From positions 1 through 64,000 of the forward strand of contig VBWA01000019.1 of assembly GCA_006218025.1 (NCBI GenBank): a stretch of DNA of 64,000 bases, written 5' to 3'. A program made the position numbers and the translations under genes. Source of the stretch: Rhodocyclaceae bacterium. GTDB taxonomy: Bacteria; Pseudomonadota; Gammaproteobacteria; Burkholderiales; Rhodocyclaceae. Shown one piece after another: positions 1 through 64,000 of the stretch (position 1 is the first letter of the stretch; the number at the start of each line of letters is the position of its first letter). The notes beneath the pieces were generated by a model, which searched no databases, had not been told where the DNA came from, and saw nothing but the letters and a program-made list of their open reading frames with translations.

Positions 1-2
1 TT

Positions 3-1604
3 TGGTCTCAATTTCAGTTCGTCGCTGCTTTTTGTGGCGGCTTGTTCAGTGTTTCCCTAAGCAAGAATCGACTTTTGGAGCCTTCGTTCGGCGGCGGAGA
101 TTTCTTGCTGCCTGTCGTAAGCAGGTTGCTAAGAGCATGGCGGGTCGAAAAAAACAAAAAGTCTGCGCTGGATGATCTCGGCGAGGCAATCCGGGCTGTA
201 GAGCTTCACCGCGAGACGTTCAAATCCACTCATGCGGCTGTGATCGCCTTGCTAAAGCAGGAAGGCTTGACCGAGAAGACTGCGCTAGCCCTTGCTGATC
301 GCTGGCTGACACAAGGCGACTTTCTGCTGGCTCCCCTAAATGGCCAATTCGACTTCGTCGTCGGGAACCCACCCTATGTACGTCAAGAGATGATTCCTGC
401 CCCTTTGCTGGCGGAGTACCGGGGTCGATATCAAACGATGTATGACCGGGCCGACCTATATATTCCCTTCATCGAGCGGTCGCTGTCGGCACTCTCGAAG
501 GGGGGCAGCTTGGGCTTCATTTGCGCGGATCGCTGGATGAAGAATCGCTATGGTGGGCCGCTACGCAGTCTTGTGGCCGAACAGTTCCACCTGAAAATCT
601 ATGTCGATATGGTGGATACACCGGCTTTCCACTCAGATGTAATTGCTTATCCGGCCATCACCATCATCAGTCGCGAAACCCCCGGTGCGACGCGTATCGC
701 CCATCGACCTGTCATCGATCGGGCCACATTAACGAAGCTTGCCGAAGCGCTGCGCGCGAACCCCTTGCCGAAGAATGCCGGATCGGTCCGCGAACTGGCT
801 CGGGTAACCAATGGCGCAGAACCGTGGTTACTCGAGTCTTCGGATCAGATGGCGCTTATCAGGCGACTTGAGCAGCAGTTCCCGACCCTGGAAGAAGCGG
901 GCTGCATGGTAGGTATCGGTGTGGCGACCGGCGCGGACAAGGCTTTCATCAACGCCTTCGATACCCTCGATGTAGAGCCGGATCGAAAGCTGCGATTGGT
1001 GACAACTCGCGACATCCTGTCCGGCGAAGTGAAATGGCAAGGGCAAGGCGTCATCAATCCGTTTGCCGAAGCTGGCGGACTTGTCGATCTGCGGGACTAC
1101 CCACGTCTGCGCCGCTACCTGGAAGCGCGGCAGGAGATCATTGCAGGCCGCCACTGTGCGCAGAAGTCGCCGACCAACTGGTATCGCACCATTGACCGGA
1201 TCACCCCCGCCCTCGCGAAGAAGCCGAAGCTCCTGATTCCCGATATCAAGGGCGAGGCCCATATCGTTTTCGAAGATGGGAATCTGTACCCGCACCACAA
1301 CCTTTATTACGTTACGTCTGAGACGTGGGACTTGCGGGCACTGCAGGCCGTGATGCTCTCGGCGGTCACCCGCCTGTTCGTGGCGACTTACTCGACCAAG
1401 ATGCGCGGCGGCTTCCTGAGGTTCCAGGCGCAATATCTCAGACGCCTTCGCCTTCCACAGTGGCAAAGCGTTCCCGAGTCGCTACGAGTCGAGCTGATTG
1501 ACGCGGCGACGAAACGAGATATGCGGGCATGCAACCGAGCTGCATTCGAGCTGTACGGACTGAATCACGAAGAGAAATCCGGCCTTGGAGGCAATGGGGA
1601 ATAA
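3..1604 (+). CDS. PaeR7I/XhoI-type adenine-N6 DNA methyltransferase, 5' end outside window
   Basis: Modification half of a type II restriction-modification pair, expected to methylate the N6 of adenine using S-adenosylmethionine. SAM-binding motif I reads [12 protein letters not shown] just after nt 75, and catalytic motif IV reads NPPY at nt 366-377. The frame is open to the left edge, so the TTG at 42 is probably not the true start and the N-terminus lies upstream. The gene abuts the next reading frame with no gap (stop 1602-1604, ATG 1605), the usual methylase-endonuclease arrangement. The partner is recognisably PaeR7I-like, so the predicted target is CTCGAG; that is inferred from the partner, not from this protein. 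Base composition is visibly less GC-rich than the genes from 2.4 kb on, suggesting transfer. Confidence 0.85.
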
Positions 1605-2345
1605 ATGGCGCTTGATCTTGTCGATTACGAACAAAAGGCCCGCAAGGCCGTAAAGGCTTTCTGGAAAAAGCGGAAGGCAGCCACACAAAAGCAGATCGAA
1701 TCAGGCAAAGCTGACCAGGGCGAGCGGGCTGGCGTCACCAGCGGCAAGAACATGGACGGCTTCGTTGCCCTGGTGGTTGATATCGTGCGAGCCAACGGAT
1801 TGGCCCATGCGCAGATCCATCAGAAGCGAGCGGTGCTGACTTTGCCGGGTTACTTCAGACCGACCAAGCTCTGGGATCTCCTGGTCATCCACAAGGGCGA
1901 CCTGATCGCTGCCATTGAGCTGAAGAGCCAGGTAGGCCCGTCATTTGGCAACAACTTCAACAACCGTACCGAAGAAGCCATAGGTACCGCGCACGATCTT
2001 TGAACGGCCTACCGTGAAGAAGCGTTCGGCAAGCAGCCGCGTCCTTTTGTCGGCTGGCTGATGATGGTCGAGGATGCTCCCAAGTCCAGGTCGCCGGTCA
2101 AGGACACGTCACCACATTTTCCGGTTTTTCCTGAATTCAAGAATGCGTCTTACCTCGAACGATACGACCTGCTGTGCCAGAAACTTGTGCAGGAACAGCT
2201 TTACACGACTGCTGGCCTCATCACGTCGAAGCGTAGTGCCGCCTCGAATGGCGAATTTTCGGAAATGTCTGCGATGACGGGTCTCAAGACATTTGTCGCC
2301 GCGCTGGCGGGCCACGTTGCCGCAGAGGCCGCGCGGCTTGGGTGA
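1605..2345 (+). pseudogene. PaeR7I/XhoI-family restriction endonuclease interrupted by an in-frame stop
   Basis: The full frame from ATG 1605 to the TGA before 2346 would encode 246 residues, the length I recall for PaeR7I, but it is cut by TGA at 2001-2003. Both halves (132 codons, then a continuation running through the later ATG at 2061) are in the same frame, so this is a nonsense change and not a frameshift. The residues across the break read HDL[13 protein letters not shown]. PaeR7I relatives carry a tryptophan there, so TGG to TGA is the simplest explanation. The first half keeps the acidic stretch [18 protein letters not shown], which resembles a PD-(D/E)xK nuclease core. Loss of the nuclease with an intact methylase would leave an orphan methyltransferase. 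A sequencing error at one base is the alternative. Confidence 0.85.
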
Positions 2346-2378
2346 GATGCATCAGTAGACTCGCTGCAGCGAATCTGC

Positions 2379-5300
2379 TCAGTGAAAATCCCGGCTCGAC
2401 GTCACCAGCCGGCCGAGCAGTTCGCTGTGGTCGAACAGGCGCCTGGCGATCAGGTGCACCACGGCATGCTCGCCCTCGCCTTCGCGCTGCAAAGTCCCGG
2501 CCACGCCCAGCAGGCGGCTGCCCAGCAGAAGTCGGCGCTGGCGGGACGCCAAATCATTGAACACCACGACGTTGGCGAAGCCGGTTTCGTCTTCCAGCGT
2601 GACGAAGATGACGCCGCTGGCAGTGCCCGGCCGCTGGCGGCAGGTGACGATGCCGGCGCAGCGCACCAGCGCATTGTTGCCGCTCGTGCGCAGGGCGCCG
2701 GCAGGCAGGTAGCGCTTCGCCGCCAGCGCGGTGCGCAGCAGCGCCAGCGGATGGCGGCCGAGCGTGAGGCCGAGGCTGCGGTAATCGGCGGCGATGTCTT
2801 CGCCCTCGCGCGGCGCGGGAAAATCCACGAGCTCTTCGCGCAGCGCGACGCCGGCGAACAGATCGCGTTGCAGCGGCACCGCAGCGGCCGTCCATGCCGC
2901 CTGGCGCCGATGCCCGGCCAGATGCGCCAGTGCGCCGGCGGCGGCCAGTGCATCGAGATCGGCGCGGGCAAGGTCCGCGCGCTTCGCCAGATCGGCGAGG
3001 TCGGCAAAGGGTGCCTGCCTGCGCGTGGCGACAATGCGCATCCCCGCCGCCGCGGCGAAGTTGCGCACCTGCTGCAGGCCGAGGCGCACGCAAGAAAGTC
3101 CCTTGCCTTCGAGCATGCTCTCCCAATCGCTCAGCATGACATCCACCGGCAGCACTTCGACGCCGTGACGGCGCGCATCCTGCACCAGTTGCGAGGCGGA
3201 ATAGAAACCCATCGGCTGCGAGTTCAGCAGCCCGAGCAGGAAGGCTGCCGGCTCGTGGCGCTTGAGCCAGGCCGAGACATAGGCCAGCAGCGCAAAACTC
3301 GCCGCATGCGATTCGGGAAAGCCGTAGTCGCCGAAGCCCTTGATTTGGGCGTACAGCGCCTCGGCGAATTCGTCGGCATAGCCGCGCTCACGCATGCCGT
3401 CGAGCAACTTCTCGCGGAAAGGCTCCAGCCCGCCTCTCTTTTTCCACGCCGCCATGGCGCGACGCAGCTGATCGGCTTCGCCGGGCGTGAAACCGGCGGC
3501 GACGATGGCGATCTGCATCGCCTGTTCCTGGAAGATCGGTATGCCCAGGGTGCGCTCGAGCACGCTGCGCACCGCATCCGAGGGGTAGTCCACCGGCTCG
3601 ATGCCCTGCCGCCGCCTGAGATACGGATGCACCATGTTGCCCTGGATCGGCCCGGGGCGCACCAGCGCCACCTCGATCACCAGGTCGTAGAAGCAGACGG
3701 GCCGCAGGCGCGGCAGCATGGCCATCTGCGCGCGCGATTCGATCTGGAACACGCCGACCGTGTCGGCGCGCGAGATCATGGCGTAGGTAGCGGCATCCTC
3801 GGCCGGCACGTCGGTCAGCGCAAAGGGCCTGTCGTGCCGCCGCGCTACCGCCTCCAGCATGCGGCGTATCGCGGAGAGCATGCCCAGCGCCAGCACATCG
3901 ACTTTCATCAGGCCCAGCGCGTCGATGTCGTCCTTGTCCCACTGGATCACGGTGCGCTCGGGCATCGCGGCGTTTTCCACCGGCACCAGGCGGTCGAGCC
4001 GCGAGCGCGCGATGACGAAGCCGCCGACGTGCTGCGACAGGTGGCGCGGAAAACCGATCAGCATTTGTGCAATCGCCAGCCAGCGCTGCACGCCCGGGCT
4101 GGCCGGGTCGAGCCCGGCTTCGGCAAAGCGCTGCGGCAACTCGTCGCGCTTGTCCCACCAAGCCAGGTTGCCGGCGAGGTGGTCGATGGCTTCCAGCGCA
4201 AAGCCCAGCGCGCGCCCGGCATCGCGCAGCGCGCTGCGAGTGCGATAGCTGATCACCGTCGCCGCCAGCGCCGCACGTTCGCGGCCGTACTTGGCGTAGA
4301 TGTACTGGATGACTTCCTCGCGCCGCTGGTGCTCGAAGTCGACGTCGATGTCCGGCGGCTCGTTGCGTTCTTTTGAAACAAAGCGCTCGAACAGCATTGA
4401 GGCGCGTACCGGGTCGACCTCGGTAATGCCGATGGCGTAGCATACCGCCGAGTTCGCCGCCGAGCCGCGCCCCTGGCACAGGATGCCCTGCCCGCGTGCC
4501 CAGGCGACGATGTCGTGCACCGTGAGGAAATACGGCGCATAGGCCATCTCCGCGATCAGCCGCAGTTCGTGCTCGACCTGGGCCAGCACCTTGTCCGGCA
4601 CGCCGGCCGGATAGCGTTTCGAGAGACCTTCTGCGGTCAGGCGCCGCAGCCAGGAATCCGGCGTTTCGCCCGCCGGCACCACCTCGTCGGGATATTCATA
4701 GCGCAGCTCGTCGAAGGAAAAACTGCAGCGCGCGGCAATCGTCACGGTCTCGGCCAGCAACTCGGGCGGATACAGGCGCGCCAGCGCGAGGCGCGAGCGC
4801 AGATGACGTTCGCCATTGGCGAACAGCGCCTCGCCTGCCGCCGCCACCGTTGTGTTGAGGCGCAAGGCGGCCAGCACATCCTGCAAGGGCCGCCGCGAAC
4901 GCGCATGCATATGCACGTCGCCCGCGGCGACCAGCGGCAGATGCGTGGTCGCCGCGAGTTCGCGCAGTTGTGCGAGGCGCGCATGGTCGTCGGGACGCAA
5001 ATGCCGCTCGAAGGCAATCCAGGCGCGGCCGGCGAAGTGTGCGGCCAGCCAACACGCATCGGCGTCCCGAGTCGCCGTCTCGCCAACGCCGACTGTTGAA
5101 GGAACCCACAGCGCCAGGCAATCCGGCACGCCGCCGCCATCCCAGCCGGCAAGGTCGTTGCGCGTCAAATGATAGGCACCCTTCTCCGCCCGTCTGCGGC
5201 CCAGCGTCACCAGCGCCGAGAGATTGCCGTAGCCGGCGCGGTTCTGCGCCAGCAGCACCAGCTTCATGCCGCAGGCGAGACGCAGTTCGGTGCCGTGGAT

Positions 5301-5495
5301 CAGTTGCAGCGCCGTGCCGCGCGCCGCCAGATGCGCGCGCACGCTGCCGGCGAAGCTGCATTCGTCGGTGACCGCCAGCGACGTGTAGCCGAGCCCCACG
5401 GCCCGCGCCACCAGTTCCTCGGCGTGCGAGGCGCCGCGCAGGAAGCTGAAGTTGGAAATGCAGTGGAGTTCGGCGTAGGCCGGCAGGGAGGACAT
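2379..5495 (-). CDS. dnaE2: Error-prone DNA polymerase DnaE2
   Basis: C-family replicative-type polymerase used for damage-induced mutagenic translesion synthesis, working with ImuA and ImuB. The 1038-residue protein has the usual length. The N-terminal PHP domain begins AYAELHCISNFSFLRGASHAEELV, the palm shows the acidic motif PPDIDVDFEHQRREEV, and an OB-fold region near the C-terminus reads CAGIVTCRQRPGTASGVIFVTLEDE. The ATG at 5495 matches the family N-terminus. The gene is separated from imuAB by two opposite-strand genes. A LexA-like site lies about 190 bases upstream (5683-5698). Copies of the dispersed 23-base repeat occur in frame at 5072-5097 and 2529-2550; the second coincides with a natural RQRR motif. 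Confidence 0.95.
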   Translation of the reverse strand: MSSLPAYAELHCISNFSFLRGASHAEELVARAVGLGYTSLAVTDECSFAGSVRAHLAARGTALQLIHGTELRLACGMKLVLLAQNRAGYGNLSALVTLGRRRAEKGAYHLTRNDLAGWDGGGVPDCLALWVPSTVGVGETATRDADACWLAAHFAGRAWIAFERHLRPDDHARLAQLRELAATTHLPLVAAGDVHMHARSRRPLQDVLAALRLNTTVAAAGEALFANGERHLRSRLALARLYPPELLAETVTIAARCSFSFDELRYEYPDEVVPAGETPDSWLRRLTAEGLSKRYPAGVPDKVLAQVEHELRLIAEMAYAPYFLTVHDIVAWARGQGILCQGRGSAANSAVCYAIGITEVDPVRASMLFERFVSKERNEPPDIDVDFEHQRREEVIQYIYAKYGRERAALAATVISYRTRSALRDAGRALGFALEAIDHLAGNLAWWDKRDELPQRFAEAGLDPASPGVQRWLAIAQMLIGFPRHLSQHVGGFVIARSRLDRLVPVENAAMPERTVIQWDKDDIDALGLMKVDVLALGMLSAIRRMLEAVARRHDRPFALTDVPAEDAATYAMISRADTVGVFQIESRAQMAMLPRLRPVCFYDLVIEVALVRPGPIQGNMVHPYLRRRQGIEPVDYPSDAVRSVLERTLGIPIFQEQAMQIAIVAAGFTPGEADQLRRAMAAWKKRGGLEPFREKLLDGMRERGYADEFAEALYAQIKGFGDYGFPESHAASFALLAYVSAWLKRHEPAAFLLGLLNSQPMGFYSASQLVQDARRHGVEVLPVDVMLSDWESMLEGKGLSCVRLGLQQVRNFAAAAGMRIVATRRQAPFADLADLAKRADLARADLDALAAAGALAHLAGHRRQAAWTAAAVPLQRDLFAGVALREELVDFPAPREGEDIAADYRSLGLTLGRHPLALLRTALAAKRYLPAGALRTSGNNALVRCAGIVTCRQRPGTASGVIFVTLEDETGFANVVVFNDLASRQRRLLLGSRLLGVAGTLQREGEGEHAVVHLIARRLFDHSELLGRLVTSSRDFH
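2529..2550 (+). repeat. Dispersed 23-base repeat, copy A (weak)
   Basis: AAGTCGGCGCTGGCGGGACG then CC. Left 14-base core exact, right block degraded. Inside dnaE2, where it encodes part of a family-like RQRR stretch, so convergence by chance is possible. Confidence 0.4.
5072..5097 (-). repeat. Dispersed 23-base repeat, copy B
   Basis: Minus strand AGTCGGCGTTGGCG, AG, ACGGCGA: one mismatch in the core. In frame in dnaE2, reading TVGVGETAT in a variable PHP-domain loop. Confidence 0.8.
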
Positions 5496-5531
5496 GGCGA
5501 AGAGCCTATTTCAGTAGGAATCATGCCCCGC

Positions 5532-5631
5532 GCCGCCGGGCGTTGGGATGCGATGCGAGGCGGAGGGAGTGCGGCAGGGTACATCCCTGCAAGCGACCGA
5601 CAACGTGGCAGCGCGCCCAACGCCCGGCGGC
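5532..5631. repeat. 16-base perfect inverted repeats enclosing a smaller hairpin, upstream of dnaE2
   Basis: In the 281-base gap between dnaE2 and the next gene, GCCGCCGGGCGTTGGG (5532-5547) is matched exactly by its reverse complement at 5616-5631. Between them is GCAGGG-5 bases-CCCTGC (5574-5590). No reading frame is supported here. It could be a small palindromic repeat element or an RNA structure in the dnaE2 leader. Confidence 0.6.
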
Positions 5632-5682
5632 CCTTCGGGTTGAGACCAGGATCGGCGTCTGCGGCGTTGCAGCGCTTGCCAA

Positions 5683-5698
5683 TGGTATTTTTATACAG
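5683..5698 (-). promoter_or_regulatory. Possible LexA box of dnaE2
   Basis: On the minus strand the sequence CTGTATAAAAATACCA matches 12 of 16 positions of the Escherichia coli LexA consensus, with the left CTGT half intact and the right ACAG half degraded. It lies about 190 bases upstream of the dnaE2 start and points toward it. dnaE2 is LexA-controlled in many proteobacteria, so the site is plausible but weak. Confidence 0.35.
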
Positions 5699-5776
5699 TC
5701 TAGCGCAAACTCGAATATCTTGCGGGCAACAGGCATACTTGCGCCTGATCAATCCGCCCCACGGCGCAGTCCCTCC

Positions 5777-6388
5777 ATGAAAACCAACAAGAGCATTGCC
5801 TTCTTCGACCGCCAGTTCCAGCAACAGGCCCACGATCAGGACTTCACGCTCAATCCCTTCGAGCTGGTCGCCCTGCCGCATCTCAGCGGGCGCGTGCTCG
5901 ACTTCGGCTGCGGCATGGGCAATCTTGCGGTTGCCGCCGCGCAGCGCGGCTGCTTCGTGGTGGCGATGGATGCCAGCCGCTCCGCCGTCAGCCACCTGCG
6001 GCAGCGCGCCCTTGCCGAAGCCCTGCCGATCGAAGCGATCGAAGCCGACTTGCGCAATCACGCGGGCACCGAAGACTTCGATTGCGTGGTCTCCATCGGG
6101 CTCCTGATGTTCTTCGACTGCCCGACGGCCCATCGCGTGCTGTCGATGCTGCAGGCGCACGTGCGTCCGGGCGGCATTGCAGTGATCAATGTCCTCGTCG
6201 AAGGCACCACCTACCTCGACATGTTCGAGCCCGGCCATTACTGCCTGTTCCCCCGGAACGAGATGGCAAGCCGCTTCGCCGGCTGGGAGATCATGCATTC
6301 CGAATTCCGCGATTTCGAGGCGCCGGGCCGGCGCATCAAGTCCTTCGCCACCCTCATCGCCCGCAAGCCCGAACGCCAGAAAACGTAG
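5777..6388 (+). CDS. Class I SAM-dependent methyltransferase, TehB-like
   Basis: Small soluble methyltransferase of 203 residues. The ATG at 5777 (MKTNKSIAFFDRQF) is chosen because the protein fold begins shortly after it; the frame is open upstream but that stretch is unlike a protein start. Motif I reads VLDFGCGMGNLAVAAA, the acidic end of strand 2 is VVAMDAS, and motif II-like sequence FDCVVSIGLLMFF follows. The substrate cannot be told from sequence; the closest style is the tellurite-resistance TehB/UbiE-like group. It stands alone on the plus strand with fadD 117 bases downstream, and together these two genes interrupt the lexA-imuA-imuB-dnaE2 block. Confidence 0.8.
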   Translation: MKTNKSIAFFDRQFQQQAHDQDFTLNPFELVALPHLSGRVLDFGCGMGNLAVAAAQRGCFVVAMDASRSAVSHLRQRALAEALPIEAIEADLRNHAGTEDFDCVVSIGLLMFFDCPTAHRVLSMLQAHVRPGGIAVINVLVEGTTYLDMFEPGHYCLFPRNEMASRFAGWEIMHSEFRDFEAPGRRIKSFATLIARKPERQKT

Positions 6389-6505
6389 CGCGCCCGGACT
6401 TGCGGAATCCCGGCGCTTGGTTCAATCTTGACGATCCACCGGTGGTGCCCGGTTTTGCCGCTGGCCCTGGCAGGTATCTGCGCCAGACTGGAACAGGAGG
6501 AGTTC

Positions 6506-8194
6506 ATGGTGAACAGAATCTGGCTCGACAACTATCCCGAAGGGATGCCGCCCGAGATCGACGCCGATCGCTACAAGTCGATCCCGGACCTGTTCGAAAA
6601 GATCGCCATCAAGTTCGCCAACAGGCCGGCCTGCCACAACCTCGGCCGCACCATCAGTTATGCGGAACTGGACCGGTTGTCGCGCAATTTTGCTGCCTTC
6701 CTGCAGGGACTGCCGGGCATGGTGAAGGGCGATCGCGTCGCCATCATGTCGCCGAACCTGCTGCAATACCCGGTGGCGCTGTTCGGCATCCTGCGCGCCG
6801 GCTTCATCGTGGTAAACGTCAATCCGCTCTACACGCCGCGCGAGCTGGAGCACCAGCTGAAGGACTCCGGCGCCAAGGCCATCGTCATTGTCGAGAACTT
6901 CGCCGGCATCCTGCAGCAAGTGCTCGGGAACACGCCGGTCGAGCATGTGATCACCACGCAGATCGGCGACATGCTGCCCTTGCCGAAACGCTGGATCGTC
7001 AATTTCGTCATCAAGAACGTGAAGAAGATGGTGCCGGCCTGGCGCATCGACGGTACCGTCGGCTTCAACGAGGCACTCGCGCGCGGTGCGGCGGGGTCGT
7101 TCGAGCCGGTCGAGCTGATGCGCGAGGACGTCGCCTTCCTGCAGTACACCGGCGGCACCACCGGCGTCTCGAAGGGCGCCATGCTCACCCACCGCAACAT
7201 TCTGGCCAACGTGGAGCAGACGGGCATCTGGGTTTCGGCGAGCTTCAAGGAAGGCACCGAAATCGCCATCGCGCCCTTGCCGATGTATCACATCTTCTGC
7301 CTGACCTCGACGCTGTCGTTCATGAAGTGGGGCAGCCTGATCGTGCTCATCACGAATCCGCGCGACTTGCCGGCGCTGCTGAAGGAACTCGGGCAGTGGA
7401 AATTCAGCGTCATGACCGGCGTCAATACGCTGTTCAATGGCCTGCTGAATACGCCGGGGTTCGACCGGCTCGACTTCTCCGCGCTCAAGGTCGCGGTCGG
7501 CGGCGGCGCAGCCGTGCAGGAATCGGTGGCCCGGCGCTGGCAGCAGGCGACCGGACACTACATCACCGAAGCCTACGGCCTGACCGAGGCCTCGCCCGGC
7601 GTTTGCGCCAATCCGCTGGAGACGCCCTGGACCGGCAACATCGGCTTCCCCTTCCCTTCCACCGACGTGTCGATCCGCGATGGCAACTTCAACGAGTTGC
7701 CGGTATGGGCCGGCGAGGGTGATATCGAGAAGTTCACCGGCGAGTTGTGCGTGCGCGGCCCGCAGGTGATGAAAGGCTACTGGAACAATCCTGGGGAAAC
7801 CGCCAAGGTCATGCAGGACGGCTGGCTGAAGACGGGCGACGTCGGACATCTGGATGCCAGGGGATGCGTCACGATCACCGACCGCAAGAAGGACATGATC
7901 CTGGTGTCCGGCTTCAACGTCTATCCGAACGAGATCGAGGGCGTGGTAGCGACGCATCCGGGCGTGCTCGAATGCGGGGCGGTGGGTGTGCCCGACGACA
8001 AATCGGGCGAAGCGGTGAAAGTGGTGATCGTAAGGAAAGACGCGAACCTGACGAAGGAAGCCGTGATCGAGCACTGCAAGACCCACCTCACCGGCTACAA
8101 GCGGCCGCGCCACGTCGAGTTCCGCGACGTCCTGCCGAAGTCGCCGATCGGCAAGGTCCTGCGGCGCGAGCTGCGCGACGAGGAGAAGGAGTAG
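6506..8194 (+). CDS. fadD: Long-chain fatty acid-CoA ligase
   Basis: Activates free fatty acids to acyl-CoA through an acyl-adenylate, feeding beta-oxidation or lipid synthesis. The 562-residue protein follows E. coli FadD along its whole length: N-terminus RIWLDNYPEGMPPEIDADRY, nucleotide-binding loop YTGGTTGVSKGAML, then ITGVNTLFN-like and YGLTEASPG segments, the fatty-acid signature DRKKDMILVSGFNVYPNEIE, and catalytic lysine region PKSPIGKVLRREL. Start ATG 6506 has a strong ribosome site AGGAGGAG just upstream. It ends 18 bases before the converging imuB gene. Confidence 0.95.
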   Translation: MVNRIWLDNYPEGMPPEIDADRYKSIPDLFEKIAIKFANRPACHNLGRTISYAELDRLSRNFAAFLQGLPGMVKGDRVAIMSPNLLQYPVALFGILRAGFIVVNVNPLYTPRELEHQLKDSGAKAIVIVENFAGILQQVLGNTPVEHVITTQIGDMLPLPKRWIVNFVIKNVKKMVPAWRIDGTVGFNEALARGAAGSFEPVELMREDVAFLQYTGGTTGVSKGAMLTHRNILANVEQTGIWVSASFKEGTEIAIAPLPMYHIFCLTSTLSFMKWGSLIVLITNPRDLPALLKELGQWKFSVMTGVNTLFNGLLNTPGFDRLDFSALKVAVGGGAAVQESVARRWQQATGHYITEAYGLTEASPGVCANPLETPWTGNIGFPFPSTDVSIRDGNFNELPVWAGEGDIEKFTGELCVRGPQVMKGYWNNPGETAKVMQDGWLKTGDVGHLDARGCVTITDRKKDMILVSGFNVYPNEIEGVVATHPGVLECGAVGVPDDKSGEAVKVVIVRKDANLTKEAVIEHCKTHLTGYKRPRHVEFRDVLPKSPIGKVLRRELRDEEKE

Positions 8195-8211
8195 CCGCGG
8201 CCCGTCCGCTC

Positions 8212-9513
8212 TCAGGCAAACCAGCCGTGCAGGAACCATCCGCCCGGCGGACGCGGGTCGCGGAAAATCCACAGCCAGCGCTGCCCGCTGTCGACGGCGA
8301 TGAAGTAATCGCGGCGCGCATCGCCGCCGTCCCACCAGCCTGATTCGATGCGCTCCGGCCCGGCGAGCAGCGCCAGCGGGCCGGCCCGCTGCGGGCGGCC
8401 ATGCAACTCGCGCAAGGCTTCGGGCGGCTCCACCAGCCATAGCGGGCGCGGCGGAACCGAAGGCAGCGACGCCTTGAGGGTCGGCTTTTCGGAGCCGGGC
8501 CGGCTCGCCAGCTCGGGACGATGATCGGCATGACAGGCCAGCCCCTGCACGGCCTGCGGCCCCAAGCGGGCGGCAAGGCGATCCATGAGTTCGGCCAGCG
8601 CCTCGCGCCGCTGTCCGCCACCGTCGAACAGGGCATGGCTGCGATCCTCGCGCGCCTCCGCTTCGCGCGCGCAAAGGCGCAGCGCCAGCGCCGGTGCGGA
8701 CAGGGTCAGCGCATCCAGCCGCTCCTTGAGCACGCGCTCGATGCGCGAGGCGCTGTGCACCGGTGCGCTGAAGGCGAGCGGCACCGCGGTAATCACGCCA
8801 TGGCCGTGATCGATCAGGCATTCGATCGCGCGCACCGCCGCGTTCCTCGCCGCCAGCCAGCCGGCCAGCGCCGCAATCAGGCGGCGCGCGGCGAACAGCA
8901 GCACCGGCGCGGCCTCCACCGGCGCCGGCAGTTCCAGCCCCTGCTCGAAGCGTTCGGGAAAAACGAAGCAGGTTTGCGGATCGGCAATCTCGCCCAGGGC
9001 GCGCGCCAGGTCGATGACGAATGGCTTGCCGAGGCGCGCGCCGAGGCTCGCGCGCGGCAGGGCCAGCACGTCGCCGAGGCGGCGCAGGCCGAAGCCTTCG
9101 ATGCGCCGCGCCAATGGCGGCGCCAGTTCCAGCGCGGCTATCGGCACCGCCGCGAGGGCGGCACGCGTGGCCGGCAGATCGGGACAGACAGCATCGGTGC
9201 CGGCCCGCGCCAGCCACAGCGCAGCCAGCGGCGTGGCGGCCACCGCCAGTTGCGCGGGGAGATCCATCGCGACGAGATCCTCGCGCACCAGTTGCAGCAG
9301 CCGCGGCAGGCCGCCGAACAGGCGCAGGCTGCCAGAAATTTCGAGGCGCAGCGCATCCGGCGCGAGATTGACGTGCGGCGTGAAGCGGCCGGCCCAGCAG
9401 GCGAATGCCGGATCGGGAAATGCCGTGGACCGGACGACGGAAGCTTCAGGCAGCGACGCGGCTTCGTCGTCGGATGTCGGTCGTGTCGGGCAATACAGCG
9501 CCAGCCACAGCAT
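8212..9513 (-). CDS. imuB: ImuB, Y-family polymerase-like mutasome hub
   Basis: ImuB is a catalytically inactive Y-family relative that bridges DnaE2, ImuA and the beta clamp during mutagenic repair. The 433-residue protein has the family signature LEISGSLRLFGG, a little-finger region RIERVLKERLDAL, and the C-terminal WWDGGDARRDYFIA. From MLWLALYCP it reaches WAGRFTPHV after only about 35 residues, whereas relatives have roughly 80-90 there, so part of the palm seems deleted. An in-frame TTG at 9531 is an alternative start. The gene overlaps imuA by 68 bases. The shortened N-terminus may mean altered function. Confidence 0.88.
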   Translation of the reverse strand: MLWLALYCPTRPTSDDEAASLPEASVVRSTAFPDPAFACWAGRFTPHVNLAPDALRLEISGSLRLFGGLPRLLQLVREDLVAMDLPAQLAVAATPLAALWLARAGTDAVCPDLPATRAALAAVPIAALELAPPLARRIEGFGLRRLGDVLALPRASLGARLGKPFVIDLARALGEIADPQTCFVFPERFEQGLELPAPVEAAPVLLFAARRLIAALAGWLAARNAAVRAIECLIDHGHGVITAVPLAFSAPVHSASRIERVLKERLDALTLSAPALALRLCAREAEAREDRSHALFDGGGQRREALAELMDRLAARLGPQAVQGLACHADHRPELASRPGSEKPTLKASLPSVPPRPLWLVEPPEALRELHGRPQRAGPLALLAGPERIESGWWDGGDARRDYFIAVDSGQRWLWIFRDPRPPGGWFLHGWFA

Positions 9514-10174
9514 AGTTAACGCTCTGGACAAAACCCGCGGGGCGTGCGACGTCGAGCAGGATCGGCTGCCGCGCCGGCGGCCCGCGCCGCTTGAGAAGCT
9601 TCACGCGCAATTGCCGGCCCGCGGCCTGCAACTGCAGGCGCAGCGGCGCGGGCGAAGCCGCAGCCGCCTGCCGCGCAGGGCGAAAGAAAAATGCCGCGCC
9701 GCCACCCTCGCCCGCCGCCACCTGCAGGCGGCGCAGGCTGTTGACCGGCAGTTGCGCGCGAAACAGGACATCGAGCCAGAACAGCGTGGCCGCCACCCCA
9801 CCGCAGCGCAGGGCCTCGACGGCGGCCCACAGCGCATCGCGCGGCTGGCGCGGAAACACCAGGCGCAGGCAGTCGAGACGTATGCCGGCAGCGGCCCAGG
9901 CCGGCGCATGGGCACAGTGCGGCGGCGCGATGAGCACCACGGTTTGTCCGGCGGCCGTCAGCCCCGCCAGCATCGGCAGCAACAGGCCGAGTTCGCCGAT
10001 GCCCTCGTGTTCCGGCAGCAGTTCGGTCAAAGCCCCGCGCGGCCAGCCGCCGCCGGGCAGTTCGGCATCGAGCCGGGCAAAACCGGTGGCAAGAGTCGGC
10101 GCCGGCGCCACGGCGAAAGCATCGCCACGCCGGATGTCGCTGCGCTCCAGCACCTGGGCCAGTGAAGGATTCAT
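9446..10174 (-). CDS. imuA: ImuA, RecA-like mutasome protein
   Basis: Translesion-synthesis accessory protein of the SulA/RecA-like ImuA family, 242 residues. Recognised by LATGFARLDAELPGGGWPRGALTELL near the N-terminus, the region that corresponds to the RecA core start, followed by EGIGELGLLLPMLAGL and VVLIAPPHCAHAPAW. Its 3' end overlaps imuB by 68 bases, implying coupled translation. The dispersed 23-base repeat (10091-10118) lies in frame in the variable residues just before LATGF. No LexA box is visible directly upstream; expression may come from the lexA promoter by readthrough. Confidence 0.9.
   Translation of the reverse strand: MNPSLAQVLERSDIRRGDAFAVAPAPTLATGFARLDAELPGGGWPRGALTELLPEHEGIGELGLLLPMLAGLTAAGQTVVLIAPPHCAHAPAWAAAGIRLDCLRLVFPRQPRDALWAAVEALRCGGVAATLFWLDVLFRAQLPVNSLRRLQVAAGEGGGAAFFFRPARQAAAASPAPLRLQLQAAGRQLRVKLLKRRGPPARQPILLDVARPAGFVQSVNYAVAGAVLPDTTDIRRRSRVAA
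10091..10118 (+). repeat. Dispersed 23-base repeat, copy C
   Basis: AGTCGGCGCCGGCG, CC, ACGGCGA, one mismatch. In frame in imuA, giving AVAPAPTL on the minus strand. Confidence 0.75.
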
Positions 10175-10192
10175 CCTGAAAACCCCGGTTCA

Positions 10193-10322
10193 ATCCGCAG
10201 ATGACGCAGATTGCGCAGAGAAAACAACGAAGCGGTCAGCCCTCATGGCCCACCCGAAAGGTGATGAAGCTCATCCAAGTAATGCGCTGATCCATCTGCG
10301 TTAATCGGCGAAATCTGCGGAT
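10193..10322. repeat. Palindromic intergenic repeat between imuA and lexA
   Basis: The arms ATCCGCAGAT (10193-10202) and ATCTGCGGAT (10313-10322) are exact inverted copies, and each is followed inward by further related sequence (ATGACGCAGATTGCGCAG and CATCTGCGTTAATCGGCG). This 130-base block fills most of the gap. It resembles the common imperfect palindromic intergenic repeats of proteobacteria. No gene is supported inside it. Confidence 0.6.
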
Positions 10323-10352
10323 CGAATGCTTTTTGCAGGTTCATGGCAGCGG

Positions 10353-10958
10353 CTACAAGGTTCTGCCGTCCCGGATCAAACCCACAGCCACGCCTTCGAT
10401 GGTCAGCGGCTCCTTGCGCGTATTGACCATGATCGAGGCGAAATCGCGGTTCTCGGCAATCAGTTCAACCATGGTGCCGCGCCGCTTGAAGCGCTTGACG
10501 GTGACTTCATCGCCAATCCGCGCGATGACGATCTGGCCGTTCACCGCTTCGGAGGTGCGATGCACGGCGAGCAGGTCGCCATCGAGGATTCCGGCTTCGA
10601 TCATCGACAGGCCGCGCACGCGCAACAGAAAATCGGCGCGCGGCGTGAACAGCGCTGGATCGATGCGCAACTGGCCGAGACGGTTCTCCACCGCCAGCAG
10701 CGGGCTGCCGGCGGCGACGATGCCGATCAGCGGCAGGCCGAGCTGTTCCACCAGCCGGATGCCGCGCGCGGAACCCGGCTCGAGCGTGATCGCGCCCTTT
10801 TTCGCCAGCGCCCTCAAATGATCTTCGGCGGCATTGGGCGAGGCGAAACCAAACGCGCTGGCGATTTCGGCGCGCGTCGGCGGCACGCTGAAGACTTCCA
10901 GGCTGTTGCGGATGAAATCGAGGATTTCCTGCTGGCGGGGTGTCAGATCGTCGGCCAT
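10353..10958 (-). CDS. lexA: LexA repressor
   Basis: SOS repressor that binds CTGT-N8-ACAG operators and self-cleaves when RecA filaments form. The ATG at 10958 gives 201 residues ([16 protein letters not shown]), the normal length; the longer open frame upstream overlaps the operator and is not used. The winged-helix domain has [26 protein letters not shown], the cleavage bond is Ala-Gly in IVAAGSPLL, the catalytic serine lies in [14 protein letters not shown] and the lysine in [14 protein letters not shown]. It heads the minus-strand block lexA-imuA-imuB and has a perfect LexA box 17 bases upstream, so it is autoregulated. Confidence 0.96.
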
Positions 10959-10974
10959 GAGCTTGCTCCTGTGA

Positions 10975-10990
10975 CTGTTTTTCCATACAG
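10975..10990 (-). promoter_or_regulatory. LexA box of lexA
   Basis: CTGTTTTTCCATACAG is a perfect CTGT-N8-ACAG operator, 16 bases, located 17 bases upstream of the lexA start codon. It fits autorepression of lexA and, by readthrough, SOS control of imuA-imuB. Confidence 0.92.
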
Positions 10991-11033
10991 TACAGGAAAT
11001 TTTCCGCAAGCGCCAGCCTTACCCCGAAAGCCG

Positions 11034-11051
11034 GACGTAATCGGTTACGTC
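11034..11051. promoter_or_regulatory. Short perfect palindrome, possible regulator site
   Basis: GACGTAA-TCGG-TTACGTC has 7-base arms and a 4-base centre. It lies in the 469-base gap between lexA and gfa, upstream of both divergent genes. The shape suits a dimeric repressor, but nothing identifies the protein. Besides this site and the bipartite motif at 11191-11229, I see no supported gene in the gap. Confidence 0.3.
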
Positions 11052-11190
11052 AAAAAGGACTACGTGGTCACAAAAATCCTGGAATAGGGTGATTGATCCG
11101 CTCGACCTTTACCATGACCACCCGCCTGCCTGCTACTGCAGACGCTGTTGCACACAAGTCAGCACGCTACCCTTTGTTCCGAGACAGTCA

Positions 11191-11229
11191 GGGACAACCT
11201 TCATCTCTCTAGGTATTCATCCTGATTGT
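11191..11229 (+). promoter_or_regulatory. Bipartite regulatory motif, gfa copy
   Basis: GGGACAACC at 11191 is followed 18 bases later by CTAGGTATTCATCC and then TGATTGT. The mtoX copy has the same GGGACAACC, a 17-base offset, and a tail matching at 17 of 21 positions. A third, weaker copy precedes the sco-sqr-frmA-fghA operon. The site ends 198 bases before the gfa ATG. A plausible target of the FixJ-like regulators encoded nearby; function is inferred. Confidence 0.65.
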
Positions 11230-11427
11230 TCCAAAACGTCAGCCGGATTATTTTTCGGTAAGCAGGTGCAGGCATCAATTGCACGTGTCGCGGCCGAAAG
11301 TATTTTCTTCGACGCTGCAGCGTAAGGAGGGAGCACTGCATCGTGTTCCCGATGGAAGGCACACCCATGTCCTGGGGCGAGCTGTCCTTTGGCCACTGCA
11401 TCCCCTTCGGGGAGGAGGAAACGATTC

Positions 11428-12000
11428 ATGAGCAATACTGTAATGATTCACCCGTCGATAGACGCCGGGATAATGCCGGCACTGCCGGGTTTCGAAGGGG
11501 GAGTTCTGCGCTGCAAGTGTCCTTCGGATCGTGTCGAAGTAACGATCAGCGCACAGACCGCGCACAACCATGCCTGCGGCTGCAGCAAGTGCTGGAAGCC
11601 TAAAGGAGCCCTGTTCTCGCAGGTCGCCGTCGTTTCGCGCGACAAAGTCAAGGTCACCGCGCACGAAGAGAAGCTGAAGATCGTGGACCCCAGCGCGGCG
11701 ATTCAGCGTCATGCCTGCACCGGCTGCGGCGTTCACATGTTCGGCCGGATCGAGAACAAGGCCCACCCGTTCTACGGCCTCGACTTCGTTCATACCGAAC
11801 TCTCGGAAGTTCGCGGCTGGTCCCCGCCGGAGTTCGCTGCGTTTGTTTCATCCATCATCGAAACGGGTACCGATCCGGCTCAGATGCCTGCCATCCGGGC
11901 GCGCTTGAAGCAACTGGGACTGGAACCCTACGACTGCCTGTCGCCACCCCTGATGGATGCCATTGCCACGCACGTCGCCAAGAGCAAAGCCGCGGCATAA
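11428..12000 (+). CDS. gfa: Glutathione-dependent formaldehyde-activating enzyme (Gfa)
   Basis: Zinc protein of the Gfa/CENP-V family that promotes, or at least binds, the condensation of formaldehyde with glutathione to S-hydroxymethylglutathione, the substrate of FrmA. Length 190 residues is normal. Zinc ligands are visible as C29 and C31, C50, C52 and C55 (HACGCSKC), and C97 and C100 (CTGC). The ATG at 11428 follows a strong GGAGGAGG site. Transcription ends at a strong hairpin terminator right after the stop. The bipartite motif 200 bases upstream ties it to the mtoX and frmA operons. Confidence 0.93.
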
Positions 12001-12023
12001 GACACATCGGCTGCAACTGCAGG

Positions 12024-12066
12024 AATGGCCTGTCGTGTGTCTCTGCGCACGACAGGCCATTTTCCT
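12024..12066 (+). terminator. Rho-independent terminator of gfa
   Basis: A perfect 14-base stem, AATGGCCTGTCGTG (12024-12037) with CACGACAGGCCATT (12048-12061), a 10-base loop and a following run TTCCTT. It separates gfa from the histidine kinase gene. The stem is symmetric enough to fold in both orientations. Confidence 0.85.
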
Positions 12067-12175
12067 TGACGCTGCTGTTCTTCTGCTTGCCATGCGGCGC
12101 GTGCGGCACAGGCAGCGCCCCATTTTCCAATCTGCACATTTCACGTTTCAGTCGGCAACCCGAGGCAGACCAGAC

Positions 12176-13432
12176 ATGAGCATTACGACAATTGCAAGCG
12201 CTGCAATGTTGATCGCCGTGATGATCTCGCTGTACTCCATAAGAAGCAATTTCCGTCTGCGCAGTTCCGGGAATATGCTCCAACTGGAAGTGGGTCGGCG
12301 CATACAACTCGAGCAGCAGTTGCTGGAAAAGCAGAATTACCTCACCGCGATCATTCAAACCGAACCTGAATGTGTAAAGCTGCTCTCGCGCGAGGGGCTG
12401 GTACTGGACATCAATCCGGCGGGAGCCGCTCTGATCGATGCCGAACCCGCTCAAGTCCGCGGCACTTGCATTTACAGCGTCGTCGCCCAGCAGGATCAAG
12501 CGCACTACCGCGCGCTTACCGAGCGCGTTTTCCGGGGCGAGTCCGGCATCCTCGAATTTCAGATTGAGAGTCCCAAGGGGCGCATGCGCTGGCTGGAAAC
12601 GCATGCCGTCCCAATGCGCAACGCGGCCGGGACGATCATTGCCCTGCTGGGAATAACCCGGGACATCACGGCACGCAAGAATTCCGACGAGGAAGTGCGG
12701 CGGCATCATTTTGAATTGGCGCGCGTCTGCCGTCTGGTTACCGTGAATGAAATGGCGATGACGCTGGCGCATGAGTTGAACCAGCCTTTGTGCGCCATCA
12801 CCAGCTATATGGAATCCCTGCGCAACATGGCGCGCGAGGCGGAGGGCACTTCCCATGAACGCATGGGGGAAATTGCCGGGAAGGCGGCTGCCCAAGCCGA
12901 GAGAGCCGGCCAGATCATCAGGCGGGTCAGGGAATTTGCCAGCACGCAGGAATCCGGCAAGCTCCCCAGCCATGTCAATTCGCTCATTCAGGATGTGATC
13001 AGCATCTGTATGGCCGAAGCGCGCCAACGCGGGGTGTCGGTGCTGCTGCATCTGGCGGATGAGTTGCCGACCGTGCTGGCCGACCCGATCCTCATCCAGC
13101 AGGTGATCCTGAATCTGATCCGGAATGGAATTGAAGCGATGGAGGAATTGCCCGACGAATCCGGCAGACTGCTGGTGACTACCCGGCGCACGGATGCGGA
13201 TACGGTCGAGGTAACGATTGCCGACAATGGCTGCGGCCTTCCCGATGCAGGAACGGAGAGGGCATTTACGCCGTTCTATACGACCAAGCCCCAGGGCATG
13301 GGCATGGGGCTCTCCATCAGCCGCTCGATCATCAAAGCCCACGGCGGGAACCTGCGTCTGGAAGCCGATTCGCACAGCGGTGGAACGACTGCGCGGTTCT
13401 CGCTTCCTGTCTTTCTGGAGGAACCGGGATGA
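12176..13432 (+). CDS. PAS-domain sensor histidine kinase 1
   Basis: Membrane-anchored sensor kinase of 418 residues. ATG 12176 (MSITTIASAAMLIAV) starts a single N-terminal membrane segment (residues 3-20), followed by a coiled linker and one PAS domain (EPECVKLLSREG to ALLGITRDIT). The HisKA box is LAHELNQPLCAITSYM with the phosphorylated His, and the ATPase shows NLIRNGIEAM, DNGCGLP and GMGMGLSISRSII. The stop overlaps the response regulator start by 4 bases, so the two are co-translated. It is clearly paralogous to the kinase at 23165-24463 over the PAS and kinase regions. The ligand is unknown; context suggests methanethiol, formaldehyde or sulfide. Confidence 0.9.
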   Translation: MSITTIASAAMLIAVMISLYSIRSNFRLRSSGNMLQLEVGRRIQLEQQLLEKQNYLTAIIQTEPECVKLLSREGLVLDINPAGAALIDAEPAQVRGTCIYSVVAQQDQAHYRALTERVFRGESGILEFQIESPKGRMRWLETHAVPMRNAAGTIIALLGITRDITARKNSDEEVRRHHFELARVCRLVTVNEMAMTLAHELNQPLCAITSYMESLRNMAREAEGTSHERMGEIAGKAAAQAERAGQIIRRVREFASTQESGKLPSHVNSLIQDVISICMAEARQRGVSVLLHLADELPTVLADPILIQQVILNLIRNGIEAMEELPDESGRLLVTTRRTDADTVEVTIADNGCGLPDAGTERAFTPFYTTKPQGMGMGLSISRSIIKAHGGNLRLEADSHSGGTTARFSLPVFLEEPG

Positions 13433-14118
13433 ATCCTGTCGTATACATTGTGGATGATGACGATGCAGTAAGGGACAGCCTCTCCACCTTGCTCGGGTCG
13501 GTGCATATCGAGTCCAGGGCCTGCGCGAGCGCACGGGAATTCTTTGCCCTCTACGATCCGGCGTCGCCTGGGTGTCTGGTGCTGGATATCTGCATGCCCG
13601 GGATCAGCGGCCTGGAATTGCAGGAAGTGCTCCTGGCGCGCGGCGCGTCTCTGCCCGTCATCATCATGACCGGCCACGGCAATGTGCAGGCAGCAGTTCA
13701 ATCCATGAAGCTGGGAGCGGTGGATTTCATCGAGAAGCCCTTTCCCCAGGACCATCTTGTCGAATGCATTCGCAAGGCACTCGATGCGGGCAAGGGCCCG
13801 CACAGCTTGAATGCACAACAGGAAGAGATCATGAACCGTGTCAGTCAACTGTCCCCGCGCGAGTTGGAGGTCGCAAGAATTCTGATAACCGGCAGCAGCA
13901 GCAAGGTGATAGCGCGGCAATTGTGCATCAGCCACCGCACCGTCGAGGTATATCGCGCAAAGGTGATGCTCAAGCTGCGGGCCGACTCGCTCTGCCATCT
14001 GGTCAGGATGATGCTGATGATGGAAGACCGGCCAGCGGTAGCCGACCGGTCTTCGTTTGATTCAGACCACGAGCTAAGCAGTCATTTTGATATAGGGCCA
14101 GTAGCCGTAAAGCATTGA
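13429..14118 (+). CDS. FixJ/NarL-type response regulator 1
   Basis: Two-domain regulator of 229 residues paired with the kinase upstream (ATGA overlap). The receiver has the acidic pocket VDDDDA, phospho-acceptor Asp in LVLDICMPG, the switch Thr in IIMTGHG and Lys in FIEKPF. The output is a LuxR-type helix-turn-helix: LSPRELEVARILITGSSSKVIARQLCISHRTVEVYRAKVMLKL. A tail of about 30 residues after the helix-turn-helix is longer than in regulator 2. It converges with the channel gene, sharing 45 bases at the 3' ends. Likely binds the bipartite motifs of the island. Confidence 0.9.
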   Translation: MNPVVYIVDDDDAVRDSLSTLLGSVHIESRACASAREFFALYDPASPGCLVLDICMPGISGLELQEVLLARGASLPVIIMTGHGNVQAAVQSMKLGAVDFIEKPFPQDHLVECIRKALDAGKGPHSLNAQQEEIMNRVSQLSPRELEVARILITGSSSKVIARQLCISHRTVEVYRAKVMLKLRADSLCHLVRMMLMMEDRPAVADRSSFDSDHELSSHFDIGPVAVKH

Positions 14119-14586
14119 CCAGCCGGTAAAGGCCGCGGAAAAACCGACCAGATAGACCATGAAGACCAGGGGCTTTACGACGTTGCTGCCGGTGTAGAGC
14201 AATTTGTAAAGCAGAAACCATGTGATGCCGAAGGCAAGCCACTCGACGGTGAACACCGGGTCGCCGCCCTGGAAGGTCTTGAGCGCAAACGGCACGGTCA
14301 GAACTGCAACCAGCAGGCAATAGAATCCCAGCGCCTTCTGGTCAGCTGCGCCGCGAATCGCGTTAATGCCCACCCACACGTAGGTCATCCCGAACAGGAA
14401 AAATGCCGCCGACAAATGGGCGTTGCCCGCGACGATTCCGAGATATGCCGAATACGCGACGGTTATTGCGCCCACTATCAGATTGAACACACCCACATCC
14501 TTGGTCTCGGCCTTTCCCTGCAGCCAAGCGGCATTGATCAGCAACAGCATCCCGATCATCAGCATCACGATACCGATATAAGCCAT
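14074..14586 (-). CDS. AmiS/UreI-family channel protein
   Basis: Small integral membrane protein of 170 residues with about six hydrophobic helices, from MAYIGIVMLMIGMLLLINAAWL to PLVFMVYLVGFSAAFTGWSMLYGYWPYI. The AmiS/UreI family forms passive channels for urea and short amides; UreI is proton-gated. No urease or amidase gene is nearby, so the substrate here is open. Being placed inside a methanethiol and formaldehyde cluster, it could pass a small neutral C1 or sulfur compound, but that is speculation. It is a single-gene unit opposite to its neighbours. Confidence 0.8.
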   Translation of the reverse strand: MAYIGIVMLMIGMLLLINAAWLQGKAETKDVGVFNLIVGAITVAYSAYLGIVAGNAHLSAAFFLFGMTYVWVGINAIRGAADQKALGFYCLLVAVLTVPFALKTFQGGDPVFTVEWLAFGITWFLLYKLLYTGSNVVKPLVFMVYLVGFSAAFTGWSMLYGYWPYIKMTA

Positions 14587-14729
14587 AAACCCTCTCCTCG
14601 ACCTGTTTCAATTGGCGGTGAGCAGGATGCACACCGCCCCAAGCATCGCTTCGGTTCGCCCGTTGGGTCGAACTCCAGATAGACATGAACAAATTATCCC
14701 TAAAGCAGCGTCCAGGCTATTGGCACAAC

Positions 14730-14817
14730 TACGTAGGGTGGATGGCGGAACCCGGCAGTCAGCGGCGATACAAGGAAGGGGAGGTGGCGTGCCCGGCGCC
14801 ATACGTAATCCGCCCTA
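14730..14817. repeat. Imperfect inverted-repeat element in the amiS-osmC gap
   Basis: TAGGGTGGAT at the left is matched by ATCCGCCCTA at the right (9 of 10 as inverted copies), with TACGT beside the left arm and GCCATACGT before the right arm. Such TAGGGTGGAT/ATCCGCCCTA palindromic units are frequent intergenic repeats in proteobacteria. The surrounding 352-base gap (14587-14938) has no other convincing feature; a 77-codon frame through it is not protein-like. Confidence 0.5.
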
Positions 14818-14938
14818 AGCATGCGTGCGGATTTCCCGACGACTGCAGCCTGCTCTACGCTTCTCACTGCCGGCAATTTCGGCATGAATTGGCGGGCCTG
14901 TTCTGCCGTCATATTTGACAAACATCGAGGAGAAAGCA

Positions 14939-15478
14939 ATGTCCCAGGCATCAATCAAGGAAGCCGTCGGCAAGCTGGCCGAGGCCTTTCAGCAAGCCCC
15001 CCTCAGCGCAAAAGTCGTGTACCGTGCCACGACCGATTGGAAGGGCGATGTGCTGTGCAGCACCCAGGTCGGCGAGCACACGCTGATGGTCGATGAACCT
15101 GCGGCATTCGGTGGCGGGGATAGCGCGATGAGCCCGGCAGATCTGGTTCTGGCCGCCCTTGGCAGCTGCCAGGAGATCATGTACGCCGCACTTGCTTCGG
15201 CCATGGACATTCCACTGAATTCGATAAGGATCGAACTCAAGGGCAACCTGGACTTGCGGGGTCTGATGGGAATGGGCGACGGAAAGATCCCGCCCGGTTT
15301 CCAGGATCTTTCCTATGAGACCCACCTGAGCAGCCCCGCGGACGAAGCGACCCTGAGGAAGCTGGTGGATGCGGTCGAGGCGCAATGCCCCATTCTGGAT
15401 ACCCTGGTTCGCCCGATCAAGGTAACCGGCAAGGCGATTCTCAATGGCAGATCGGAGTATGTGCCGCTCGCGGCATGA
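14939..15478 (+). CDS. OsmC-family peroxidase 1
   Basis: OsmC/Ohr-fold thiol peroxidase of 179 residues. The two catalytic cysteines are present: C77 in LGSCQEIMYAAL and C150 in EAQCPILDTL. OsmC/Ohr enzymes reduce hydrogen peroxide or organic hydroperoxides and, where studied, take electrons from lipoylated proteins and dihydrolipoyl dehydrogenase. ATG 14939 follows GAGGAGAAAG. It is a close paralogue of the OsmC gene at 20135, sharing the N-terminus MSQA-KEA and most of the core. Context suggests removal of peroxide made by methanethiol oxidase. Confidence 0.9.
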   Translation: MSQASIKEAVGKLAEAFQQAPLSAKVVYRATTDWKGDVLCSTQVGEHTLMVDEPAAFGGGDSAMSPADLVLAALGSCQEIMYAALASAMDIPLNSIRIELKGNLDLRGLMGMGDGKIPPGFQDLSYETHLSSPADEATLRKLVDAVEAQCPILDTLVRPIKVTGKAILNGRSEYVPLAA

Positions 15479-15559
15479 GTGAGGCGGTGTACCATCAGAA
15501 GCCGGTTTTCGATAAACCTGTCCTCTGAAGATGGCGCCACCAGGGCAACATGGAAGTTC

Positions 15560-15578
15560 CCCCCGGCCATGCCGGGGG
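15560..15578. terminator. GC-rich hairpin between converging osmC and fghA
   Basis: CCCCCGGC (15560-15567) and GCCGGGGG (15571-15578) form an 8-base stem with a 3-base loop in the 104-base gap between two converging genes. There is no clear T run on either side, so termination is plausible but not certain. Confidence 0.45.
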
Positions 15579-15582
15579 ATCG

Positions 15583-16500
15583 CTACGGTGAAATCCCGGT
15601 CTGTAATTTGGAGGGCAGCGAGTCTTTCATGATGAGATTTCGAGCGTGAAACCGGAGATGGTCCTCGATGAAACTGGCTATGAAGAAGTAGCTGTGATCG
15701 TAGCCGTCCCGCAGGCGCAGATCGAGGCCCACGCCCGCACGTTCGCAAGCCACGCGCAACAGCTCCGGCTTGAGCTGGGTTTCTAGAAACGGGTCCTGGG
15801 TACCCTGGTCGACCAGAAGTGGGGGTCCCTTCCAGCCGCGCGCTTCAATCAGGGCAGTGGCGTCGTAGTCCCGCCAAGCATCGCGATCCGCTCCGAGATA
15901 GCCACCGAGCGCCTTCTCGCCCCAGGGACACCGCATTGGCGAAGAAATCGGCGCAAAGGCCGACACGGACTTGTAGCCCTTGGGATTTCTCAAGGCCAGG
16001 ACGAGCGCACCGTGCCCACCCATCGAGTGACCAAAGATTCCGACCCGCGCCGGATCGACAGGAAAGTTGGCGGCGATCAGCCACGGCAACTCCTGCGCGA
16101 TGTAGGAGTACATGCGGTAGTTCTGCGACCACGGCGCCTGCGTCGCATCCACATAGAAGCCCGCGCCGCTGCCGAAGTCGTGACTATCCGCCTGGCCGGG
16201 AAGATCAAGGCCGCGCGGACTGGTGTCGGGGGTAATGATGGCAATGCCGAGTTCGGCGGCGACGCGCTGCGCACCGGCCTTGACGACGAAGTTTTCCTCG
16301 GTGCAAGTCAGCCCCGAGAGCCAGTACAGCACTGGAACGAGCATCGAACCGCTGGTCGCCTGCGGCGGCATGAACACACCAAAGCGCATGGTGCACCCGG
16401 TTTCCGGCGAGGTATGGCTGTAGACCCCTTGCGTGCCTTCGAAGCACTTGTTCCGGGAAATGGTGGTGATCGGCATTTTCAGGTGGACTGCCCCTGTCAT
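15583..16500 (-). CDS. fghA: S-formylglutathione hydrolase
   Basis: Alpha/beta hydrolase (esterase D family) that cleaves S-formylglutathione to formate and glutathione, the third step of glutathione-dependent formaldehyde oxidation. The 305-residue protein shows the nucleophile motif GHSMGG with Ser159, acid Asp236 in QGTQDPFL and His269 in DGYDHSYFF, plus the family sequences WLSGLTCTEENF and DTSPRGLDLPG. A start nine codons on (MPITTISRNKCFEG) fits the family N-terminus equally well. It is the last gene of the minus-strand operon sco-sqr-frmA-fghA, 58 bases after frmA. Confidence 0.95.
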   Translation of the reverse strand: MTGAVHLKMPITTISRNKCFEGTQGVYSHTSPETGCTMRFGVFMPPQATSGSMLVPVLYWLSGLTCTEENFVVKAGAQRVAAELGIAIITPDTSPRGLDLPGQADSHDFGSGAGFYVDATQAPWSQNYRMYSYIAQELPWLIAANFPVDPARVGIFGHSMGGHGALVLALRNPKGYKSVSAFAPISSPMRCPWGEKALGGYLGADRDAWRDYDATALIEARGWKGPPLLVDQGTQDPFLETQLKPELLRVACERAGVGLDLRLRDGYDHSYFFIASFIEDHLRFHARNLIMKDSLPSKLQTGISP

Positions 16501-16558
16501 TGACGAGGGCAGCCGAATTTCTCAGGTTGTAGGAGGAGGAGTGGGCACGAACCGACGA

Positions 16559-17668
<1,110 letters not shown>

Positions 17669-17774
17669 GATTTCTCCTCGGCAGTTTGAAAATGGATAGG
17701 CGCTCCGCGCGCGATACCTGATGCCCGTCGCGCCGGAGCCGAGCCGTTCGTTGCTCGCGGCGCAACAGGCGATG

Positions 17775-19049
17775 TCATTTGTCCTTGAGCTTCATGATGC
17801 CCAGGGCATTCATGAACATCTTTTCGAATACATGCTCGGTGGTGCCCTTCTTCATCTTGCGCATGAAGAACTTCTCGAACGCCACCTTGGCCAGGTGGAC
17901 CCACTTGCCTTCGGCGAACCAGCTCACATTGCGCGGCGGAATCTGCGGCAGGGCGACAAACGCCGCACCGGTATCGCCGAAATCGGCGAGGCACACCGCG
18001 TTCCAGGTGGCCTTGTGGGTCGGTTCCTTGCCATCAAGTACGTCGCGAATATTGTGTGCTGCCGCGGACACCATGGACTCGATCATGTAGCCGGTCTTCG
18101 GCGCGCCCACCGGCACAGGGGTTGCCTCTACCGGTGGAATGGCGACGCAGACGCCGACCGAATAGACGTTCCCGAATTTCGGGTTGCGCTGATAGGCGTC
18201 GATCAGGATGAAGCCGCGCGGATTGGTCAGGCCCTCGATGCCGAACACCGCATCGACACCCTTGAAGGCCGGCAGCATCATCGAATACTTGAACTCGAGC
18301 ACGTGCTCCTTCTTCACCGTGCCGTCCTCATTGTGCTCGGCGACGAACATCTTGCCGGCTTCGACTTTGGTCACCTTGGCATTGCAGATCCACTTGATGT
18401 GGCGTTCGCGCATGGCCGATTCCATCAGGCCCTTGGAATCGCCTACACCACCCAGGCCGAGATGCCCGACATAGGGTTCGGCCGTAACGAAAGTCATCGG
18501 CACCTTGTCGCGGATCTTGCGTTTGCGCAGGTCGGTATCCATGATCATGGCGAACTCGTAGGCGGGGCCGTAGCACGATGCCCCTTGCACGGCACCCACC
18601 ACAATATGGCCGGGATCCTCGACGAAGTCCTTCCAGGACTTCTCCGCGGTGACGGCATGGTCTACGTGGCAGACCGACTGGGTATGGCCCTTCGGTCCCA
18701 GACCTTCGATCTCGTCGAAGGCCAGCTTGGGGCCGGTAGCGATCACCAGTTGGTCATAGTCGATCATGAGACCATCATCGAGCTCGACCTGGTTGCGGTC
18801 CGGGTGCAGGCGTTTGGCACCGACGGCAATGAAGTCGATGTTCTTCTTCGCCAGCAGGGGCGCGATCTCCAGCTCGATATCCTCGCGCCTACGCCAATCC
18901 ACTGCCACCCACGGGTTCGAAGGCGTGAAGTGAAACTTTGAATTGTTGGATATGACCGTGATGCGGTCTTCCTTCCTCGCCAGCTGGCGCATTTCATACG
19001 CCATTGGCATTCCGCCGATTCCGGCGCCGATAATTACGATGTGGGCCAT
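17775..19049 (-). CDS. sqr: Sulfide:quinone oxidoreductase-family flavoprotein
   Basis: FAD protein of 424 residues expected to oxidise sulfide to sulfur or polysulfide and pass electrons to the quinone pool at the membrane surface. The FAD-binding start is [17 protein letters not shown], a second site reads LVIATGPKL, and three cysteines sit where the enzyme family places its redox and flavin-linked ones: C127, C159 (GASCYGP) and C301 (VGVCVAIPP). The C-terminal stretch with [10 protein letters not shown] is suited to membrane contact. Its place between sco and frmA fits removal of hydrogen sulfide released by methanethiol oxidase. A flavocytochrome c-like or NADH dehydrogenase-like role is less likely without partner genes. 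Confidence 0.85.
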
Positions 19050-19121
19050 GATTGCTCTCTGTATTGTTGAGGGGGGGGGTGGGACGCAGCTGTTTTCTTG
19101 TGTGCTTCTTGTCGCGGCTGG

Positions 19122-19814
19122 TCAGCGGGGTTTGTCCAGCATTCCTTCGATGCGCCGAACGACTTCTTCGAGCGGTGTGCCGAATGGAATCACGCCGACC
19201 AGTTTGCCCTCGCCATTTACGACATAAACATTGACGGAATGATCGACGGTATAGCTCGTCGAGCCCGGCGTACGTCCGACGTAGTTGAAGTAGCTGCCAT
19301 AGGCTTTCGCCACCTGCCGCAGTTTCCGTTCGCTGCCCGTGAGCGCGCGGATCGCCGGACTGAAGGCGTTTGCGTATGCGGCGAGCTGTTTGGGGGTATC
19401 CCGCGCCGGATCGACAGAGATGAAAATGGGCTGCACTGCCTCTTTCCTGCTGCCCAGCCGCTCCAGCAGGTCACGGAACAGAAGCAGATCGGTGGGACAG
19501 GCGTCCGGGCATCCGGTATAGCCGAAATAGATCAGCACGATCTTGCCGCGAAGGGAACTGAGCTTGAATGCCCGGCCATCGGTATCGACCAGTGCGAACT
19601 CGCCGCCGAGCGGCCGGGTTTCCTGTCGCGGTGCCTCAGGGGCCTGTGAATGAGCGTGAACCGTCGGCGCCCCGAGCAACAGCATGCTCATGCTGATCGT
19701 CGGGGCGAGCAGGGCAAGGAATCGCCCCATACCCGCGAAGCGACCGGAGCGACCGGGGCGCGGATCGGTGCCTGCCGAGTTCCAATTCGTGGCTGGAGAT
19801 AGGTTTCGGATCAT
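19122..19814 (-). CDS. SCO1/SenC-family copper chaperone 1
   Basis: Thioredoxin-fold copper-delivery protein exported to the periplasm. Copper ligands are the CPDAC pair (FGYTGCPDACPTDLL) and the conserved His in YTVDHSVNVYVV. The ATG at 19814 gives 230 residues; a later ATG (19730) would start directly at the signal peptide GRFLALLAPTISMSMLLLGA with cleavage near VHAHS and may be the real start. It leads the operon sco-sqr-frmA-fghA with the bipartite motif 134 bases upstream. In known methanethiol oxidase loci a SCO protein matures the copper centre of MtoX, so this and the second copy may share that task or serve another oxidase. Confidence 0.9.
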   Translation of the reverse strand: MIRNLSPATNWNSAGTDPRPGRSGRFAGMGRFLALLAPTISMSMLLLGAPTVHAHSQAPEAPRQETRPLGGEFALVDTDGRAFKLSSLRGKIVLIYFGYTGCPDACPTDLLLFRDLLERLGSRKEAVQPIFISVDPARDTPKQLAAYANAFSPAIRALTGSERKLRQVAKAYGSYFNYVGRTPGSTSYTVDHSVNVYVVNGEGKLVGVIPFGTPLEEVVRRIEGMLDKPR

Positions 19815-19948
19815 GGAGCGATTTATACCCAGTTTTCCTCGCCCGGAGAATTCGGGTCATCCTGAATCCGTACGAGGGTTTTCCCTAGGAAGGGCCATTG
19901 CGTCATGCGCAGATCGACGATTCAGACCGCTCGGGTATCCGGCTCGCC

Positions 19949-19985
19949 GGATAGGGTTATCCCCTAGCACGACGGGGAAGGTCCC
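19949..19985 (-). promoter_or_regulatory. Bipartite regulatory motif, sco-sqr-frmA-fghA copy
   Basis: Read on the minus strand: GGGAC at 19985-19981, then 18 bases later CTAGGGGATAACCCTATCC (19967-19949). Spacing and core equal the gfa copy, and orientation is toward the operon. A second, partial CTAGGGAAAACCCT lies on the same strand near 19890. The divergent osmC gene at 20135 may also be controlled from here. The rest of the 320-base gap (19815-20134) shows no gene. Confidence 0.55.
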
Positions 19986-20134
19986 AATTTCAAATGTCAA
20001 GGAGTTGGCGCACATTCAGCGGCGGGCATGAAGAACCGCCCGACCTGCCTCGTTGTCCGCTCGTACGCCAGGTACGGCAATACGAGGCAAAGCCCGGATG
20101 CCGGGTTGATCAAACCAATCAGAGGAGATAAATC

Positions 20135-20668
20135 ATGTCGCAAGCAGCCTTGAAGGAAGCACTCAGCAAGACGGTACAGGGCATTCAGGATAATCCTGTC
20201 ATGTCGCGTGTCGTTTTCGAAGCGGAAACCGCGCTGGTCGAAGGCGTCCGCTGCACGGGCAAGGTGCGCAACTTCGCCCCGATCGTCGTGGACGAACCTC
20301 CCGAACTCGGAGGACAGGACAAGGGGGCGAATCCAGTGGAACTGCTTCTGGTGGCTCTCGGCTCATGCCAGGAAATCATGTATGCCGCCATGGCAGCCAT
20401 GATGGGAATCAAGCTGGACGAGGTGAGGGTTAACCTCAAAGGCGCGCTCGATCTGAAGGGCTTGTTCGGCATGGATCCGGCGATACCGCCGGGGTATCAG
20501 AAGATCGCCTTCGAGACCTTCCTCAAGAGTTCGGCCCCGGAGGAAGAACTGCGCAAGCTCATCGAGGCGGTCGAAACTCATTGTCCCGTGCTCGACACGC
20601 TGGTTCGACCGATTGAGGTGACTGGCAAAGTGACCATCAACGGCGCCGCCGTGATGGTGCCGGCCTGA
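20135..20668 (+). CDS. OsmC-family peroxidase 2
   Basis: OsmC/Ohr-fold peroxidase of 177 residues, paralogous to the one at 14939. Catalytic cysteines are C78 (LGSCQEIMYAAM) and C150 (ETHCPVLDTLV). The ATG at 20135 follows an AGAGGAGA ribosome site. It is followed 59 bases later by a dihydrolipoyl dehydrogenase that carries its own lipoyl domain. That pairing is telling, because OsmC/Ohr proteins studied elsewhere use dihydrolipoyl groups as reductant. The pair may form a self-contained peroxide-removal unit for the peroxide made by MtoX. Confidence 0.9.
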   Translation: MSQAALKEALSKTVQGIQDNPVMSRVVFEAETALVEGVRCTGKVRNFAPIVVDEPPELGGQDKGANPVELLLVALGSCQEIMYAAMAAMMGIKLDEVRVNLKGALDLKGLFGMDPAIPPGYQKIAFETFLKSSAPEEELRKLIEAVETHCPVLDTLVRPIEVTGKVTINGAAVMVPA

Positions 20669-20676
20669 CATGAATT

Positions 20677-20702
20677 CGTCGGCGCATTGCTATGCGCCGA
20701 CG
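20677..20702. other. Perfect 10-base-stem hairpin between osmC2 and lpd
   Basis: CGTCGGCGCA (20677-20686) pairs with TGCGCCGACG (20693-20702) around a 6-base loop. There is no T run, so it is more likely an mRNA-stability or attenuation structure than a full terminator. Confidence 0.55.
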
Positions 20703-20727
20703 ATCCACTCGAGGCGGGAGGGTCAAG

Positions 20728-22521
20728 ATGACTCAGGTCCATGAAGTTGCCGTTCCAGATGTCGGTAGCAAAGAGGCGGTGTCTGTCGCTGAAATCCTCG
20801 TCAAGGCCGGGGATCTGGTCTGGGCCGACGATCCGCTGGTAACGGTCGAGTCGGGCAAGGCGGTAATGGACGTGCCGGCGCCTGTCGACGGCACGATCAC
20901 CAAAGTCACGGTCGTGGTTGGCGATAGCGTGGCCGTCGGAAGCGTGGTCGTCGTGATGGCGGCAAGCCGGGAACAACGCCCAAGGCGTCAGTTGCCGGAA
21001 GCGACCGACCCTTCCGTTCCGCGTCACTTCTCGCTCTTTGCCGCGTTTACCGCGGCCTCCCGGGCCAACACGCCGCCGGAGGAACTCTCGTGCGAGTTGC
21101 TGGTGCTGGGCGCCGGGCCAGGGGGGTATTCCGCCGCGTTTCGAGCCGCTGATCTGGGGCTGGACACGATCGTGGTGGAGCGCTATCCGATCATGGGCGG
21201 CGTCTGCCTCAATGTCGGCTGCATACCATCGAAGGCTTTGCTGCATCTGACCATTGCCATGGAGGAAGCCATCGGCATGACCAGGAAGGGTATCGACTTT
21301 GCCCCACCTCACATCGACATCGACAAGCTCCGTGCCCACAAGACGAAGGTCGTCGGCCAACTCACCGGGGGGCTCGCCGGAATGGCCAAGGCGCGCAAGG
21401 TGCGCACGGTGTTCGGCAATGGCCGCTTCCGCGATGCGCACAGCGTGGAGGTCGAGCTTGCCGAGAGTGCGGGCAAGGGTTTAGGTGCGCGCCAGGTGAT
21501 CCATTTCAAGAAGTGCATTGTCGCTGCGGGTTCGCACCCGGTACACCTGCCATTTCTGCCCAAGGATGAGCGGATTGTCGATTCCACCGGTGCACTGGAG
21601 CTTCGCTTTGTTCCGCAGAAGATGCTCGTCATCGGGGGCGGCATCATCGGGCTCGAGATGGCGACCGTCTATTCCGCGCTGGGTGCACGCATCGATGTGG
21701 TGGAAATGCAGGACAGCCTGATGCCGGGACCCGACCGCGATCTGGTCGGAATCTGGGAAAAGCAGAACCGACATCGCTTCGACGACATCATGCTGAAGAC
21801 CAGAACCGTTGCCATCGATGCCCGCGACGACGGTCTATGGGTCAGGTTCGAAGGAGAGGACGCGCCGGCAGAAGCCCGCCGCTATGACATGATCCTGCAG
21901 GCGGCGGGCCGCAAGCCGAACGGTCTGGATATCGGTGCCGACAAGGCCGGCATTACCGTCAGCGAGGCCGGCTTCATCAGTGTGGATAGCCGAATGGCCT
22001 CCAATGTGCCTCACATCTTCGCCGTCGGTGATATTGCGGGCATGCCTTTGCTGGCCCACAAGGCGGTGCACCAGGCTCACGTGGCCGCAGAATCTGTTGC
22101 CGGCTTGGAAGCCAGCCACGACGCCTCGCTGATTCCGGGTGTGGCCTACACGCATCCCGAAATTGCATGGGTCGGCTTGTCCGAGGACGCAGCACGACAG
22201 ACGGGGGTGGATGTGGATGTGGCCAGATTTCCCTGGGCTGCCTCCGGGCGGGCCATCGCCAATGGCGCCGACTACGGGATGACCAAACTCCTGTTCGACC
22301 GGCGCAGCGGCGGCATATTGGGCGGTGCCATCGTCGGCCCCAATGCCGGCGACATGATCGGCGAAATCACCCTGGCCATCAGCCTGAAGTGCGATGCCGT
22401 TGCCATCGGCAAGACGATTCACCATCCCCATCCCACGCTGGGAGAGACGATAGGCATGGCCGCACATGTGGCTCACGGCACCTGTACCGATCTGCCGGCG
22501 ATACAGATTCGACGGTCCTAG
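20728..22521 (+). CDS. lpd: Dihydrolipoyl dehydrogenase with N-terminal lipoyl domain
   Basis: Flavoprotein disulfide reductase that oxidises dihydrolipoyl groups with NAD, or runs in reverse with NADH. The ATG at 20728 follows GGCGGGAGGG. Residues 1-80 are a lipoyl domain with the acceptor Lys44 in ESGKAVMDVPAP. From about residue 120 come the FAD motif LVLGAGPGGYSAAF, redox disulfide C160/C165 in GGVCLNVGCIPSK, NAD motif VIGGGIIGLEMATVY and the interface His of IHHPHPTLGET. At 597 residues it is a fused type. No 2-oxoacid dehydrogenase genes are near, so its substrate may be its own lipoyl arm, used to feed the OsmC peroxidase next door. Confidence 0.93.
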   Translation: MTQVHEVAVPDVGSKEAVSVAEILVKAGDLVWADDPLVTVESGKAVMDVPAPVDGTITKVTVVVGDSVAVGSVVVVMAASREQRPRRQLPEATDPSVPRHFSLFAAFTAASRANTPPEELSCELLVLGAGPGGYSAAFRAADLGLDTIVVERYPIMGGVCLNVGCIPSKALLHLTIAMEEAIGMTRKGIDFAPPHIDIDKLRAHKTKVVGQLTGGLAGMAKARKVRTVFGNGRFRDAHSVEVELAESAGKGLGARQVIHFKKCIVAAGSHPVHLPFLPKDERIVDSTGALELRFVPQKMLVIGGGIIGLEMATVYSALGARIDVVEMQDSLMPGPDRDLVGIWEKQNRHRFDDIMLKTRTVAIDARDDGLWVRFEGEDAPAEARRYDMILQAAGRKPNGLDIGADKAGITVSEAGFISVDSRMASNVPHIFAVGDIAGMPLLAHKAVHQAHVAAESVAGLEASHDASLIPGVAYTHPEIAWVGLSEDAARQTGVDVDVARFPWAASGRAIANGADYGMTKLLFDRRSGGILGGAIVGPNAGDMIGEITLAISLKCDAVAIGKTIHHPHPTLGETIGMAAHVAHGTCTDLPAIQIRRS

Positions 22522-22581
22522 AACACGCGCCCCAGCCCTACTGCGGGAGCCATGGCGCCGAGCAACCTGGCTCGACGGCAT

Positions 22582-23193
22582 TCACTGTTCCACCTGATTC
22601 TGCATTGCCATTTTCACGAGGTCCGCAACGGAGCGCGCATGCATTTTCTCCATCACCTTGGCGCGGTGGACTTCGACCGTCTTCGCGCTCAGGCCAAGCG
22701 AATTGGCGATGGCCTTGTTCGACATTCCCTCCACTACGAGGTCCAGCACTTCCCGCTCGCGGGGGGTCAGACTGGCAAACAGCGAGCGCAACTGCACGCG
22801 TTGCATGTTCTTGCCGCGTTGCCCCGCATCGAAGACGATCGCCTTCTGGATGCGGTCGAGCAGATCCTGGTCATTGAACGGCTTCTCGACGAAGTCGAAC
22901 GCGCCGGACTGAACTGCCCGTACCGCCATCTGCACGTCACCATGGCCCGTGATGAAAATGATCGGTACATGGATCCGCTGTGCCGCCAGCCGCTCCTGCA
23001 GATCCAGGCCGCTCATGCCTGGCATGCGCACGTCCAGGACCAGACAGCCCGGCTTCGATGAATCGTAGCCGTCGAGAAATCGCTGAGCCGAAGAGAAAGT
23101 CTCTACCTTGAGCTTCACCGTCTCGATCAGCCAGCGCAGGCTGCGGGCAACTACCTCGTCGTCGTCAACAATGAAGACTGTCGGCTCGCTCAT
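22582..23193 (-). CDS. FixJ/NarL-type response regulator 2
   Basis: 203-residue regulator beginning MSEPTVFIVDDDEVVARS at 23193, with phospho-acceptor Asp in LVLDVRMPGMSG, Thr in FITGHGD and Lys in FVEKPF, and a LuxR-type helix-turn-helix LTPREREVLDLVVEGMSNKAIANSLGLSAKTVEVHRAKVM. Its first 29 bases overlap the end of the cognate kinase gene, so expression is coupled. It is related to regulator 1 (13429-14118). It is transcribed away from mtoX and probably helps control it. Confidence 0.92.
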   Translation of the reverse strand: MSEPTVFIVDDDEVVARSLRWLIETVKLKVETFSSAQRFLDGYDSSKPGCLVLDVRMPGMSGLDLQERLAAQRIHVPIIFITGHGDVQMAVRAVQSGAFDFVEKPFNDQDLLDRIQKAIVFDAGQRGKNMQRVQLRSLFASLTPREREVLDLVVEGMSNKAIANSLGLSAKTVEVHRAKVMEKMHARSVADLVKMAMQNQVEQ

Positions 23194-24463
23194 GCCCGCT
23201 CGCTTGCTGATCACTGGCCTGCAGGGTGAAGCGGAACGTAGCGCCCCCCTTTCTGCCCGACTCCGCCCGGATCCGGCCGCCGTGCGACTCGACGATAGAC
23301 CGGCTGATGGAAAGCCCCATGCCGACGCCCTCCGGCTTGGTGGTAAAGAACTGGTCGAACACCTGATCGATGATTGTTGCTTCGATTCCGGGCCCGCTGT
23401 CGCCGACCTCGATCTCGACGACATCGCCACCGATCAGCCGCGTCAGGATGGTCACCTGACGCCGTGACCATTGCGCGTCGGCCATTGCCTCGACTGCGTT
23501 GCGCACCAGATTGCAGATCACCTGCTCGATCATGATCGCGTCGGCCTGCACCCGCGGCAAGCCGGCATCCAGATCGAGCCTGACGAATGCGCCTTGCTGC
23601 CGCGCCTCATGTTCGGTGAACTTGACCACCGTGCGCACGATCTGGTTGATATCCAACGGCTTCATCTGCAATTCGCTCTTGCGCACGAAGTCACGCACGT
23701 GCCGAAGAATTTCCCCGGCGCGCTCGGCTTGCTCGCACACCTCCTCGAGCGGTTCAATGAGTTCTCCCGGGGTCATCCCGTCCGCGTGCAGCCGACGGAT
23801 GCAGCCGCGGGCGAAGTTGGCGATTGCGGACAGCGGCTGGTTGAGTTCGTGGGCAATGCCGGTGGCCATTTCGCCCATGGTGGAAAGGCGTGCCACGCGC
23901 GCCAGCTCCGTCTGGTGCCGCCGTGCCTGCTCTTCGGCATTCTTGTGCTCGGTGATATCGCGTGTGATGCCTAGCAACGCGTAGATCGTGCCGCGCGCGT
24001 CGCGCAATGGCACGCCATGCGTTTCCATCCACGCAACCCTACCCCTTAAAGTAATCGCCTTGAACTCGTAGACAACCGACTCGCCGGAGAAAACGCGGCG
24101 CATGTTCTCCCGATAGAAATCGACGTATTCCGGCGCCACGACACAGTAAATCTTCTTGCCGACGACGTCCTCCAGCTTGTCTGCGTCCACCAGTCTCAGG
24201 CCCGCCGGATTGATCTCCAATACCGTGCCATCTTCGGCCTGCAATTTCACGCACTCGGGTTCGGACTCGATGATGGCACGCAAGCGGTACTCGTTCTCCT
24301 GCAGGCGATCCAGCACAGCCTGATGTTCGGCTTCCCTGTCGCGGGCCTGCCGCTGCGCCCCACGCAGACGGCGAAGCACGACTGCAAGAAGAACCAGCGC
24401 GACGGTCAGCATCCCGGCCAGCGCAAAAAGACCATACCCCATCACTTCGTTTGCCGAAATCAT
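23165..24463 (-). CDS. PAS-domain sensor histidine kinase 2
   Basis: 432-residue membrane kinase, start ATG 24463. One membrane helix (GYGLFALAGMLTVALVLLAVVL), a coiled-coil linker, a single PAS domain (EPECVKLQAEDG to ALLGITRDIT), HisKA motif GIAHELNQPLSAIANF, and ATPase boxes NLVRNAVEAM, DSGPGIE and GVGMGLSISRSIVE. It is the paralogue of kinase 1 with nearly the same PAS layout, so the two may sense related signals. It diverges from mtoX across a 246-base control region that holds the bipartite motif. Confidence 0.9.
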   Translation of the reverse strand: MISANEVMGYGLFALAGMLTVALVLLAVVLRRLRGAQRQARDREAEHQAVLDRLQENEYRLRAIIESEPECVKLQAEDGTVLEINPAGLRLVDADKLEDVVGKKIYCVVAPEYVDFYRENMRRVFSGESVVYEFKAITLRGRVAWMETHGVPLRDARGTIYALLGITRDITEHKNAEEQARRHQTELARVARLSTMGEMATGIAHELNQPLSAIANFARGCIRRLHADGMTPGELIEPLEEVCEQAERAGEILRHVRDFVRKSELQMKPLDINQIVRTVVKFTEHEARQQGAFVRLDLDAGLPRVQADAIMIEQVICNLVRNAVEAMADAQWSRRQVTILTRLIGGDVVEIEVGDSGPGIEATIIDQVFDQFFTTKPEGVGMGLSISRSIVESHGGRIRAESGRKGGATFRFTLQASDQQASGHERADSLHC

Positions 24464-24523
24464 TTCGTCAGCATCGCTCCATTGTGCAATGCAACTCTAG
24501 CAGGCTCCGCCGCAGGATCAATA

Positions 24524-24562
24524 AGGGACAACCCCGGACGCCTAGGTAATCACCCCAATTGT
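24524..24562 (+). promoter_or_regulatory. Bipartite regulatory motif, mtoX copy
   Basis: AGGGACAACC at 24524-24533, then CTAGGTAATCACCCC from 24542 and AATTGT to 24562. It matches the gfa copy in the left block exactly and in 17 of 21 bases of the right block. It is 147 bases before the mtoX ATG, close to the 134-base distance at the sco operon. No convincing sigma-70 or sigma-54 promoter could be fixed in the gap by eye. Confidence 0.65.
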
Positions 24563-24709
24563 CGGCCGCGACTGTTCTGCTAAATTACTTTACAAATAAC
24601 AATTCGACACTGGAAGTGTAGCAAATCGCCGTGGAGGCGCACCCGCTTGGATCCCCTTCCGCGCAGAACGCAGCAACCAAAATAGTTCAACCCATGTGAG
24701 GAGAGCAGC

Positions 24710-26056
24710 ATGAAAAACGCAATGCACATCAAGAACCCGGCCCGCAAGATCGCACTAACGATCGCAGTGTCCGCCGCGCTGGCAGGTACGCCGGCGTTCG
24801 CCGACGAAACCAGTTGTTCGCCCTATACGCCGTTGATCAAGGGACAGGAAGATCTGGTCTACGTCTGGACCCTCGGCGTCAAGGGGGTCGGCGACGGTTC
24901 CGACAAACTGGTCACCGTGGACGTCAATCCAAAATCCAAGACCTACGGCAAAGTCATCCACAAGCTGTCGCTCGGTGGCCGCGGCGAAGTGCACCATGTC
25001 GGCCTGTCGGACGACCGCCGCTATCTCTGGGGTGGTGCGCTCGATTCGAACAAGATTTACATTTTCGACATCGGCACCAATCCGGCCAAGCCCAAGCTGA
25101 CCAAAACCATTACCGACTTCGTACAGAAGACCGGCTATGTCGGGCCGCACTCCTTCATCGCGATGCCTGGCCGCATGCTGATCACGCCGCTGTCGAACAA
25201 CAAGGACCATGGCGGCGAGACCGGCGTCGTCGTCTATAACAACAAGGGTGACTACGTCGGGCACCACGCAATGCCCAAGGAGCACGGCGGCGACGGCTAC
25301 GGCTACGATGCCGGGATCAATCCGCAGAAGAACGTGTTCCTCACCTCGTCGTTCACCGGGTGGAACAACTACATGATGGATCTCGGCAAGATGGTCAAGG
25401 ACGGCGAGGCGATGAAGCGCTTCGGCAACACGTCGGTGATGTGGGACCTGAAGACCATGAAGCCGCTCAAGGTGTTCCAGACGCCGGGCGCACCGCTCGA
25501 AGTGCGCTGGTCGTGGAAGGCCGGTGATAACTGGGCCGTCACCACTACGGCGCTTACCTCCAAGATATGGGTCTACAAGCAGGACGCCAAGGGCGAATGG
25601 CAGGTGAAGGACGTCGCCACCATCGGCGATCCGGCCAAGATTCCGCTGCCCGTCGATATCAGCATCACTGCCGACGGACGCGGCATGTGGATCAACACCT
25701 TCATGGACGGTACGACCCGTTACTGGGACATGTCCGACCCGATGAAGCCGAAGGAAACCTTCACCAAGCAGATCGGTTCCCAGGTCAACATGGTGTCGCA
25801 AAGCTTCGACGGCAAGCGCGTGTATTTCACCACGTCGCTGCTGGGCAACTGGGACAAGAAGGGCAAGGACGACGAGCAGTTCCTGAAGATGTACAACTGG
25901 GACGGCAAGGACCTCAAGCTGGCCTTCGAAATCGACTTCTACAAGGCGAAGCTCGGCCGCGCCCACCACATGAAGTTCCAGGCACGCGACCTGTCCACCC
26001 TCAAGCCGCTCGACATGGCATCGAGCCTGCCGGCCCTGCTTGCGCAAAAGCAGTAG
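24710..26056 (+). CDS. mtoX: Methanethiol oxidase (selenium-binding protein 56 family)
   Basis: Periplasmic copper enzyme of the SBP56/SELENBP1 family that oxidises methanethiol with O2 to formaldehyde, hydrogen sulfide and hydrogen peroxide. The 448-residue precursor has a cleavable signal peptide (IALTIAVSAALAGTPAFADE, cut near residue 31). Family blocks are present: GEVHHVGLSDDRRYLWGGAL, GYVGPHSFIAMPGRM, DHGGETGVVVYNNKG, DISITADGRGMWINTFMDG and the His-rich GRAHHMKFQ near the end, supplying likely copper ligands. ATG 24710 follows GAGGAGAGCAGC. It is followed at once by sco and mauG, the same arrangement I know from the Hyphomicrobium mto locus, which separates true methanethiol oxidases from other SBP56 proteins. 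Confidence 0.93.
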   Translation: MKNAMHIKNPARKIALTIAVSAALAGTPAFADETSCSPYTPLIKGQEDLVYVWTLGVKGVGDGSDKLVTVDVNPKSKTYGKVIHKLSLGGRGEVHHVGLSDDRRYLWGGALDSNKIYIFDIGTNPAKPKLTKTITDFVQKTGYVGPHSFIAMPGRMLITPLSNNKDHGGETGVVVYNNKGDYVGHHAMPKEHGGDGYGYDAGINPQKNVFLTSSFTGWNNYMMDLGKMVKDGEAMKRFGNTSVMWDLKTMKPLKVFQTPGAPLEVRWSWKAGDNWAVTTTALTSKIWVYKQDAKGEWQVKDVATIGDPAKIPLPVDISITADGRGMWINTFMDGTTRYWDMSDPMKPKETFTKQIGSQVNMVSQSFDGKRVYFTTSLLGNWDKKGKDDEQFLKMYNWDGKDLKLAFEIDFYKAKLGRAHHMKFQARDLSTLKPLDMASSLPALLAQKQ

Positions 26057-26065
26057 CATTTGCGC

Positions 26066-26761
26066 ATGGGGTTCCCGGCAATGTCGCACCAAACCCGCCT
26101 CCTGATCCGGGGCGGGTTTTTCTTTACCGGCTGGCTGATGGCCTGTCTCGCGTCGGCCGCGCCGATCATGGACTTCGTACCGCCGCCGGCCGGCAGCTAC
26201 AGGCTGGAGCGGATTCAGCCCGCAAGCGAAGGCGCAGTTCTGGATGCCGACGGCAGGCGCCGCCGGCTGTCCGAGTTCACGCAAGGCCGGGTCACGCTGC
26301 TGGCCTTCATGTACTCTTCCTGCGCCGACCCCAACGGCTGCCCCTATGCACTTACCGTCATGCACATGGTGAAGAGCGAACTCGAAAAGCTGCCGGAAAC
26401 CCGTGGCCGGGTCCGCTTCGTCAGCCTTTCCTTCGATCCGGTTCGCGACACGCCACAAACCCTCGCCCTTTACGGACGAGACCACAGCGGCGCCGGGCAG
26501 CATCTGGCCTGGGATTTCCTGACGACGCGCTCGCGCCGCGAACTGCTGCCCATCCTCAACGGTTTCGGCCAGGATGTCGGGGTGGACATCGACAAGGCCA
26601 CCGGCAAACCGGTCGGCACCTACAGCCATGTGCTGAAGGTATTTCTGATCGACCGCCAGCGCACGGTGCGCGAGATTTATACCACCGACTACCTGCTGCC
26701 GGCGATGGTGCTGAACGACATCAAGACCCTGCTCATCGAAGAGGGCGTCAGACTGAAATGA
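26066..26761 (+). CDS. SCO1/SenC-family copper chaperone 2 (mto operon)
   Basis: About 231-residue exported thioredoxin-fold protein. The copper motif is expanded: CADPNGCPY, with seven residues between region start and second Cys, rather than the usual CxxxC, and the conserved His is in YSHVLKVFLIDRQR. The signal peptide reads LLIRGGFFFTGWLMACLASAAP. Possible starts are TTG 26060, ATG 26066 or ATG 26081; I chose 26066. It begins about 10 bases after mtoX and overlaps mauG by 4 bases. Known mto loci carry a SCO gene here, presumably for copper loading of MtoX. A terminator-like hairpin lies inside its signal-peptide codons. Confidence 0.88.
   Translation: MGFPAMSHQTRLLIRGGFFFTGWLMACLASAAPIMDFVPPPAGSYRLERIQPASEGAVLDADGRRRRLSEFTQGRVTLLAFMYSSCADPNGCPYALTVMHMVKSELEKLPETRGRVRFVSLSFDPVRDTPQTLALYGRDHSGAGQHLAWDFLTTRSRRELLPILNGFGQDVGVDIDKATGKPVGTYSHVLKVFLIDRQRTVREIYTTDYLLPAMVLNDIKTLLIEEGVRLK
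26091..26121 (+). terminator. Terminator-like hairpin inside the start of the second sco gene
   Basis: AAACCCGCC (26091-26099) pairs perfectly with GGCGGGTTT (26111-26119) across an 11-base loop and is followed by TTCTTT. It lies 35-65 bases after the mtoX stop, within the codons of the downstream signal peptide. It could reduce readthrough from mtoX into sco-mauG, setting a high MtoX to maturation-protein ratio. Confidence 0.6.
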
Positions 26762-27948
26762 AGGCCCTGCCTGGCACCCTGCTGCTGCTCTGGGTACTGG
26801 CCCTATCCGCCTGCGAACGCCGCGAGCCGGACAATATCCCGGTCGGCCTGGCGCCACCACAGGGCTTGCCGGTCATTCCGCTGCCGCCCGACAGTCCGCT
26901 GACGCAGGCCAGGATCGAACTCGGGCGGACGCTGTTCATGGACCGCCGGCTCTCGCACAACAACACCCTTTCCTGCGCCATGTGTCACGTGCCCGAGCAG
27001 GGCTTCACCTCCAATGAACTGGGCACTGCCATCGGCCTCGAAGGCCAGACCATCCGCCGCAATTCGCCCACGGTGTACAACGTGGCCTACGTCGAGCAGT
27101 TGTTCCACGACGGTCGCGAATTCAGCCTGGAGAACCAGGCCTGGGGGCCGCTGCTCGCCGGCAACGAAATGGCCAATCCCTCCATCGGCTACGTCATCGA
27201 AAAGATCAGGGTGCTGCCCGAGTATGCCGGCCGCTTCGAGAAAGCCTTCGGCGGACGCGGACCCGACGTGCTGACCGTGGGCCAGGCGCTGGCCGCGTAC
27301 CAGCGCACCCTGGTTTCCGGCAATTCCCGCTTCGACCGCTGGCACTACGGCAAGGAGCAGAATGCGCTGAACGCGGAGGAACAGGCCGGCTTCCGGCTGT
27401 TCAGCGGCAAGGCCGGCTGCAGTGCCTGCCATGTGGTGGGAGAAAAACATGCCTTGCTCAGCGACAACCGCTTTCACAACACCGGCATCGGTTACGCCAA
27501 CAGCATGGGGCTGCCGAAGAAGCACCGCGTGCAGCTCGCGCCGGGCGTCTTCGTCGAGGTGGAGGACAAGGCGCTGGATTCGTTCGAGCAGCCGCAGCCC
27601 GACGTCGGCCGCTATGAAGTCACGCTCGACCCAGCGGATTCCTGGGCCTACCGCACACCGAGCCTGCGCAACGTCGCGCTGACCTCGCCCTACATGCACG
27701 ACGGATCACTCCCCACGCTGGAAGAGGTGATCGAGTTCTACGACCGCGGCGGCATCGACAACCCGCAGAAAAACCCGCTGCTCAAACCGCTCGCTCTCTC
27801 GGCGACCGAAAAGCGGGCACTCGCCGCCTTCCTCAAGAGCCTGACCGGCGACAACGTGCAGAAGCTGGTGACGGAGGCCCGTGCCGCACAACCGGCCGAC
27901 ACGCCGCCGGAGAAGGATCCGGCCAGCACTTACCGCCGCAGTTACTGA
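26758..27948 (+). CDS. MauG/di-heme cytochrome c peroxidase-family protein
   Basis: 396-residue periplasmic di-heme protein, probably a lipoprotein (signal ends LALSAC with Cys19). Two c-type heme sites are CAMCH (73-77) and CSACH (221-225). The conserved YRTPSLRNVALTSPYMHDGSLPTLEEV block follows. MauG relatives use high-valent iron to make protein-derived cofactors; in the mto locus a MauG-like protein is thought to help mature MtoX. Plain peroxidase activity on the peroxide by-product is the alternative. Its start overlaps sco by 4 bases. Confidence 0.9.
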   Translation: MKALPGTLLLLWVLALSACERREPDNIPVGLAPPQGLPVIPLPPDSPLTQARIELGRTLFMDRRLSHNNTLSCAMCHVPEQGFTSNELGTAIGLEGQTIRRNSPTVYNVAYVEQLFHDGREFSLENQAWGPLLAGNEMANPSIGYVIEKIRVLPEYAGRFEKAFGGRGPDVLTVGQALAAYQRTLVSGNSRFDRWHYGKEQNALNAEEQAGFRLFSGKAGCSACHVVGEKHALLSDNRFHNTGIGYANSMGLPKKHRVQLAPGVFVEVEDKALDSFEQPQPDVGRYEVTLDPADSWAYRTPSLRNVALTSPYMHDGSLPTLEEVIEFYDRGGIDNPQKNPLLKPLALSATEKRALAAFLKSLTGDNVQKLVTEARAAQPADTPPEKDPASTYRRSY

Positions 27949-27955
27949 AGCTCCC

Positions 27956-28543
27956 ATGGAAAAGCCCGATGCACCTTCCTGCCGGCGCAACCGGGAGCCG
28001 ATCCTCGCGGTGCTGCGTGATCATTTCGCTGACCGCCGGCATGTGCTGGAGATCGGCAGCGGCACCGGTCAGCACGCAATCTATTTCGCAGCCGCTTTGC
28101 CGCATCTGACCTGGCAGGCGACGGACCGCAGAGAGAACCTTGCAGGGATTCACGCCTGGCTGGACGAGGCGGCCTTGCCCAATACACCGGCCCCGCTCGC
28201 GCTCGACGTCATGGGCGTGTGGCCGACGCATCGCTTCGACGCGGTTTTCAGCGCCAATACCCTGCACATCATGAGTTGGGCGGAAGTCGAGCAGGTGTTC
28301 GCCTGCCTGCCCGGGGTGATGACCGCCGACGCCCGGCTCGCCGTCTACGGCCCCTTCAATTGCGGGGGCCGCTTCACCAGCGCGAGCAACGCCGCCTTTG
28401 ACGCATCGCTCAAGGAACGGGACTCGCAGCAGGGCATACGCGATTTTGAAGCCGTCGATGCACTGGCCGGCAAGGCTGGCCTGAGATTGATCGAAGACCG
28501 CGCAATGCCGTCGAACAATCGATGCGTGGTCTGGAGCCGATAG
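27956..28543 (+). CDS. DUF938-family SAM-dependent methyltransferase
   Basis: 195-residue class I methyltransferase, start ATG 27956, eight bases after mauG. Motif I is HVLEIGSGTGQHAIYFA, the strand-2 acidic residue is in WQATDRR, and FDAVFSANTLHIMSW follows. The family is widespread but of unknown substrate. Its tight spacing behind mtoX-sco-mauG suggests co-transcription. Whether it acts on a sulfur compound or is just a neighbour cannot be read from sequence. Confidence 0.85.
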   Translation: MEKPDAPSCRRNREPILAVLRDHFADRRHVLEIGSGTGQHAIYFAAALPHLTWQATDRRENLAGIHAWLDEAALPNTPAPLALDVMGVWPTHRFDAVFSANTLHIMSWAEVEQVFACLPGVMTADARLAVYGPFNCGGRFTSASNAAFDASLKERDSQQGIRDFEAVDALAGKAGLRLIEDRAMPSNNRCVVWSR

Positions 28544-28571
28544 CGGCTGCCCGAAATCGACGCTCGCCCCG

Positions 28572-28799
28572 TCAGGCCGAGTCCGCTTGACGGAGCGCAA
28601 TCACCGCATCGCGCACCAGAGGTTTTAGCTTCGCCTCGCCCGCCCCGCCCAGCGTGGACAGAAGTTGCGTTCTCATGCGCGGATCCCAGGTTCGCCGCAG
28701 GTGGCTGGCGACGTCCTTGACCGCCTGCTCGCGATCCGGCATGGCCTCGAAAAAGGTGCCGATCTGATTGGCCATCCTGATCAGGGTGTCGGGGTTCAT
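28572..28799 (-). CDS. fdsD: Formate dehydrogenase subunit delta
   Basis: Small 75-residue subunit of NAD-dependent molybdenum formate dehydrogenase: PDTLIRMANQIGTFFEAMPD, then HLRRTWDPRMRTQLL, matching the FdsD family. Its start overlaps fdhD by 4 bases. It is the last gene of the fds operon; FdsD is needed for assembly or stability of the enzyme. An in-frame extension upstream lies wholly inside fdhD and is not used. Confidence 0.93.
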   Translation of the reverse strand: MNPDTLIRMANQIGTFFEAMPDREQAVKDVASHLRRTWDPRMRTQLLSTLGGAGEAKLKPLVRDAVIALRQADSA

Positions 28800-29587
28800 G
28801 GGCCGAGTTCTGCCATCGCATTGCTTCGGGTATAGATCACGCAGGCTTCCTGGCGCAGGAATCCGATCAGGCAGACATTGAGGCTTTCCGCCAAACGCAC
28901 CGCACGGGCAGTCGGCGCAGAAACCGCGGCGAGCGTGCCGACACCCAGCGCCGCGACCTTCTGCACCATCTCGAAGCTGGCGCGACTGGTGATGACCAGG
29001 GCGCCGTCTTCGAGCGAGACACCACCGCGCGCCAGCGCGCCGAGGGTCTTGTCCAGCGCGTTGTGGCGGCCGACGTCCTCGCGCACATAACTGACCATGC
29101 CTTCGCGATCGACACGGCAGGCGGCATGGGTGGCGCCGGTCGCCTGCTGCATGACTTGCAGCGCCGGCAGCCGGCGCATGCCGGCGTAGAGGGCGGGCAG
29201 TGGAAACGGCGCCGATGGCGGCAGCGGCGCAAGGTCGCGCATCACCTGGCCCAGGCTCTCCGCGCCGCACAGGCCGCAACCGGTACGCCCCGCCAGGCTG
29301 CGGCGATGTTCCTTGAGACGAGCGAAGTCCTCACTGGCGATCTCGATCCGCAGGGTGATGCCGGCGTCGGACTCGCCGCAAACAATGTCGAAGATATCCT
29401 GCCGGCGCGCCACGATGCCTTCCGACAGGCTGAAGCCGACGGCAAGATCCTCGAGGTCGGCAGGGCTCGCCAGCATCACCGCATGGCTGATGCCGTTGTA
29501 TTCGAAGGCGACCGGCGTCTCTTCCGCCAGATCGTCCGGCCGGCTCGCGCCATCGCGCCATACCGACTGCCTGACGACGGGCTTCAT
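28796..29587 (-). CDS. fdhD: Formate dehydrogenase accessory sulfurtransferase FdhD (FdsC)
   Basis: 263-residue sulfur carrier that sulfurates the molybdenum bis-guanine dinucleotide cofactor before insertion into FdsA. The active-site loop is TGCGLCGAESL; the fold shows VGFSLSEGIV, EDVGRHNALDKTLG and VITSRASFEMVQK, all typical. It sits between fdsA and fdsD with 4-base overlaps on both sides. Confidence 0.95.
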   Translation of the reverse strand: MKPVVRQSVWRDGASRPDDLAEETPVAFEYNGISHAVMLASPADLEDLAVGFSLSEGIVARRQDIFDIVCGESDAGITLRIEIASEDFARLKEHRRSLAGRTGCGLCGAESLGQVMRDLAPLPPSAPFPLPALYAGMRRLPALQVMQQATGATHAACRVDREGMVSYVREDVGRHNALDKTLGALARGGVSLEDGALVITSRASFEMVQKVAALGVGTLAAVSAPTARAVRLAESLNVCLIGFLRQEACVIYTRSNAMAELGP

Positions 29588-32427
29588 GCGCCGGAAAGCC
29601 GCGATACCTGCACTGCGGTGACCTTGTACTCGGGGCAGTTGGTGGCCCAGTCCGAGTTGTCGGTGGTGATCACGTTGGCGCCGGACTCGGGGAAGTGGAA
29701 AGTGGTGTAGACCACACCGGGCTGCACCCGCTCGGTGATCGTTGCCGGCAGCGTCGTGCTGCCGGCGCGCGACTCGATGCCGACGCGGTCACCGTCGCGG
29801 ATGCCGCGCTCCTCGGCATCATGCGGATGGATCTCGAGCAGGTCGGCGCCGTAAAAGTCGGTGTTGGCGGTACGGCGAGTCTGCGCGCCAACGTTGTACT
29901 GCGAGAGCACGCGGCCGGTGGTCAGCAGCAGCGGAAAGCGGCGCGTGACCTTTTCGTCGGTCGGCACGTACTGGGTAATCAGGAAACGTCCCTTGCCGCG
30001 CACGAATTCATCGACGTGCATGGTCGGCGTGCCCTCGGGTGCCGCCTCGTTGCAGGGCCATTGCAGGCTGCCCGCGCGTTCCAGCTTGTCGTAGCTGACA
30101 CCGGCAAAGGTCGGCGTCAGGCGCGCTATCTCGTCCATGATCCGGCTCGGGTGTTCGTAGTGCATCGCGTAGCCCAGGGCATTGGCCAGCGCCATGGTCA
30201 CTTCCCAGTCGGCCATCCCGGCCAGCGGCGGCATCACGCCGCGGACGCGGGAAATTCGCCGCTCGGCGTTGGTGAAGGTGCCGTCCTTTTCGAGGAAGGA
30301 GGCGCCGGGCAGGAAGACGTGGGCGTACTTCGCCGTCTCGTTGAGGAACAGGTCCTGCACTACCACGCACTCCATGGCGGACAACGCGGCGACCACGTGA
30401 TGCGTGTTGGGATCGGACTGCGCCGGGTCCTCGCCCTGGCAGTAGAGGCCGAGGAAGGAACCGTCCAGCGCCGCATCGAGCATGTTGGGAATACGCAGGC
30501 CCGGCTCGGGCTGGATTTCCACGCCCCAGTCGCGCTCGAACATTTCACGGGTAAGCGTGTCGGACACATGGCGGTAGCCGGGCAGTTCGTGCGGGAAGCT
30601 GCCCATGTCGCAGGAGCCCTGCACGTTGTTCTGCCCGCGCAGCGGATTGACGCCGACGCCCTCGCGGCCGACATTGCCGGTGGCCATGGCGAGGTTGGCG
30701 ATGGCGATCACGGCGGTCGAACCCTGGGAATGTTCGGTGACGCCGAGGCCGTAGTAGATCGCGGCGTTTCCGGCGCCGGCATAGAGCCGGGCGGCGGCGC
30801 GGACATCGGCGGCCGGCACGCCGCTGGCGGCCTCCAGTGCCTCGGGCGAATTGGCCGGGCGCGCGACAAATTCGCGCCACTCGGCGAAGGCCCTGGCTTC
30901 GCAGCGTTCGGCGACGAAGGCCGAGTCGACCCGCCCTTCGGTGACGATCACATGCGCCATCGCCGACAGCACGGCGACATTGGTGCCCGGCTTGAGCTTC
31001 AAGTGATGCGCGGCCTTGATATGCGGCGAACTGACCAGATCGATCTCCCGCGGATCGATCACGACCAGTTGCGCACCCTCGCGCACGCGGCGCTTGAGGC
31101 GCGAGGCGAACACCGGGTGGCCGTCGCTGGGGTTGGCCCCGATCACGACGATGACGTCGGCCTGCTCGACCGACTTGAAGGTCTGTGTGCCCGCCGATTC
31201 GCCGAGCGTCTGCTTGAGGCCGTAGCCGGTCGGCGAATGGCAGACGCGGGCGCAGGTGTCCACGTTGTTGTTGCCGAAGGCCGTGCGCACCAGCTTCTGC
31301 ACCAGGTAATCCTCTTCGTTGGTGCAGCGGCTGGAGACGATGGCGCCGACGGCATTGCGGCCGTGCCGAGCCTGGATGCGGCGGAACTCCGAGGCGGCGT
31401 AGGCCAGCGCATCATCCCAGGGTACTTCGCGCCACGGATCGCCGATTTTCGCCCGGATCATCGGCTTGGTGATGCGATCGGGATGGGTCGCGTAACCCCA
31501 GGCGAAGCGGCCCTTGACGCAGGCGTGGCCCTCGTTGGCGCGCCCGTCCTTCCACGGCACCATGCGCACCACTTCCGTTCCTTGCATCTCTGCGCGGAAG
31601 CCGCAGCCGACGCCGCAATAGGCGCAGGTGGTGGTCACGCTGTGCTCGGCCTGTCCCTTGTCGATGATGGTCTTTTCCATCAGCGTCGCCGTCGGGCAGG
31701 CATTGACGCAGGCGCCGCAGGAGACACACTCGGAGTCCATGAAGCTCTCGTCCTGCCCCGCCGTCACGCGCGAGTCGAAACCGCGACCGCTGATGGTCAA
31801 GGCGAAGGTCCCCTGCTGTTCCTCGCAGGCGCGCACGCAGCGGTTGCAGACGATGCACTTGCCTGGATCGAAGCTGAAGTAGGGATTCGATTCGTCCCTG
31901 ACGACATCGGTGAAATGGTTCTCGCCGAGGCTCGCCTCGCCCGCGCCATAGCGCACCTCGCGCAGGCCGACCACGCCGGCCATGGTCTGCAGCTCGCAGT
32001 TGCCGTTGGCGGAACAGGTCAGGCAGTCCAGCGGATGGTCGGAGATATAGAGTTCCATGACGTTGCGGCGCAATTCGGCCAATTTCGGCGACTGGGTGCG
32101 CACCTTCATGCCGGCTTCGGCGGGCGTCGTGCAGGAGGCGGGATAGCCCTTGCGACCTTCGATCTCGACCAGGCACAGGCGGCAGGAGCCGAAGGCCTTG
32201 AGGGAATCGGTGGCACAAAGCTTGGGCACCATCACGCCGGCCTCGGCAGCGGCGCGCAGCAGCGAGGTGCCCGCCGGCACGCTCACGGCGAGGCCGTCGA
32301 TCTCCAGCTTCACCGTTACCTGCCGGCAAAGCGGAGTCCCAGGTACGCAGAGCGAGCCAGCGCCAACGCTCTGCGTCCCTTTGGGAACTCCTGGCGTGCC
32401 GTAATCGATCTCGCCGCGCGCGTTCAT
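29584..32427 (-). CDS. fdsA: NAD-dependent formate dehydrogenase subunit alpha
   Basis: Catalytic molybdenum subunit, 947 residues, oxidising formate to CO2. After a short leader come a [2Fe-2S] domain (FGSCRLCLVEIEG), a His-Cys [4Fe-4S] segment (DHPLDCLTCSANGNCELQ), two ferredoxin clusters (CIVCNRCVRACEE; CVSCGACVNACP), the N-terminal cluster of the molybdopterin domain (CAYCGVGC) and the Mo ligand cysteine in CARVCHSPTGYG. It is a cysteine enzyme, not selenocysteine. Residues about 12-32 are extra relative to the family and come from a hairpin repeat inserted in frame (32333-32391). The last step of methanethiol-carbon oxidation, yielding NADH. Confidence 0.96.
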   Translation of the reverse strand: MNARGEIDYGTPGVPKGTQSVGAGSLCVPGTPLCRQVTVKLEIDGLAVSVPAGTSLLRAAAEAGVMVPKLCATDSLKAFGSCRLCLVEIEGRKGYPASCTTPAEAGMKVRTQSPKLAELRRNVMELYISDHPLDCLTCSANGNCELQTMAGVVGLREVRYGAGEASLGENHFTDVVRDESNPYFSFDPGKCIVCNRCVRACEEQQGTFALTISGRGFDSRVTAGQDESFMDSECVSCGACVNACPTATLMEKTIIDKGQAEHSVTTTCAYCGVGCGFRAEMQGTEVVRMVPWKDGRANEGHACVKGRFAWGYATHPDRITKPMIRAKIGDPWREVPWDDALAYAASEFRRIQARHGRNAVGAIVSSRCTNEEDYLVQKLVRTAFGNNNVDTCARVCHSPTGYGLKQTLGESAGTQTFKSVEQADVIVVIGANPSDGHPVFASRLKRRVREGAQLVVIDPREIDLVSSPHIKAAHHLKLKPGTNVAVLSAMAHVIVTEGRVDSAFVAERCEARAFAEWREFVARPANSPEALEAASGVPAADVRAAARLYAGAGNAAIYYGLGVTEHSQGSTAVIAIANLAMATGNVGREGVGVNPLRGQNNVQGSCDMGSFPHELPGYRHVSDTLTREMFERDWGVEIQPEPGLRIPNMLDAALDGSFLGLYCQGEDPAQSDPNTHHVVAALSAMECVVVQDLFLNETAKYAHVFLPGASFLEKDGTFTNAERRISRVRGVMPPLAGMADWEVTMALANALGYAMHYEHPSRIMDEIARLTPTFAGVSYDKLERAGSLQWPCNEAAPEGTPTMHVDEFVRGKGRFLITQYVPTDEKVTRRFPLLLTTGRVLSQYNVGAQTRRTANTDFYGADLLEIHPHDAEERGIRDGDRVGIESRAGSTTLPATITERVQPGVVYTTFHFPESGANVITTDNSDWATNCPEYKVTAVQVSRLSGA
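32333..32391. repeat. Palindromic repeat inserted in frame near the fdsA start
   Basis: The inner stem CGCAGAGCG (32346-32354) pairs with CGCTCTGCG (32367-32375) around a 12-base loop, and outer arms GGAGTCCC and GGGAACTCC pair imperfectly. Read in frame it adds about 20 residues between the conserved EIDYGTP leader and QVTVKLEIDG. The loop contains CCAGCGCC, echoing the core of the dispersed 23-base repeat. Confidence 0.65.
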
Positions 32428-33917
32428 ACGAAATCCTCGGGAAAGTGGTTCAGCGCGGAGAGCACCGGGATCGGCGTCATGCTGCCCATGGCGCACAGCG
32501 AGCCGTTTGTCATGGTGTCGCAGAGGCTGCGCAGCAGCCCGATCTGTCCGGTCTGTCCGGCGCGGATGCGGTCGATGACTTCGACCCCGCGCGTCGAGCC
32601 GATGCGGCAGGGCGTGCATTTGCCGCAGGATTCGATGGCGCAGAATTTCATCGCGTAGCGCGCCTGCCTGGCCATGTCCACGCTGTCGTCGAAGGCGACG
32701 ATGCCGCCGTGGCCGAGCCCGGCGCCGATCGCCGCGAAGGCCTCGTAGTCGAGCACGGTGTCGAACTGCGATGCGGGCAGCCAGGCGCCCAGCGGACCGC
32801 CCACTTGCACAGCGCGCAACGGCCGCCCCGAACGCGAGCCGCCGCCGAAACCGTAGAGCAGCTCACGCAACCTAAGGCCGAAGGGCACCTCGACCAGGCC
32901 GCCGTACCTGATGTTGCCTGCGAGCTGGAAAGGCAGCGTGCCGCGCGAGCGGCCGCTGCCCAGGTCGCGGTAGGCAGCGGCGCCCTGCGCCAGTATGTCC
33001 GGCACGCTGCCAAAGGTGATGACGTTGTTGATTACCGTCGGCTGGCCGAACAGACCCGAGATCGCCGGCAGCGGCGGCTTGGCGCGGACGATGCCGCGTC
33101 GGCCCTCGAGACTTTCGAGCAGCGCGGTTTCCTCTCCGCAGACGTAGGAACCGGCGCCCTTGCGCACTTCGATCCTGAAATCGCCGAGCCAGTCCCGCGC
33201 GCCATCAAGCGCTGCATTCAATGCGGCAATGGCGTGCGGATATTCGGAGCGAACGTAGATGTAGCCTCGCGTGGCGCCGACTGCGAGACCGGCAATGGCC
33301 ATGCCTTCGAGCAACTGGAAGGGGTCGCCCTCCATCAGCAGACGGTCGGAGAAGGTACCGGAATCGCCCTCGTCGGCATTGCAGACGATGTGCTTCTGTG
33401 TCGCCGGGGTGTCGAGCACGGTCTGCCACTTGATGCCGGTCGGAAAAGCTGCGCCGCCACGCCCGCGCAAGCCCGAGTCGGCCACCTGGCGCACGATCCC
33501 GGCTGGCGCCATGCCACGGGCGCGCTGCAAGCCCTCGCCGCCGCCATGGGCCAGGTAGTCGTCGAGAGAGCGCGGATCGACCACGCCGATACGCCGGCAG
33601 GCAAGGCGTTGCTGGCGCTTGAGCCAGGGCAGTTCCTCGGTGACGCCCAGACGCAGCGGGTGGGCGCCGCCGCCCATGCAGCCGGCAGCGAAAAGGCCGT
33701 GCACGTCGGGAGCGGCCACGGGGCCATAGGCGATCCGACCCCGCGGGGTGGACACTTCGACCAGGGGTTCGAGCCAGAACATGCCGCGCGAACCGTTGCG
33801 CACGAGTTGGAGGTCGATGCCGCGCCGTGATGCTTCAGTGGCGATCGCTGCGGCAACCGCATCCGCACCGAGGGCCAGCGCAGCGGCATCGCCCGGAACA
33901 TAAACCTTGATGTTCAT
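32424..33917 (-). CDS. fdsB: Formate dehydrogenase subunit beta, NuoF-like
   Basis: 497-residue diaphorase subunit that passes electrons from the iron-sulfur chain to NAD through FMN. The N-terminal 110 residues form a thioredoxin-like domain (MNIKVYVPGDAAAL). The FMN/NAD fold follows: GLRGRGGAAFPTGIKWQ, NADEGDSGTFSDR, GAGSYVCGEETALLESLEG. The [4Fe-4S] cluster is in ESCGKCTPCRIGS with a further Cys in GSLCAMG. ATG 33917 overlaps the fdsG stop by 4 bases. Confidence 0.96.
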   Translation of the reverse strand: MNIKVYVPGDAAALALGADAVAAAIATEASRRGIDLQLVRNGSRGMFWLEPLVEVSTPRGRIAYGPVAAPDVHGLFAAGCMGGGAHPLRLGVTEELPWLKRQQRLACRRIGVVDPRSLDDYLAHGGGEGLQRARGMAPAGIVRQVADSGLRGRGGAAFPTGIKWQTVLDTPATQKHIVCNADEGDSGTFSDRLLMEGDPFQLLEGMAIAGLAVGATRGYIYVRSEYPHAIAALNAALDGARDWLGDFRIEVRKGAGSYVCGEETALLESLEGRRGIVRAKPPLPAISGLFGQPTVINNVITFGSVPDILAQGAAAYRDLGSGRSRGTLPFQLAGNIRYGGLVEVPFGLRLRELLYGFGGGSRSGRPLRAVQVGGPLGAWLPASQFDTVLDYEAFAAIGAGLGHGGIVAFDDSVDMARQARYAMKFCAIESCGKCTPCRIGSTRGVEVIDRIRAGQTGQIGLLRSLCDTMTNGSLCAMGSMTPIPVLSALNHFPEDFV

Positions 33918-34357
33918 CGGTCGGCCCCGAGCGCATCGATCAGCGCGTCGAATTTTTCCGGCGTGACGTGGGCGTGCAGCGTCCTCTCGTCGATCTGCAG
34001 CGCCGGGCCCATGGCGCACAGGCCAAGGCAATACACGGGTTCCAGCGTCAGGTCGCTGCCCTCCAGTCGCACCCTGGCGTGCTCCGCCAGAGCTTCGCCG
34101 CCGACCGCCTGGCAGGCCTCGGCACAGCAGACGCGGACCACGTGGCGGCCCGGCGGCGCCTGGCGGAAGTGGTGGTAGTAGGTGATGACGCCATGTACTT
34201 CGGCGCGCGAGAGATTGAGTTCCCTCGCGATCAGGGGTACGGACTCGGGCGGGATGTAGCCGAATTCCTCCTGGATCTCGTGCAGAATCGGCAGCAGGGC
34301 GCCGGGCACGGTTTGTTTCGCAGCAACGATGCGCAAGACGGCGCCAAGGGTTTCCAT
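33914..34357 (-). CDS. fdsG: Formate dehydrogenase subunit gamma, NuoE-like
   Basis: 147-residue [2Fe-2S] subunit. It begins with the helical LLPILHEIQEEFGYIPPESVPLIARELNLSRAEVHGVITYYHHF and the cluster cysteines are in VCCAEACQAVG and YCLGLCAMGPAL. It is the first structural gene of the fdsGBA-fdhD-fdsD operon, 52 bases downstream of the LysR gene on the same strand. Confidence 0.95.
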   Translation of the reverse strand: METLGAVLRIVAAKQTVPGALLPILHEIQEEFGYIPPESVPLIARELNLSRAEVHGVITYYHHFRQAPPGRHVVRVCCAEACQAVGGEALAEHARVRLEGSDLTLEPVYCLGLCAMGPALQIDERTLHAHVTPEKFDALIDALGADR

Positions 34358-34409
34358 GCCGCTTTGTAACCCCGTTGCCGCAAAAGGGGAAGCGGGAAAA
34401 TCCGAAGGC

Positions 34410-35336
34410 CTATGCGGTTTTCTCGAACGACTCCGCCAATGCCTTTGCCTCCGCGATCAGTGCGGCCACCATCGGCGCTTGCGGCTCGCGCGCAAGGGTG
34501 ACGAGGCCCGTGGCCCAGTCGACAGAGGGTTCGACGAGTTCGATGGCGATCACGTGCGGCGGGGTGCCGATCTGCTCGAGCACGCTGCGCGGCACGATGG
34601 AAGACCAATGGCCGGAGCCCACGTGGGCGAGGATGCTGATGATCGAATTGGTTTCCAGCATCGGCGCGACGCCAGCGCCGTCCCCGGGGATACCGCTTCG
34701 CATGACGCTTGCGAAGACGGCATCGATGGTCTTGCGGTTCTGCATGTCGGGCGTCAGCAGGCAAAGGGGGACACTGGCCGCCTCGGCCCAGCTCACGGTC
34801 TCGCGACCGGCAAAGCGGCCGTCGGCGCCGGTCAGCAGCACATGCCGCTCACGCCAGATCGGGACAATGCTCAAGCCGGCGGCCTGCGCCGACTCGACAT
34901 AGACGATTCCCGCATCGAGTTCGAAGCGACGCAGGCGGGCCAGGATCTCGTCGGTGGCCAGCGAGAGTACCTCTGCCGTGACCAGCGAATGACGCCGGGA
35001 AAACGACGCGGTAAGCGAGGCGACAACGGTGAGGGCCGTCGGAATCACGCCCAGCCGCAAGCGCCCGGTGAGGCCGTCGCGCAACGCGGCGAGTTCCTGC
35101 TTGAGCCCTTCCGCGCTGGCCGCCATGCGCTGGGCGTATTCGACGACGCTGCGCCCTTCCGGCGTCAGGCCGGTGAACTGCTTGCCGCGTTCGACTACGG
35201 CGACGCCGAGTTCGGTTTCCAGATCGCGGATCGCCGCCGAAAGCGTCGAGGGTGAAACATGGCAGGCCGCCGCCGCGCGACCGAAGTGCTTCTCGCGCGC
35301 CAGCGCAATCAGGTAAATGTATTTGCGGGAGATCAT
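34410..35336 (-). CDS. fdsR: LysR-family regulator of the fds operon
   Basis: 308-residue LysR-type regulator. The winged helix-turn-helix is YLIALAREKHFGRAAAACHVSPSTLSAAIRDLETELGVAVVERG; the effector domain follows from about residue 90 (GRLRLGVIPTALTVVASL). It lies just upstream of fdsG in the same direction, the arrangement of FdsR regulators that respond to formate. Binding sites could not be picked out by eye. Confidence 0.88.
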   Translation of the reverse strand: MISRKYIYLIALAREKHFGRAAAACHVSPSTLSAAIRDLETELGVAVVERGKQFTGLTPEGRSVVEYAQRMAASAEGLKQELAALRDGLTGRLRLGVIPTALTVVASLTASFSRRHSLVTAEVLSLATDEILARLRRFELDAGIVYVESAQAAGLSIVPIWRERHVLLTGADGRFAGRETVSWAEAASVPLCLLTPDMQNRKTIDAVFASVMRSGIPGDGAGVAPMLETNSIISILAHVGSGHWSSIVPRSVLEQIGTPPHVIAIELVEPSVDWATGLVTLAREPQAPMVAALIAEAKALAESFEKTA

Positions 35337-35489
35337 CCGGCGAGACTATACGATGTCCAAGGGACTAATGTTCCCGGCGTATGCAGCGTGTTCCGGTGCC
35401 CGTTGCCGCCGTTCCTGGCCTTCGGTCTCCTCTCGCCCCATTGTTGAAAACCAGGCGGTCGGTTACCGGCCGGCCGAGGCCCGCCGGAA

Positions 35490-36377
35490 TCAGCTCACGC
35501 CCAGTGTCGCGAGCTGCGCACAGATCAGCCGGGCGACCTTCGCATAGCCCGACGAATTCGGATGGACTTCATTGGCCCAGTCGTTGCTATCCCCTTGGGT
35601 TTCTGGCAGCGCCGGCGTAGTGGAACCGCGCGTATCGACGACGTAGATGCCGGCCGCGGGATCATGCAAAACCGTTATTGCCTTCAAGACCCGGTTGGCG
35701 ACGCGCTTGATGATTTCATGGCGCAAATCCTCGGGCGCCTCGACATCGCGAAGTGGGTCATAAAGCCATGTGCCGACCGCCGGCATTCCCATCACCTCTG
35801 CCTTGGCCGGCCGTGGCATCGGCCAGTCGTAGGTATGGAAGACATAGGGCGTGGTCTTGTTCATGGACAACGCATGACTGCGCCATGAAATCATTTCCGC
35901 GTAGTTCTTGCTTAGGTAAGCGACCAGGTCATCGACTGCCCCCCACTTCACATAGGAATCCGGATCGGCCGGGTTGCCGGCGCCGGCCTTCTGAAGAATG
36001 TGGCCGAAGCGTATTGCGTCGAACAGGTCGTTGCCGCCGCCGCTGAGCAGCATGGCCTTGAACCTGCGGTTGCGCATCTCCAGACGAAATCCGGCGCCGG
36101 CCGTCATGCGCGCCATGTCGCCCACGGTATCTCCCGAGTAGGCGTAGGAAACGGTGGCGGTACTCTTCGCGAAGTCCATCGAGGTCAAAACATTCGGCGA
36201 GGGATTCAGGTTCAGGTAGCCCCAGGCGAACCATGAATCTCCCTCCGCCAGCAGCAGATTGGAGTAGCTGTTCTGATTGAACTGGTCCATCTGCTGCGGC
36301 TGCAGTTCCGGATAGATCACCTCGTTCTTCACCGCAGCACTCCTTGTCGTGAGCTGCAGGTCTACGCCTGTGCCCAA
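35490..36377 (-). CDS. SGNH/GDSL-family hydrolase
   Basis: 295-residue esterase-like protein. The nucleophile block is LLLAEGDSWFAWG, the Gly/Asn oxyanion block is LLSGGGNDLFDA, and the catalytic acid-His pair is in NEVHPNSSGYAKVA near the end. No signal peptide is visible, so it is probably cytoplasmic. Substrate unknown. It stands alone, diverging from the glycine riboswitch and gcv operon, and I see no functional tie to either side. Confidence 0.85.
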   Translation of the reverse strand: MGTGVDLQLTTRSAAVKNEVIYPELQPQQMDQFNQNSYSNLLLAEGDSWFAWGYLNLNPSPNVLTSMDFAKSTATVSYAYSGDTVGDMARMTAGAGFRLEMRNRRFKAMLLSGGGNDLFDAIRFGHILQKAGAGNPADPDSYVKWGAVDDLVAYLSKNYAEMISWRSHALSMNKTTPYVFHTYDWPMPRPAKAEVMGMPAVGTWLYDPLRDVEAPEDLRHEIIKRVANRVLKAITVLHDPAAGIYVVDTRGSTTPALPETQGDSNDWANEVHPNSSGYAKVARLICAQLATLGVS

Positions 36378-36450
36378 CGATAGTCAAGGCGCTCCGCCGA
36401 TTGCGAATCCCCTGAGCGCGATGAGGCTGTTTGTAGGATAATTCGCCCTG

Positions 36451-36629
36451 GTCGTCGGGAGAGAGTGACGCTTTTCCCACCGTCACCGCCGAAGGCGCAA
36501 CCCCCAGGAACCGCTCAGGCAAAAGGGACCGACGACGCAGCACCAATCTGGAGAGCGGCAGCTCATGGCAGCATAGTGAAGCCTGCCCGCCGACGGAGTA
36601 AATCTCTCAGGCGCCAAGGACAGATGGGG
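36451..36629 (+). ncRNA. Tandem glycine riboswitch
   Basis: Two glycine aptamers upstream of gcvT. The first runs from GTCGTCGGGAGAGAG through CACCGCCGAAGGCGCAACC and CTCAGGCAAAAGGGACCGACGAC; the second from CTGGAGAGCGGCAG through CGCCGACGGAGTAAA and TCTCAGGCGCCAAGGACAGATGGGG. Both have the conserved GGAGAG and CAGGCxxxAGGAC-type cores, separated by a short linker. It should turn on gcvT-gcvH-gcvP when glycine is plentiful. Confidence 0.95.
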
Positions 36630-36680
36630 ATGTGACGGAATCCCGTCGCGACTCTTGCCGCCACCTGTTCGAGGACCACC

Positions 36681-37853
36681 ATGCCGCTACGCACCCCGCT
36701 TTACGACTCCCACCTCGCTGCCAATGCGAAGATGGTCGATTTCTCCGGCTGGGAGATGCCCATTCATTACGGCTCGCAGATCGAGGAACACCATGCCGTG
36801 CGGCGCGATGCTGGCATGTTCGATGTTTCCCACATGTGCGCGCTGGATCTCGCCGGCCCCGATGCCCGCGGCTTCCTGCGCCATCTGCTGGCCAACGACG
36901 TGGCGAAACTGAGCACCCCGGGCAAGGCGCTGTATTCCTGCATGCTGGACCAGGACGCCGGCGTGATCGACGACCTGATCGTGTATTTCTTCACCGCCGA
37001 ACGCTACCGCATCGTGGTGAACGCCGGCACCGCCGCCAAGGACATCGCCTGGATGCGCGGCCAGCTGAAGGGATTCAAGGCCGAACTCATCGTGCGCCGC
37101 AGAGACAACGACGATGCGGTCGCCATCATCGCCGCGCAGGGACCGAATGCGCAGGAGCGCCGCCTCACCGGCACCGATGCGGTGGCGATGATCGCCGTGC
37201 AGGGCCCCCGGGCGCGCGAGCGCTTCTGGGCGGCCTTCCCCGACAGCCGCGCGGCGACGGAGCCGCTCGGCATATTCCAGGCCGCCGAATGGAGGGATTG
37301 GATGATCGCCCGCACCGGCTACACCGGCGAGGACGGCTTCGAAATCACCATCCCGGCCGACGCCGCCGCACAGGTCTGGCACAAGCTGCTGGCTGCCGGC
37401 GTCAAGCCCTGCGGCCTCGGCGCACGCGACACGCTGCGGCTCGAAGCGGGCATGAATCTCTATGGCCAGGACATGGACGAGGACATCACGCCCTACGAGG
37501 CCGGCCTCAAGTGGACGGTCGACCTGAAGGACGCTGCGCGCGACTTCATCGGAAAGTCGGCGCTGGAGGGTGCAAATGCGCGGCGAGTTGACGTTCAATT
37601 CGCCGGCCTGCTGCTGCTGGATCGCGGCGTGCTGCGCGCCCACCAGAAAGTCATCACGCCGCAGGGCGAGGGCGAAATCACCAGCGGCACATTTTCCCCG
37701 AGCCTGAACCAGTCCATCGCACTGGCCCGCCTGCCCGCGGGCGTGGCCGTCGGCAGCGAAGTCGAAGTCGAGATCCGCGACAAGCGCCTCAAGGCGCGCG
37801 TCGTCAAACCCGTTTTTGTCCGTAATGGCAAGCCATGCTTCAGTGAAGGCTAA
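36681..37853 (+). CDS. gcvT: Aminomethyltransferase (glycine cleavage T-protein)
   Basis: Transfers the methylene group from the aminomethyl-lipoyl arm of GcvH to tetrahydrofolate and releases ammonia. The 390-residue protein has [31 protein letters not shown], the folate/active-site [13 protein letters not shown] and [21 protein letters not shown]. Oddity: residues 144-164 and 165-185 are a diverged tandem duplication ([13 protein letters not shown] then [13 protein letters not shown]), an in-frame 63-base repeat absent from ordinary GcvT. The start ATG 36681 lies 51 bases after the riboswitch. Confidence 0.95.
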
Positions 37854-37910
37854 TGCCGACAACGTCGGCGTTGCGCCGAAACTAAAACCCCTGATCTGAG
37901 GAGCCTGTAG

Positions 37911-38297
37911 ATGAACACCCCCGCCAACCTGAAATACGCTGCCTCACACGAATGGGCCAGAACGGAAGCCGACGGCACCGTCACCATCGGCATCACCGAC
38001 CACGCCCAGGAAGCCCTGGGCGACATCGTCTTCCTCGAACTGCCGGCCGTCGGCCGAGTGGTCAAGGCCGGCGAGGAATGCGCGGTGGTCGAATCGGTGA
38101 AGGCCGCCTCCGACATCTACTCGCCCATGTCGGGCGAAGTGGTCGACATCAACCAGGCCGCCATCGACGCGCCGGAATCGGTCAATGCCGATGCCTATGC
38201 CACCTGGCTGTTCCGCATCAAGCCCGCCAATCCGGCGGAACTCGCCACCGAATTGGGCGGCCTGCTCGACGCCGCGGCCTACGCCGCCACGCTTTGA
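37911..38297 (+). CDS. gcvH: Glycine cleavage H-protein
   Basis: 128-residue lipoyl carrier shuttling the aminomethyl group between GcvP and GcvT. It shows [33 protein letters not shown] and the lipoyl acceptor Lys64 in [13 protein letters not shown]. Start ATG 37911 follows GAGGAGCC. The 57-base gap after gcvT holds a small hairpin (TCGGCG-TTG-CGCCGA). Confidence 0.97.
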
Positions 38298-38306
38298 GCC
38301 ATCGTC

Positions 38307-41165
<2,859 letters not shown>

Positions 41166-41179
41166 CACCCTTCCCCCCG

Positions 41180-41199
41180 CCCCCTTCCCCGGAAGGGGG
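41180..41199. terminator. GC-rich hairpin after gcvP
   Basis: CCCCCTTCC (41180-41188) and GGAAGGGGG (41191-41199) form a 9-base stem with a 2-base centre, followed by a smaller hairpin GCGGGC-GCT-GCCCGC. No T run follows; it is a dispersed palindromic type and may stabilise the gcvP message rather than end it. Confidence 0.45.
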
Positions 41200-41277
41200 T
41201 GACGCTTGCTCGCGGGCGCTGCCCGCTCGATTTTCAATGGCTGTTCCTCCTTGGGGCGGCCCTGCGGAGTAACTCCA

Positions 41278-41838
41278 ATGAGCCAATCATCCGTTCACCT
41301 GATTCTCACCGTCATCGGCGACGACCGCCCCGGCCTGGTCGGCGAGCTCTCGGCCGTGATCAGCTCCCATCAGGGCAGCTGGCTCGAATCCTCGATGGCG
41401 CAGCTGGCCGGCAAGTTCGCCGGCATCGTCGAAGTCGCCGTCGATGAAAAGCACGCGGGCGCGCTGAAGCTGGAGCTGGGCCAGCTCGCCGGGCTCAAGG
41501 TCACCATCGAATCGGCCGCCGCCCAGAAGTTATGCGGAGCGGTATCCCCTGGCGGGACGGCGCCGAAGGGACGGCGGCTGAAGCTGGCGCTGGTCGGCCA
41601 CGACCGCATCGGCATCGTGCGCGAAGTCTCGCAGGTGCTGGCGCACCACGCGGTCAATGTCGAAAGCCTGGAGACCCACACCTCGAGCGCGCCGATGTCG
41701 GCCGCCGTGCTGTTCCATGCCGTGGCCGAACTCACCGCCGCGCCGGACCTCGACGTTTCCGCGCTGACGGCAGAGCTGGAACGCATCTCCAACGATCTGA
41801 TGGTCGACATCACCCTCGATGAAACCATCCGCGCCTGA
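41278..41838 (+). CDS. gcvR: GcvR-like ACT-domain regulator
   Basis: 186-residue protein with two ACT domains (SSVHLILTVIGDDRPGLVGELSAVI and KLALVGHDRIGIVREVSQVLAHHAVNVESLETHTSSAPMS). In E. coli GcvR binds GcvA and controls the glycine cleavage operon in response to glycine. Position right after gcvP and length support the same role, though no gcvA gene is in the window and the riboswitch already senses glycine. ATG 41278 is preceded by CGGAGTAACTCC. Confidence 0.85.
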   Translation: MSQSSVHLILTVIGDDRPGLVGELSAVISSHQGSWLESSMAQLAGKFAGIVEVAVDEKHAGALKLELGQLAGLKVTIESAAAQKLCGAVSPGGTAPKGRRLKLALVGHDRIGIVREVSQVLAHHAVNVESLETHTSSAPMSAAVLFHAVAELTAAPDLDVSALTAELERISNDLMVDITLDETIRA

Positions 41839-41873
41839 CACTGCCAGGTAGTCGATTTCACGTCCGAGGACGC

Positions 41874-42707
41874 ATGATGAAACGTTTTTCCGCAATGGTT
41901 TTGCTGATTTTTCTGACGTTTTCGGCGTGGGCACAAACCTATTCCTTCGGTGTGCTTCCGCAAAGAAGCGCCGTGCTCACCGCGCAATACTGGAACCCGA
42001 TCCTGGACTATGTCGGCAGGAAGAGCGGCGTGACACTGGCCCTCGCAACGAAAAGAACTTCGCTGGAATATTCCGAGGCGGAAGCACGGGGTGAGTTCGA
42101 TTTTGTCTACAACAACCACATCTTCGCCCCGAGCCATGCCGACGCGTCCTACCGGGTCATTGCCCGGATGGCCGGAAAGCCCATCCACAGTCAGATTGTG
42201 GTGCCGCAGGCGTCGGCCGTTCGCTCGTTGCGCGAACTGGAAGGGCGGGAAATCGGCTTCCCCAACAAGAATGGATTCACCGGCTACGCCGCCCCGATGT
42301 CCGCGCTGATCCGGGCCGGAGTTCCGGTTACGCCGGTATTTGGCGGCAACCAGGAAGGCGTCATGGCGCAGCTCCGCGCCGGCCGGATTCCCGCCGCGGG
42401 CGTCAATTCCAGAGTAATGCAGGAATACGCCGCCCGCGAGGACTTCAAGTACCGCGCGCTGTGGACCTCCGAGCCGTATCTGGACCTCCCCGTCGGCGCC
42501 CATCCGCGCGTACCCATGCCTGTGGTGAAGGCGGTGCGACAGGCCCTGACCGAGATGGCGAGCAATGCCGAGGGCTCGAAAATTCTCGCTGCGAGCGCCG
42601 CCGTCATCAAGCAGGACCCCCCCTGGGGCTTCGTTGCGGCGGAGGATGCCGAGTATCAGAACCAACGCGAGGTTTATCGCACCATCTGGAAAACGGAAGC
42701 ACGCTGA
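41874..42707 (+). CDS. PhnD-like periplasmic substrate-binding protein
   Basis: 277-residue phosphate/phosphonate-type binding protein with a signal peptide (RFSAMVLLIFLTFSAWAQ). Family sequences include SFGVLPQRSAVLTAQYWNPILDYVG, FDFVYNNHIF and IGFPNKNGFTGYAAP. No ABC permease or ATPase is nearby. It ends 3 bases before a GGDEF-EAL protein with a periplasmic loop, a known pairing in which the binding protein acts as the sensor subunit for a membrane signalling enzyme. That role fits better than transport. Confidence 0.85.
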   Translation: MMKRFSAMVLLIFLTFSAWAQTYSFGVLPQRSAVLTAQYWNPILDYVGRKSGVTLALATKRTSLEYSEAEARGEFDFVYNNHIFAPSHADASYRVIARMAGKPIHSQIVVPQASAVRSLRELEGREIGFPNKNGFTGYAAPMSALIRAGVPVTPVFGGNQEGVMAQLRAGRIPAAGVNSRVMQEYAAREDFKYRALWTSEPYLDLPVGAHPRVPMPVVKAVRQALTEMASNAEGSKILAASAAVIKQDPPWGFVAAEDAEYQNQREVYRTIWKTEAR

Positions 42708-42709
42708 GC

Positions 42710-45532
42710 ATGAATCCAGCCGGCCTTGCGGGAGAAAAAGCGGTGACCTGGCTTGCGCGTCTGTGGGCACGTCTGTCACTGATTGCCCGGGTGATGTTCA
42801 GCGCGAGCCTGGCTCTGGCCGTGGCGGGTGCGCTGCTGCTCCTGGTTTCCACCGGCAAGGAAGCCAGTTTTTCCCGCGCCCAGATCGAGGAGCAACTCGC
42901 CGGCGAAATGGACTCCGCGCTGCCCGCAATTGCCGAATGGGCCGTGATCGGCGACTACGCCAACATTGAACAAGTTCTCCGCTTGCGGGTGAAGCGCGCC
43001 GACATCCGGTACATCGCCTGGACCAACGCCAGTGGCAACACGCTGGAAGCCCTCGACAAGGACGTCGCCCTGCACGCACCCGGCTGGTTCGTGCAGTGGA
43101 CCGGCGTGTCGTCGCCACGCGAGAGCCGCGCCCTGTCCATCGGCGGACGGAACTATGGCCAACTCGCGATCGAGATGACCGCGACGCCCGCCCTGAACCG
43201 GCTGTGGGAGGCATTCCTCGGCCATTTGTTCATTCTGGCGATCGCACTGGGACTGGATTTTGCCGGAATCCTGCTCATCCTGAAGAGCGGCTTGCGTCCA
43301 CTCGCCGCGCTGAGGCAGGGCGCGCGTGCCCTTGAAAACGGCGAAATGTCGGCCCGCATCACGTCCCGGGGCAGCCCGGAACTCGCCGACGTCATCGCCG
43401 CCTTCAACCGCATGGCAGCGGCGCTGGAATCGACGCAGGAGGCCTTGCGCCACGAGTCCGAACGGCTTTCCGTGACGCTTTCCTCGATCGGCGATGGCGT
43501 GCTCGCGGCCGATACGGAAGGCAGAGTGACATTCATGAACCCGCTGGCGGAAGCGCTCACGGGCTGGAAAGAGGAAGAGGCGCTGGGGCATTCCGTGCTG
43601 GAAGTATTCCGTATCGTCAGCGAGACCAGCCGCGACGAGGTGGACTGCCCGGTGGGGCGCTGCTTGCGCGAAGGGGTGGTAGTGGGGCTGGCCAACCATA
43701 CCCTGCTGATCGCCCGCGACGGCACGGAGCGCCCCATCGCCGATTCGGCGGCACCGATCCGTCACCGCGACGGCCGGATCGCCGGTGCGGTGCTGGTGTT
43801 TCGCGACCAGACGGAGGAGCGGCGCACGCTCGACCGCCTCGCCCTCGCCGCCAGCGTGTCCGAACATTCGCTCAACGGCGTCATCATCACCGACGCGCAG
43901 CAGCGCATCATCGAGGTCAACCCGGCCTTTACCCGGATCACCGGTTACAGCCGCGCCGAGACGCTGGGTCAGACACCGCGCATGCTTTCTTCCGGACGCC
44001 ATGACACCGACTTCTATGCCGCCATGTGGTCGGAAATCCAGGCCACCGGGCAGTGGCGCGGAGAAATCTGGAACCGTCACAAGGACGACAAGATATTTCC
44101 CGAAGAGCTTTCCATCGTCGCGGTGAAGGACGAGGAAGGAACGGCGATCCGCTACATCGGCATCTTCAGCGACATATCGCAGATCAAGACGCAGGAAGCG
44201 CAGTTGCGGCAGATGGCCCACTACGACCCGCTCACGGGACTACCCAACCGGATGTTGCTGGCCGACCGCATGAAGGTCGCGCTGGCCACGGCGGCACGGT
44301 CCGGGGAAAAGCTGGCCGTGTGCTACCTCGACATCGACGGATTCAAGCCGGTCAACGACACCTGGGGCCATGCCACGGGCGACCGTCTGCTGCAAGAAGT
44401 CGCCGGACGGATGCGCGACACGGTGCGTGGCGGCGACACTGTGGCCCGTCTGGGCGGCGACGAATTCGTCCTCCTGCTGGCGAACACGACCGATCTGGAG
44501 CAGTGCGAAGCTTCGCTGGCGCGCATACTGCAGAGCGTGACGCAGCCGATTTTGATCGACGGCGCCTCGCTCACGATCACGGCCAGTGTCGGTATCACGC
44601 TTTTCCCCGACGACAAGGCGGACGCCGACACGCTGCTGCGCCATGCCGATCAGGCGATGTATGCGGCCAAGGAGGCGGGGCGCAATCGCTTCCACCTGTT
44701 CGATCCGCGCCATGATCACGCCACGCGCGCGCGGCACAGCTTCCTGGCACGCATGGAGACGGCCCTGGCGCTAGGCGAGCTTTGCCTCCACTACCAGCCG
44801 AAGGTGGACATGCGCAAAGGCACCGTGATCGGCGCAGAGGCCCTGATCCGCTGGCACCATCCGGAGCGCGGCATGCTCCTGCCGGCTGAATTCCTGCCGC
44901 TGCTGGAGGGTTCCGCCCTGGAAATCAAGATCGGGGAATGGGTCATGAACGCCGCGCTGACCCAGATGGACACATGGCGCGCCGCCGGGCTGACGCTACC
45001 GGTTTCCGTCAACATCGCACCGCCGCACCTGGCCAGCGCAGACTTCCTGGATCGCCTCAAGGAACAACTCGACCGCCATCCGGGCACACCGAAGAACGGG
45101 CTCGAACTGGAGGTGCTGGAGAGCGTGGCGCTCGACGACATCGAACACGTCTCCCGCCTGATCGCCGCCTGCCAGGGCATCGGTGTGGCGTTCGCGCTCG
45201 ACGACTTCGGCACCGGCTATTCCTCCCTGACCTATCTCAAGCGCCTGCCCGTCGGCCTGATCAAGATCGACCAGTCTTTCGTGCGCGACATGCAGGGCAA
45301 CTCGGAGGAACGGGCCATTGTCGCGGGCGTCGTCGGCCTGGCCGATGCCTTTCACAGCGACGTGATCGCCGAAGGCGTGGAAACGGTGGAGCAGGGCCTC
45401 ATGCTCATCCATCTGGGCTGTTCCCTGGCTCAGGGCTATTGCATTGCCCGGCCCATGCCGGCGCACGAAATGCCCGGCTGGATAGCCACCTGGCAGCCCG
45501 ATCCCGCGTGGCTGCAGGCGCCTGCAGCCTGA
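42710..45532 (+). CDS. Membrane PAS-GGDEF-EAL cyclic di-GMP enzyme
   Basis: 940-residue protein. Two membrane helices (VMFSASLALAVAGALLLLVS near 30-50; HLFILAIALGLDFAGILLILK near 180) flank a periplasmic domain, then HAMP, two PAS domains, GGDEF and EAL. The GGDEF site is intact (RLGGDEFVLLL) and the EAL domain keeps EALIRWHHPERG, DDFGTGYSSL, KIDQSFVRD and EGVET, so both synthesis and breakdown of c-di-GMP are possible. The substrate-binding loop reads NIAPPHL instead of the usual NxSxxQ, which may weaken hydrolysis. The periplasmic part likely contacts the PhnD-like protein encoded 3 bases upstream. Confidence 0.9.
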   Translation: MNPAGLAGEKAVTWLARLWARLSLIARVMFSASLALAVAGALLLLVSTGKEASFSRAQIEEQLAGEMDSALPAIAEWAVIGDYANIEQVLRLRVKRADIRYIAWTNASGNTLEALDKDVALHAPGWFVQWTGVSSPRESRALSIGGRNYGQLAIEMTATPALNRLWEAFLGHLFILAIALGLDFAGILLILKSGLRPLAALRQGARALENGEMSARITSRGSPELADVIAAFNRMAAALESTQEALRHESERLSVTLSSIGDGVLAADTEGRVTFMNPLAEALTGWKEEEALGHSVLEVFRIVSETSRDEVDCPVGRCLREGVVVGLANHTLLIARDGTERPIADSAAPIRHRDGRIAGAVLVFRDQTEERRTLDRLALAASVSEHSLNGVIITDAQQRIIEVNPAFTRITGYSRAETLGQTPRMLSSGRHDTDFYAAMWSEIQATGQWRGEIWNRHKDDKIFPEELSIVAVKDEEGTAIRYIGIFSDISQIKTQEAQLRQMAHYDPLTGLPNRMLLADRMKVALATAARSGEKLAVCYLDIDGFKPVNDTWGHATGDRLLQEVAGRMRDTVRGGDTVARLGGDEFVLLLANTTDLEQCEASLARILQSVTQPILIDGASLTITASVGITLFPDDKADADTLLRHADQAMYAAKEAGRNRFHLFDPRHDHATRARHSFLARMETALALGELCLHYQPKVDMRKGTVIGAEALIRWHHPERGMLLPAEFLPLLEGSALEIKIGEWVMNAALTQMDTWRAAGLTLPVSVNIAPPHLASADFLDRLKEQLDRHPGTPKNGLELEVLESVALDDIEHVSRLIAACQGIGVAFALDDFGTGYSSLTYLKRLPVGLIKIDQSFVRDMQGNSEERAIVAGVVGLADAFHSDVIAEGVETVEQGLMLIHLGCSLAQGYCIARPMPAHEMPGWIATWQPDPAWLQAPAA

Positions 45533-45565
45533 TTGCGGAACGAGACCAACGGAGGGCCTAGCCTC

Positions 45566-46264
45566 ATGTACATCCTGCACATCGCCAACAAGAACTACTC
45601 CTCGTGGTCGCTGCGGCCCTGGGTGCTGATGCGCGCGCTGGACATTCCCTTCAGCGAGCGCCTGCACCGCCTCGGCGCGGCCAGCGGCGAGACATTCACC
45701 GATTTCTCCCCTTCGGGCAAGGTGCCCTGCCTGGTGGATATCGCCACCGTCGTCTGGGATTCGCTGGCCATCGTCGAATACCTGGCCGAAGACCATTCCG
45801 GCGTCTGGCCGCAGGATGCCAAGGCCCGCGCCTGGGCGCGCAGCGCTGCCGCCGAGATGCACTCCAGCTTTGCAACTCTGCGCAACCAGCACGGCATGAA
45901 CGTCGGCGTGCGCGTCGCGGTGGCGCAGCGCTCACCAGAAGTTCTGGCCGACATCGAACGCATCGAGCGGCTGTGGAACGACGGCCTGGCGCGCTTCGGC
46001 GGACCGTTCCTGGCCGGCAGGGAATTCAGCGCGGTCGACGCCTTCTTCGCACCCGTGGTGTTTCGCTTCCGCACCTACGGCGTCGCCGTAAATGGCGCCG
46101 CCGCCGGCTACCTCGATACCATGCTCGCCCACCCGGCGATGAAAGAGTGGGAAGCCGCCGCCTTGGCCGAAGACTTCCGCGAGGCGGAGCACGAAGCCGA
46201 ACTGGCGGCGGCCGGTGCAGTCACGGCGGACTATCGCGCCGTGCCGTCAGCGCCGACTCCCTGA
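45566..46264 (+). CDS. Glutathione S-transferase family protein
   Basis: 232-residue GST-fold protein. The thioredoxin domain begins YILHIANKNYSSWSLRPWVLMRAL, with the active Ser probably in YSSWS, and the glutathione-contact block is GKVPCLVD then WDSLAIVEYLAE. The C-terminal end (TADYRAVPSAPTP) is made by a copy of the dispersed repeat at 46233-46260. The stop overlaps the trhP start (TGATG), so translation is coupled; no functional link is obvious. Confidence 0.85.
   Translation: MYILHIANKNYSSWSLRPWVLMRALDIPFSERLHRLGAASGETFTDFSPSGKVPCLVDIATVVWDSLAIVEYLAEDHSGVWPQDAKARAWARSAAAEMHSSFATLRNQHGMNVGVRVAVAQRSPEVLADIERIERLWNDGLARFGGPFLAGREFSAVDAFFAPVVFRFRTYGVAVNGAAAGYLDTMLAHPAMKEWEAAALAEDFREAEHEAELAAAGAVTADYRAVPSAPTP
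46233..46260 (-). repeat. Dispersed 23-base repeat, copy E
   Basis: Minus strand AGTCGGCGCTGACG, GC, ACGGCGC, two mismatches. Forms the last codons of the GST gene (AVPSAPTP). Confidence 0.75.
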
Positions 46265-47610
46265 TGAAGACTCCCGAACTGCTGGCGCCGGCGGGCTCGC
46301 TGGCGATGGCGCGCACCGCGCTGGATTTCGGCGCGACGGCGATCTACGCCGGCCAGCCGCGCTACAGCCTGCGCGTGCGCAACAACGACTTCGGCACGCT
46401 GGAAAATCTTGGCGCGGGCATCGCACTCACCCATGCGCGCGACGGGCATTTCTATCTGGTCAGCAACATCCTGCCGCACAACGCCAAGCTCAAGACCTAC
46501 CTCGACGACATGGCGCCGGTCATCGCCCTCAAGCCCGACGCGCTGATCATGGCCGACCCCGGCCTGATGCTGATGATCCGCGAACGCTGGCCCGAGATGC
46601 CCATCCACCTCTCGGTGCAGGCCAATACGGTGAACCATGCGGCCGTGAAATTCTGGCGCAGCGTCGGCGTGACGCGCGTGATCCTGTCGCGCGAACTCTC
46701 GCTCGACGAAGTCGCCGAGATTCGCCAGGAATGCCCCGACACGGAGCTCGAAGTCTTCGTCCACGGCGCGCTGTGCATCGCCTACTCGGGCCGCTGCCTG
46801 CTCTCCGGCTACTTCAATCATCGCGACCCGAACCAGGGCAGCTGCACCAACTCCTGCCGCTGGGATTACAAGGTGCATGAGGGCAGCGAAGATGCCGCCG
46901 GCGATGTCGGCCTCGCCACGCCGCGCCCGATCGCCGTGGCGCCAGCGCCGACTTTGCCTGCCACCACCGCCAGGCCGAGCACGCTGCGCCGCCCCGGCGC
47001 CACCTGGCTGCTCGAAGAGAAGGAACGCCCCGGCGAATACATGCCGATCGAGGAAGACGAGCACGGCAGCTACATCCTCAATTCGAAAGACCTGCGCGCC
47101 ATCGAATACGTCGCCAAGCTCACCGAAATCGGCATCGACTCGCTGAAGATCGAGGGCCGCACCAAGTCGCCCTACTACGTCGCGCGCACCTGCCAGAGCT
47201 ACCGCCAGGCGATCGACGACGCCGTCGCCGGGCGGCCCTTCGACGCGCAACTGATCGGCCAGCTCGACGGCCTCGCCAATCGCGGCTACACCGCCGGCTT
47301 CTACGACCGCCACCCCGACCGCGACTACCAGAATTACCTCTCCGGCAGTTCCGCATCGAGCCGCAGCCTCTATGTCGGCGACGTGACCGGATACGACGCC
47401 GCGGGGCTCGCCGAGATCGAGGTGAAGAACCATTTCGCGGTCGGCGACCGAATCGAGATCATCCGCCCCGAAGGCAATTTCGACGTCCTCATCGAGGCCA
47501 TGCAGAACCGCGACGGCGAGCCGGCCACGGTCGCTCCCGGCAGCGGCCATCTGATGCGCATCGCGCTACCGCCCGGCTGCACGGGCGCCTTCGTCGCGCG
47601 CTACGTCTGA
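46264..47610 (+). CDS. trhP: U32-family tRNA hydroxylation protein TrhP (YegQ)
   Basis: 448-residue relative of E. coli TrhP, which makes 5-hydroxyuridine at the wobble base of several tRNAs using prephenate. Diagnostic sequences: ELLAPAGSLAMARTALDFGATAIYAGQPRYSLRVRNNDF, the U32 signature ELEVFVHGALCIAYSGRCLLSGY, and cysteines of the [4Fe-4S] site in SCTNSCRWDYK. About 30 extra residues lie at 211-240 between CRWDY and WLLEE; they include a dispersed-repeat copy (46931-46955) reading IAVAPAPTL in frame. Confidence 0.88.
   Translation: MKTPELLAPAGSLAMARTALDFGATAIYAGQPRYSLRVRNNDFGTLENLGAGIALTHARDGHFYLVSNILPHNAKLKTYLDDMAPVIALKPDALIMADPGLMLMIRERWPEMPIHLSVQANTVNHAAVKFWRSVGVTRVILSRELSLDEVAEIRQECPDTELEVFVHGALCIAYSGRCLLSGYFNHRDPNQGSCTNSCRWDYKVHEGSEDAAGDVGLATPRPIAVAPAPTLPATTARPSTLRRPGATWLLEEKERPGEYMPIEEDEHGSYILNSKDLRAIEYVAKLTEIGIDSLKIEGRTKSPYYVARTCQSYRQAIDDAVAGRPFDAQLIGQLDGLANRGYTAGFYDRHPDRDYQNYLSGSSASSRSLYVGDVTGYDAAGLAEIEVKNHFAVGDRIEIIRPEGNFDVLIEAMQNRDGEPATVAPGSGHLMRIALPPGCTGAFVARYV
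46931..46955 (-). repeat. Dispersed 23-base repeat, copy F
   Basis: Minus strand AGTCGGCGCTGGCG, CC, ACGGCGA, exact. In frame in trhP inside extra residues (IAVAPAPTL). Confidence 0.88.
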
Positions 47611-47632
47611 TCGGCGTGGAAGCACACACGGC

Positions 47633-47661
47633 TTGACGCGCATCAATGATGCGCGTAGATT
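47633..47661 (+). promoter_or_regulatory. ccdAB promoter with overlapping palindromic operator
   Basis: A -35 box TTGACG (47633-47638), a 17-base spacer and a -10 box TAGATT (47656-47661). The spacer is almost filled by the palindrome ACGCGCATC-AAT-GATGCGCGT (47636-47656). This fits autorepression by the CcdA-CcdB complex. The ccdA ATG is 27 bases downstream. Confidence 0.75.
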
Positions 47662-47688
47662 GCACGCACCCAATCATGGAGCAATCCA

Positions 47689-47925
47689 ATGAGTGCGTTA
47701 CCCAAAAAAGCCGCAAATCTGACCGTACGCGCCGATCTGCTCGAAGAAGCCCGCGCGCGCAAGATCAATCTCTCGCAGACACTGGAGACGGCGTTGGCCG
47801 TCGAACTGAAAAAGCGTCGCGAAGCTGAATGGCTGGAGCAGAACAAGGCCGCGATCGAGGCCTACAACCGCGAAGTCGCCGAGCACGGCCTGTTCAGCGA
47901 TCGCTATCGCCAGTTCTGCCGATGA
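47689..47925 (+). CDS. ccdA: CcdA antitoxin
   Basis: 78-residue antitoxin with an N-terminal ribbon-helix-helix (KKAANLTVRADLLEEARARKINLSQTLETALAVEL) and a C-terminal tail (WLEQNKAAIEAYNREVAEHGLFSDRYRQF) that is unfolded when free and wraps the toxin. Its stop overlaps the ccdB start by 4 bases. It should repress its own promoter. Confidence 0.93.
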   Translation: MSALPKKAANLTVRADLLEEARARKINLSQTLETALAVELKKRREAEWLEQNKAAIEAYNREVAEHGLFSDRYRQFCR

Positions 47926-48239
47926 GCCAGTTCGATGTCTATGCGAACACGGACCCGATCACCAAAACCCGGATTCCGTACGTTGTAGCGCTGCAAAGCG
48001 ACCTGCTCGACGCCATCGAGAACCATGTCGTCGCGCCGTTGCGAGTAAAGGACGACAAATCAATAGTCCCTGTCGTGCGCCTCAACCCGGTCTTGCTCGT
48101 CAACGGCAAACAGTACCTGCTGCGCGTCCAGGACATCGCTACCGTCCCGCGCCGCCTCCTCAAAAAACCCGTCGCCAACCTTTCCCCCCAGCGCGACGAA
48201 ATCCTCGCCGCGCTGGATCTTCTTTTCACCGGACTTTAA
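47922..48239 (+). CDS. ccdB: CcdB toxin (DNA gyrase poison family)
   Basis: 105-residue toxin: QFDVYANTDPITKTRIPYVVALQSDLLD, then TWF-less middle with VVPVVRLNP-type strand and C-terminal EILAALDLLFTGL. In the F-plasmid toxin the last three residues Trp-Gly-Ile poison GyrA; here they are Thr-Gly-Leu, so toxicity on gyrase may be weaker or differently directed. It is a chromosomal copy inserted between trhP and ettA. Confidence 0.92.
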   Translation: MSQFDVYANTDPITKTRIPYVVALQSDLLDAIENHVVAPLRVKDDKSIVPVVRLNPVLLVNGKQYLLRVQDIATVPRRLLKKPVANLSPQRDEILAALDLLFTGL

Positions 48240-48247
48240 AGAAACCC

Positions 48248-49912
<1,665 letters not shown>

Positions 49913-49920
49913 GCAGACAG

Positions 49921-50595
49921 GTGATCGGACTCAGGATTGCCGCGGGCGTTTTCGCCCTGCTGGTCGCCGTGCTGCTGGCGCAGATGCTGTTCGCGCCGCA
50001 GCGCGAGCCGGCACCGGCGATGACGCACGGCATGCCGTGGCAGATCGAGCATCCCGGCCCCGGCCGGTCGCGGGTGTTCGGGCTGACGCTGGGCGGCAGC
50101 GCGGCCAGCACGCTCGCTGATGCCCGCCGCCTTTCTCCGGAAGCGCCCACGCTCGCGCTGCTGACGCCGCAGAATGCCCCAGCGGCCCTCGAAGCCTATT
50201 TCGAAAGCGTGTCGCTTGGCGCCCTGACCGGCAAGCTGGTGCTGAGCATCGCCGCATCGCCGGGCGATCTGGAAGCGATGCGCAGCAATGCGGCGAAGAC
50301 CGATCACCTGGAAACCGGCATCCGCAAATATGTCCTGCACGAGGCCGACCGGCAGCGTGCCGAAGACCTGCCGCTCGCGGCGATTGCCTTCATCCCATCG
50401 GCCAGCCTCGACGAGGCCGTCATCCTGCAGCGCTTCGGCACGCCGGCGGAGCGCATCCGCCAGGGCGAAACGCTGGAACATTTCCTCTATCCGGCGCAAG
50501 GGCTGGACATCGTGCTCGACAGCAAGGGCAAGGAAGTGCTGCAGTACGTCGCCCCCGCCGATTTCGCCCGGCTGCGCGCGCCCCTGGGAAAATAG
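49921..50595 (+). CDS. Membrane-anchored protein of unknown function
   Basis: 224-residue protein beginning at GTG 49921 (VIGLRIAAGVFALLVAVLLAQMLF), a single N-terminal membrane anchor followed by a periplasmic-looking domain rich in Ala and Leu. I do not recognise the family. Features visible are HGMPWQIEHPGPGRSRVFGLTLG and a C-terminal QGLDIVLDSKGKEVLQYV. It starts 8 bases after ettA, so it may be in the same transcript. The last 90 bases are duplicated at 52111-52200. Confidence 0.75.
   Translation: MIGLRIAAGVFALLVAVLLAQMLFAPQREPAPAMTHGMPWQIEHPGPGRSRVFGLTLGGSAASTLADARRLSPEAPTLALLTPQNAPAALEAYFESVSLGALTGKLVLSIAASPGDLEAMRSNAAKTDHLETGIRKYVLHEADRQRAEDLPLAAIAFIPSASLDEAVILQRFGTPAERIRQGETLEHFLYPAQGLDIVLDSKGKEVLQYVAPADFARLRAPLGK
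50501..50590 (+). repeat. 90-base direct repeat, left copy
   Basis: The end of the unknown gene at 49921-50595, from GGCTGGACATCGTGCTCGAC onward, is repeated at 52111-52200. The first 59 bases are identical and the rest differs at a few positions. The two copies enclose the PEBP and Rieske genes. Confidence 0.9.
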
Positions 50596-50602
50596 CTCCA
50601 CC

Positions 50603-50628
50603 AGGAGTCGGCGCTGGCGAGACGGCGA
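50603..50628 (+). repeat. Dispersed 23-base repeat, copy G
   Basis: AGTCGGCGCTGGCG, AG, ACGGCGA, exact. Intergenic, 8 bases after the stop of the unknown membrane gene. Confidence 0.88.
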
Positions 50629-50666
50629 CCTCGCAGCCGCCGGATTCCCCCGCCCGTTTTACCTGC

Positions 50667-51227
50667 CTATTTCTTGCGCCCGTACTTGCCGGTCAGCGTC
50701 GCCTTGCCGATCGAATTCGCATTGACCATGAAACCGGCCAGCGAGGCCGTCGCCCCGGCCGGCAGATCGAGCTTGTCCACCTTCAGCGCGTGCAGCGTGA
50801 TGTTGTAGCGGTGCGGCTTGTCGCCCGCGGGCGGGCAGGGGCCGCCCCAGCCGGGGCCGCCGAAATCGGTGTTGATCTGCGCCGCGCCCTTGGGCAGCGC
50901 CGAGCCGTCGGCCTTGCCGGCGCCCTTGGGCAGATCCGCCGCGCCGGCCGGAATGTTGGTCACCACCCAGTGCCACCAGCCGGCGCCGCCGGTCGGCGCA
51001 TCGGGGTCGTGCACCAGCAGGGCGAAGCTCTTCGTGTCCTTCGGCGCGCCCGACCATTTCAGCGCCGGCGAAACGTTCTTGCCGCTGCAGCCGAAGCCGT
51101 TGAACACCTGCTCGTCGGCCATCGGCGCATTGGCCTTGATGTCGGCGCTGGAAAGTTTGAACGCATCGGCATACGCGCTGCCGGCCAGGGCAAGCCCGGC
51201 CGCAAACAACAGACTGGATCGAATCAT
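50667..51227 (-). CDS. YbhB/YbcL-type phosphatidylethanolamine-binding protein
   Basis: 186-residue exported protein of the PEBP/Raf-kinase-inhibitor family. The signal peptide is SSLLFAAGLALAGSAYADAF. Ligand-pocket sequences are VSPALKWSGAPKDTKSFALLVHDPDAPTGGAGWWHWVV and HRYNITLHAL. Function in bacteria is not settled. It lies, with the Rieske gene, between the two copies of a 90-base direct repeat. Confidence 0.92.
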   Translation of the reverse strand: MIRSSLLFAAGLALAGSAYADAFKLSSADIKANAPMADEQVFNGFGCSGKNVSPALKWSGAPKDTKSFALLVHDPDAPTGGAGWWHWVVTNIPAGAADLPKGAGKADGSALPKGAAQINTDFGGPGWGGPCPPAGDKPHRYNITLHALKVDKLDLPAGATASLAGFMVNANSIGKATLTGKYGRKK

Positions 51228-51293
51228 GTTGGCTCCTTGTGGGTTGGGGTAAAGAGGAAACCTGCGTCAGCGATTATCGGAGCAATCGCGTTC

Positions 51294-51839
51294 TTATGTC
51301 TCGCCGATCACCACGCGGCTGTCGCCTTCCAGCCGGTACTCGGGGATGACCAGGTTGGCCGGCGCCGGGCCCATGCGGAACACCCGCCCGGCCAGATCGA
51401 ATTTCGAGGTGTGGCAGGGGCAGAGAAACTCGCCTCGATTGCCCGCGCCGCTGCGCAAGGCCGGCGGGCAGCCCTGGTGCGTGCATTGCCCGATGGCGAC
51501 GAACAAGTCCGGGCGCAGCGAACGATGCGCGTTGCGGCAGGCCGCCGGTTGCAGCGAATGTTCGGACGCGGGATCGGTCAATTCGCTCTCGTAGCCGGCC
51601 AGCGCCGCGATGTCGTCGGCGCTGCGGCGCAGCAGCCACACCGAACGGCCGCTCCACTCCACCGTGCGCAACTTGCCCGGCGGCAGGTCGCCGAAATCAA
51701 CGGGAAGCGGATGCCCGGCCGGCGGCTGCGGCTGCGTCACCACGTAACGAGCCACGCCCAGCCCGGCCCCCAGCGCGCAGAGGCCGCCCACCAGGTACAG
51801 GCGGCGGCGATCGATACCGGCCAATTTATCTTTGCTCAT
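51294..51839 (-). CDS. Rieske [2Fe-2S] protein, not next to cytochrome bc1 genes
   Basis: 181-residue protein starting at ATG 51839 (MSKDKLAGIDRRRLYLVGGLCALGAGLGV) with one N-terminal membrane anchor. Rieske ligands are CTHQGC and CPCHTSKFD, the pattern of the bc1-type cluster. No cytochrome b or c1 gene is near, so it may be an alternative bc1 Rieske subunit or belong to another oxidoreductase. The RRR before the anchor resembles a Tat signal, as usual for bc1 Rieske proteins. Confidence 0.85.
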   Translation of the reverse strand: MSKDKLAGIDRRRLYLVGGLCALGAGLGVARYVVTQPQPPAGHPLPVDFGDLPPGKLRTVEWSGRSVWLLRRSADDIAALAGYESELTDPASEHSLQPAACRNAHRSLRPDLFVAIGQCTHQGCPPALRSGAGNRGEFLCPCHTSKFDLAGRVFRMGPAPANLVIPEYRLEGDSRVVIGET

Positions 51840-51917
51840 GGAGCGCGACTCGAAAGCATGGACTGGCGAACAGCATACCGCGTTCGGCGCGGCCATTTTT
51901 TGCGACTCCACGAGCGC

Positions 51918-51943
51918 AAGAGTCGGCGCTGGCGATACGGCGA
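51918..51943 (+). repeat. Dispersed 23-base repeat, copy H
   Basis: AGTCGGCGCTGGCG, AT, ACGGCGA, exact. Intergenic, upstream of the Rieske gene. Confidence 0.88.
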
Positions 51944-52110
51944 TTCATGCCGTCGTGGTGCGCCGCACATTGCCATCGGCATGATTCAGGTCTATTCTGG
52001 CCGGATTCGTTCGGGATATTCGCCACCTCGGACTTCATCGAAATTTCTAAGGTGGCGCAAACTATTCTGAAGCTGACCCTTTATCGCTCGACCCTGTATC
52101 GCTCTTAAGG

Positions 52111-52200
52111 GGCTGGACATCGTGCTCGACAGCAAGGGCAAGGAAGTGCTGCAGTACGTGGCCCCCGCCGATTTCGGGCGGCTGCGCATACCTTTTGGGA
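52111..52200 (+). pseudogene. 3' fragment of the unknown membrane gene, right copy of the direct repeat
   Basis: Encodes GLDIVLDSKGKEVLQYVAPAD in the same reading sense as the end of the gene at 49921-50595 and then runs into a stop before the glycosyltransferase ATG. Only the last 30 codons are present, so it is a gene remnant. It marks a duplication or recombination junction just upstream of the glycosyltransferase. Confidence 0.85.
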
Positions 52201-52209
52201 GATGAAGCG

Positions 52210-53118
52210 ATGAACCGGATTTGTCCCGCGCCCGGCACACTTAGCATCGGTGTCGCGGCACATGGCAATGTCAACATTACCGTCGAGTGCCTGAAGAGCA
52301 TCTTTGCCACGGTAGACGGCGACTTCGAGTTGCTGCTGATCGACGACGCATCACCCGACGACATGTTGTCCTTGTACCGCAAGGCTGCCGAGTTCCATCC
52401 CAACACACGCATTTACCGCTTCCCCGAGAACCTCGAATACACGCAGAGCGTAAATTGTCTACTGAACGAGGCCAGCGGGGAGCGGGTACTCTTTGTTTCC
52501 AACGACATTTTTATCACGCCAAGTTATGTCGCCGCCTTGCTGGAGGCGATGACCGATCGCTCGATAGGCGTCGCGCGAGGGGTTTCCAATTTCGTTGACA
52601 ATCTGCTGAACACGCACAACGTGATCCCCGATGGCCCGCTCGCCACGTGGGATGAACTGATTGCATTCGCGGCGAAGCAATTCCATTCCGCAGCAGAACC
52701 GATCGATGACCCATTTCTCATCGGCGACGCCTTCATGGTTTCAGGCGAACTGCTGAGGGCCATTGGCGGCTTCGACCTCCGCTTTCATGGCTATCTGTCC
52801 GACATCGACTTCGGCATTCGCGCCGTAGCGGCCGGATATCGCCGTGCGTGCTGCCCACGTGCGTTTGCCCACCACATAAAGGACGCAAACTTCCACTACC
52901 TTGATGCCGAGGAACGCCGCCGCAAGATCGCGCGTCGAACGGAACGTCATCTCAAGGCGTGGACGGTGTTTCGCGAAATCTGGGGCCCGGACCATCTGCC
53001 TGCAAAGTGGCCGGGGACCCATTACATTCCTTTTGCGGAACTCGAGTTACGTGCGCGGGACAGCGGAGTGCGCACTGTCGACCCAGTGTCGTACTCGCGA
53101 TACCTGATTCAGCCCTGA
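52210..53118 (+). CDS. Family 2 glycosyltransferase
   Basis: 302-residue GT-A fold protein: LSIGVAAHGNVNITVECLKSIF, then LLLIDDASPDDM and the acceptor region LIGDAFMVSGELLRAIGGFDLRFHGYLSDIDFGIRA with the DxD-like YLSDID. No membrane helix is visible, so it acts at the cytoplasmic side, perhaps in polysaccharide or lipooligosaccharide synthesis. ATG 52210 overlaps the end of the gene remnant. Codon use is visibly less GC-rich than in the neighbours and remnants lie on both sides, so it looks acquired. Confidence 0.88.
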   Translation: MNRICPAPGTLSIGVAAHGNVNITVECLKSIFATVDGDFELLLIDDASPDDMLSLYRKAAEFHPNTRIYRFPENLEYTQSVNCLLNEASGERVLFVSNDIFITPSYVAALLEAMTDRSIGVARGVSNFVDNLLNTHNVIPDGPLATWDELIAFAAKQFHSAAEPIDDPFLIGDAFMVSGELLRAIGGFDLRFHGYLSDIDFGIRAVAAGYRRACCPRAFAHHIKDANFHYLDAEERRRKIARRTERHLKAWTVFREIWGPDHLPAKWPGTHYIPFAELELRARDSGVRTVDPVSYSRYLIQP

Positions 53119-53262
53119 CGTACCGCATCGCGGGCACCATCACCGGCCAGGCCTCCCGGATCACCGTGCGGCAGCCGTCTGCGGAGCTTGACCCGGAAGC
53201 GGGCCGCAAGCGCGCCGTGCCGCCAGAATGGACGCGGCCTCATCCCTAACGGAGACACCATC
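53119..53262 (+). pseudogene. Possible C-terminal gene fragment after the glycosyltransferase
   Basis: In a frame different from the glycosyltransferase, the bases after its stop read TYRIAGTITGQASRITVRQ and so on to EWTRPHP-stop at about 53250. It is GC-rich and protein-like but has no start, so it may be the tail of a gene whose front was replaced. A ribosome-site-like CGGAGACACC follows, leading into the truncated molybdopterin gene. Confidence 0.45.
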
Positions 53263-53346
53263 ATGAGCGGAACGACCACCACCACCGCCTATCGCATCTG
53301 CCCCTTCTGCGAGGCATGCTGCGGGCTCGAACTGACGATAGCGTAG
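53263..53346 (+). pseudogene. Truncated molybdopterin oxidoreductase, N-terminal 27 codons only
   Basis: Starts ATG with a good upstream site and reads TAYRICPFCEACCGLELTIA then TAG. The CPFCEACCGLE block is the N-terminal [4Fe-4S] motif of molybdopterin oxidoreductases, normally followed by 700 or more residues. Everything after residue 27 is missing, so this is the stump left by a deletion or insertion. Confidence 0.75.
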
Positions 53347-53519
53347 CTATGGCGCAGCTATAGGGATCAACATGAGGTAGACCGGCTTCCCCGGACGGTT
53401 TAATCAAGACACACCATCCGTTCCTCACTAAACGGGTCAGCTCCAGATTCGCTTCCAAGACAGCCTGGTCGCCGTCCCGCCAGCGCCGACTCCCAAGCAC
53501 CGCAGCCCGCGCCGTGGCC
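53347..53519. other. Scar region with possible element end
   Basis: 173 bases without a gene. It holds TAAACGGGTCAGCTCCAGAT (53429-53448), whose reverse complement resembles TTCTGAAGCTGACCCTTTA at 52065-52083 at about 15 of 20 positions, so the two may be degraded terminal repeats around the glycosyltransferase. A dispersed-repeat copy follows at 53469-53494. No transposase is present. Confidence 0.4.
53469..53494 (-). repeat. Dispersed 23-base repeat, copy I
   Basis: Minus strand AGTCGGCGCTGGCG, GG, ACGGCGA, exact. Intergenic, in the scar before the lipoprotein gene. Confidence 0.88.
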
Positions 53520-54023
53520 CTACATGCAATGCCAAAACGGCGAACCCGGCGCCATCGGGAAGCAGTTGCCGAAGGACTGCGGGCCGGGGAACCACATGGG
53601 GCTCATCATCTGGCTGCGGCAGACGCGGACTTCATGCTCGATCCGCTCGCGGCAGGCCTGCTCGCGCTTGTTGGCGTCGGCGGCCATGCCGTCGAAGATG
53701 AAGCTGCGCTCGGCGGCGACCATGTGGTCGAGTACCGCGAGCGGCACGCCCTGCTTTGCCAGTTCGGTGGTCTGGGTTGCCGACAGCCGGTAGCGCGAGC
53801 CCGAGGTCTTGATGCGGCCGATGAGTTCCGCGGCGGGGATGCCCAGGTTCGACAGCGCCACGATCTGTTCCAGCGGCATGGCCGCGACCGGCTGCGGCAG
53901 GATGGCCTCCATCTGTTCGGCGCTGATGCGCTCGATCCTGGGCGGCTCGGCAGGCACGCCGGCGCAGCCCTGCAGGAACAGGACCAGAACCGGAGCCAGC
54001 CAGGGGTGACGGAGCGAATTCAT
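53520..54023 (-). CDS. Probable lipoprotein of unknown function
   Basis: 167-residue protein starting MNSLRHPWLAPVLVLFLQGCAG at 54023, with lipobox LQGC. The body is hydrophilic: EQMEAILPQPVAAMPLEQIVALSNLGIPAAELIGRIKTSGSRYRLSATQTTEL, a pattern like small helical repeat segments, and a Cys/Met/Pro-rich tail ending FWHCM. I do not recognise the family. The frame is open further upstream but the lipoprotein signal decides the start. Unpaired with neighbours. Confidence 0.75.
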   Translation of the reverse strand: MNSLRHPWLAPVLVLFLQGCAGVPAEPPRIERISAEQMEAILPQPVAAMPLEQIVALSNLGIPAAELIGRIKTSGSRYRLSATQTTELAKQGVPLAVLDHMVAAERSFIFDGMAADANKREQACRERIEHEVRVCRSQMMSPMWFPGPQSFGNCFPMAPGSPFWHCM

Positions 54024-54311
54024 TGAAGTTTGACGGATCAGAGTCGTTGACCGCATTCCGATCATAGACCACACCCCTTCGGTTTTCGAGCCCGCCATGC
54101 CGCCGCAAGGCGTGCCCCGTGCGAGTCGATACGATGGACTCGGGACGTCGGCCCGGGATGGGACGTCGGCGTCGCATCCGACGCCCGACATTCAAGCTTG
54201 CGATGGCCGAATAGCAATTATTTCCTTCGTTGTAATACCCACTTCAGTAATAATGGCTTTCACTCCAGCGTCTCGCGCCTAGCAGCCGATTTGCCACGAA
54301 ATTCCGTCGTA

Positions 54312-57155
54312 ATGAAAATATTCCCCGTTCGCCGCTTCCTCGACCTCAAGGCCACGATTGCCATTTTCACCGTGGCGCTGTTTGTCAGCACCATCTGGGT
54401 GCTGGCCCACTATCTGGAAGAGGAAGCCAGCGTCAAGATCAAGAAGATCCTTGCCGCCGAGCAGTACCAGACGGTAGAGCACATTGCGCGAAGCCTCGAT
54501 GAAGCGGTGAGCCTGCGTATCAACGCCCTCACCGACGCGGCGCTCCTGATCGATCCCGAATGGATGTCCCGTCCGGACCGCCTGCATGCCTTCATGGCAA
54601 CGCATTCGCCGCTGCATCGATTCTTCGACGTGGGCATGATTGCCATTTCACGGGAGGGCATCGGCCTTGCGGACTTGCCCAATCTCGAAGGGCGCGAACA
54701 GGCCAGCCATGCCCAAACGGATTACTTCCGCGAGGTCATGGCAACCGGGAAACCGTCGGTGGGCAAGCCGATTCCGGACCCCTTTACGCACAAGCCCGTC
54801 CTCAATATTGCGGTGCCCATCAAGAACCGCAGGCACGAAGTCATCGGTGTGCTGTTGGGCAGCAATCAGATCGTCGGCGGCGATTTGCTCAGCGAAAGGC
54901 TCCCGAAAAACCCGGAAACGAACGGCGATCTTCACGTCATATCCATCAAGGATGGCATCGTCGTGTCTTCCACCGATCCGGGCCGCATCATGCAGCCCGA
55001 CCGGGAAGCGACTGCCGGCGGCTACAGGGGATTCCCCGAAGGCTCGAGGATGGTGATGACTTCAAAGGGAGTCGAAGGCCTCAGTTCGGCAAAGAAGGTC
55101 CCGAGCACCGGCTGGCTTGTCGTCGCCACACTGCCGGCATCCATCGCGCTCGAGCCGGTCCGGTCGCTGCAACAGGAAATTTACAAGGATGCGGCCATCG
55201 CCTCTGCGGCCATTGCGCTGCTGCTGTGGCTGTTCCTTGATCGTCAGCTCAGTCCGCTCGCCCGCTGGGCACGCGTCGTCGATTCCATGTCGGATGGACG
55301 TGAACCCGTGCGACCTTTGCCTCTGGAGGGAAGCGGGGAGATCAGGCGTTTGCTCGGTAGCTTCAACAAACTGCAGCAACACATCGAGACCCAGCAGCGA
55401 TCGCTGCGGGAGAACGAGGACCAGCTACGCCTCGCCGCTTCGGTTTTCGAGGGAACCAGCGAGGCTGTTCTGATTTCTTCTCCTGACAACCGCATCGTCA
55501 GCGTCAATCGCGCCTTTTGCAAAATGACAGGCTATGGGGAAAGCGAGCTCATCGGGGCCAATCCGAGACTGCTGCAGTCGGGCCAGCACGATCGCTTTTT
55601 TTATGAGGAGATGTGGTCACAGTTGAACGCCACCGGTCAATGGCAGGGAGAAATCTGGAATCGCCGGAAAAATGGCGAGACTTATCCCGAGCGGCTCACG
55701 GTTTCCGCACTTTACGACGCGAATGGCAAGGTATTGCGCTATGTCGCCATCGCAGCGGACATAACCCGTCAGAAGCAGGCCGAAGCAGTCATCTGGCAAC
55801 AGGCCAACTACGACCTTCTGACCAACCTGCCGAACCGCCGCCTGTTGCAGGAGCGTATCCGGGAGGCACTCGAGAAGGCGCGGGACGGCGGATTGTCCGT
55901 TGCGGTACTGCATGTCGATCTGGATCACTTCAATGAAGTCAACGAGAGGCTGGGTCACAGCTGCGGCGATCGCATGCTCATTGAAACCGGAAAGCGAATT
56001 TCTTCCTGCGTCCGGACTGACGCCGATACTGTCGCGCACCTGGGGGGTGATGAATTCGTCGTCGTGTTGAGCACCCTCGCGGATTCCGCCTCTCAGGCCG
56101 AACAAGTCGCGGCGAAAATCCTGCAAGTCGTTGCCGAGCCGTTTTTTATCGACAACGGGACAGTCTTCATCTCGGCGAGCATTGGCATCACCCGCTATCC
56201 GGGCGACGCCGAAAGCCTTGCCGGCCTGCTCATCAATGCAAACCAGGCGAAGCAGGTCGCCAAGAACGAGGGACGCAACCGGTATTGCCGCTTTACGGCA
56301 TCGATGCGGGAGACCGCGCAGACGCGGTTGCAGCTCGGGAGCGATATGCGCGGCGCACTCGCTGCGAATCAATTCGAGGTCTATTACCAGCCGATCGTCG
56401 ATCTGGCGACCGGATGCATCGTCAAGGCCGAGGCCTTGTTGCGCTGGCATCACCCGGAACGAGGAATGGTCAGTCCGGTGGAGTTCATCCCGGTCGCCGA
56501 GGAAACCGGGCTGATCAGCGAGATCGGGGACTGGGTGTTCCGGGAGGCGGCGCAGATGGCCAAGCACTGGTGCAACCACTGCCAATTCTCGGTGAACGGG
56601 GTGTGCGCAGCAATTGGCGCCATCGAGACCGGGACCCAGGCATGCCCCTATCAGATCACGGTGAACAAGTCGCCGCGCCAGTTCTTCACCGGACGCACGG
56701 ATCAAACGTGGATCGCCTACCTGCGGGAAAACAATATCTACCCGCGTTGCATGACCATAGAGATCACGGAAGGATTGCTGCTCGATCGGCATCCCGAAAT
56801 CATGGAGAAGCTGAACGCCTTCCGCGGGGCCGGAATCCAGGTCGCGCTCGATGATTTCGGTACGGGATATTCGGCGATGTCCTACCTCAAGAAGTTCGAT
56901 ATCGACTATCTGAAGATCGACCGGTCATTTGTCCGCGACATCGTCACGGACCCGAGCGACCGCGCAATCGTCGAGGCCGTTATTGCCATGGCACACAAAC
57001 TCGGCATGAAAGTGGTCGCCGAAGGCGTGGAGTCGGCCGACCAGCGAGACTTGCTGGCTGAAGCCGGTTGCGACTACGGTCAAGGCTACTTCCTTGCCAA
57101 GCCGATTCCGGCGGCGGAGTTCGCAGCCCTGGTCTGTACTCCGGAAGGGCATTGA
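54312..57155 (+). CDS. Cache-PAS-GGDEF-EAL cyclic di-GMP enzyme with a Cys-rich insert in EAL
   Basis: 947-residue membrane protein. An N-terminal helix (ATIAIFTVALFVSTIWVLAHYL) and a second one (AAIASAAIALLLWLFLDRQL) enclose a periplasmic double-Cache domain of about 250 residues; HAMP, PAS, GGDEF and EAL follow. GGDEF is intact (HLGGDEFVVVL). EAL has EALLRWHHPERG, DDFGTGYSAM, KIDRSFVRD and EGVES. Unusual: before the ITVNKSPRQF loop there are about 30 extra residues with four cysteines (HWCNHCQFSVNGVC and TQACPYQ), possibly a metal or redox site. The ATG 54312 is preceded by a GTG that could also serve. Confidence 0.9.
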   Translation: MKIFPVRRFLDLKATIAIFTVALFVSTIWVLAHYLEEEASVKIKKILAAEQYQTVEHIARSLDEAVSLRINALTDAALLIDPEWMSRPDRLHAFMATHSPLHRFFDVGMIAISREGIGLADLPNLEGREQASHAQTDYFREVMATGKPSVGKPIPDPFTHKPVLNIAVPIKNRRHEVIGVLLGSNQIVGGDLLSERLPKNPETNGDLHVISIKDGIVVSSTDPGRIMQPDREATAGGYRGFPEGSRMVMTSKGVEGLSSAKKVPSTGWLVVATLPASIALEPVRSLQQEIYKDAAIASAAIALLLWLFLDRQLSPLARWARVVDSMSDGREPVRPLPLEGSGEIRRLLGSFNKLQQHIETQQRSLRENEDQLRLAASVFEGTSEAVLISSPDNRIVSVNRAFCKMTGYGESELIGANPRLLQSGQHDRFFYEEMWSQLNATGQWQGEIWNRRKNGETYPERLTVSALYDANGKVLRYVAIAADITRQKQAEAVIWQQANYDLLTNLPNRRLLQERIREALEKARDGGLSVAVLHVDLDHFNEVNERLGHSCGDRMLIETGKRISSCVRTDADTVAHLGGDEFVVVLSTLADSASQAEQVAAKILQVVAEPFFIDNGTVFISASIGITRYPGDAESLAGLLINANQAKQVAKNEGRNRYCRFTASMRETAQTRLQLGSDMRGALAANQFEVYYQPIVDLATGCIVKAEALLRWHHPERGMVSPVEFIPVAEETGLISEIGDWVFREAAQMAKHWCNHCQFSVNGVCAAIGAIETGTQACPYQITVNKSPRQFFTGRTDQTWIAYLRENNIYPRCMTIEITEGLLLDRHPEIMEKLNAFRGAGIQVALDDFGTGYSAMSYLKKFDIDYLKIDRSFVRDIVTDPSDRAIVEAVIAMAHKLGMKVVAEGVESADQRDLLAEAGCDYGQGYFLAKPIPAAEFAALVCTPEGH

Positions 57156-57251
57156 CCGCCGGGCGCGCAGCGCCTGCGAATCGCGTGTCCCGGGTGAACC
57201 GTCTACAATGCGCCCCCTGCCTTCCCCCGCCCTGGCTGCGCCAGCCCGACC

Positions 57252-59165
57252 GTGACTACCCCCATCCTTGAACTGCTCGCCCCCGCCAAGAATGCCTACT
57301 TCGGCATTGAGGCGATCAATCATGGCGCGGACGCCGTGTATATCGGCGGGCCGGCCTTCGGCGCGCGGGCGAATGCCGGCAACAGCATCGCCGACATCGA
57401 GCGGCTGGCGGCCCACGCGCGCCGCTATCGCGCCAAGGTCTTCGTCACACTCAACACCATCCTGCGTGACGACGAGCTGGACGAGGCGCGCCGCCTGGTC
57501 TGGCAGTTTTACGAGGCGGGCGCCGATGCGCTGATCGTGCAGGACATGGGCCTGCTCGAACTCGACCTGCCGCCGATCCAGTTGCATGCCAGCACCCAGA
57601 CCGACATCCGCACGCTGGAGAAGGCGCGCTTCCTGCAGGACGTCGGCTTCTCGCAGATCGTGCTGGCGCGCGAGCTGACGCTGAAGGAGATTGCGAAGAT
57701 TGACGAGGGATTGAGAGTTGCCCCACCCTCTCCCTCGGTCCCTCTCCCTGAGGGAGAGGGAAGAAATGCGGTGCCGGCGACTTTGGAATTCTTCGTGCAC
57801 GGCGCGCTGTGCGTGGCCTACAGCGGCCAGTGCTACATCAGCCACGCCCACACCGGGCGCAGCGCCAATCGCGGCGAATGCTCGCAGGCCTGTCGCCTGC
57901 CCTACACGCTGGAAGACGAGGCCGGCCGCATCGTCGCCCACGACAAGCACCTGCTGTCGATGAAGGACAACGACCAGAGCGCCAACCTGCGCGCGCTGAT
58001 CGAGGCCGGCATCCGCTCCTTCAAGATCGAGGGGCGGCTGAAGGACCTCTCCTACGTCAAGAACATCACGGCGCACTACCGCACGCTGCTCGACGAATTC
58101 CTCGAAGCTTCGCCCGGCTACCGGCGCGCCTCGTCGGGGCGCTGCACTTACCCATTCACGCCGCGCCCGGAGAAGACCTTCAACCGCGGCGCCACGGATT
58201 ACTTCGTCAATGAGCGCAAGCCCGACATCGGCGCCTTCGATACGCCGAAGTTTTCCGGCGAACTGATCGGCGAAGTCAGCCGCATCGGACCGGACTGGTT
58301 CGAGGTGGCGGCCAGCGCGCCGCTGCACAACGGCGACGGACTCAGCTATTACGACAGCCATCGCGAGCTGGCCGGCCTGCGCATCAACCGCGCCGACGGC
58401 GCGCGGCTGTTCCCCAACGAGATGCCCGAGGATATCGCCGTCGGCACCGCGCTCTACCGCAACCGCGACCAGGAATTCGAGCGCGCGCTGGAAAAGAAAT
58501 CCGCCGAGCGGCGCATCGGCCTGCACATGCAGTTGGGCGAGACGCCCGACGGCTTCGCGCTGACGCTGACCGACGAGGACGGCATCATCGCGAGCGCCGC
58601 CCTGCCCCATGCCCACGAGGTGTCGAAGAACGCCGAGCGTGCGTTTGGCGGCCTGCGCGAAAACCTCGGCAAGCTGGGCAACACGATCTTCGATGCGAAG
58701 GAAATTTCACTCGATCTCTCCCAGCCCTGGTTCCTACCCGCCTCGGCGGTGAACGGCCTGCGCCGCGATGCCATCGCCGCGCTCGAAGCCGCGCGCGCCG
58801 CCGCCTGCGAGCGCCTGCCGCGAAGAATCGCCGTCTCGCCAGCGCCGACTTATCCGGAAAACGAACTCAGCTATCTCGGCAACGTGCTCAACAGCGCGGC
58901 CCGCGCCTTCTACGAGAAGCATGGCGTATCGGTGATCGCCGAGGCCTACGAGACCAACACCGAGAAGGGTGAGGTCTCGCTGATGATCACGCGCCACTGC
59001 CTGCGCTACAGCTACAACCTCTGTCCCAAGGAAGTGAAGGGCATCCGCCCCGACCCGATGACGCTGGTCAATGGCAAGGAAAAGCTCACCCTGCGCTTCG
59101 ACTGCAAGAAGTGCGAAATGCACGTCATCGGATTGAGAAAGTCGGCGCTGGTGCTACGGCGATGA
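57252..59165 (+). CDS. rlhA: 23S rRNA 5-hydroxycytidine C2501 synthase RlhA (YdcP)
   Basis: U32-family enzyme that hydroxylates C2501 of 23S rRNA using prephenate. The 637 residues follow E. coli RlhA closely: HGADAVYIGGPAFGARANAGNSIADI, LNTILRDDELDEARRL, LEFFVHGALCVAYSGQCYISHAHTGRSANRGECSQACRLPY, FKIEGRLKDLSYVKNITAHYR, and MITRHCLRYSYNLCPK, FDCKKCEMHVIG near the end. Starts with GTG 57252. About 20 extra residues (155-177) come from a palindromic repeat inserted in frame; two dispersed-repeat copies lie at 58828-58852 and at the very 3' end, the latter creating the last residues and the overlap with dusC. Confidence 0.95.
   Translation: MTTPILELLAPAKNAYFGIEAINHGADAVYIGGPAFGARANAGNSIADIERLAAHARRYRAKVFVTLNTILRDDELDEARRLVWQFYEAGADALIVQDMGLLELDLPPIQLHASTQTDIRTLEKARFLQDVGFSQIVLARELTLKEIAKIDEGLRVAPPSPSVPLPEGEGRNAVPATLEFFVHGALCVAYSGQCYISHAHTGRSANRGECSQACRLPYTLEDEAGRIVAHDKHLLSMKDNDQSANLRALIEAGIRSFKIEGRLKDLSYVKNITAHYRTLLDEFLEASPGYRRASSGRCTYPFTPRPEKTFNRGATDYFVNERKPDIGAFDTPKFSGELIGEVSRIGPDWFEVAASAPLHNGDGLSYYDSHRELAGLRINRADGARLFPNEMPEDIAVGTALYRNRDQEFERALEKKSAERRIGLHMQLGETPDGFALTLTDEDGIIASAALPHAHEVSKNAERAFGGLRENLGKLGNTIFDAKEISLDLSQPWFLPASAVNGLRRDAIAALEAARAAACERLPRRIAVSPAPTYPENELSYLGNVLNSAARAFYEKHGVSVIAEAYETNTEKGEVSLMITRHCLRYSYNLCPKEVKGIRPDPMTLVNGKEKLTLRFDCKKCEMHVIGLRKSALVLRR
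57739..57761. repeat. Palindromic repeat inserted in frame in rlhA
   Basis: TCCCTCTCCCT, a centre G, then AGGGAGAGGGA: a perfect 23-base palindrome, preceded by a related CCCACCCTCTCCCTCGG. In E. coli RlhA the flanking residues are almost joined, so this is extra sequence, read as VPLPEGEG. It is a common GC-rich intergenic repeat type, here inside a coding region without breaking the frame. Confidence 0.75.
58828..58852 (-). repeat. Dispersed 23-base repeat, copy J
   Basis: Minus strand AGTCGGCGCTGGCG, AG, ACGGCGA, exact. In frame in rlhA (IAVSPAPTY), at a place where E. coli RlhA has the similar PVADPAPVY. Confidence 0.85.
59137..59165 (+). repeat. Dispersed 23-base repeat, copy K
   Basis: AGTCGGCGCTGGTG, CT, ACGGCGA, one mismatch. 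Encodes the last residues of rlhA (KSALVLRR) and reaches into the rlhA-dusC overlap. Confidence 0.82.
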
Positions 59166-60136
59166 GCCGCGCATTGGGCAAACTTGTCCTCGCCCCGATG
59201 GAGGGCCTCGCCGACGACGTGTTGCGCGCGGTGCTGACTTCGGCCGGCGGCTACGACTGGTGCGTTACCGAGTTCGTCCGCGTCACCACCACCGTGCTGC
59301 CGCACTCCTGCTTCACGCGTTTCAGCCCCGAGCTGAACCAGGGTTCGCGCACCGCGAGCGGCACGCCCGTGCGCATCCAGTTGCTCGGCTCCGACCCGGC
59401 GATGCTGGCGCAGAACGCCGCGCACCTCGCGCTGCTCGATCCGGCCGGCATCGACCTCAATTTCGGCTGCCCGACGCCTCTGGTGAATCGCAATCGAGGC
59501 GGCGCGGCGCTGCTGGACGAGCCGGAGCTGTTGCAGCGCATCGCCGCTGCGGTGCGCGCGGCCGTGCCGCCCGCCATCCCGGTCACCGCCAAGATGCGCC
59601 TCGGCATCGAGGACACCGGCCGCGCGCTCGATTGCGCGCTGGCGCTGGAGGCCGGCGGCATGCAGGAGCTGGTGGTCCATGCCCGCACCAAGGCCGACGG
59701 CTACCGGCCGCTGGTGCGCTGGGAATGGGTTGCCCGCATCCGCGAGGCGGTGCGGCTGCCGATCATCGCCAACGGCGAGGTGTGGAACGTCGCCGACTAC
59801 CGCCGGATCTGCGCCGCCACCGGCTGCGCCGACGTCATGCTGGGCCGCGGCGCGGTCGCCGACCCGCTGCTGGCGCGGCGCATCCGCGAGGGCCGCGCGG
59901 AGCACGCCAGCCCAGGCGATTGGGAAATCCTCAAAGCCTTGATCGCGGAATTCTGGGAGCGGGTGCAGGCGAAGCTGCCGCCCCACCAGTCGCCCGGCCG
60001 CCTCAAGCAGTGGCTTGGCATGATGCGGCGCAGCTATCCCGAAGCGGCGACGCTCTACGGCGAGATACGCGAACTGCGCCGCGCGCCGGAAATCAGCCTG
60101 GCGCTGCGGCGCTGCGGCCTGCCCTTGCCAGCCTAG
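59162..60136 (+). CDS. dusC: tRNA-dihydrouridine(16) synthase DusC
   Basis: 324-residue FMN enzyme reducing uridine 16 of tRNA. KLVLAPMEGLADDVLRAVLT, CVTEFVRVTTTVLP, DLNFGCPTPLVNRNRGGAALL with the catalytic Cys, VTAKMRLGIEDTGRA, ELVVHARTKADGYR and IIANGEVWN identify the DusC group rather than DusA or DusB. Its ATG overlaps the rlhA stop by 4 bases, and the overlap lies within a dispersed-repeat copy. Confidence 0.93.
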   Translation: MSRALGKLVLAPMEGLADDVLRAVLTSAGGYDWCVTEFVRVTTTVLPHSCFTRFSPELNQGSRTASGTPVRIQLLGSDPAMLAQNAAHLALLDPAGIDLNFGCPTPLVNRNRGGAALLDEPELLQRIAAAVRAAVPPAIPVTAKMRLGIEDTGRALDCALALEAGGMQELVVHARTKADGYRPLVRWEWVARIREAVRLPIIANGEVWNVADYRRICAATGCADVMLGRGAVADPLLARRIREGRAEHASPGDWEILKALIAEFWERVQAKLPPHQSPGRLKQWLGMMRRSYPEAATLYGEIRELRRAPEISLALRRCGLPLPA

Positions 60137-60240
60137 GCAGCGACTGCTTGCAGCGCGGCAGCGCTGCGATCGCATTGGTCGGCGACGGCCGGCAAAAACG
60201 CGTAGTTCACAGCCGATCCTCTACCCGAAGTTTAGTGAGC

Positions 60241-60254
60241 TTGATCCATATCAA
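60241..60254 (+). promoter_or_regulatory. FNR/ANR box upstream of the ferredoxin-NrfD-cytochrome operon
   Basis: TTGATCCATATCAA is a perfect TTGAT-N4-ATCAA site. A TAGGAT at 60276-60281 lies at the distance expected of a -10 box in a class II FNR-activated promoter. The 217-base gap between dusC and the operon thus holds an oxygen-controlled promoter. Confidence 0.85.
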
Positions 60255-60416
60255 GACACTCTTGTCCCCAAATAATAGGATAGCCATAAATAGTCGACTG
60301 CCCGTTGTCTTATAGGCTCAGCTGCCATTGGTTTCGATTGGTTTGCGGAGCCGATGACAGCTTCTTCGTCCATTGAAGACTCGACTACGCTTATTTCCTT
60401 GTCTTGGAGAACAATT

Positions 60417-61508
60417 TTGGCCCTTAACAAAAAACCTGCTGCCGATCCCGACCAGGAGCGGTCATCCGAATGTGCTGCGCAAGCCGCGTCGGCAGACCCT
60501 TCCGCACCGGGCCCGACGACCTCGCGCCGCGACTTCCTGAAAGGCGGCGGAATGCTGAGTGCTTCCGCGCTGATGGGCTCCGCGGCGCTGATGACGATGT
60601 CCGACGATGCCAAGGCCGCGACCGAATGGGCCGAGCATTTCCAGAAGAACTACCGCCTGATGACGGACGCGGAAAAAGCCGAGGCGCGCACCCGGCTCGA
60701 AAGACGCTACTCGTCCGAGTACGGCAAGAAGGTCACCGTCGATACCACGGGGCCCCAGCCGGGCGTGCTCATGGGCTACGCCCTCAATGTCAGGAAGTGC
60801 ATCGGTTGCCGCCGCTGCGTCCATGCCTGCGTCGAGGAAAACAACCAGTCGCGAGGCACGCGGCCCGGGGAAAAGATCGAATGGATCCAGGTGCTCAGGA
60901 TGGAGCGCGGCGAGTTCTCGAAAGACAAGATGAACCAGGGCTATCCCGAGGGGCTGGGCATCCAGGTCGGCGGCAACGCCTACACCCCGGCCGGCCAGGT
61001 TCTCGAAGGGCAGTATCGCTACGAACCCGAGGCCGTCCCGGAAAAGGACGCCACCTACATGCCGATCGCCTGCATGCAGTGCGAGAAGCCGCCCTGCGTC
61101 AAGGTGTGCCCGGTGCGCACGACTTACCGCGAGGCCGACGGCCCGGTGGTGATCGACTACAACTGGTGCATCGGCTGCCGCATGTGCATGGGCGCCTGCC
61201 CCTACTGGGCGCGCCGCATCAACCTGACCACCCCGGTGCTGCCCAAGGAAGAAATGAACCCGGTGACGCATTATCTGGGCAACCGTCCGCGCATGCGGGG
61301 CGTGGTCGAGAAGTGCCACTGGTGCCTGCAGCGCACCCGCCAGGGCCGCTACCCGGCCTGCGTCGAGGTCTGTCCGGTGGGCGCCCGCAAGTTCGGCAAT
61401 CTGCTCGACCCGGAAAGCGAAGTGAGCCTGATCCTGGCCCGGAAGAACGTGTTCCGCCTCAAGGCGGAACTCAACACCTTCCCGAAATTCTTCTACTTCT
61501 ACGATTGA
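60417..61508 (+). CDS. Tat-exported 4Fe-4S ferredoxin-like electron-transfer subunit
   Basis: About 363 residues if started at TTG 60417, which follows TTGGAGA; an ATG at 60354 would add 21 residues. The Tat signal is TTSRRDFLKGGGMLSASALMG. Four [4Fe-4S] sites are visible: CIGCRRCVHACVEEN, CMQCEKPPCVKVCP, CIGCRMCMGACPYW and CHWCLQ with CVEVCPVGA. It resembles the DsrO/NrfC/HybA group, periplasmic partners of NrfD membrane proteins. First gene of an FNR-controlled operon. Confidence 0.88.
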   Translation: MALNKKPAADPDQERSSECAAQAASADPSAPGPTTSRRDFLKGGGMLSASALMGSAALMTMSDDAKAATEWAEHFQKNYRLMTDAEKAEARTRLERRYSSEYGKKVTVDTTGPQPGVLMGYALNVRKCIGCRRCVHACVEENNQSRGTRPGEKIEWIQVLRMERGEFSKDKMNQGYPEGLGIQVGGNAYTPAGQVLEGQYRYEPEAVPEKDATYMPIACMQCEKPPCVKVCPVRTTYREADGPVVIDYNWCIGCRMCMGACPYWARRINLTTPVLPKEEMNPVTHYLGNRPRMRGVVEKCHWCLQRTRQGRYPACVEVCPVGARKFGNLLDPESEVSLILARKNVFRLKAELNTFPKFFYFYD

Positions 61509-61518
61509 GGAGCCGGCC

Positions 61519-62742
61519 GTGCAACAACTGATCAGTTTCACTACCGACTACACCCGCTACGTGCTCAAGGGCGGCACCAAGTTCTATGCCTGGATGGGCT
61601 CGCTCGCGGTGCTCATCGTCGGCATGATGTATGTGTTCTATCTGCAAAACACCGACGGCCTGATCGTCACCGGCATGACCAGCCAGATCCACGACGGCCT
61701 CTACTTCGCCAACCTGGTCTTTCTGGTCGGCGTCGCGGCCGGGGCGGTCACCATCGTCTTCCCCGCCTATGTCTACCACCACGAAGGCATGCACAAGGTC
61801 ACGGTGCTGGGCGAGATGCTGGCGATCACGGCGGTCATCATGGTCATGATGTTCGTCTTCGCCCACATGGGCCGGCCCGACCGGCTCTGGCACATGATCC
61901 CGCCGTGGGGCATCTACAGCTTCTCCTCGATGCTGGGCTGGGACGTGATGGTGCTCAACGGCTACCTGTTCCTCAACATCGCCTGCGGTTTCTATTACCT
62001 GTGGGCGAAATACACGGGCACCAAGGTAAACAACAAAATCTTCATGCCGCTGGTGTATATCTCGATCGTCTGGGCGCTCTCCATCCATACCGTCACGGCC
62101 TTCCTGATCTCGACCATGCCGTCACGTCCGATGTGGTTCCACAGCATGATGCCGATCCGCTTCATCACGACGGCGTTCGCGGCGGGCCCGTCCCTGATCA
62201 TCCTGGCTTTCCTGATCGTCCGCAAGAACACCAAGTTCTGGATCGAGGACAGCGCGATCAACCTGCTGTCGACCATCGTCACCTGGTGCCTCGGGCTGGC
62301 GATCTTCCTGACCATGTCGGAGATCGTGGTCGAACTGTATGCCCGCACCGAGCATGCCAACGGCCTCTACTACCTGATGTTCGGCCTGCACGGGCTGACC
62401 AATCTGGTGCCGTGGTTCTGGAGTTCCGTGGTGCTCATGGTCACCTCGTTCGTGCTGTTCCTGATCCCGTCCGTGCGCACCAACTACAAGCTGCTGCCGA
62501 TCCTCTGCGTCATGGCCTTCACCGGCATCTGGATCGAAAAGGGCATGGGTCTGATCGTTCCCGGTTTCATCCCGTCCCCCATCGGCGAGGTGACCGAGTA
62601 CTACCCGACCTTCGTCGAGGTCCTGATGACCCTCGGCATCTGGGCCTTCGGCTTCTTCATCCTGACCATCCTGCTCAAGGGCGCCATCGGCATCCTGCAG
62701 GGCGATATCAAGTACCGCGGCCAGGCCGTCGCGGCGAAGTGA
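61519..62742 (+). CDS. NrfD/PsrC-family quinol-interacting membrane subunit
   Basis: 407-residue protein with about ten membrane helices, starting with GTG 61519 after GAGGAGCC. Typical parts are FYAWMGSLAVLIVGMMYVFYL, GRPDRLWHMIPPWGIYSFSSMLGWDVMVLNGYL and IHTVTAFLISTMPSRPMWFHSMMPIRFI. NrfD-family subunits exchange electrons between (mena)quinol and periplasmic iron-sulfur proteins. It is 10 bases after the ferredoxin gene and 10 before the cytochrome gene. Confidence 0.92.
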   Translation: MQQLISFTTDYTRYVLKGGTKFYAWMGSLAVLIVGMMYVFYLQNTDGLIVTGMTSQIHDGLYFANLVFLVGVAAGAVTIVFPAYVYHHEGMHKVTVLGEMLAITAVIMVMMFVFAHMGRPDRLWHMIPPWGIYSFSSMLGWDVMVLNGYLFLNIACGFYYLWAKYTGTKVNNKIFMPLVYISIVWALSIHTVTAFLISTMPSRPMWFHSMMPIRFITTAFAAGPSLIILAFLIVRKNTKFWIEDSAINLLSTIVTWCLGLAIFLTMSEIVVELYARTEHANGLYYLMFGLHGLTNLVPWFWSSVVLMVTSFVLFLIPSVRTNYKLLPILCVMAFTGIWIEKGMGLIVPGFIPSPIGEVTEYYPTFVEVLMTLGIWAFGFFILTILLKGAIGILQGDIKYRGQAVAAK

Positions 62743-62752
62743 GATGACGATC

Positions 62753-63577
62753 ATGAAAAAACTTGCATTCCATACGATGATCCTCGCCTTCTGCTGCGGG
62801 ATGATGACTTCCGCGCTGGCGCAGGAACAAAAGGCCGCTGCGGCGCAAGCACCCGCGGCGCAGCCGCCACAGGAAACGGTCTGCTTCGAAAGCCGCAAGG
62901 GCGCGTCGGAAGTCACCAAGCGCGACCTTCAGCCCGGCTGGCCCAACGTCAAGTGCTCGCCGAAGACCGGCGCGGCGCTGTGGTACGGCGATCCCTACGA
63001 CGGCACGGTGCCGATGGGCAAGATGCCGGGGCTCGAAAAGATCCCGGAAGGGCACGCGGTCGTCAAGCCGCGCTCCGAGAAGCTGGCCATCCTGCCGATG
63101 TGCGCGACGGCCTGCCACAACGGTGTCGGACCCGCGTTCAATCCGCCGAAGCTGCCGAAAGACAAGAAGCCAATACCGATCCCGACGATGGAAGGCCTGC
63201 TGCCGGACGCCAAGGACCTGCAACACGGCCGCGGTCGCATCTGGTGTCTCGATTGCCACCACACAACAAAGCGCAACATGCTGGTGGACAACTATGGCGA
63301 TCCGGTCAGCATCGACCAGCCGCAACTACTGTGCGGCAAGTGCCATGGCGACAAGATGCGCGACTGGCGGGACGGCATTCACGGCAAGCGCATCGGCGAA
63401 TTCGCCAGCACGGGCAAGAAGCGCTGGTTCACCTGCACCGAATGCCACAACCCGCACAACGTCCAGGATGGGGCCAGAAACAAGGGATTCGTCCAGATCG
63501 CCCCGGAAGCGCCGCCCCAGCTGCCCAAGGGCATGAAGGACGCCAAGTACGAGCGCGTGCATGGCATTGCCCACTGA
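62753..63577 (+). CDS. Exported multiheme cytochrome c
   Basis: 274-residue periplasmic protein with signal peptide (MKKLAFHTMILAFCCGMMTSALAQ); an ATG nine bases upstream is an alternative start. Three CxxCH sites are CLDCH, CGKCH and CTECH. A fourth, CATACH, has three residues between the cysteines (CxxxCH), an unusual heme site. It would carry electrons to or from the ferredoxin-NrfD pair. The catalytic partner and physiological acceptor are not in the window. Overlaps the next gene (TGATG). Confidence 0.88.
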   Translation: MKKLAFHTMILAFCCGMMTSALAQEQKAAAAQAPAAQPPQETVCFESRKGASEVTKRDLQPGWPNVKCSPKTGAALWYGDPYDGTVPMGKMPGLEKIPEGHAVVKPRSEKLAILPMCATACHNGVGPAFNPPKLPKDKKPIPIPTMEGLLPDAKDLQHGRGRIWCLDCHHTTKRNMLVDNYGDPVSIDQPQLLCGKCHGDKMRDWRDGIHGKRIGEFASTGKKRWFTCTECHNPHNVQDGARNKGFVQIAPEAPPQLPKGMKDAKYERVHGIAH

Positions 63578-64000
63578 TGCCGGATTCGCCTGAAAAACCG
63601 AATCCGGTCCGGGGCGATCCCGCGTGGGTCGCCCCTGCCCTGACGCGCGAGGAAAAAACGCGGAACGTCGGCAAGACGCCCGTCTTCTTCGGGCCGCCGC
63701 TCGCGATCCTCACCGACGGCCACAAGAACACCATGGAGATCAGCGGCAAGCTCAACCGCACCGCTGAACGCTACCTGGAAATGCTCAGGTATCACGGCAT
63801 GGAACTCACCGAGCCGGAACGGAAGTGCCTCTCCCATATCTGCAACATCGGCTTCATGTCGCCGCTGGAAATCCGCGAACTGCCTATGGAAGTGGAACTC
63901 ACCAGATTCGAATGCGATGGACTGGACAAGGTCGCGCTGGCGGCGAAACTCGAATCGGCCAGCTTTGCCGACCTGGTTGCCGTCGTCGAATCACTTGGGT
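63577..64000 (+). CDS. Hypothetical protein, 3' end beyond the window
   Basis: 141 codons visible, ATG 63577 overlapping the cytochrome stop, no stop before the window end. The sequence (PAWVAPALTREEKTRNVGKTPVFFGPPLAILTDGHKN, then HGMELTEPERKCLSHICNIGFMSPLEIREL) has no membrane segment or heme motif. I do not recognise the family. Position suggests an accessory or assembly role for the redox complex before it. Confidence 0.7.
   Translation, partial: MPDSPEKPNPVRGDPAWVAPALTREEKTRNVGKTPVFFGPPLAILTDGHKNTMEISGKLNRTAERYLEMLRYHGMELTEPERKCLSHICNIGFMSPLEIRELPMEVELTRFECDGLDKVALAAKLESASFADLVAVVESLG

What the first reader, a model, noticed from the sequence alone, without database searches (positions are those of the whole stretch)
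11191..34357. Complete methanethiol-to-CO2 pathway with its own regulators in one block
Sequence shows mtoX-sco-mauG, gfa, frmA, fghA, sqr and a full Fds formate dehydrogenase operon within 23 kb, with two kinase/regulator pairs and two OsmC proteins. Known chemistry of MtoX (formaldehyde, sulfide, peroxide) is matched product by product by neighbouring genes: FrmA/FghA/Fds for carbon, SQR for sulfide, OsmC-Lpd for peroxide. MtoX with SCO and MauG is known from Hyphomicrobium; this wider arrangement with product handling and regulation is what looks new to me.
Basis: partly seen in the sequence, partly recalled or inferred. Interest (0 to 1): 0.85.

Follow-up and report, generated by a model that had tools for sequence, protein, structure and literature searches.

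The report
Methanethiol oxidase plugged into formaldehyde block
A bacterium of or near the genus Sulfuritalea keeps the gene for breaking down the smelly gas methanethiol inside a ready-made block of genes for disposing of formaldehyde, and the same DNA switch sits in front of one gene of each kind, which suggests how a new food source can be wired into an existing detoxification circuit.

Summary
The window, from a Sulfuritalea-genus genome, carries mtoX-sco-diheme peroxidase with gfa, frmA, fghA, a three-cysteine SQR, Fds formate dehydrogenase, two FixL/FixJ-like pairs and two OsmC proteins. Enzymes for methanethiol -> formaldehyde -> formate -> CO2 are all present.

The "purpose-built block" reading needs correcting. 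Four Sulfuritalea genomes without mtoX keep gfa-fghA-frmA and HK2/RR2, with HK2 and DUF938 151-261 bp apart exactly where this window has mtoX-sco1-mbnH. So mtoX is a cassette added to, or lost from, an older block.

The coupling is still real. A 42-43-bp two-part operator, present upstream of gfa in 9 of 9 Sulfuritalea contigs, lies upstream of mtoX in 7 of 9 mtoX-bearing genomes. In this genome its core matches without mismatch only before gfa and mtoX.

Outside the genus, gfa, fghA and this SQR are near mtoX in 0 of 73 loci. An unusual three-cysteine OsmC is in 9 of 73 (6 of these with Lpd, 6 with a lipoyl carrier) and Fds in 7. SQR near mtoX is already published for Methylophaga. No activity, binding or induction was tested.

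The parts
11188..11230 (+). shared two-part operator upstream of gfa (TCAGGGACAACC, 9 bp, CTAGGTATTCATCC...ATTGTT)
   Evidence: present upstream of gfa in 9 of 9 Sulfuritalea contigs; core one of two zero-mismatch matches in the genome
11428..12000 (+). gfa, S-(hydroxymethyl)glutathione synthase
   Evidence: TIGR02820 332.5 bits, cut-off 234.55
12176..13432 (+). HK1, PAS histidine kinase; not at 50% identity or more in the 8 other contigs that span gfa-fghA
   Evidence: Pfam; comparison
13429..14118 (+). RR1, response regulator with LuxR-type HTH
   Evidence: Pfam
14074..14586 (-). AmiS/UreI family channel
   Evidence: PF02293 99.3 bits
14939..15478 (+). OsmC1, three-cysteine OsmC
   Evidence: PF02566; C40, C77, C150
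15583..16500 (-). fghA, S-formylglutathione hydrolase
   Evidence: TIGR02821 432.2 bits, cut-off 281.7
16559..17668 (-). frmA, S-(hydroxymethyl)glutathione dehydrogenase
   Evidence: TIGR02818 631.3 bits, cut-off 543.95
17775..19049 (-). sulfide:quinone reductase, type I-like
   Evidence: PDB 3sz0 7.6e-157, three cysteines aligned; in 2 of 9 contigs that show this side of frmA: window and G800
19122..19814 (-). sco2, SCO1/SenC protein
   Evidence: PF02630 145.3 bits; found in 5 of 5 mtoX+ and 0 of 4 mtoX- loci that hold frmA
20135..20668 (+). OsmC2, three-cysteine OsmC (C40, C78, C150)
20692..22521 (+). lipoyl domain fused to dihydrolipoyl dehydrogenase
   Evidence: TIGR01350 436.8 bits, cut-off 408.8; PF00364
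22582..23193 (-). RR2, FixJ-like response regulator
   Evidence: NF006900 FixJ 232.2 bits, cut-off 255
23165..24463 (-). HK2, FixL-like PAS histidine kinase
24522..24563 (+). shared two-part operator between HK2 and mtoX (TAAGGGACAACC, 8 bp, CTAGGTAATCACCCCAATTGTC)
24710..26056 (+). mtoX, methanethiol oxidase with Sec-type leader
   Evidence: NF052453 734.7 bits, cut-off 650; histidine motifs
26060..26761 (+). sco1, SCO1/SenC copper chaperone-like
   Evidence: PF02630 44 bits
26758..27948 (+). mbnH/mauG-like diheme peroxidase
   Evidence: PF03150 169.6 bits; TIGR04039 below cut-off; PDB 6e1c 3.8e-44
27956..28543 (+). DUF938 methyltransferase-like protein; right flank of the empty site in congeners
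   Evidence: PF06080
28572..28805 (-). fdsD (start approximate)
   Evidence: PF11390
28796..29587 (-). fdhD
   Evidence: PF02634
29584..32619 (-). fdsA (ORF bounds; true start inside)
   Evidence: Pfam
32424..34031 (-). fdsB (ORF bounds; true start inside)
   Evidence: Pfam
33914..34357 (-). fdsG
   Evidence: PF01257
34410..35336 (-). LysR-type regulator next to fds
   Evidence: Pfam

Best explanation
This is a formaldehyde/formate oxidation block of Sulfuritalea into which a methanethiol oxidase cassette (mtoX-sco1-mbnH) has been placed, or from which some relatives have lost it, next to a FixL/FixJ-like kinase/regulator pair. Periplasmic Cu-dependent MtoX, matured by the SCO and diheme proteins, splits methanethiol to formaldehyde, reduced or sulfane sulfur and peroxide. 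Gfa/FrmA/FghA/Fds take the formaldehyde to CO2, SQR takes sulfide, and the OsmC/lipoyl-Lpd pair reduces peroxides or other thiol oxidants with NADH. The regulator encoded beside mtoX (RR2) most likely binds the shared two-part operator, so that mtoX and gfa are switched together. Shown here: gene content, family membership, synteny, the empty site, and the shared operator. Inferred: substrate and products in this organism, which regulator binds, the signal sensed, and the role of OsmC.
For: MtoX, Gfa, FrmA, FghA and Lpd pass curated cut-offs. MtoX keeps the HH, GPH and GRAHH histidine motifs. Synteny in other contigs of the genus. HK2 and DUF938 are 151-261 bp apart in G782, G792, G732 and G785, which have no mtoX match, and 239 bp apart in G800, where the cassette sits beside lpd. 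An operator model trained on 9 gfa promoters scores the window's mtoX promoter at 49.3 bits against 7.6 for the next non-gfa site on both strands of 64 kb, and mtoX promoters at 28.0-53.9 bits in 7 of 9 mtoX+ genomes. The two misses, G784 and G807 (86 and 83% complete), also gave no close frmA orthologue. The core pattern matches without mismatch twice in the 4.44-Mb genome, at gfa and mtoX, and only these two of 12 sites with at most one mismatch carry the left half; the pattern was written from such sites. The HK2-DUF938 gap holds the operator in 5 of 5 genomes without mtoX there (17.2-47.5 bits), as expected if RR2 also acts beside its own operon. In the genus a close frmA orthologue is in 6 of 9 mtoX+ and 4 of 22 mtoX- genomes (Fisher p 0.015, ignoring relatedness and incomplete assemblies).
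Against: No expression, binding or enzyme data. The whole-window scan shows no further operator above 7.6 bits, so not before frmA, fds or osmC; joint control of the whole pathway is not shown. Of 7 osmC2 promoters scored, only G782's (16.0 bits) stands out from shuffles. OsmC2 was not found in 4 of 9 mtoX+ genomes and was found in 2 of 22 mtoX-. RR2 and HK2 fall below the FixJ and FixL cut-offs. Gain versus loss of the cassette is not settled: Sulfuritalea MtoX group together but with weak support (44/0). Three of the four empty-site genomes are 82-85% complete, though each site is read through on one contig.
Confidence: 0.7

Rival explanations
1. The block is a general formaldehyde-stress and C1 oxidation island (for methanol, methylamine or lignin-derived methoxyl carbon) and mtoX is a chance neighbour with its own independent role.
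For: The block persists without mtoX in four congeners. In G784 no block gene was seen in the 29 kb around mtoX, and in G807 no HK2 in the 1.4 kb upstream. gfa, fghA and this SQR are near mtoX in 0 of 73 loci outside the genus and frmA in 1.
Against: mtoX carries the same operator as gfa in 7 of 9 genomes, including G800, where the cassette lies elsewhere in the block. sco2, 5 kb from mtoX here and 9-11 kb in G778, G788 and G791, was found in 5 of 5 mtoX+ and 0 of 4 mtoX- loci that hold frmA. RR2/HK2 homologues adjoin mtoX in G728 and G733, where no formaldehyde gene was seen in the stretches fetched.
Confidence: 0.2
2. One reading: a purpose-built, complete methanethiol-to-CO2 unit with all product handling under its own regulators.
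For: All enzyme steps are present within 23 kb; the gfa/mtoX operator is shared.
Against: The carbon part and HK2/RR2 stand without mtoX in relatives; no operator before frmA, fds or osmC in the window; HK1/RR1, amiS and osmC1 in 0 of 8 other contigs spanning gfa-fghA, sqr otherwise only in G800.
Confidence: 0.07
3. OsmC/lipoyl-Lpd here is not a peroxide reductase but a lipoyl-based persulfide or mixed-disulfide reductase that deals with the sulfur product of MtoX. (This competes with one part of the best explanation, not with the whole.)
For: In Thiobacillus and Methylophilaceae loci the same OsmC stands with a rhodanese-like protein and a GcvH-like lipoyl protein, and in most with Lpd; in Methylobacillus also with lipB and lipA. 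MTO sulfur product reported as sulfane sulfur (PMC10936201, passages). Dihydrolipoate can accept sulfane sulfur from rhodanese (stated in PMC6067878, passages).
Against: Both cysteines at the positions expected for an OsmC/Ohr peroxidase are kept (the expectation is recalled), and lipoyl-dependent peroxidase activity of Ohr/OsmC is the recalled precedent. No assay.
Confidence: 0.3

Closest known systems
mtoX-SCO1/senC-mauG operon of Hyphomicrobium sp. VS and others (PMC5739008, passages read)
   Same: Same three genes in the same order; MtoX passes the NCBIfam methanethiol oxidase cut-off.
   Different: In the passages read the conserved context is these three genes, with an IclR regulator upstream in Ruegeria; here a FixL/FixJ-like pair, gfa/frmA/fghA, OsmC-Lpd and Fds lie around it with an operator shared by gfa and mtoX.
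mto-clusters 1 and 2 of Methylophaga thiooxydans (PMC6548844, passages read)
   Same: mtoX with SCO/MauG functions, a further SCO/TlpA-like protein and a sulfide:quinone reductase in one cluster.
   Different: The passages read list pdo and sulP (cysC and a methyltransferase gene in one cluster) and name no formaldehyde, formate, OsmC or two-component gene there; its formaldehyde goes through H4F/H4MPT.
Thiobacillus thioparus DSM 505 mtoX locus (L065)
   Same: mtoX-sco-diheme with a formaldehyde gene, a sulfide oxidation gene and OsmC plus Lpd nearby.
   Different: Non-homologous parts: Fae instead of Gfa/FrmA/FghA, an FccB-like flavoprotein instead of SQR, a separate GcvH-like carrier and rhodanese-like protein instead of a lipoyl-Lpd fusion.
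sHdr-LbpA sulfur oxidation in Hyphomicrobium denitrificans (PMC6067878, passages read)
   Same: A lipoyl carrier protein linked to DMS-derived sulfur.
   Different: No Hdr-like gene among the proteins scanned in the block; the lipoyl domain here is fused to Lpd and next to OsmC.

Membership tests
Methanethiol oxidase (MtoX, NF052453) | score over the curated cut-off | tested here: met
   734.7 vs 650 bits; 0 of 14 control genomes over the cut-off
Methanethiol oxidase (MtoX, NF052453) | conserved Cu-ligand histidines and Sec leader | tested here: met
   H95, H96, H147 and H419 invariant in 7 aligned MtoX; leader end AFA-DET by eye, no SignalP run; ligands as named in PMC5739008
Methanethiol oxidase (MtoX, NF052453) | methanethiol-oxidising activity | not testable with these tools
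   needs purified protein or cells
MauG/MbnH diheme maturation enzyme | score over the MauG (TIGR03791) or MbnH (TIGR04039) cut-off | tested here: not met
   205.3 vs 443.85 and 242.8 vs 362.85 bits (on an ORF read from an upstream start); di-haem peroxidase domain PF03150 is clear
Glutathione-dependent formaldehyde oxidation (Gfa, FrmA, FghA) | each enzyme over its equivalog cut-off | tested here: met
   TIGR02820, TIGR02818, TIGR02821
Fds NAD-dependent formate dehydrogenase | FdsG, FdsB, FdsA and FdsD side by side with FdhD | tested here: met
   Pfam domains in order on the minus strand
Sulfide:quinone reductase type I | full-length similarity and three redox cysteines | tested here: met
   3sz0 over residues 2-423 with C127, C159, C353 aligned; NCBIfam gave only a weak SQR match under cut-off (107.9 vs 525); the type number and cysteine roles are recalled
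FixL/FixJ two-component system | score over FixJ (NF006900) and FixL (NF041777) cut-offs | tested here: not met
   232.2 vs 255 and 244.2 vs 850 bits for RR2 and HK2; HK1/RR1 not scanned with NCBIfam
OsmC/Ohr lipoyl-dependent peroxidase | OsmC domain with the two conserved cysteines | tested here: met
   PF02566; C78 and C150 in 14 of 14 aligned mtoX-linked OsmC, plus a third invariant C40
OsmC/Ohr lipoyl-dependent peroxidase | hydroperoxide reduction with lipoyl-Lpd | not testable with these tools
   needs an assay

The most novel reading that the evidence does not exclude
A three-cysteine OsmC (C40, C78, C150) with a lipoyl carrier and dihydrolipoyl dehydrogenase is an unrecognised NADH-driven partner of methanethiol oxidase, clearing its peroxide, persulfide or mixed-disulfide product, and many MtoX loci are built from such a core plus exchangeable formaldehyde and sulfide modules, wired in, in Sulfuritalea, by the operator of the formaldehyde gene.
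Probability: 0.3. Interest if true: 0.65.

Novelty: new variant of a known kind. Interest (0 to 1): 0.5.

Why it matters
Methanethiol oxidation releases several toxic products at once, and how bacteria co-ordinate their disposal is largely open. An operator whose core was found in this genome only at gfa and mtoX gives a direct, small test of that co-ordination. The empty sites in near relatives show that a methanethiol cassette can be added to or dropped from an existing formaldehyde circuit. The recurrent three-cysteine OsmC/lipoyl/Lpd neighbours point to a possible missing partner of MtoX.

Tried and rejected
Gap-free 20-base comparison of intergenic regions gave at most 16 of 20 matches, not clearly above the background of other pairs; the operator was clear only after comparing orthologous promoters. 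Inverted-repeat search of four promoters gave nothing that I could match between them. A shuffle test of the 14-base core with 2 mismatches in the window alone is weak (2 matches; 12 of 100 shuffles had at least 2); the evidence rests on the longer model and on conservation. osmC2 promoters: 1 of 7 (G782, 16.0 bits) stands out, the window's does not (-7.6), so OsmC was not put in the regulon. Of 73 named loci outside the genus I scored the mtoX promoters of 13: 12 show no convincing operator, one (L078, the same contig as G728) gives 8.2 bits. OsmC2 structure prediction reached mean pLDDT 74.4 and was not used. dsrA came out as four partial matches on three contigs, none over cut-off. The reading that the arrangement is unique to this genome was rejected. 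Thresholds for those counts: E 1e-12, identity 30%, coverage 50%.
Full report
Gene content. MtoX scores 734.7 bits against a curated cut-off of 650, FrmA 631.3 against 543.95, FghA 432.2 against 281.7, Gfa 332.5 against 234.55 and Lpd 436.8 against 408.8. The Lpd carries an N-terminal lipoyl domain (PF00364). The SQR matches solved sulfide-quinone reductases (3sz0, 7.6e-157) with three cysteines aligned, though NCBIfam gives only a weak SQR match. The diheme protein belongs to the CCP/MauG domain family, is nearest MbnH-like 6e1c (3.8e-44, named 'Di-heme enzyme'; MbnH is recalled), and is below both the MbnH and MauG cut-offs.

Where it comes from. The window is G000:C32 of a 4.44-Mb, 99.97%-complete genome. 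Named relatives with the nearest mtoX are Sulfuritalea and Rhodocyclales MAGs; equal contig lengths identify G793 with L051 and G788 with L054, both titled Sulfuritalea sp. I therefore call the genus Sulfuritalea; it is a name by genomes of the same genus (g1), not by a 16S test.

Distribution of mtoX. Matches over the cut-off: 15 of 300 genomes of the order, 5 of 121 of the family, 9 of 31 of the genus and 5 of 398 of the phylum, the own genome included each time; 0 of 14 control genomes.

Synteny and the empty site. G778 and G791 carry gfa-fghA-frmA, a SCO, HK2/RR2, mtoX-sco1-mbnH, DUF938 and fds together (G778 with osmC2-lpd as well); G788 carries gfa to DUF938 and lysR as far as its fetched stretch goes; G800 runs from fghA to fds and lysR with the cassette beside lpd. 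Four genomes with no mtoX match (G782, G792, G732, G785; completeness 85, 82, 99, 83%) hold gfa-fghA-frmA, a P-type metal ATPase, COX1-like and COX2-like proteins (both far below their cut-offs), heme O synthase, RR2-HK2 and DUF938 on one contig. Two of them (G782, G792) have osmC2-lpd. fds genes follow in G792 and G732, and fdsG in G782 before the contig ends; none was seen in the stretch fetched for G785. HK2 and DUF938 lie 151-261 bp apart there, where the window has the 3.2-kb cassette. sco2 was found in 5 of 5 mtoX+ loci that hold frmA (window, G800, G791, G788, G778, at 56-100% identity) and in 0 of 4 mtoX- ones. In the window and G800 sqr stands between frmA and sco2; it was not found in the 7 other contigs that show this side of frmA. 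HK1, RR1, amiS and osmC1 were in 0 of 8 other contigs that span gfa-fghA. In G784 no block gene was seen in 29 kb around mtoX; in G807 (a 4.2-kb contig) no HK2 upstream. G782, G784, G785, G786, G791, G792 and G807 are 79-87% complete, and G800 and G793 carry 10% and 6% contamination.

Operator. Promoters of gfa in 9 of 9 contigs share TCAGGGACAACC-N9-CTAGGTAWTCRYCCNNATTGYY, with small variation. A matrix made from the right halves of the 8 gfa sites outside the window gives the window's gfa site 35.7 bits, mtoX 28.6 and the next site 13.1. A two-part model from all 9 gfa sites gives 61.6, 49.3 and 7.6. mtoX promoters score 28.0-53.9 in 7 of 9 mtoX+ genomes; G784 and G807 have none. The HK2-DUF938 gap scores 17.2-47.5 in 5 of 5 genomes with no mtoX there. 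Shuffles of each promoter (40 each) reached at most 9.3. In the whole genome the 13-base pattern TAGGTAWTYAYCC matches without mismatch twice, both in the window, and of 12 sites with at most one mismatch only these two carry the left half. The control (pattern read backwards) gave 5 matches against 12. The pattern was written from gfa and mtoX sites, so the count says that there is no third good site, not that these two are independent finds; the matrix results are the independent test for mtoX. RR2 is the best candidate for the binder because its operon stands beside the mtoX operator and the operator stays with HK2 when mtoX is absent; RR1 is not excluded.

Neighbours outside the genus. Of 73 named loci (the 80 returned less seven Sulfuritalea loci), within about 10 kb of mtoX: diheme protein 43, OsmC 9, Fds 7 (one at 38% identity), Lpd 6, rhodanese-like 6, GcvH-like lipoyl protein 6, HK2/RR2 homologues 5, Fae 5, another SQR type 4, FccB-like 3, frmA 1 (Comamonas badia), gfa 0, fghA 0, this SQR 0. 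The 6 loci with Lpd and the 6 with the lipoyl protein are all among the 9 with OsmC. Thiobacillus thioparus has Fae, an FccB-like protein, rhodanese-like and GcvH-like proteins, Lpd and OsmC; Methylobacillus MM3 has lipB and lipA beside Lpd. In a tree of 50 MtoX rows chosen from those in hand, the OsmC-bearing loci fall in three separate clades: Thiobacillus/Methylophilaceae/Sulfuritalea, UBA6910, and Panacagrimonas with SZAS-18. All 14 mtoX-linked OsmC aligned (5 of them from Sulfuritalea) keep three cysteines. In the order-wide search of 300 genomes only G000 and G170, both mtoX+, have an OsmC2 match over 150 bits (2 of 15 mtoX+, 0 of 285 others; Fisher p 0.002, relatedness ignored, the two draws of 300 taken as the same); so 13 of 15 mtoX+ genomes there do not have it. 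The next relatives (G148, G175, G065) keep CQEI and HCPV but lack C40. Within the genus osmC2 is in 5 of 9 mtoX+ and 2 of 22 mtoX- genomes (Fisher p 0.012).

Literature. Passages read: PMC5739008 (MTO identification; mtoX-SCO-mauG; IclR regulator in Ruegeria), PMC6548844 (Methylophaga mto-clusters with sqrB, pdo, sulP), PMC10936201 (sulfane sulfur as MTO product), PMC6067878 (lipoate-binding proteins in sulfur oxidation), PMC5069961 (OsmC raised under sulfur limitation in Pelagibacter). Searches listed no paper whose title or abstract start describes mtoX with OsmC/Lpd, with a two-component pair, or with gfa/frmA/fghA. I saw only listings for the rest; subscription papers and supplements were not searched, so this is a limited claim.

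Verdict. It is a new variant of a known kind: a known enzyme cassette in a new, partly conserved setting with an operator shared with the formaldehyde gene.

Noticed in passing
L065:3167-6705 (similar order in L060 and L067): A Rieske oxygenase-like set with a reductase lies upstream of mtoX in Thiobacillus thioparus, followed by what looks like a binding protein and an ABC ATPase; the oxygenase and reductase match NCBIfam models below cut-off. It recalls methanesulfonate monooxygenase (recalled, not tested) and could feed C1-sulfur to this locus.
   Followed up: partly
window:24803-24850 (MtoX residues 32-46): In Sulfuritalea, G728, G092 and G150 the single cysteine of mature MtoX stands in DETSCSP, one residue later than in the more usual DETCNSP; a paper on Rhodobacteraceae MTO stresses a conserved TCQSPYM cysteine (PMC10936201).
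   Followed up: no
G707:C4:7613-8821: An MtoX homologue just under the cut-off (627.3 vs 650) with two changed histidine motifs (HQ, GPR) and no cysteine in the mature protein, perhaps a copy that lost copper.
   Followed up: no
L051, L052, L054-L057 and G782, G792, G732, G785 (clusters c14, c17, c18, c19): A divergent oxidase-like pair with heme O synthase and a metal ATPase sits, whole or in part, in the block of these loci, but was not found in window 14709-36710.
   Followed up: partly
window:2379-11009: ORFs here look like dnaE2-, imuB- and imuA-like genes ending at a lexA-like gene next to gfa (an SOS mutagenesis cassette); names are recalled from the sequence starts, no family scan was run.
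   Followed up: no
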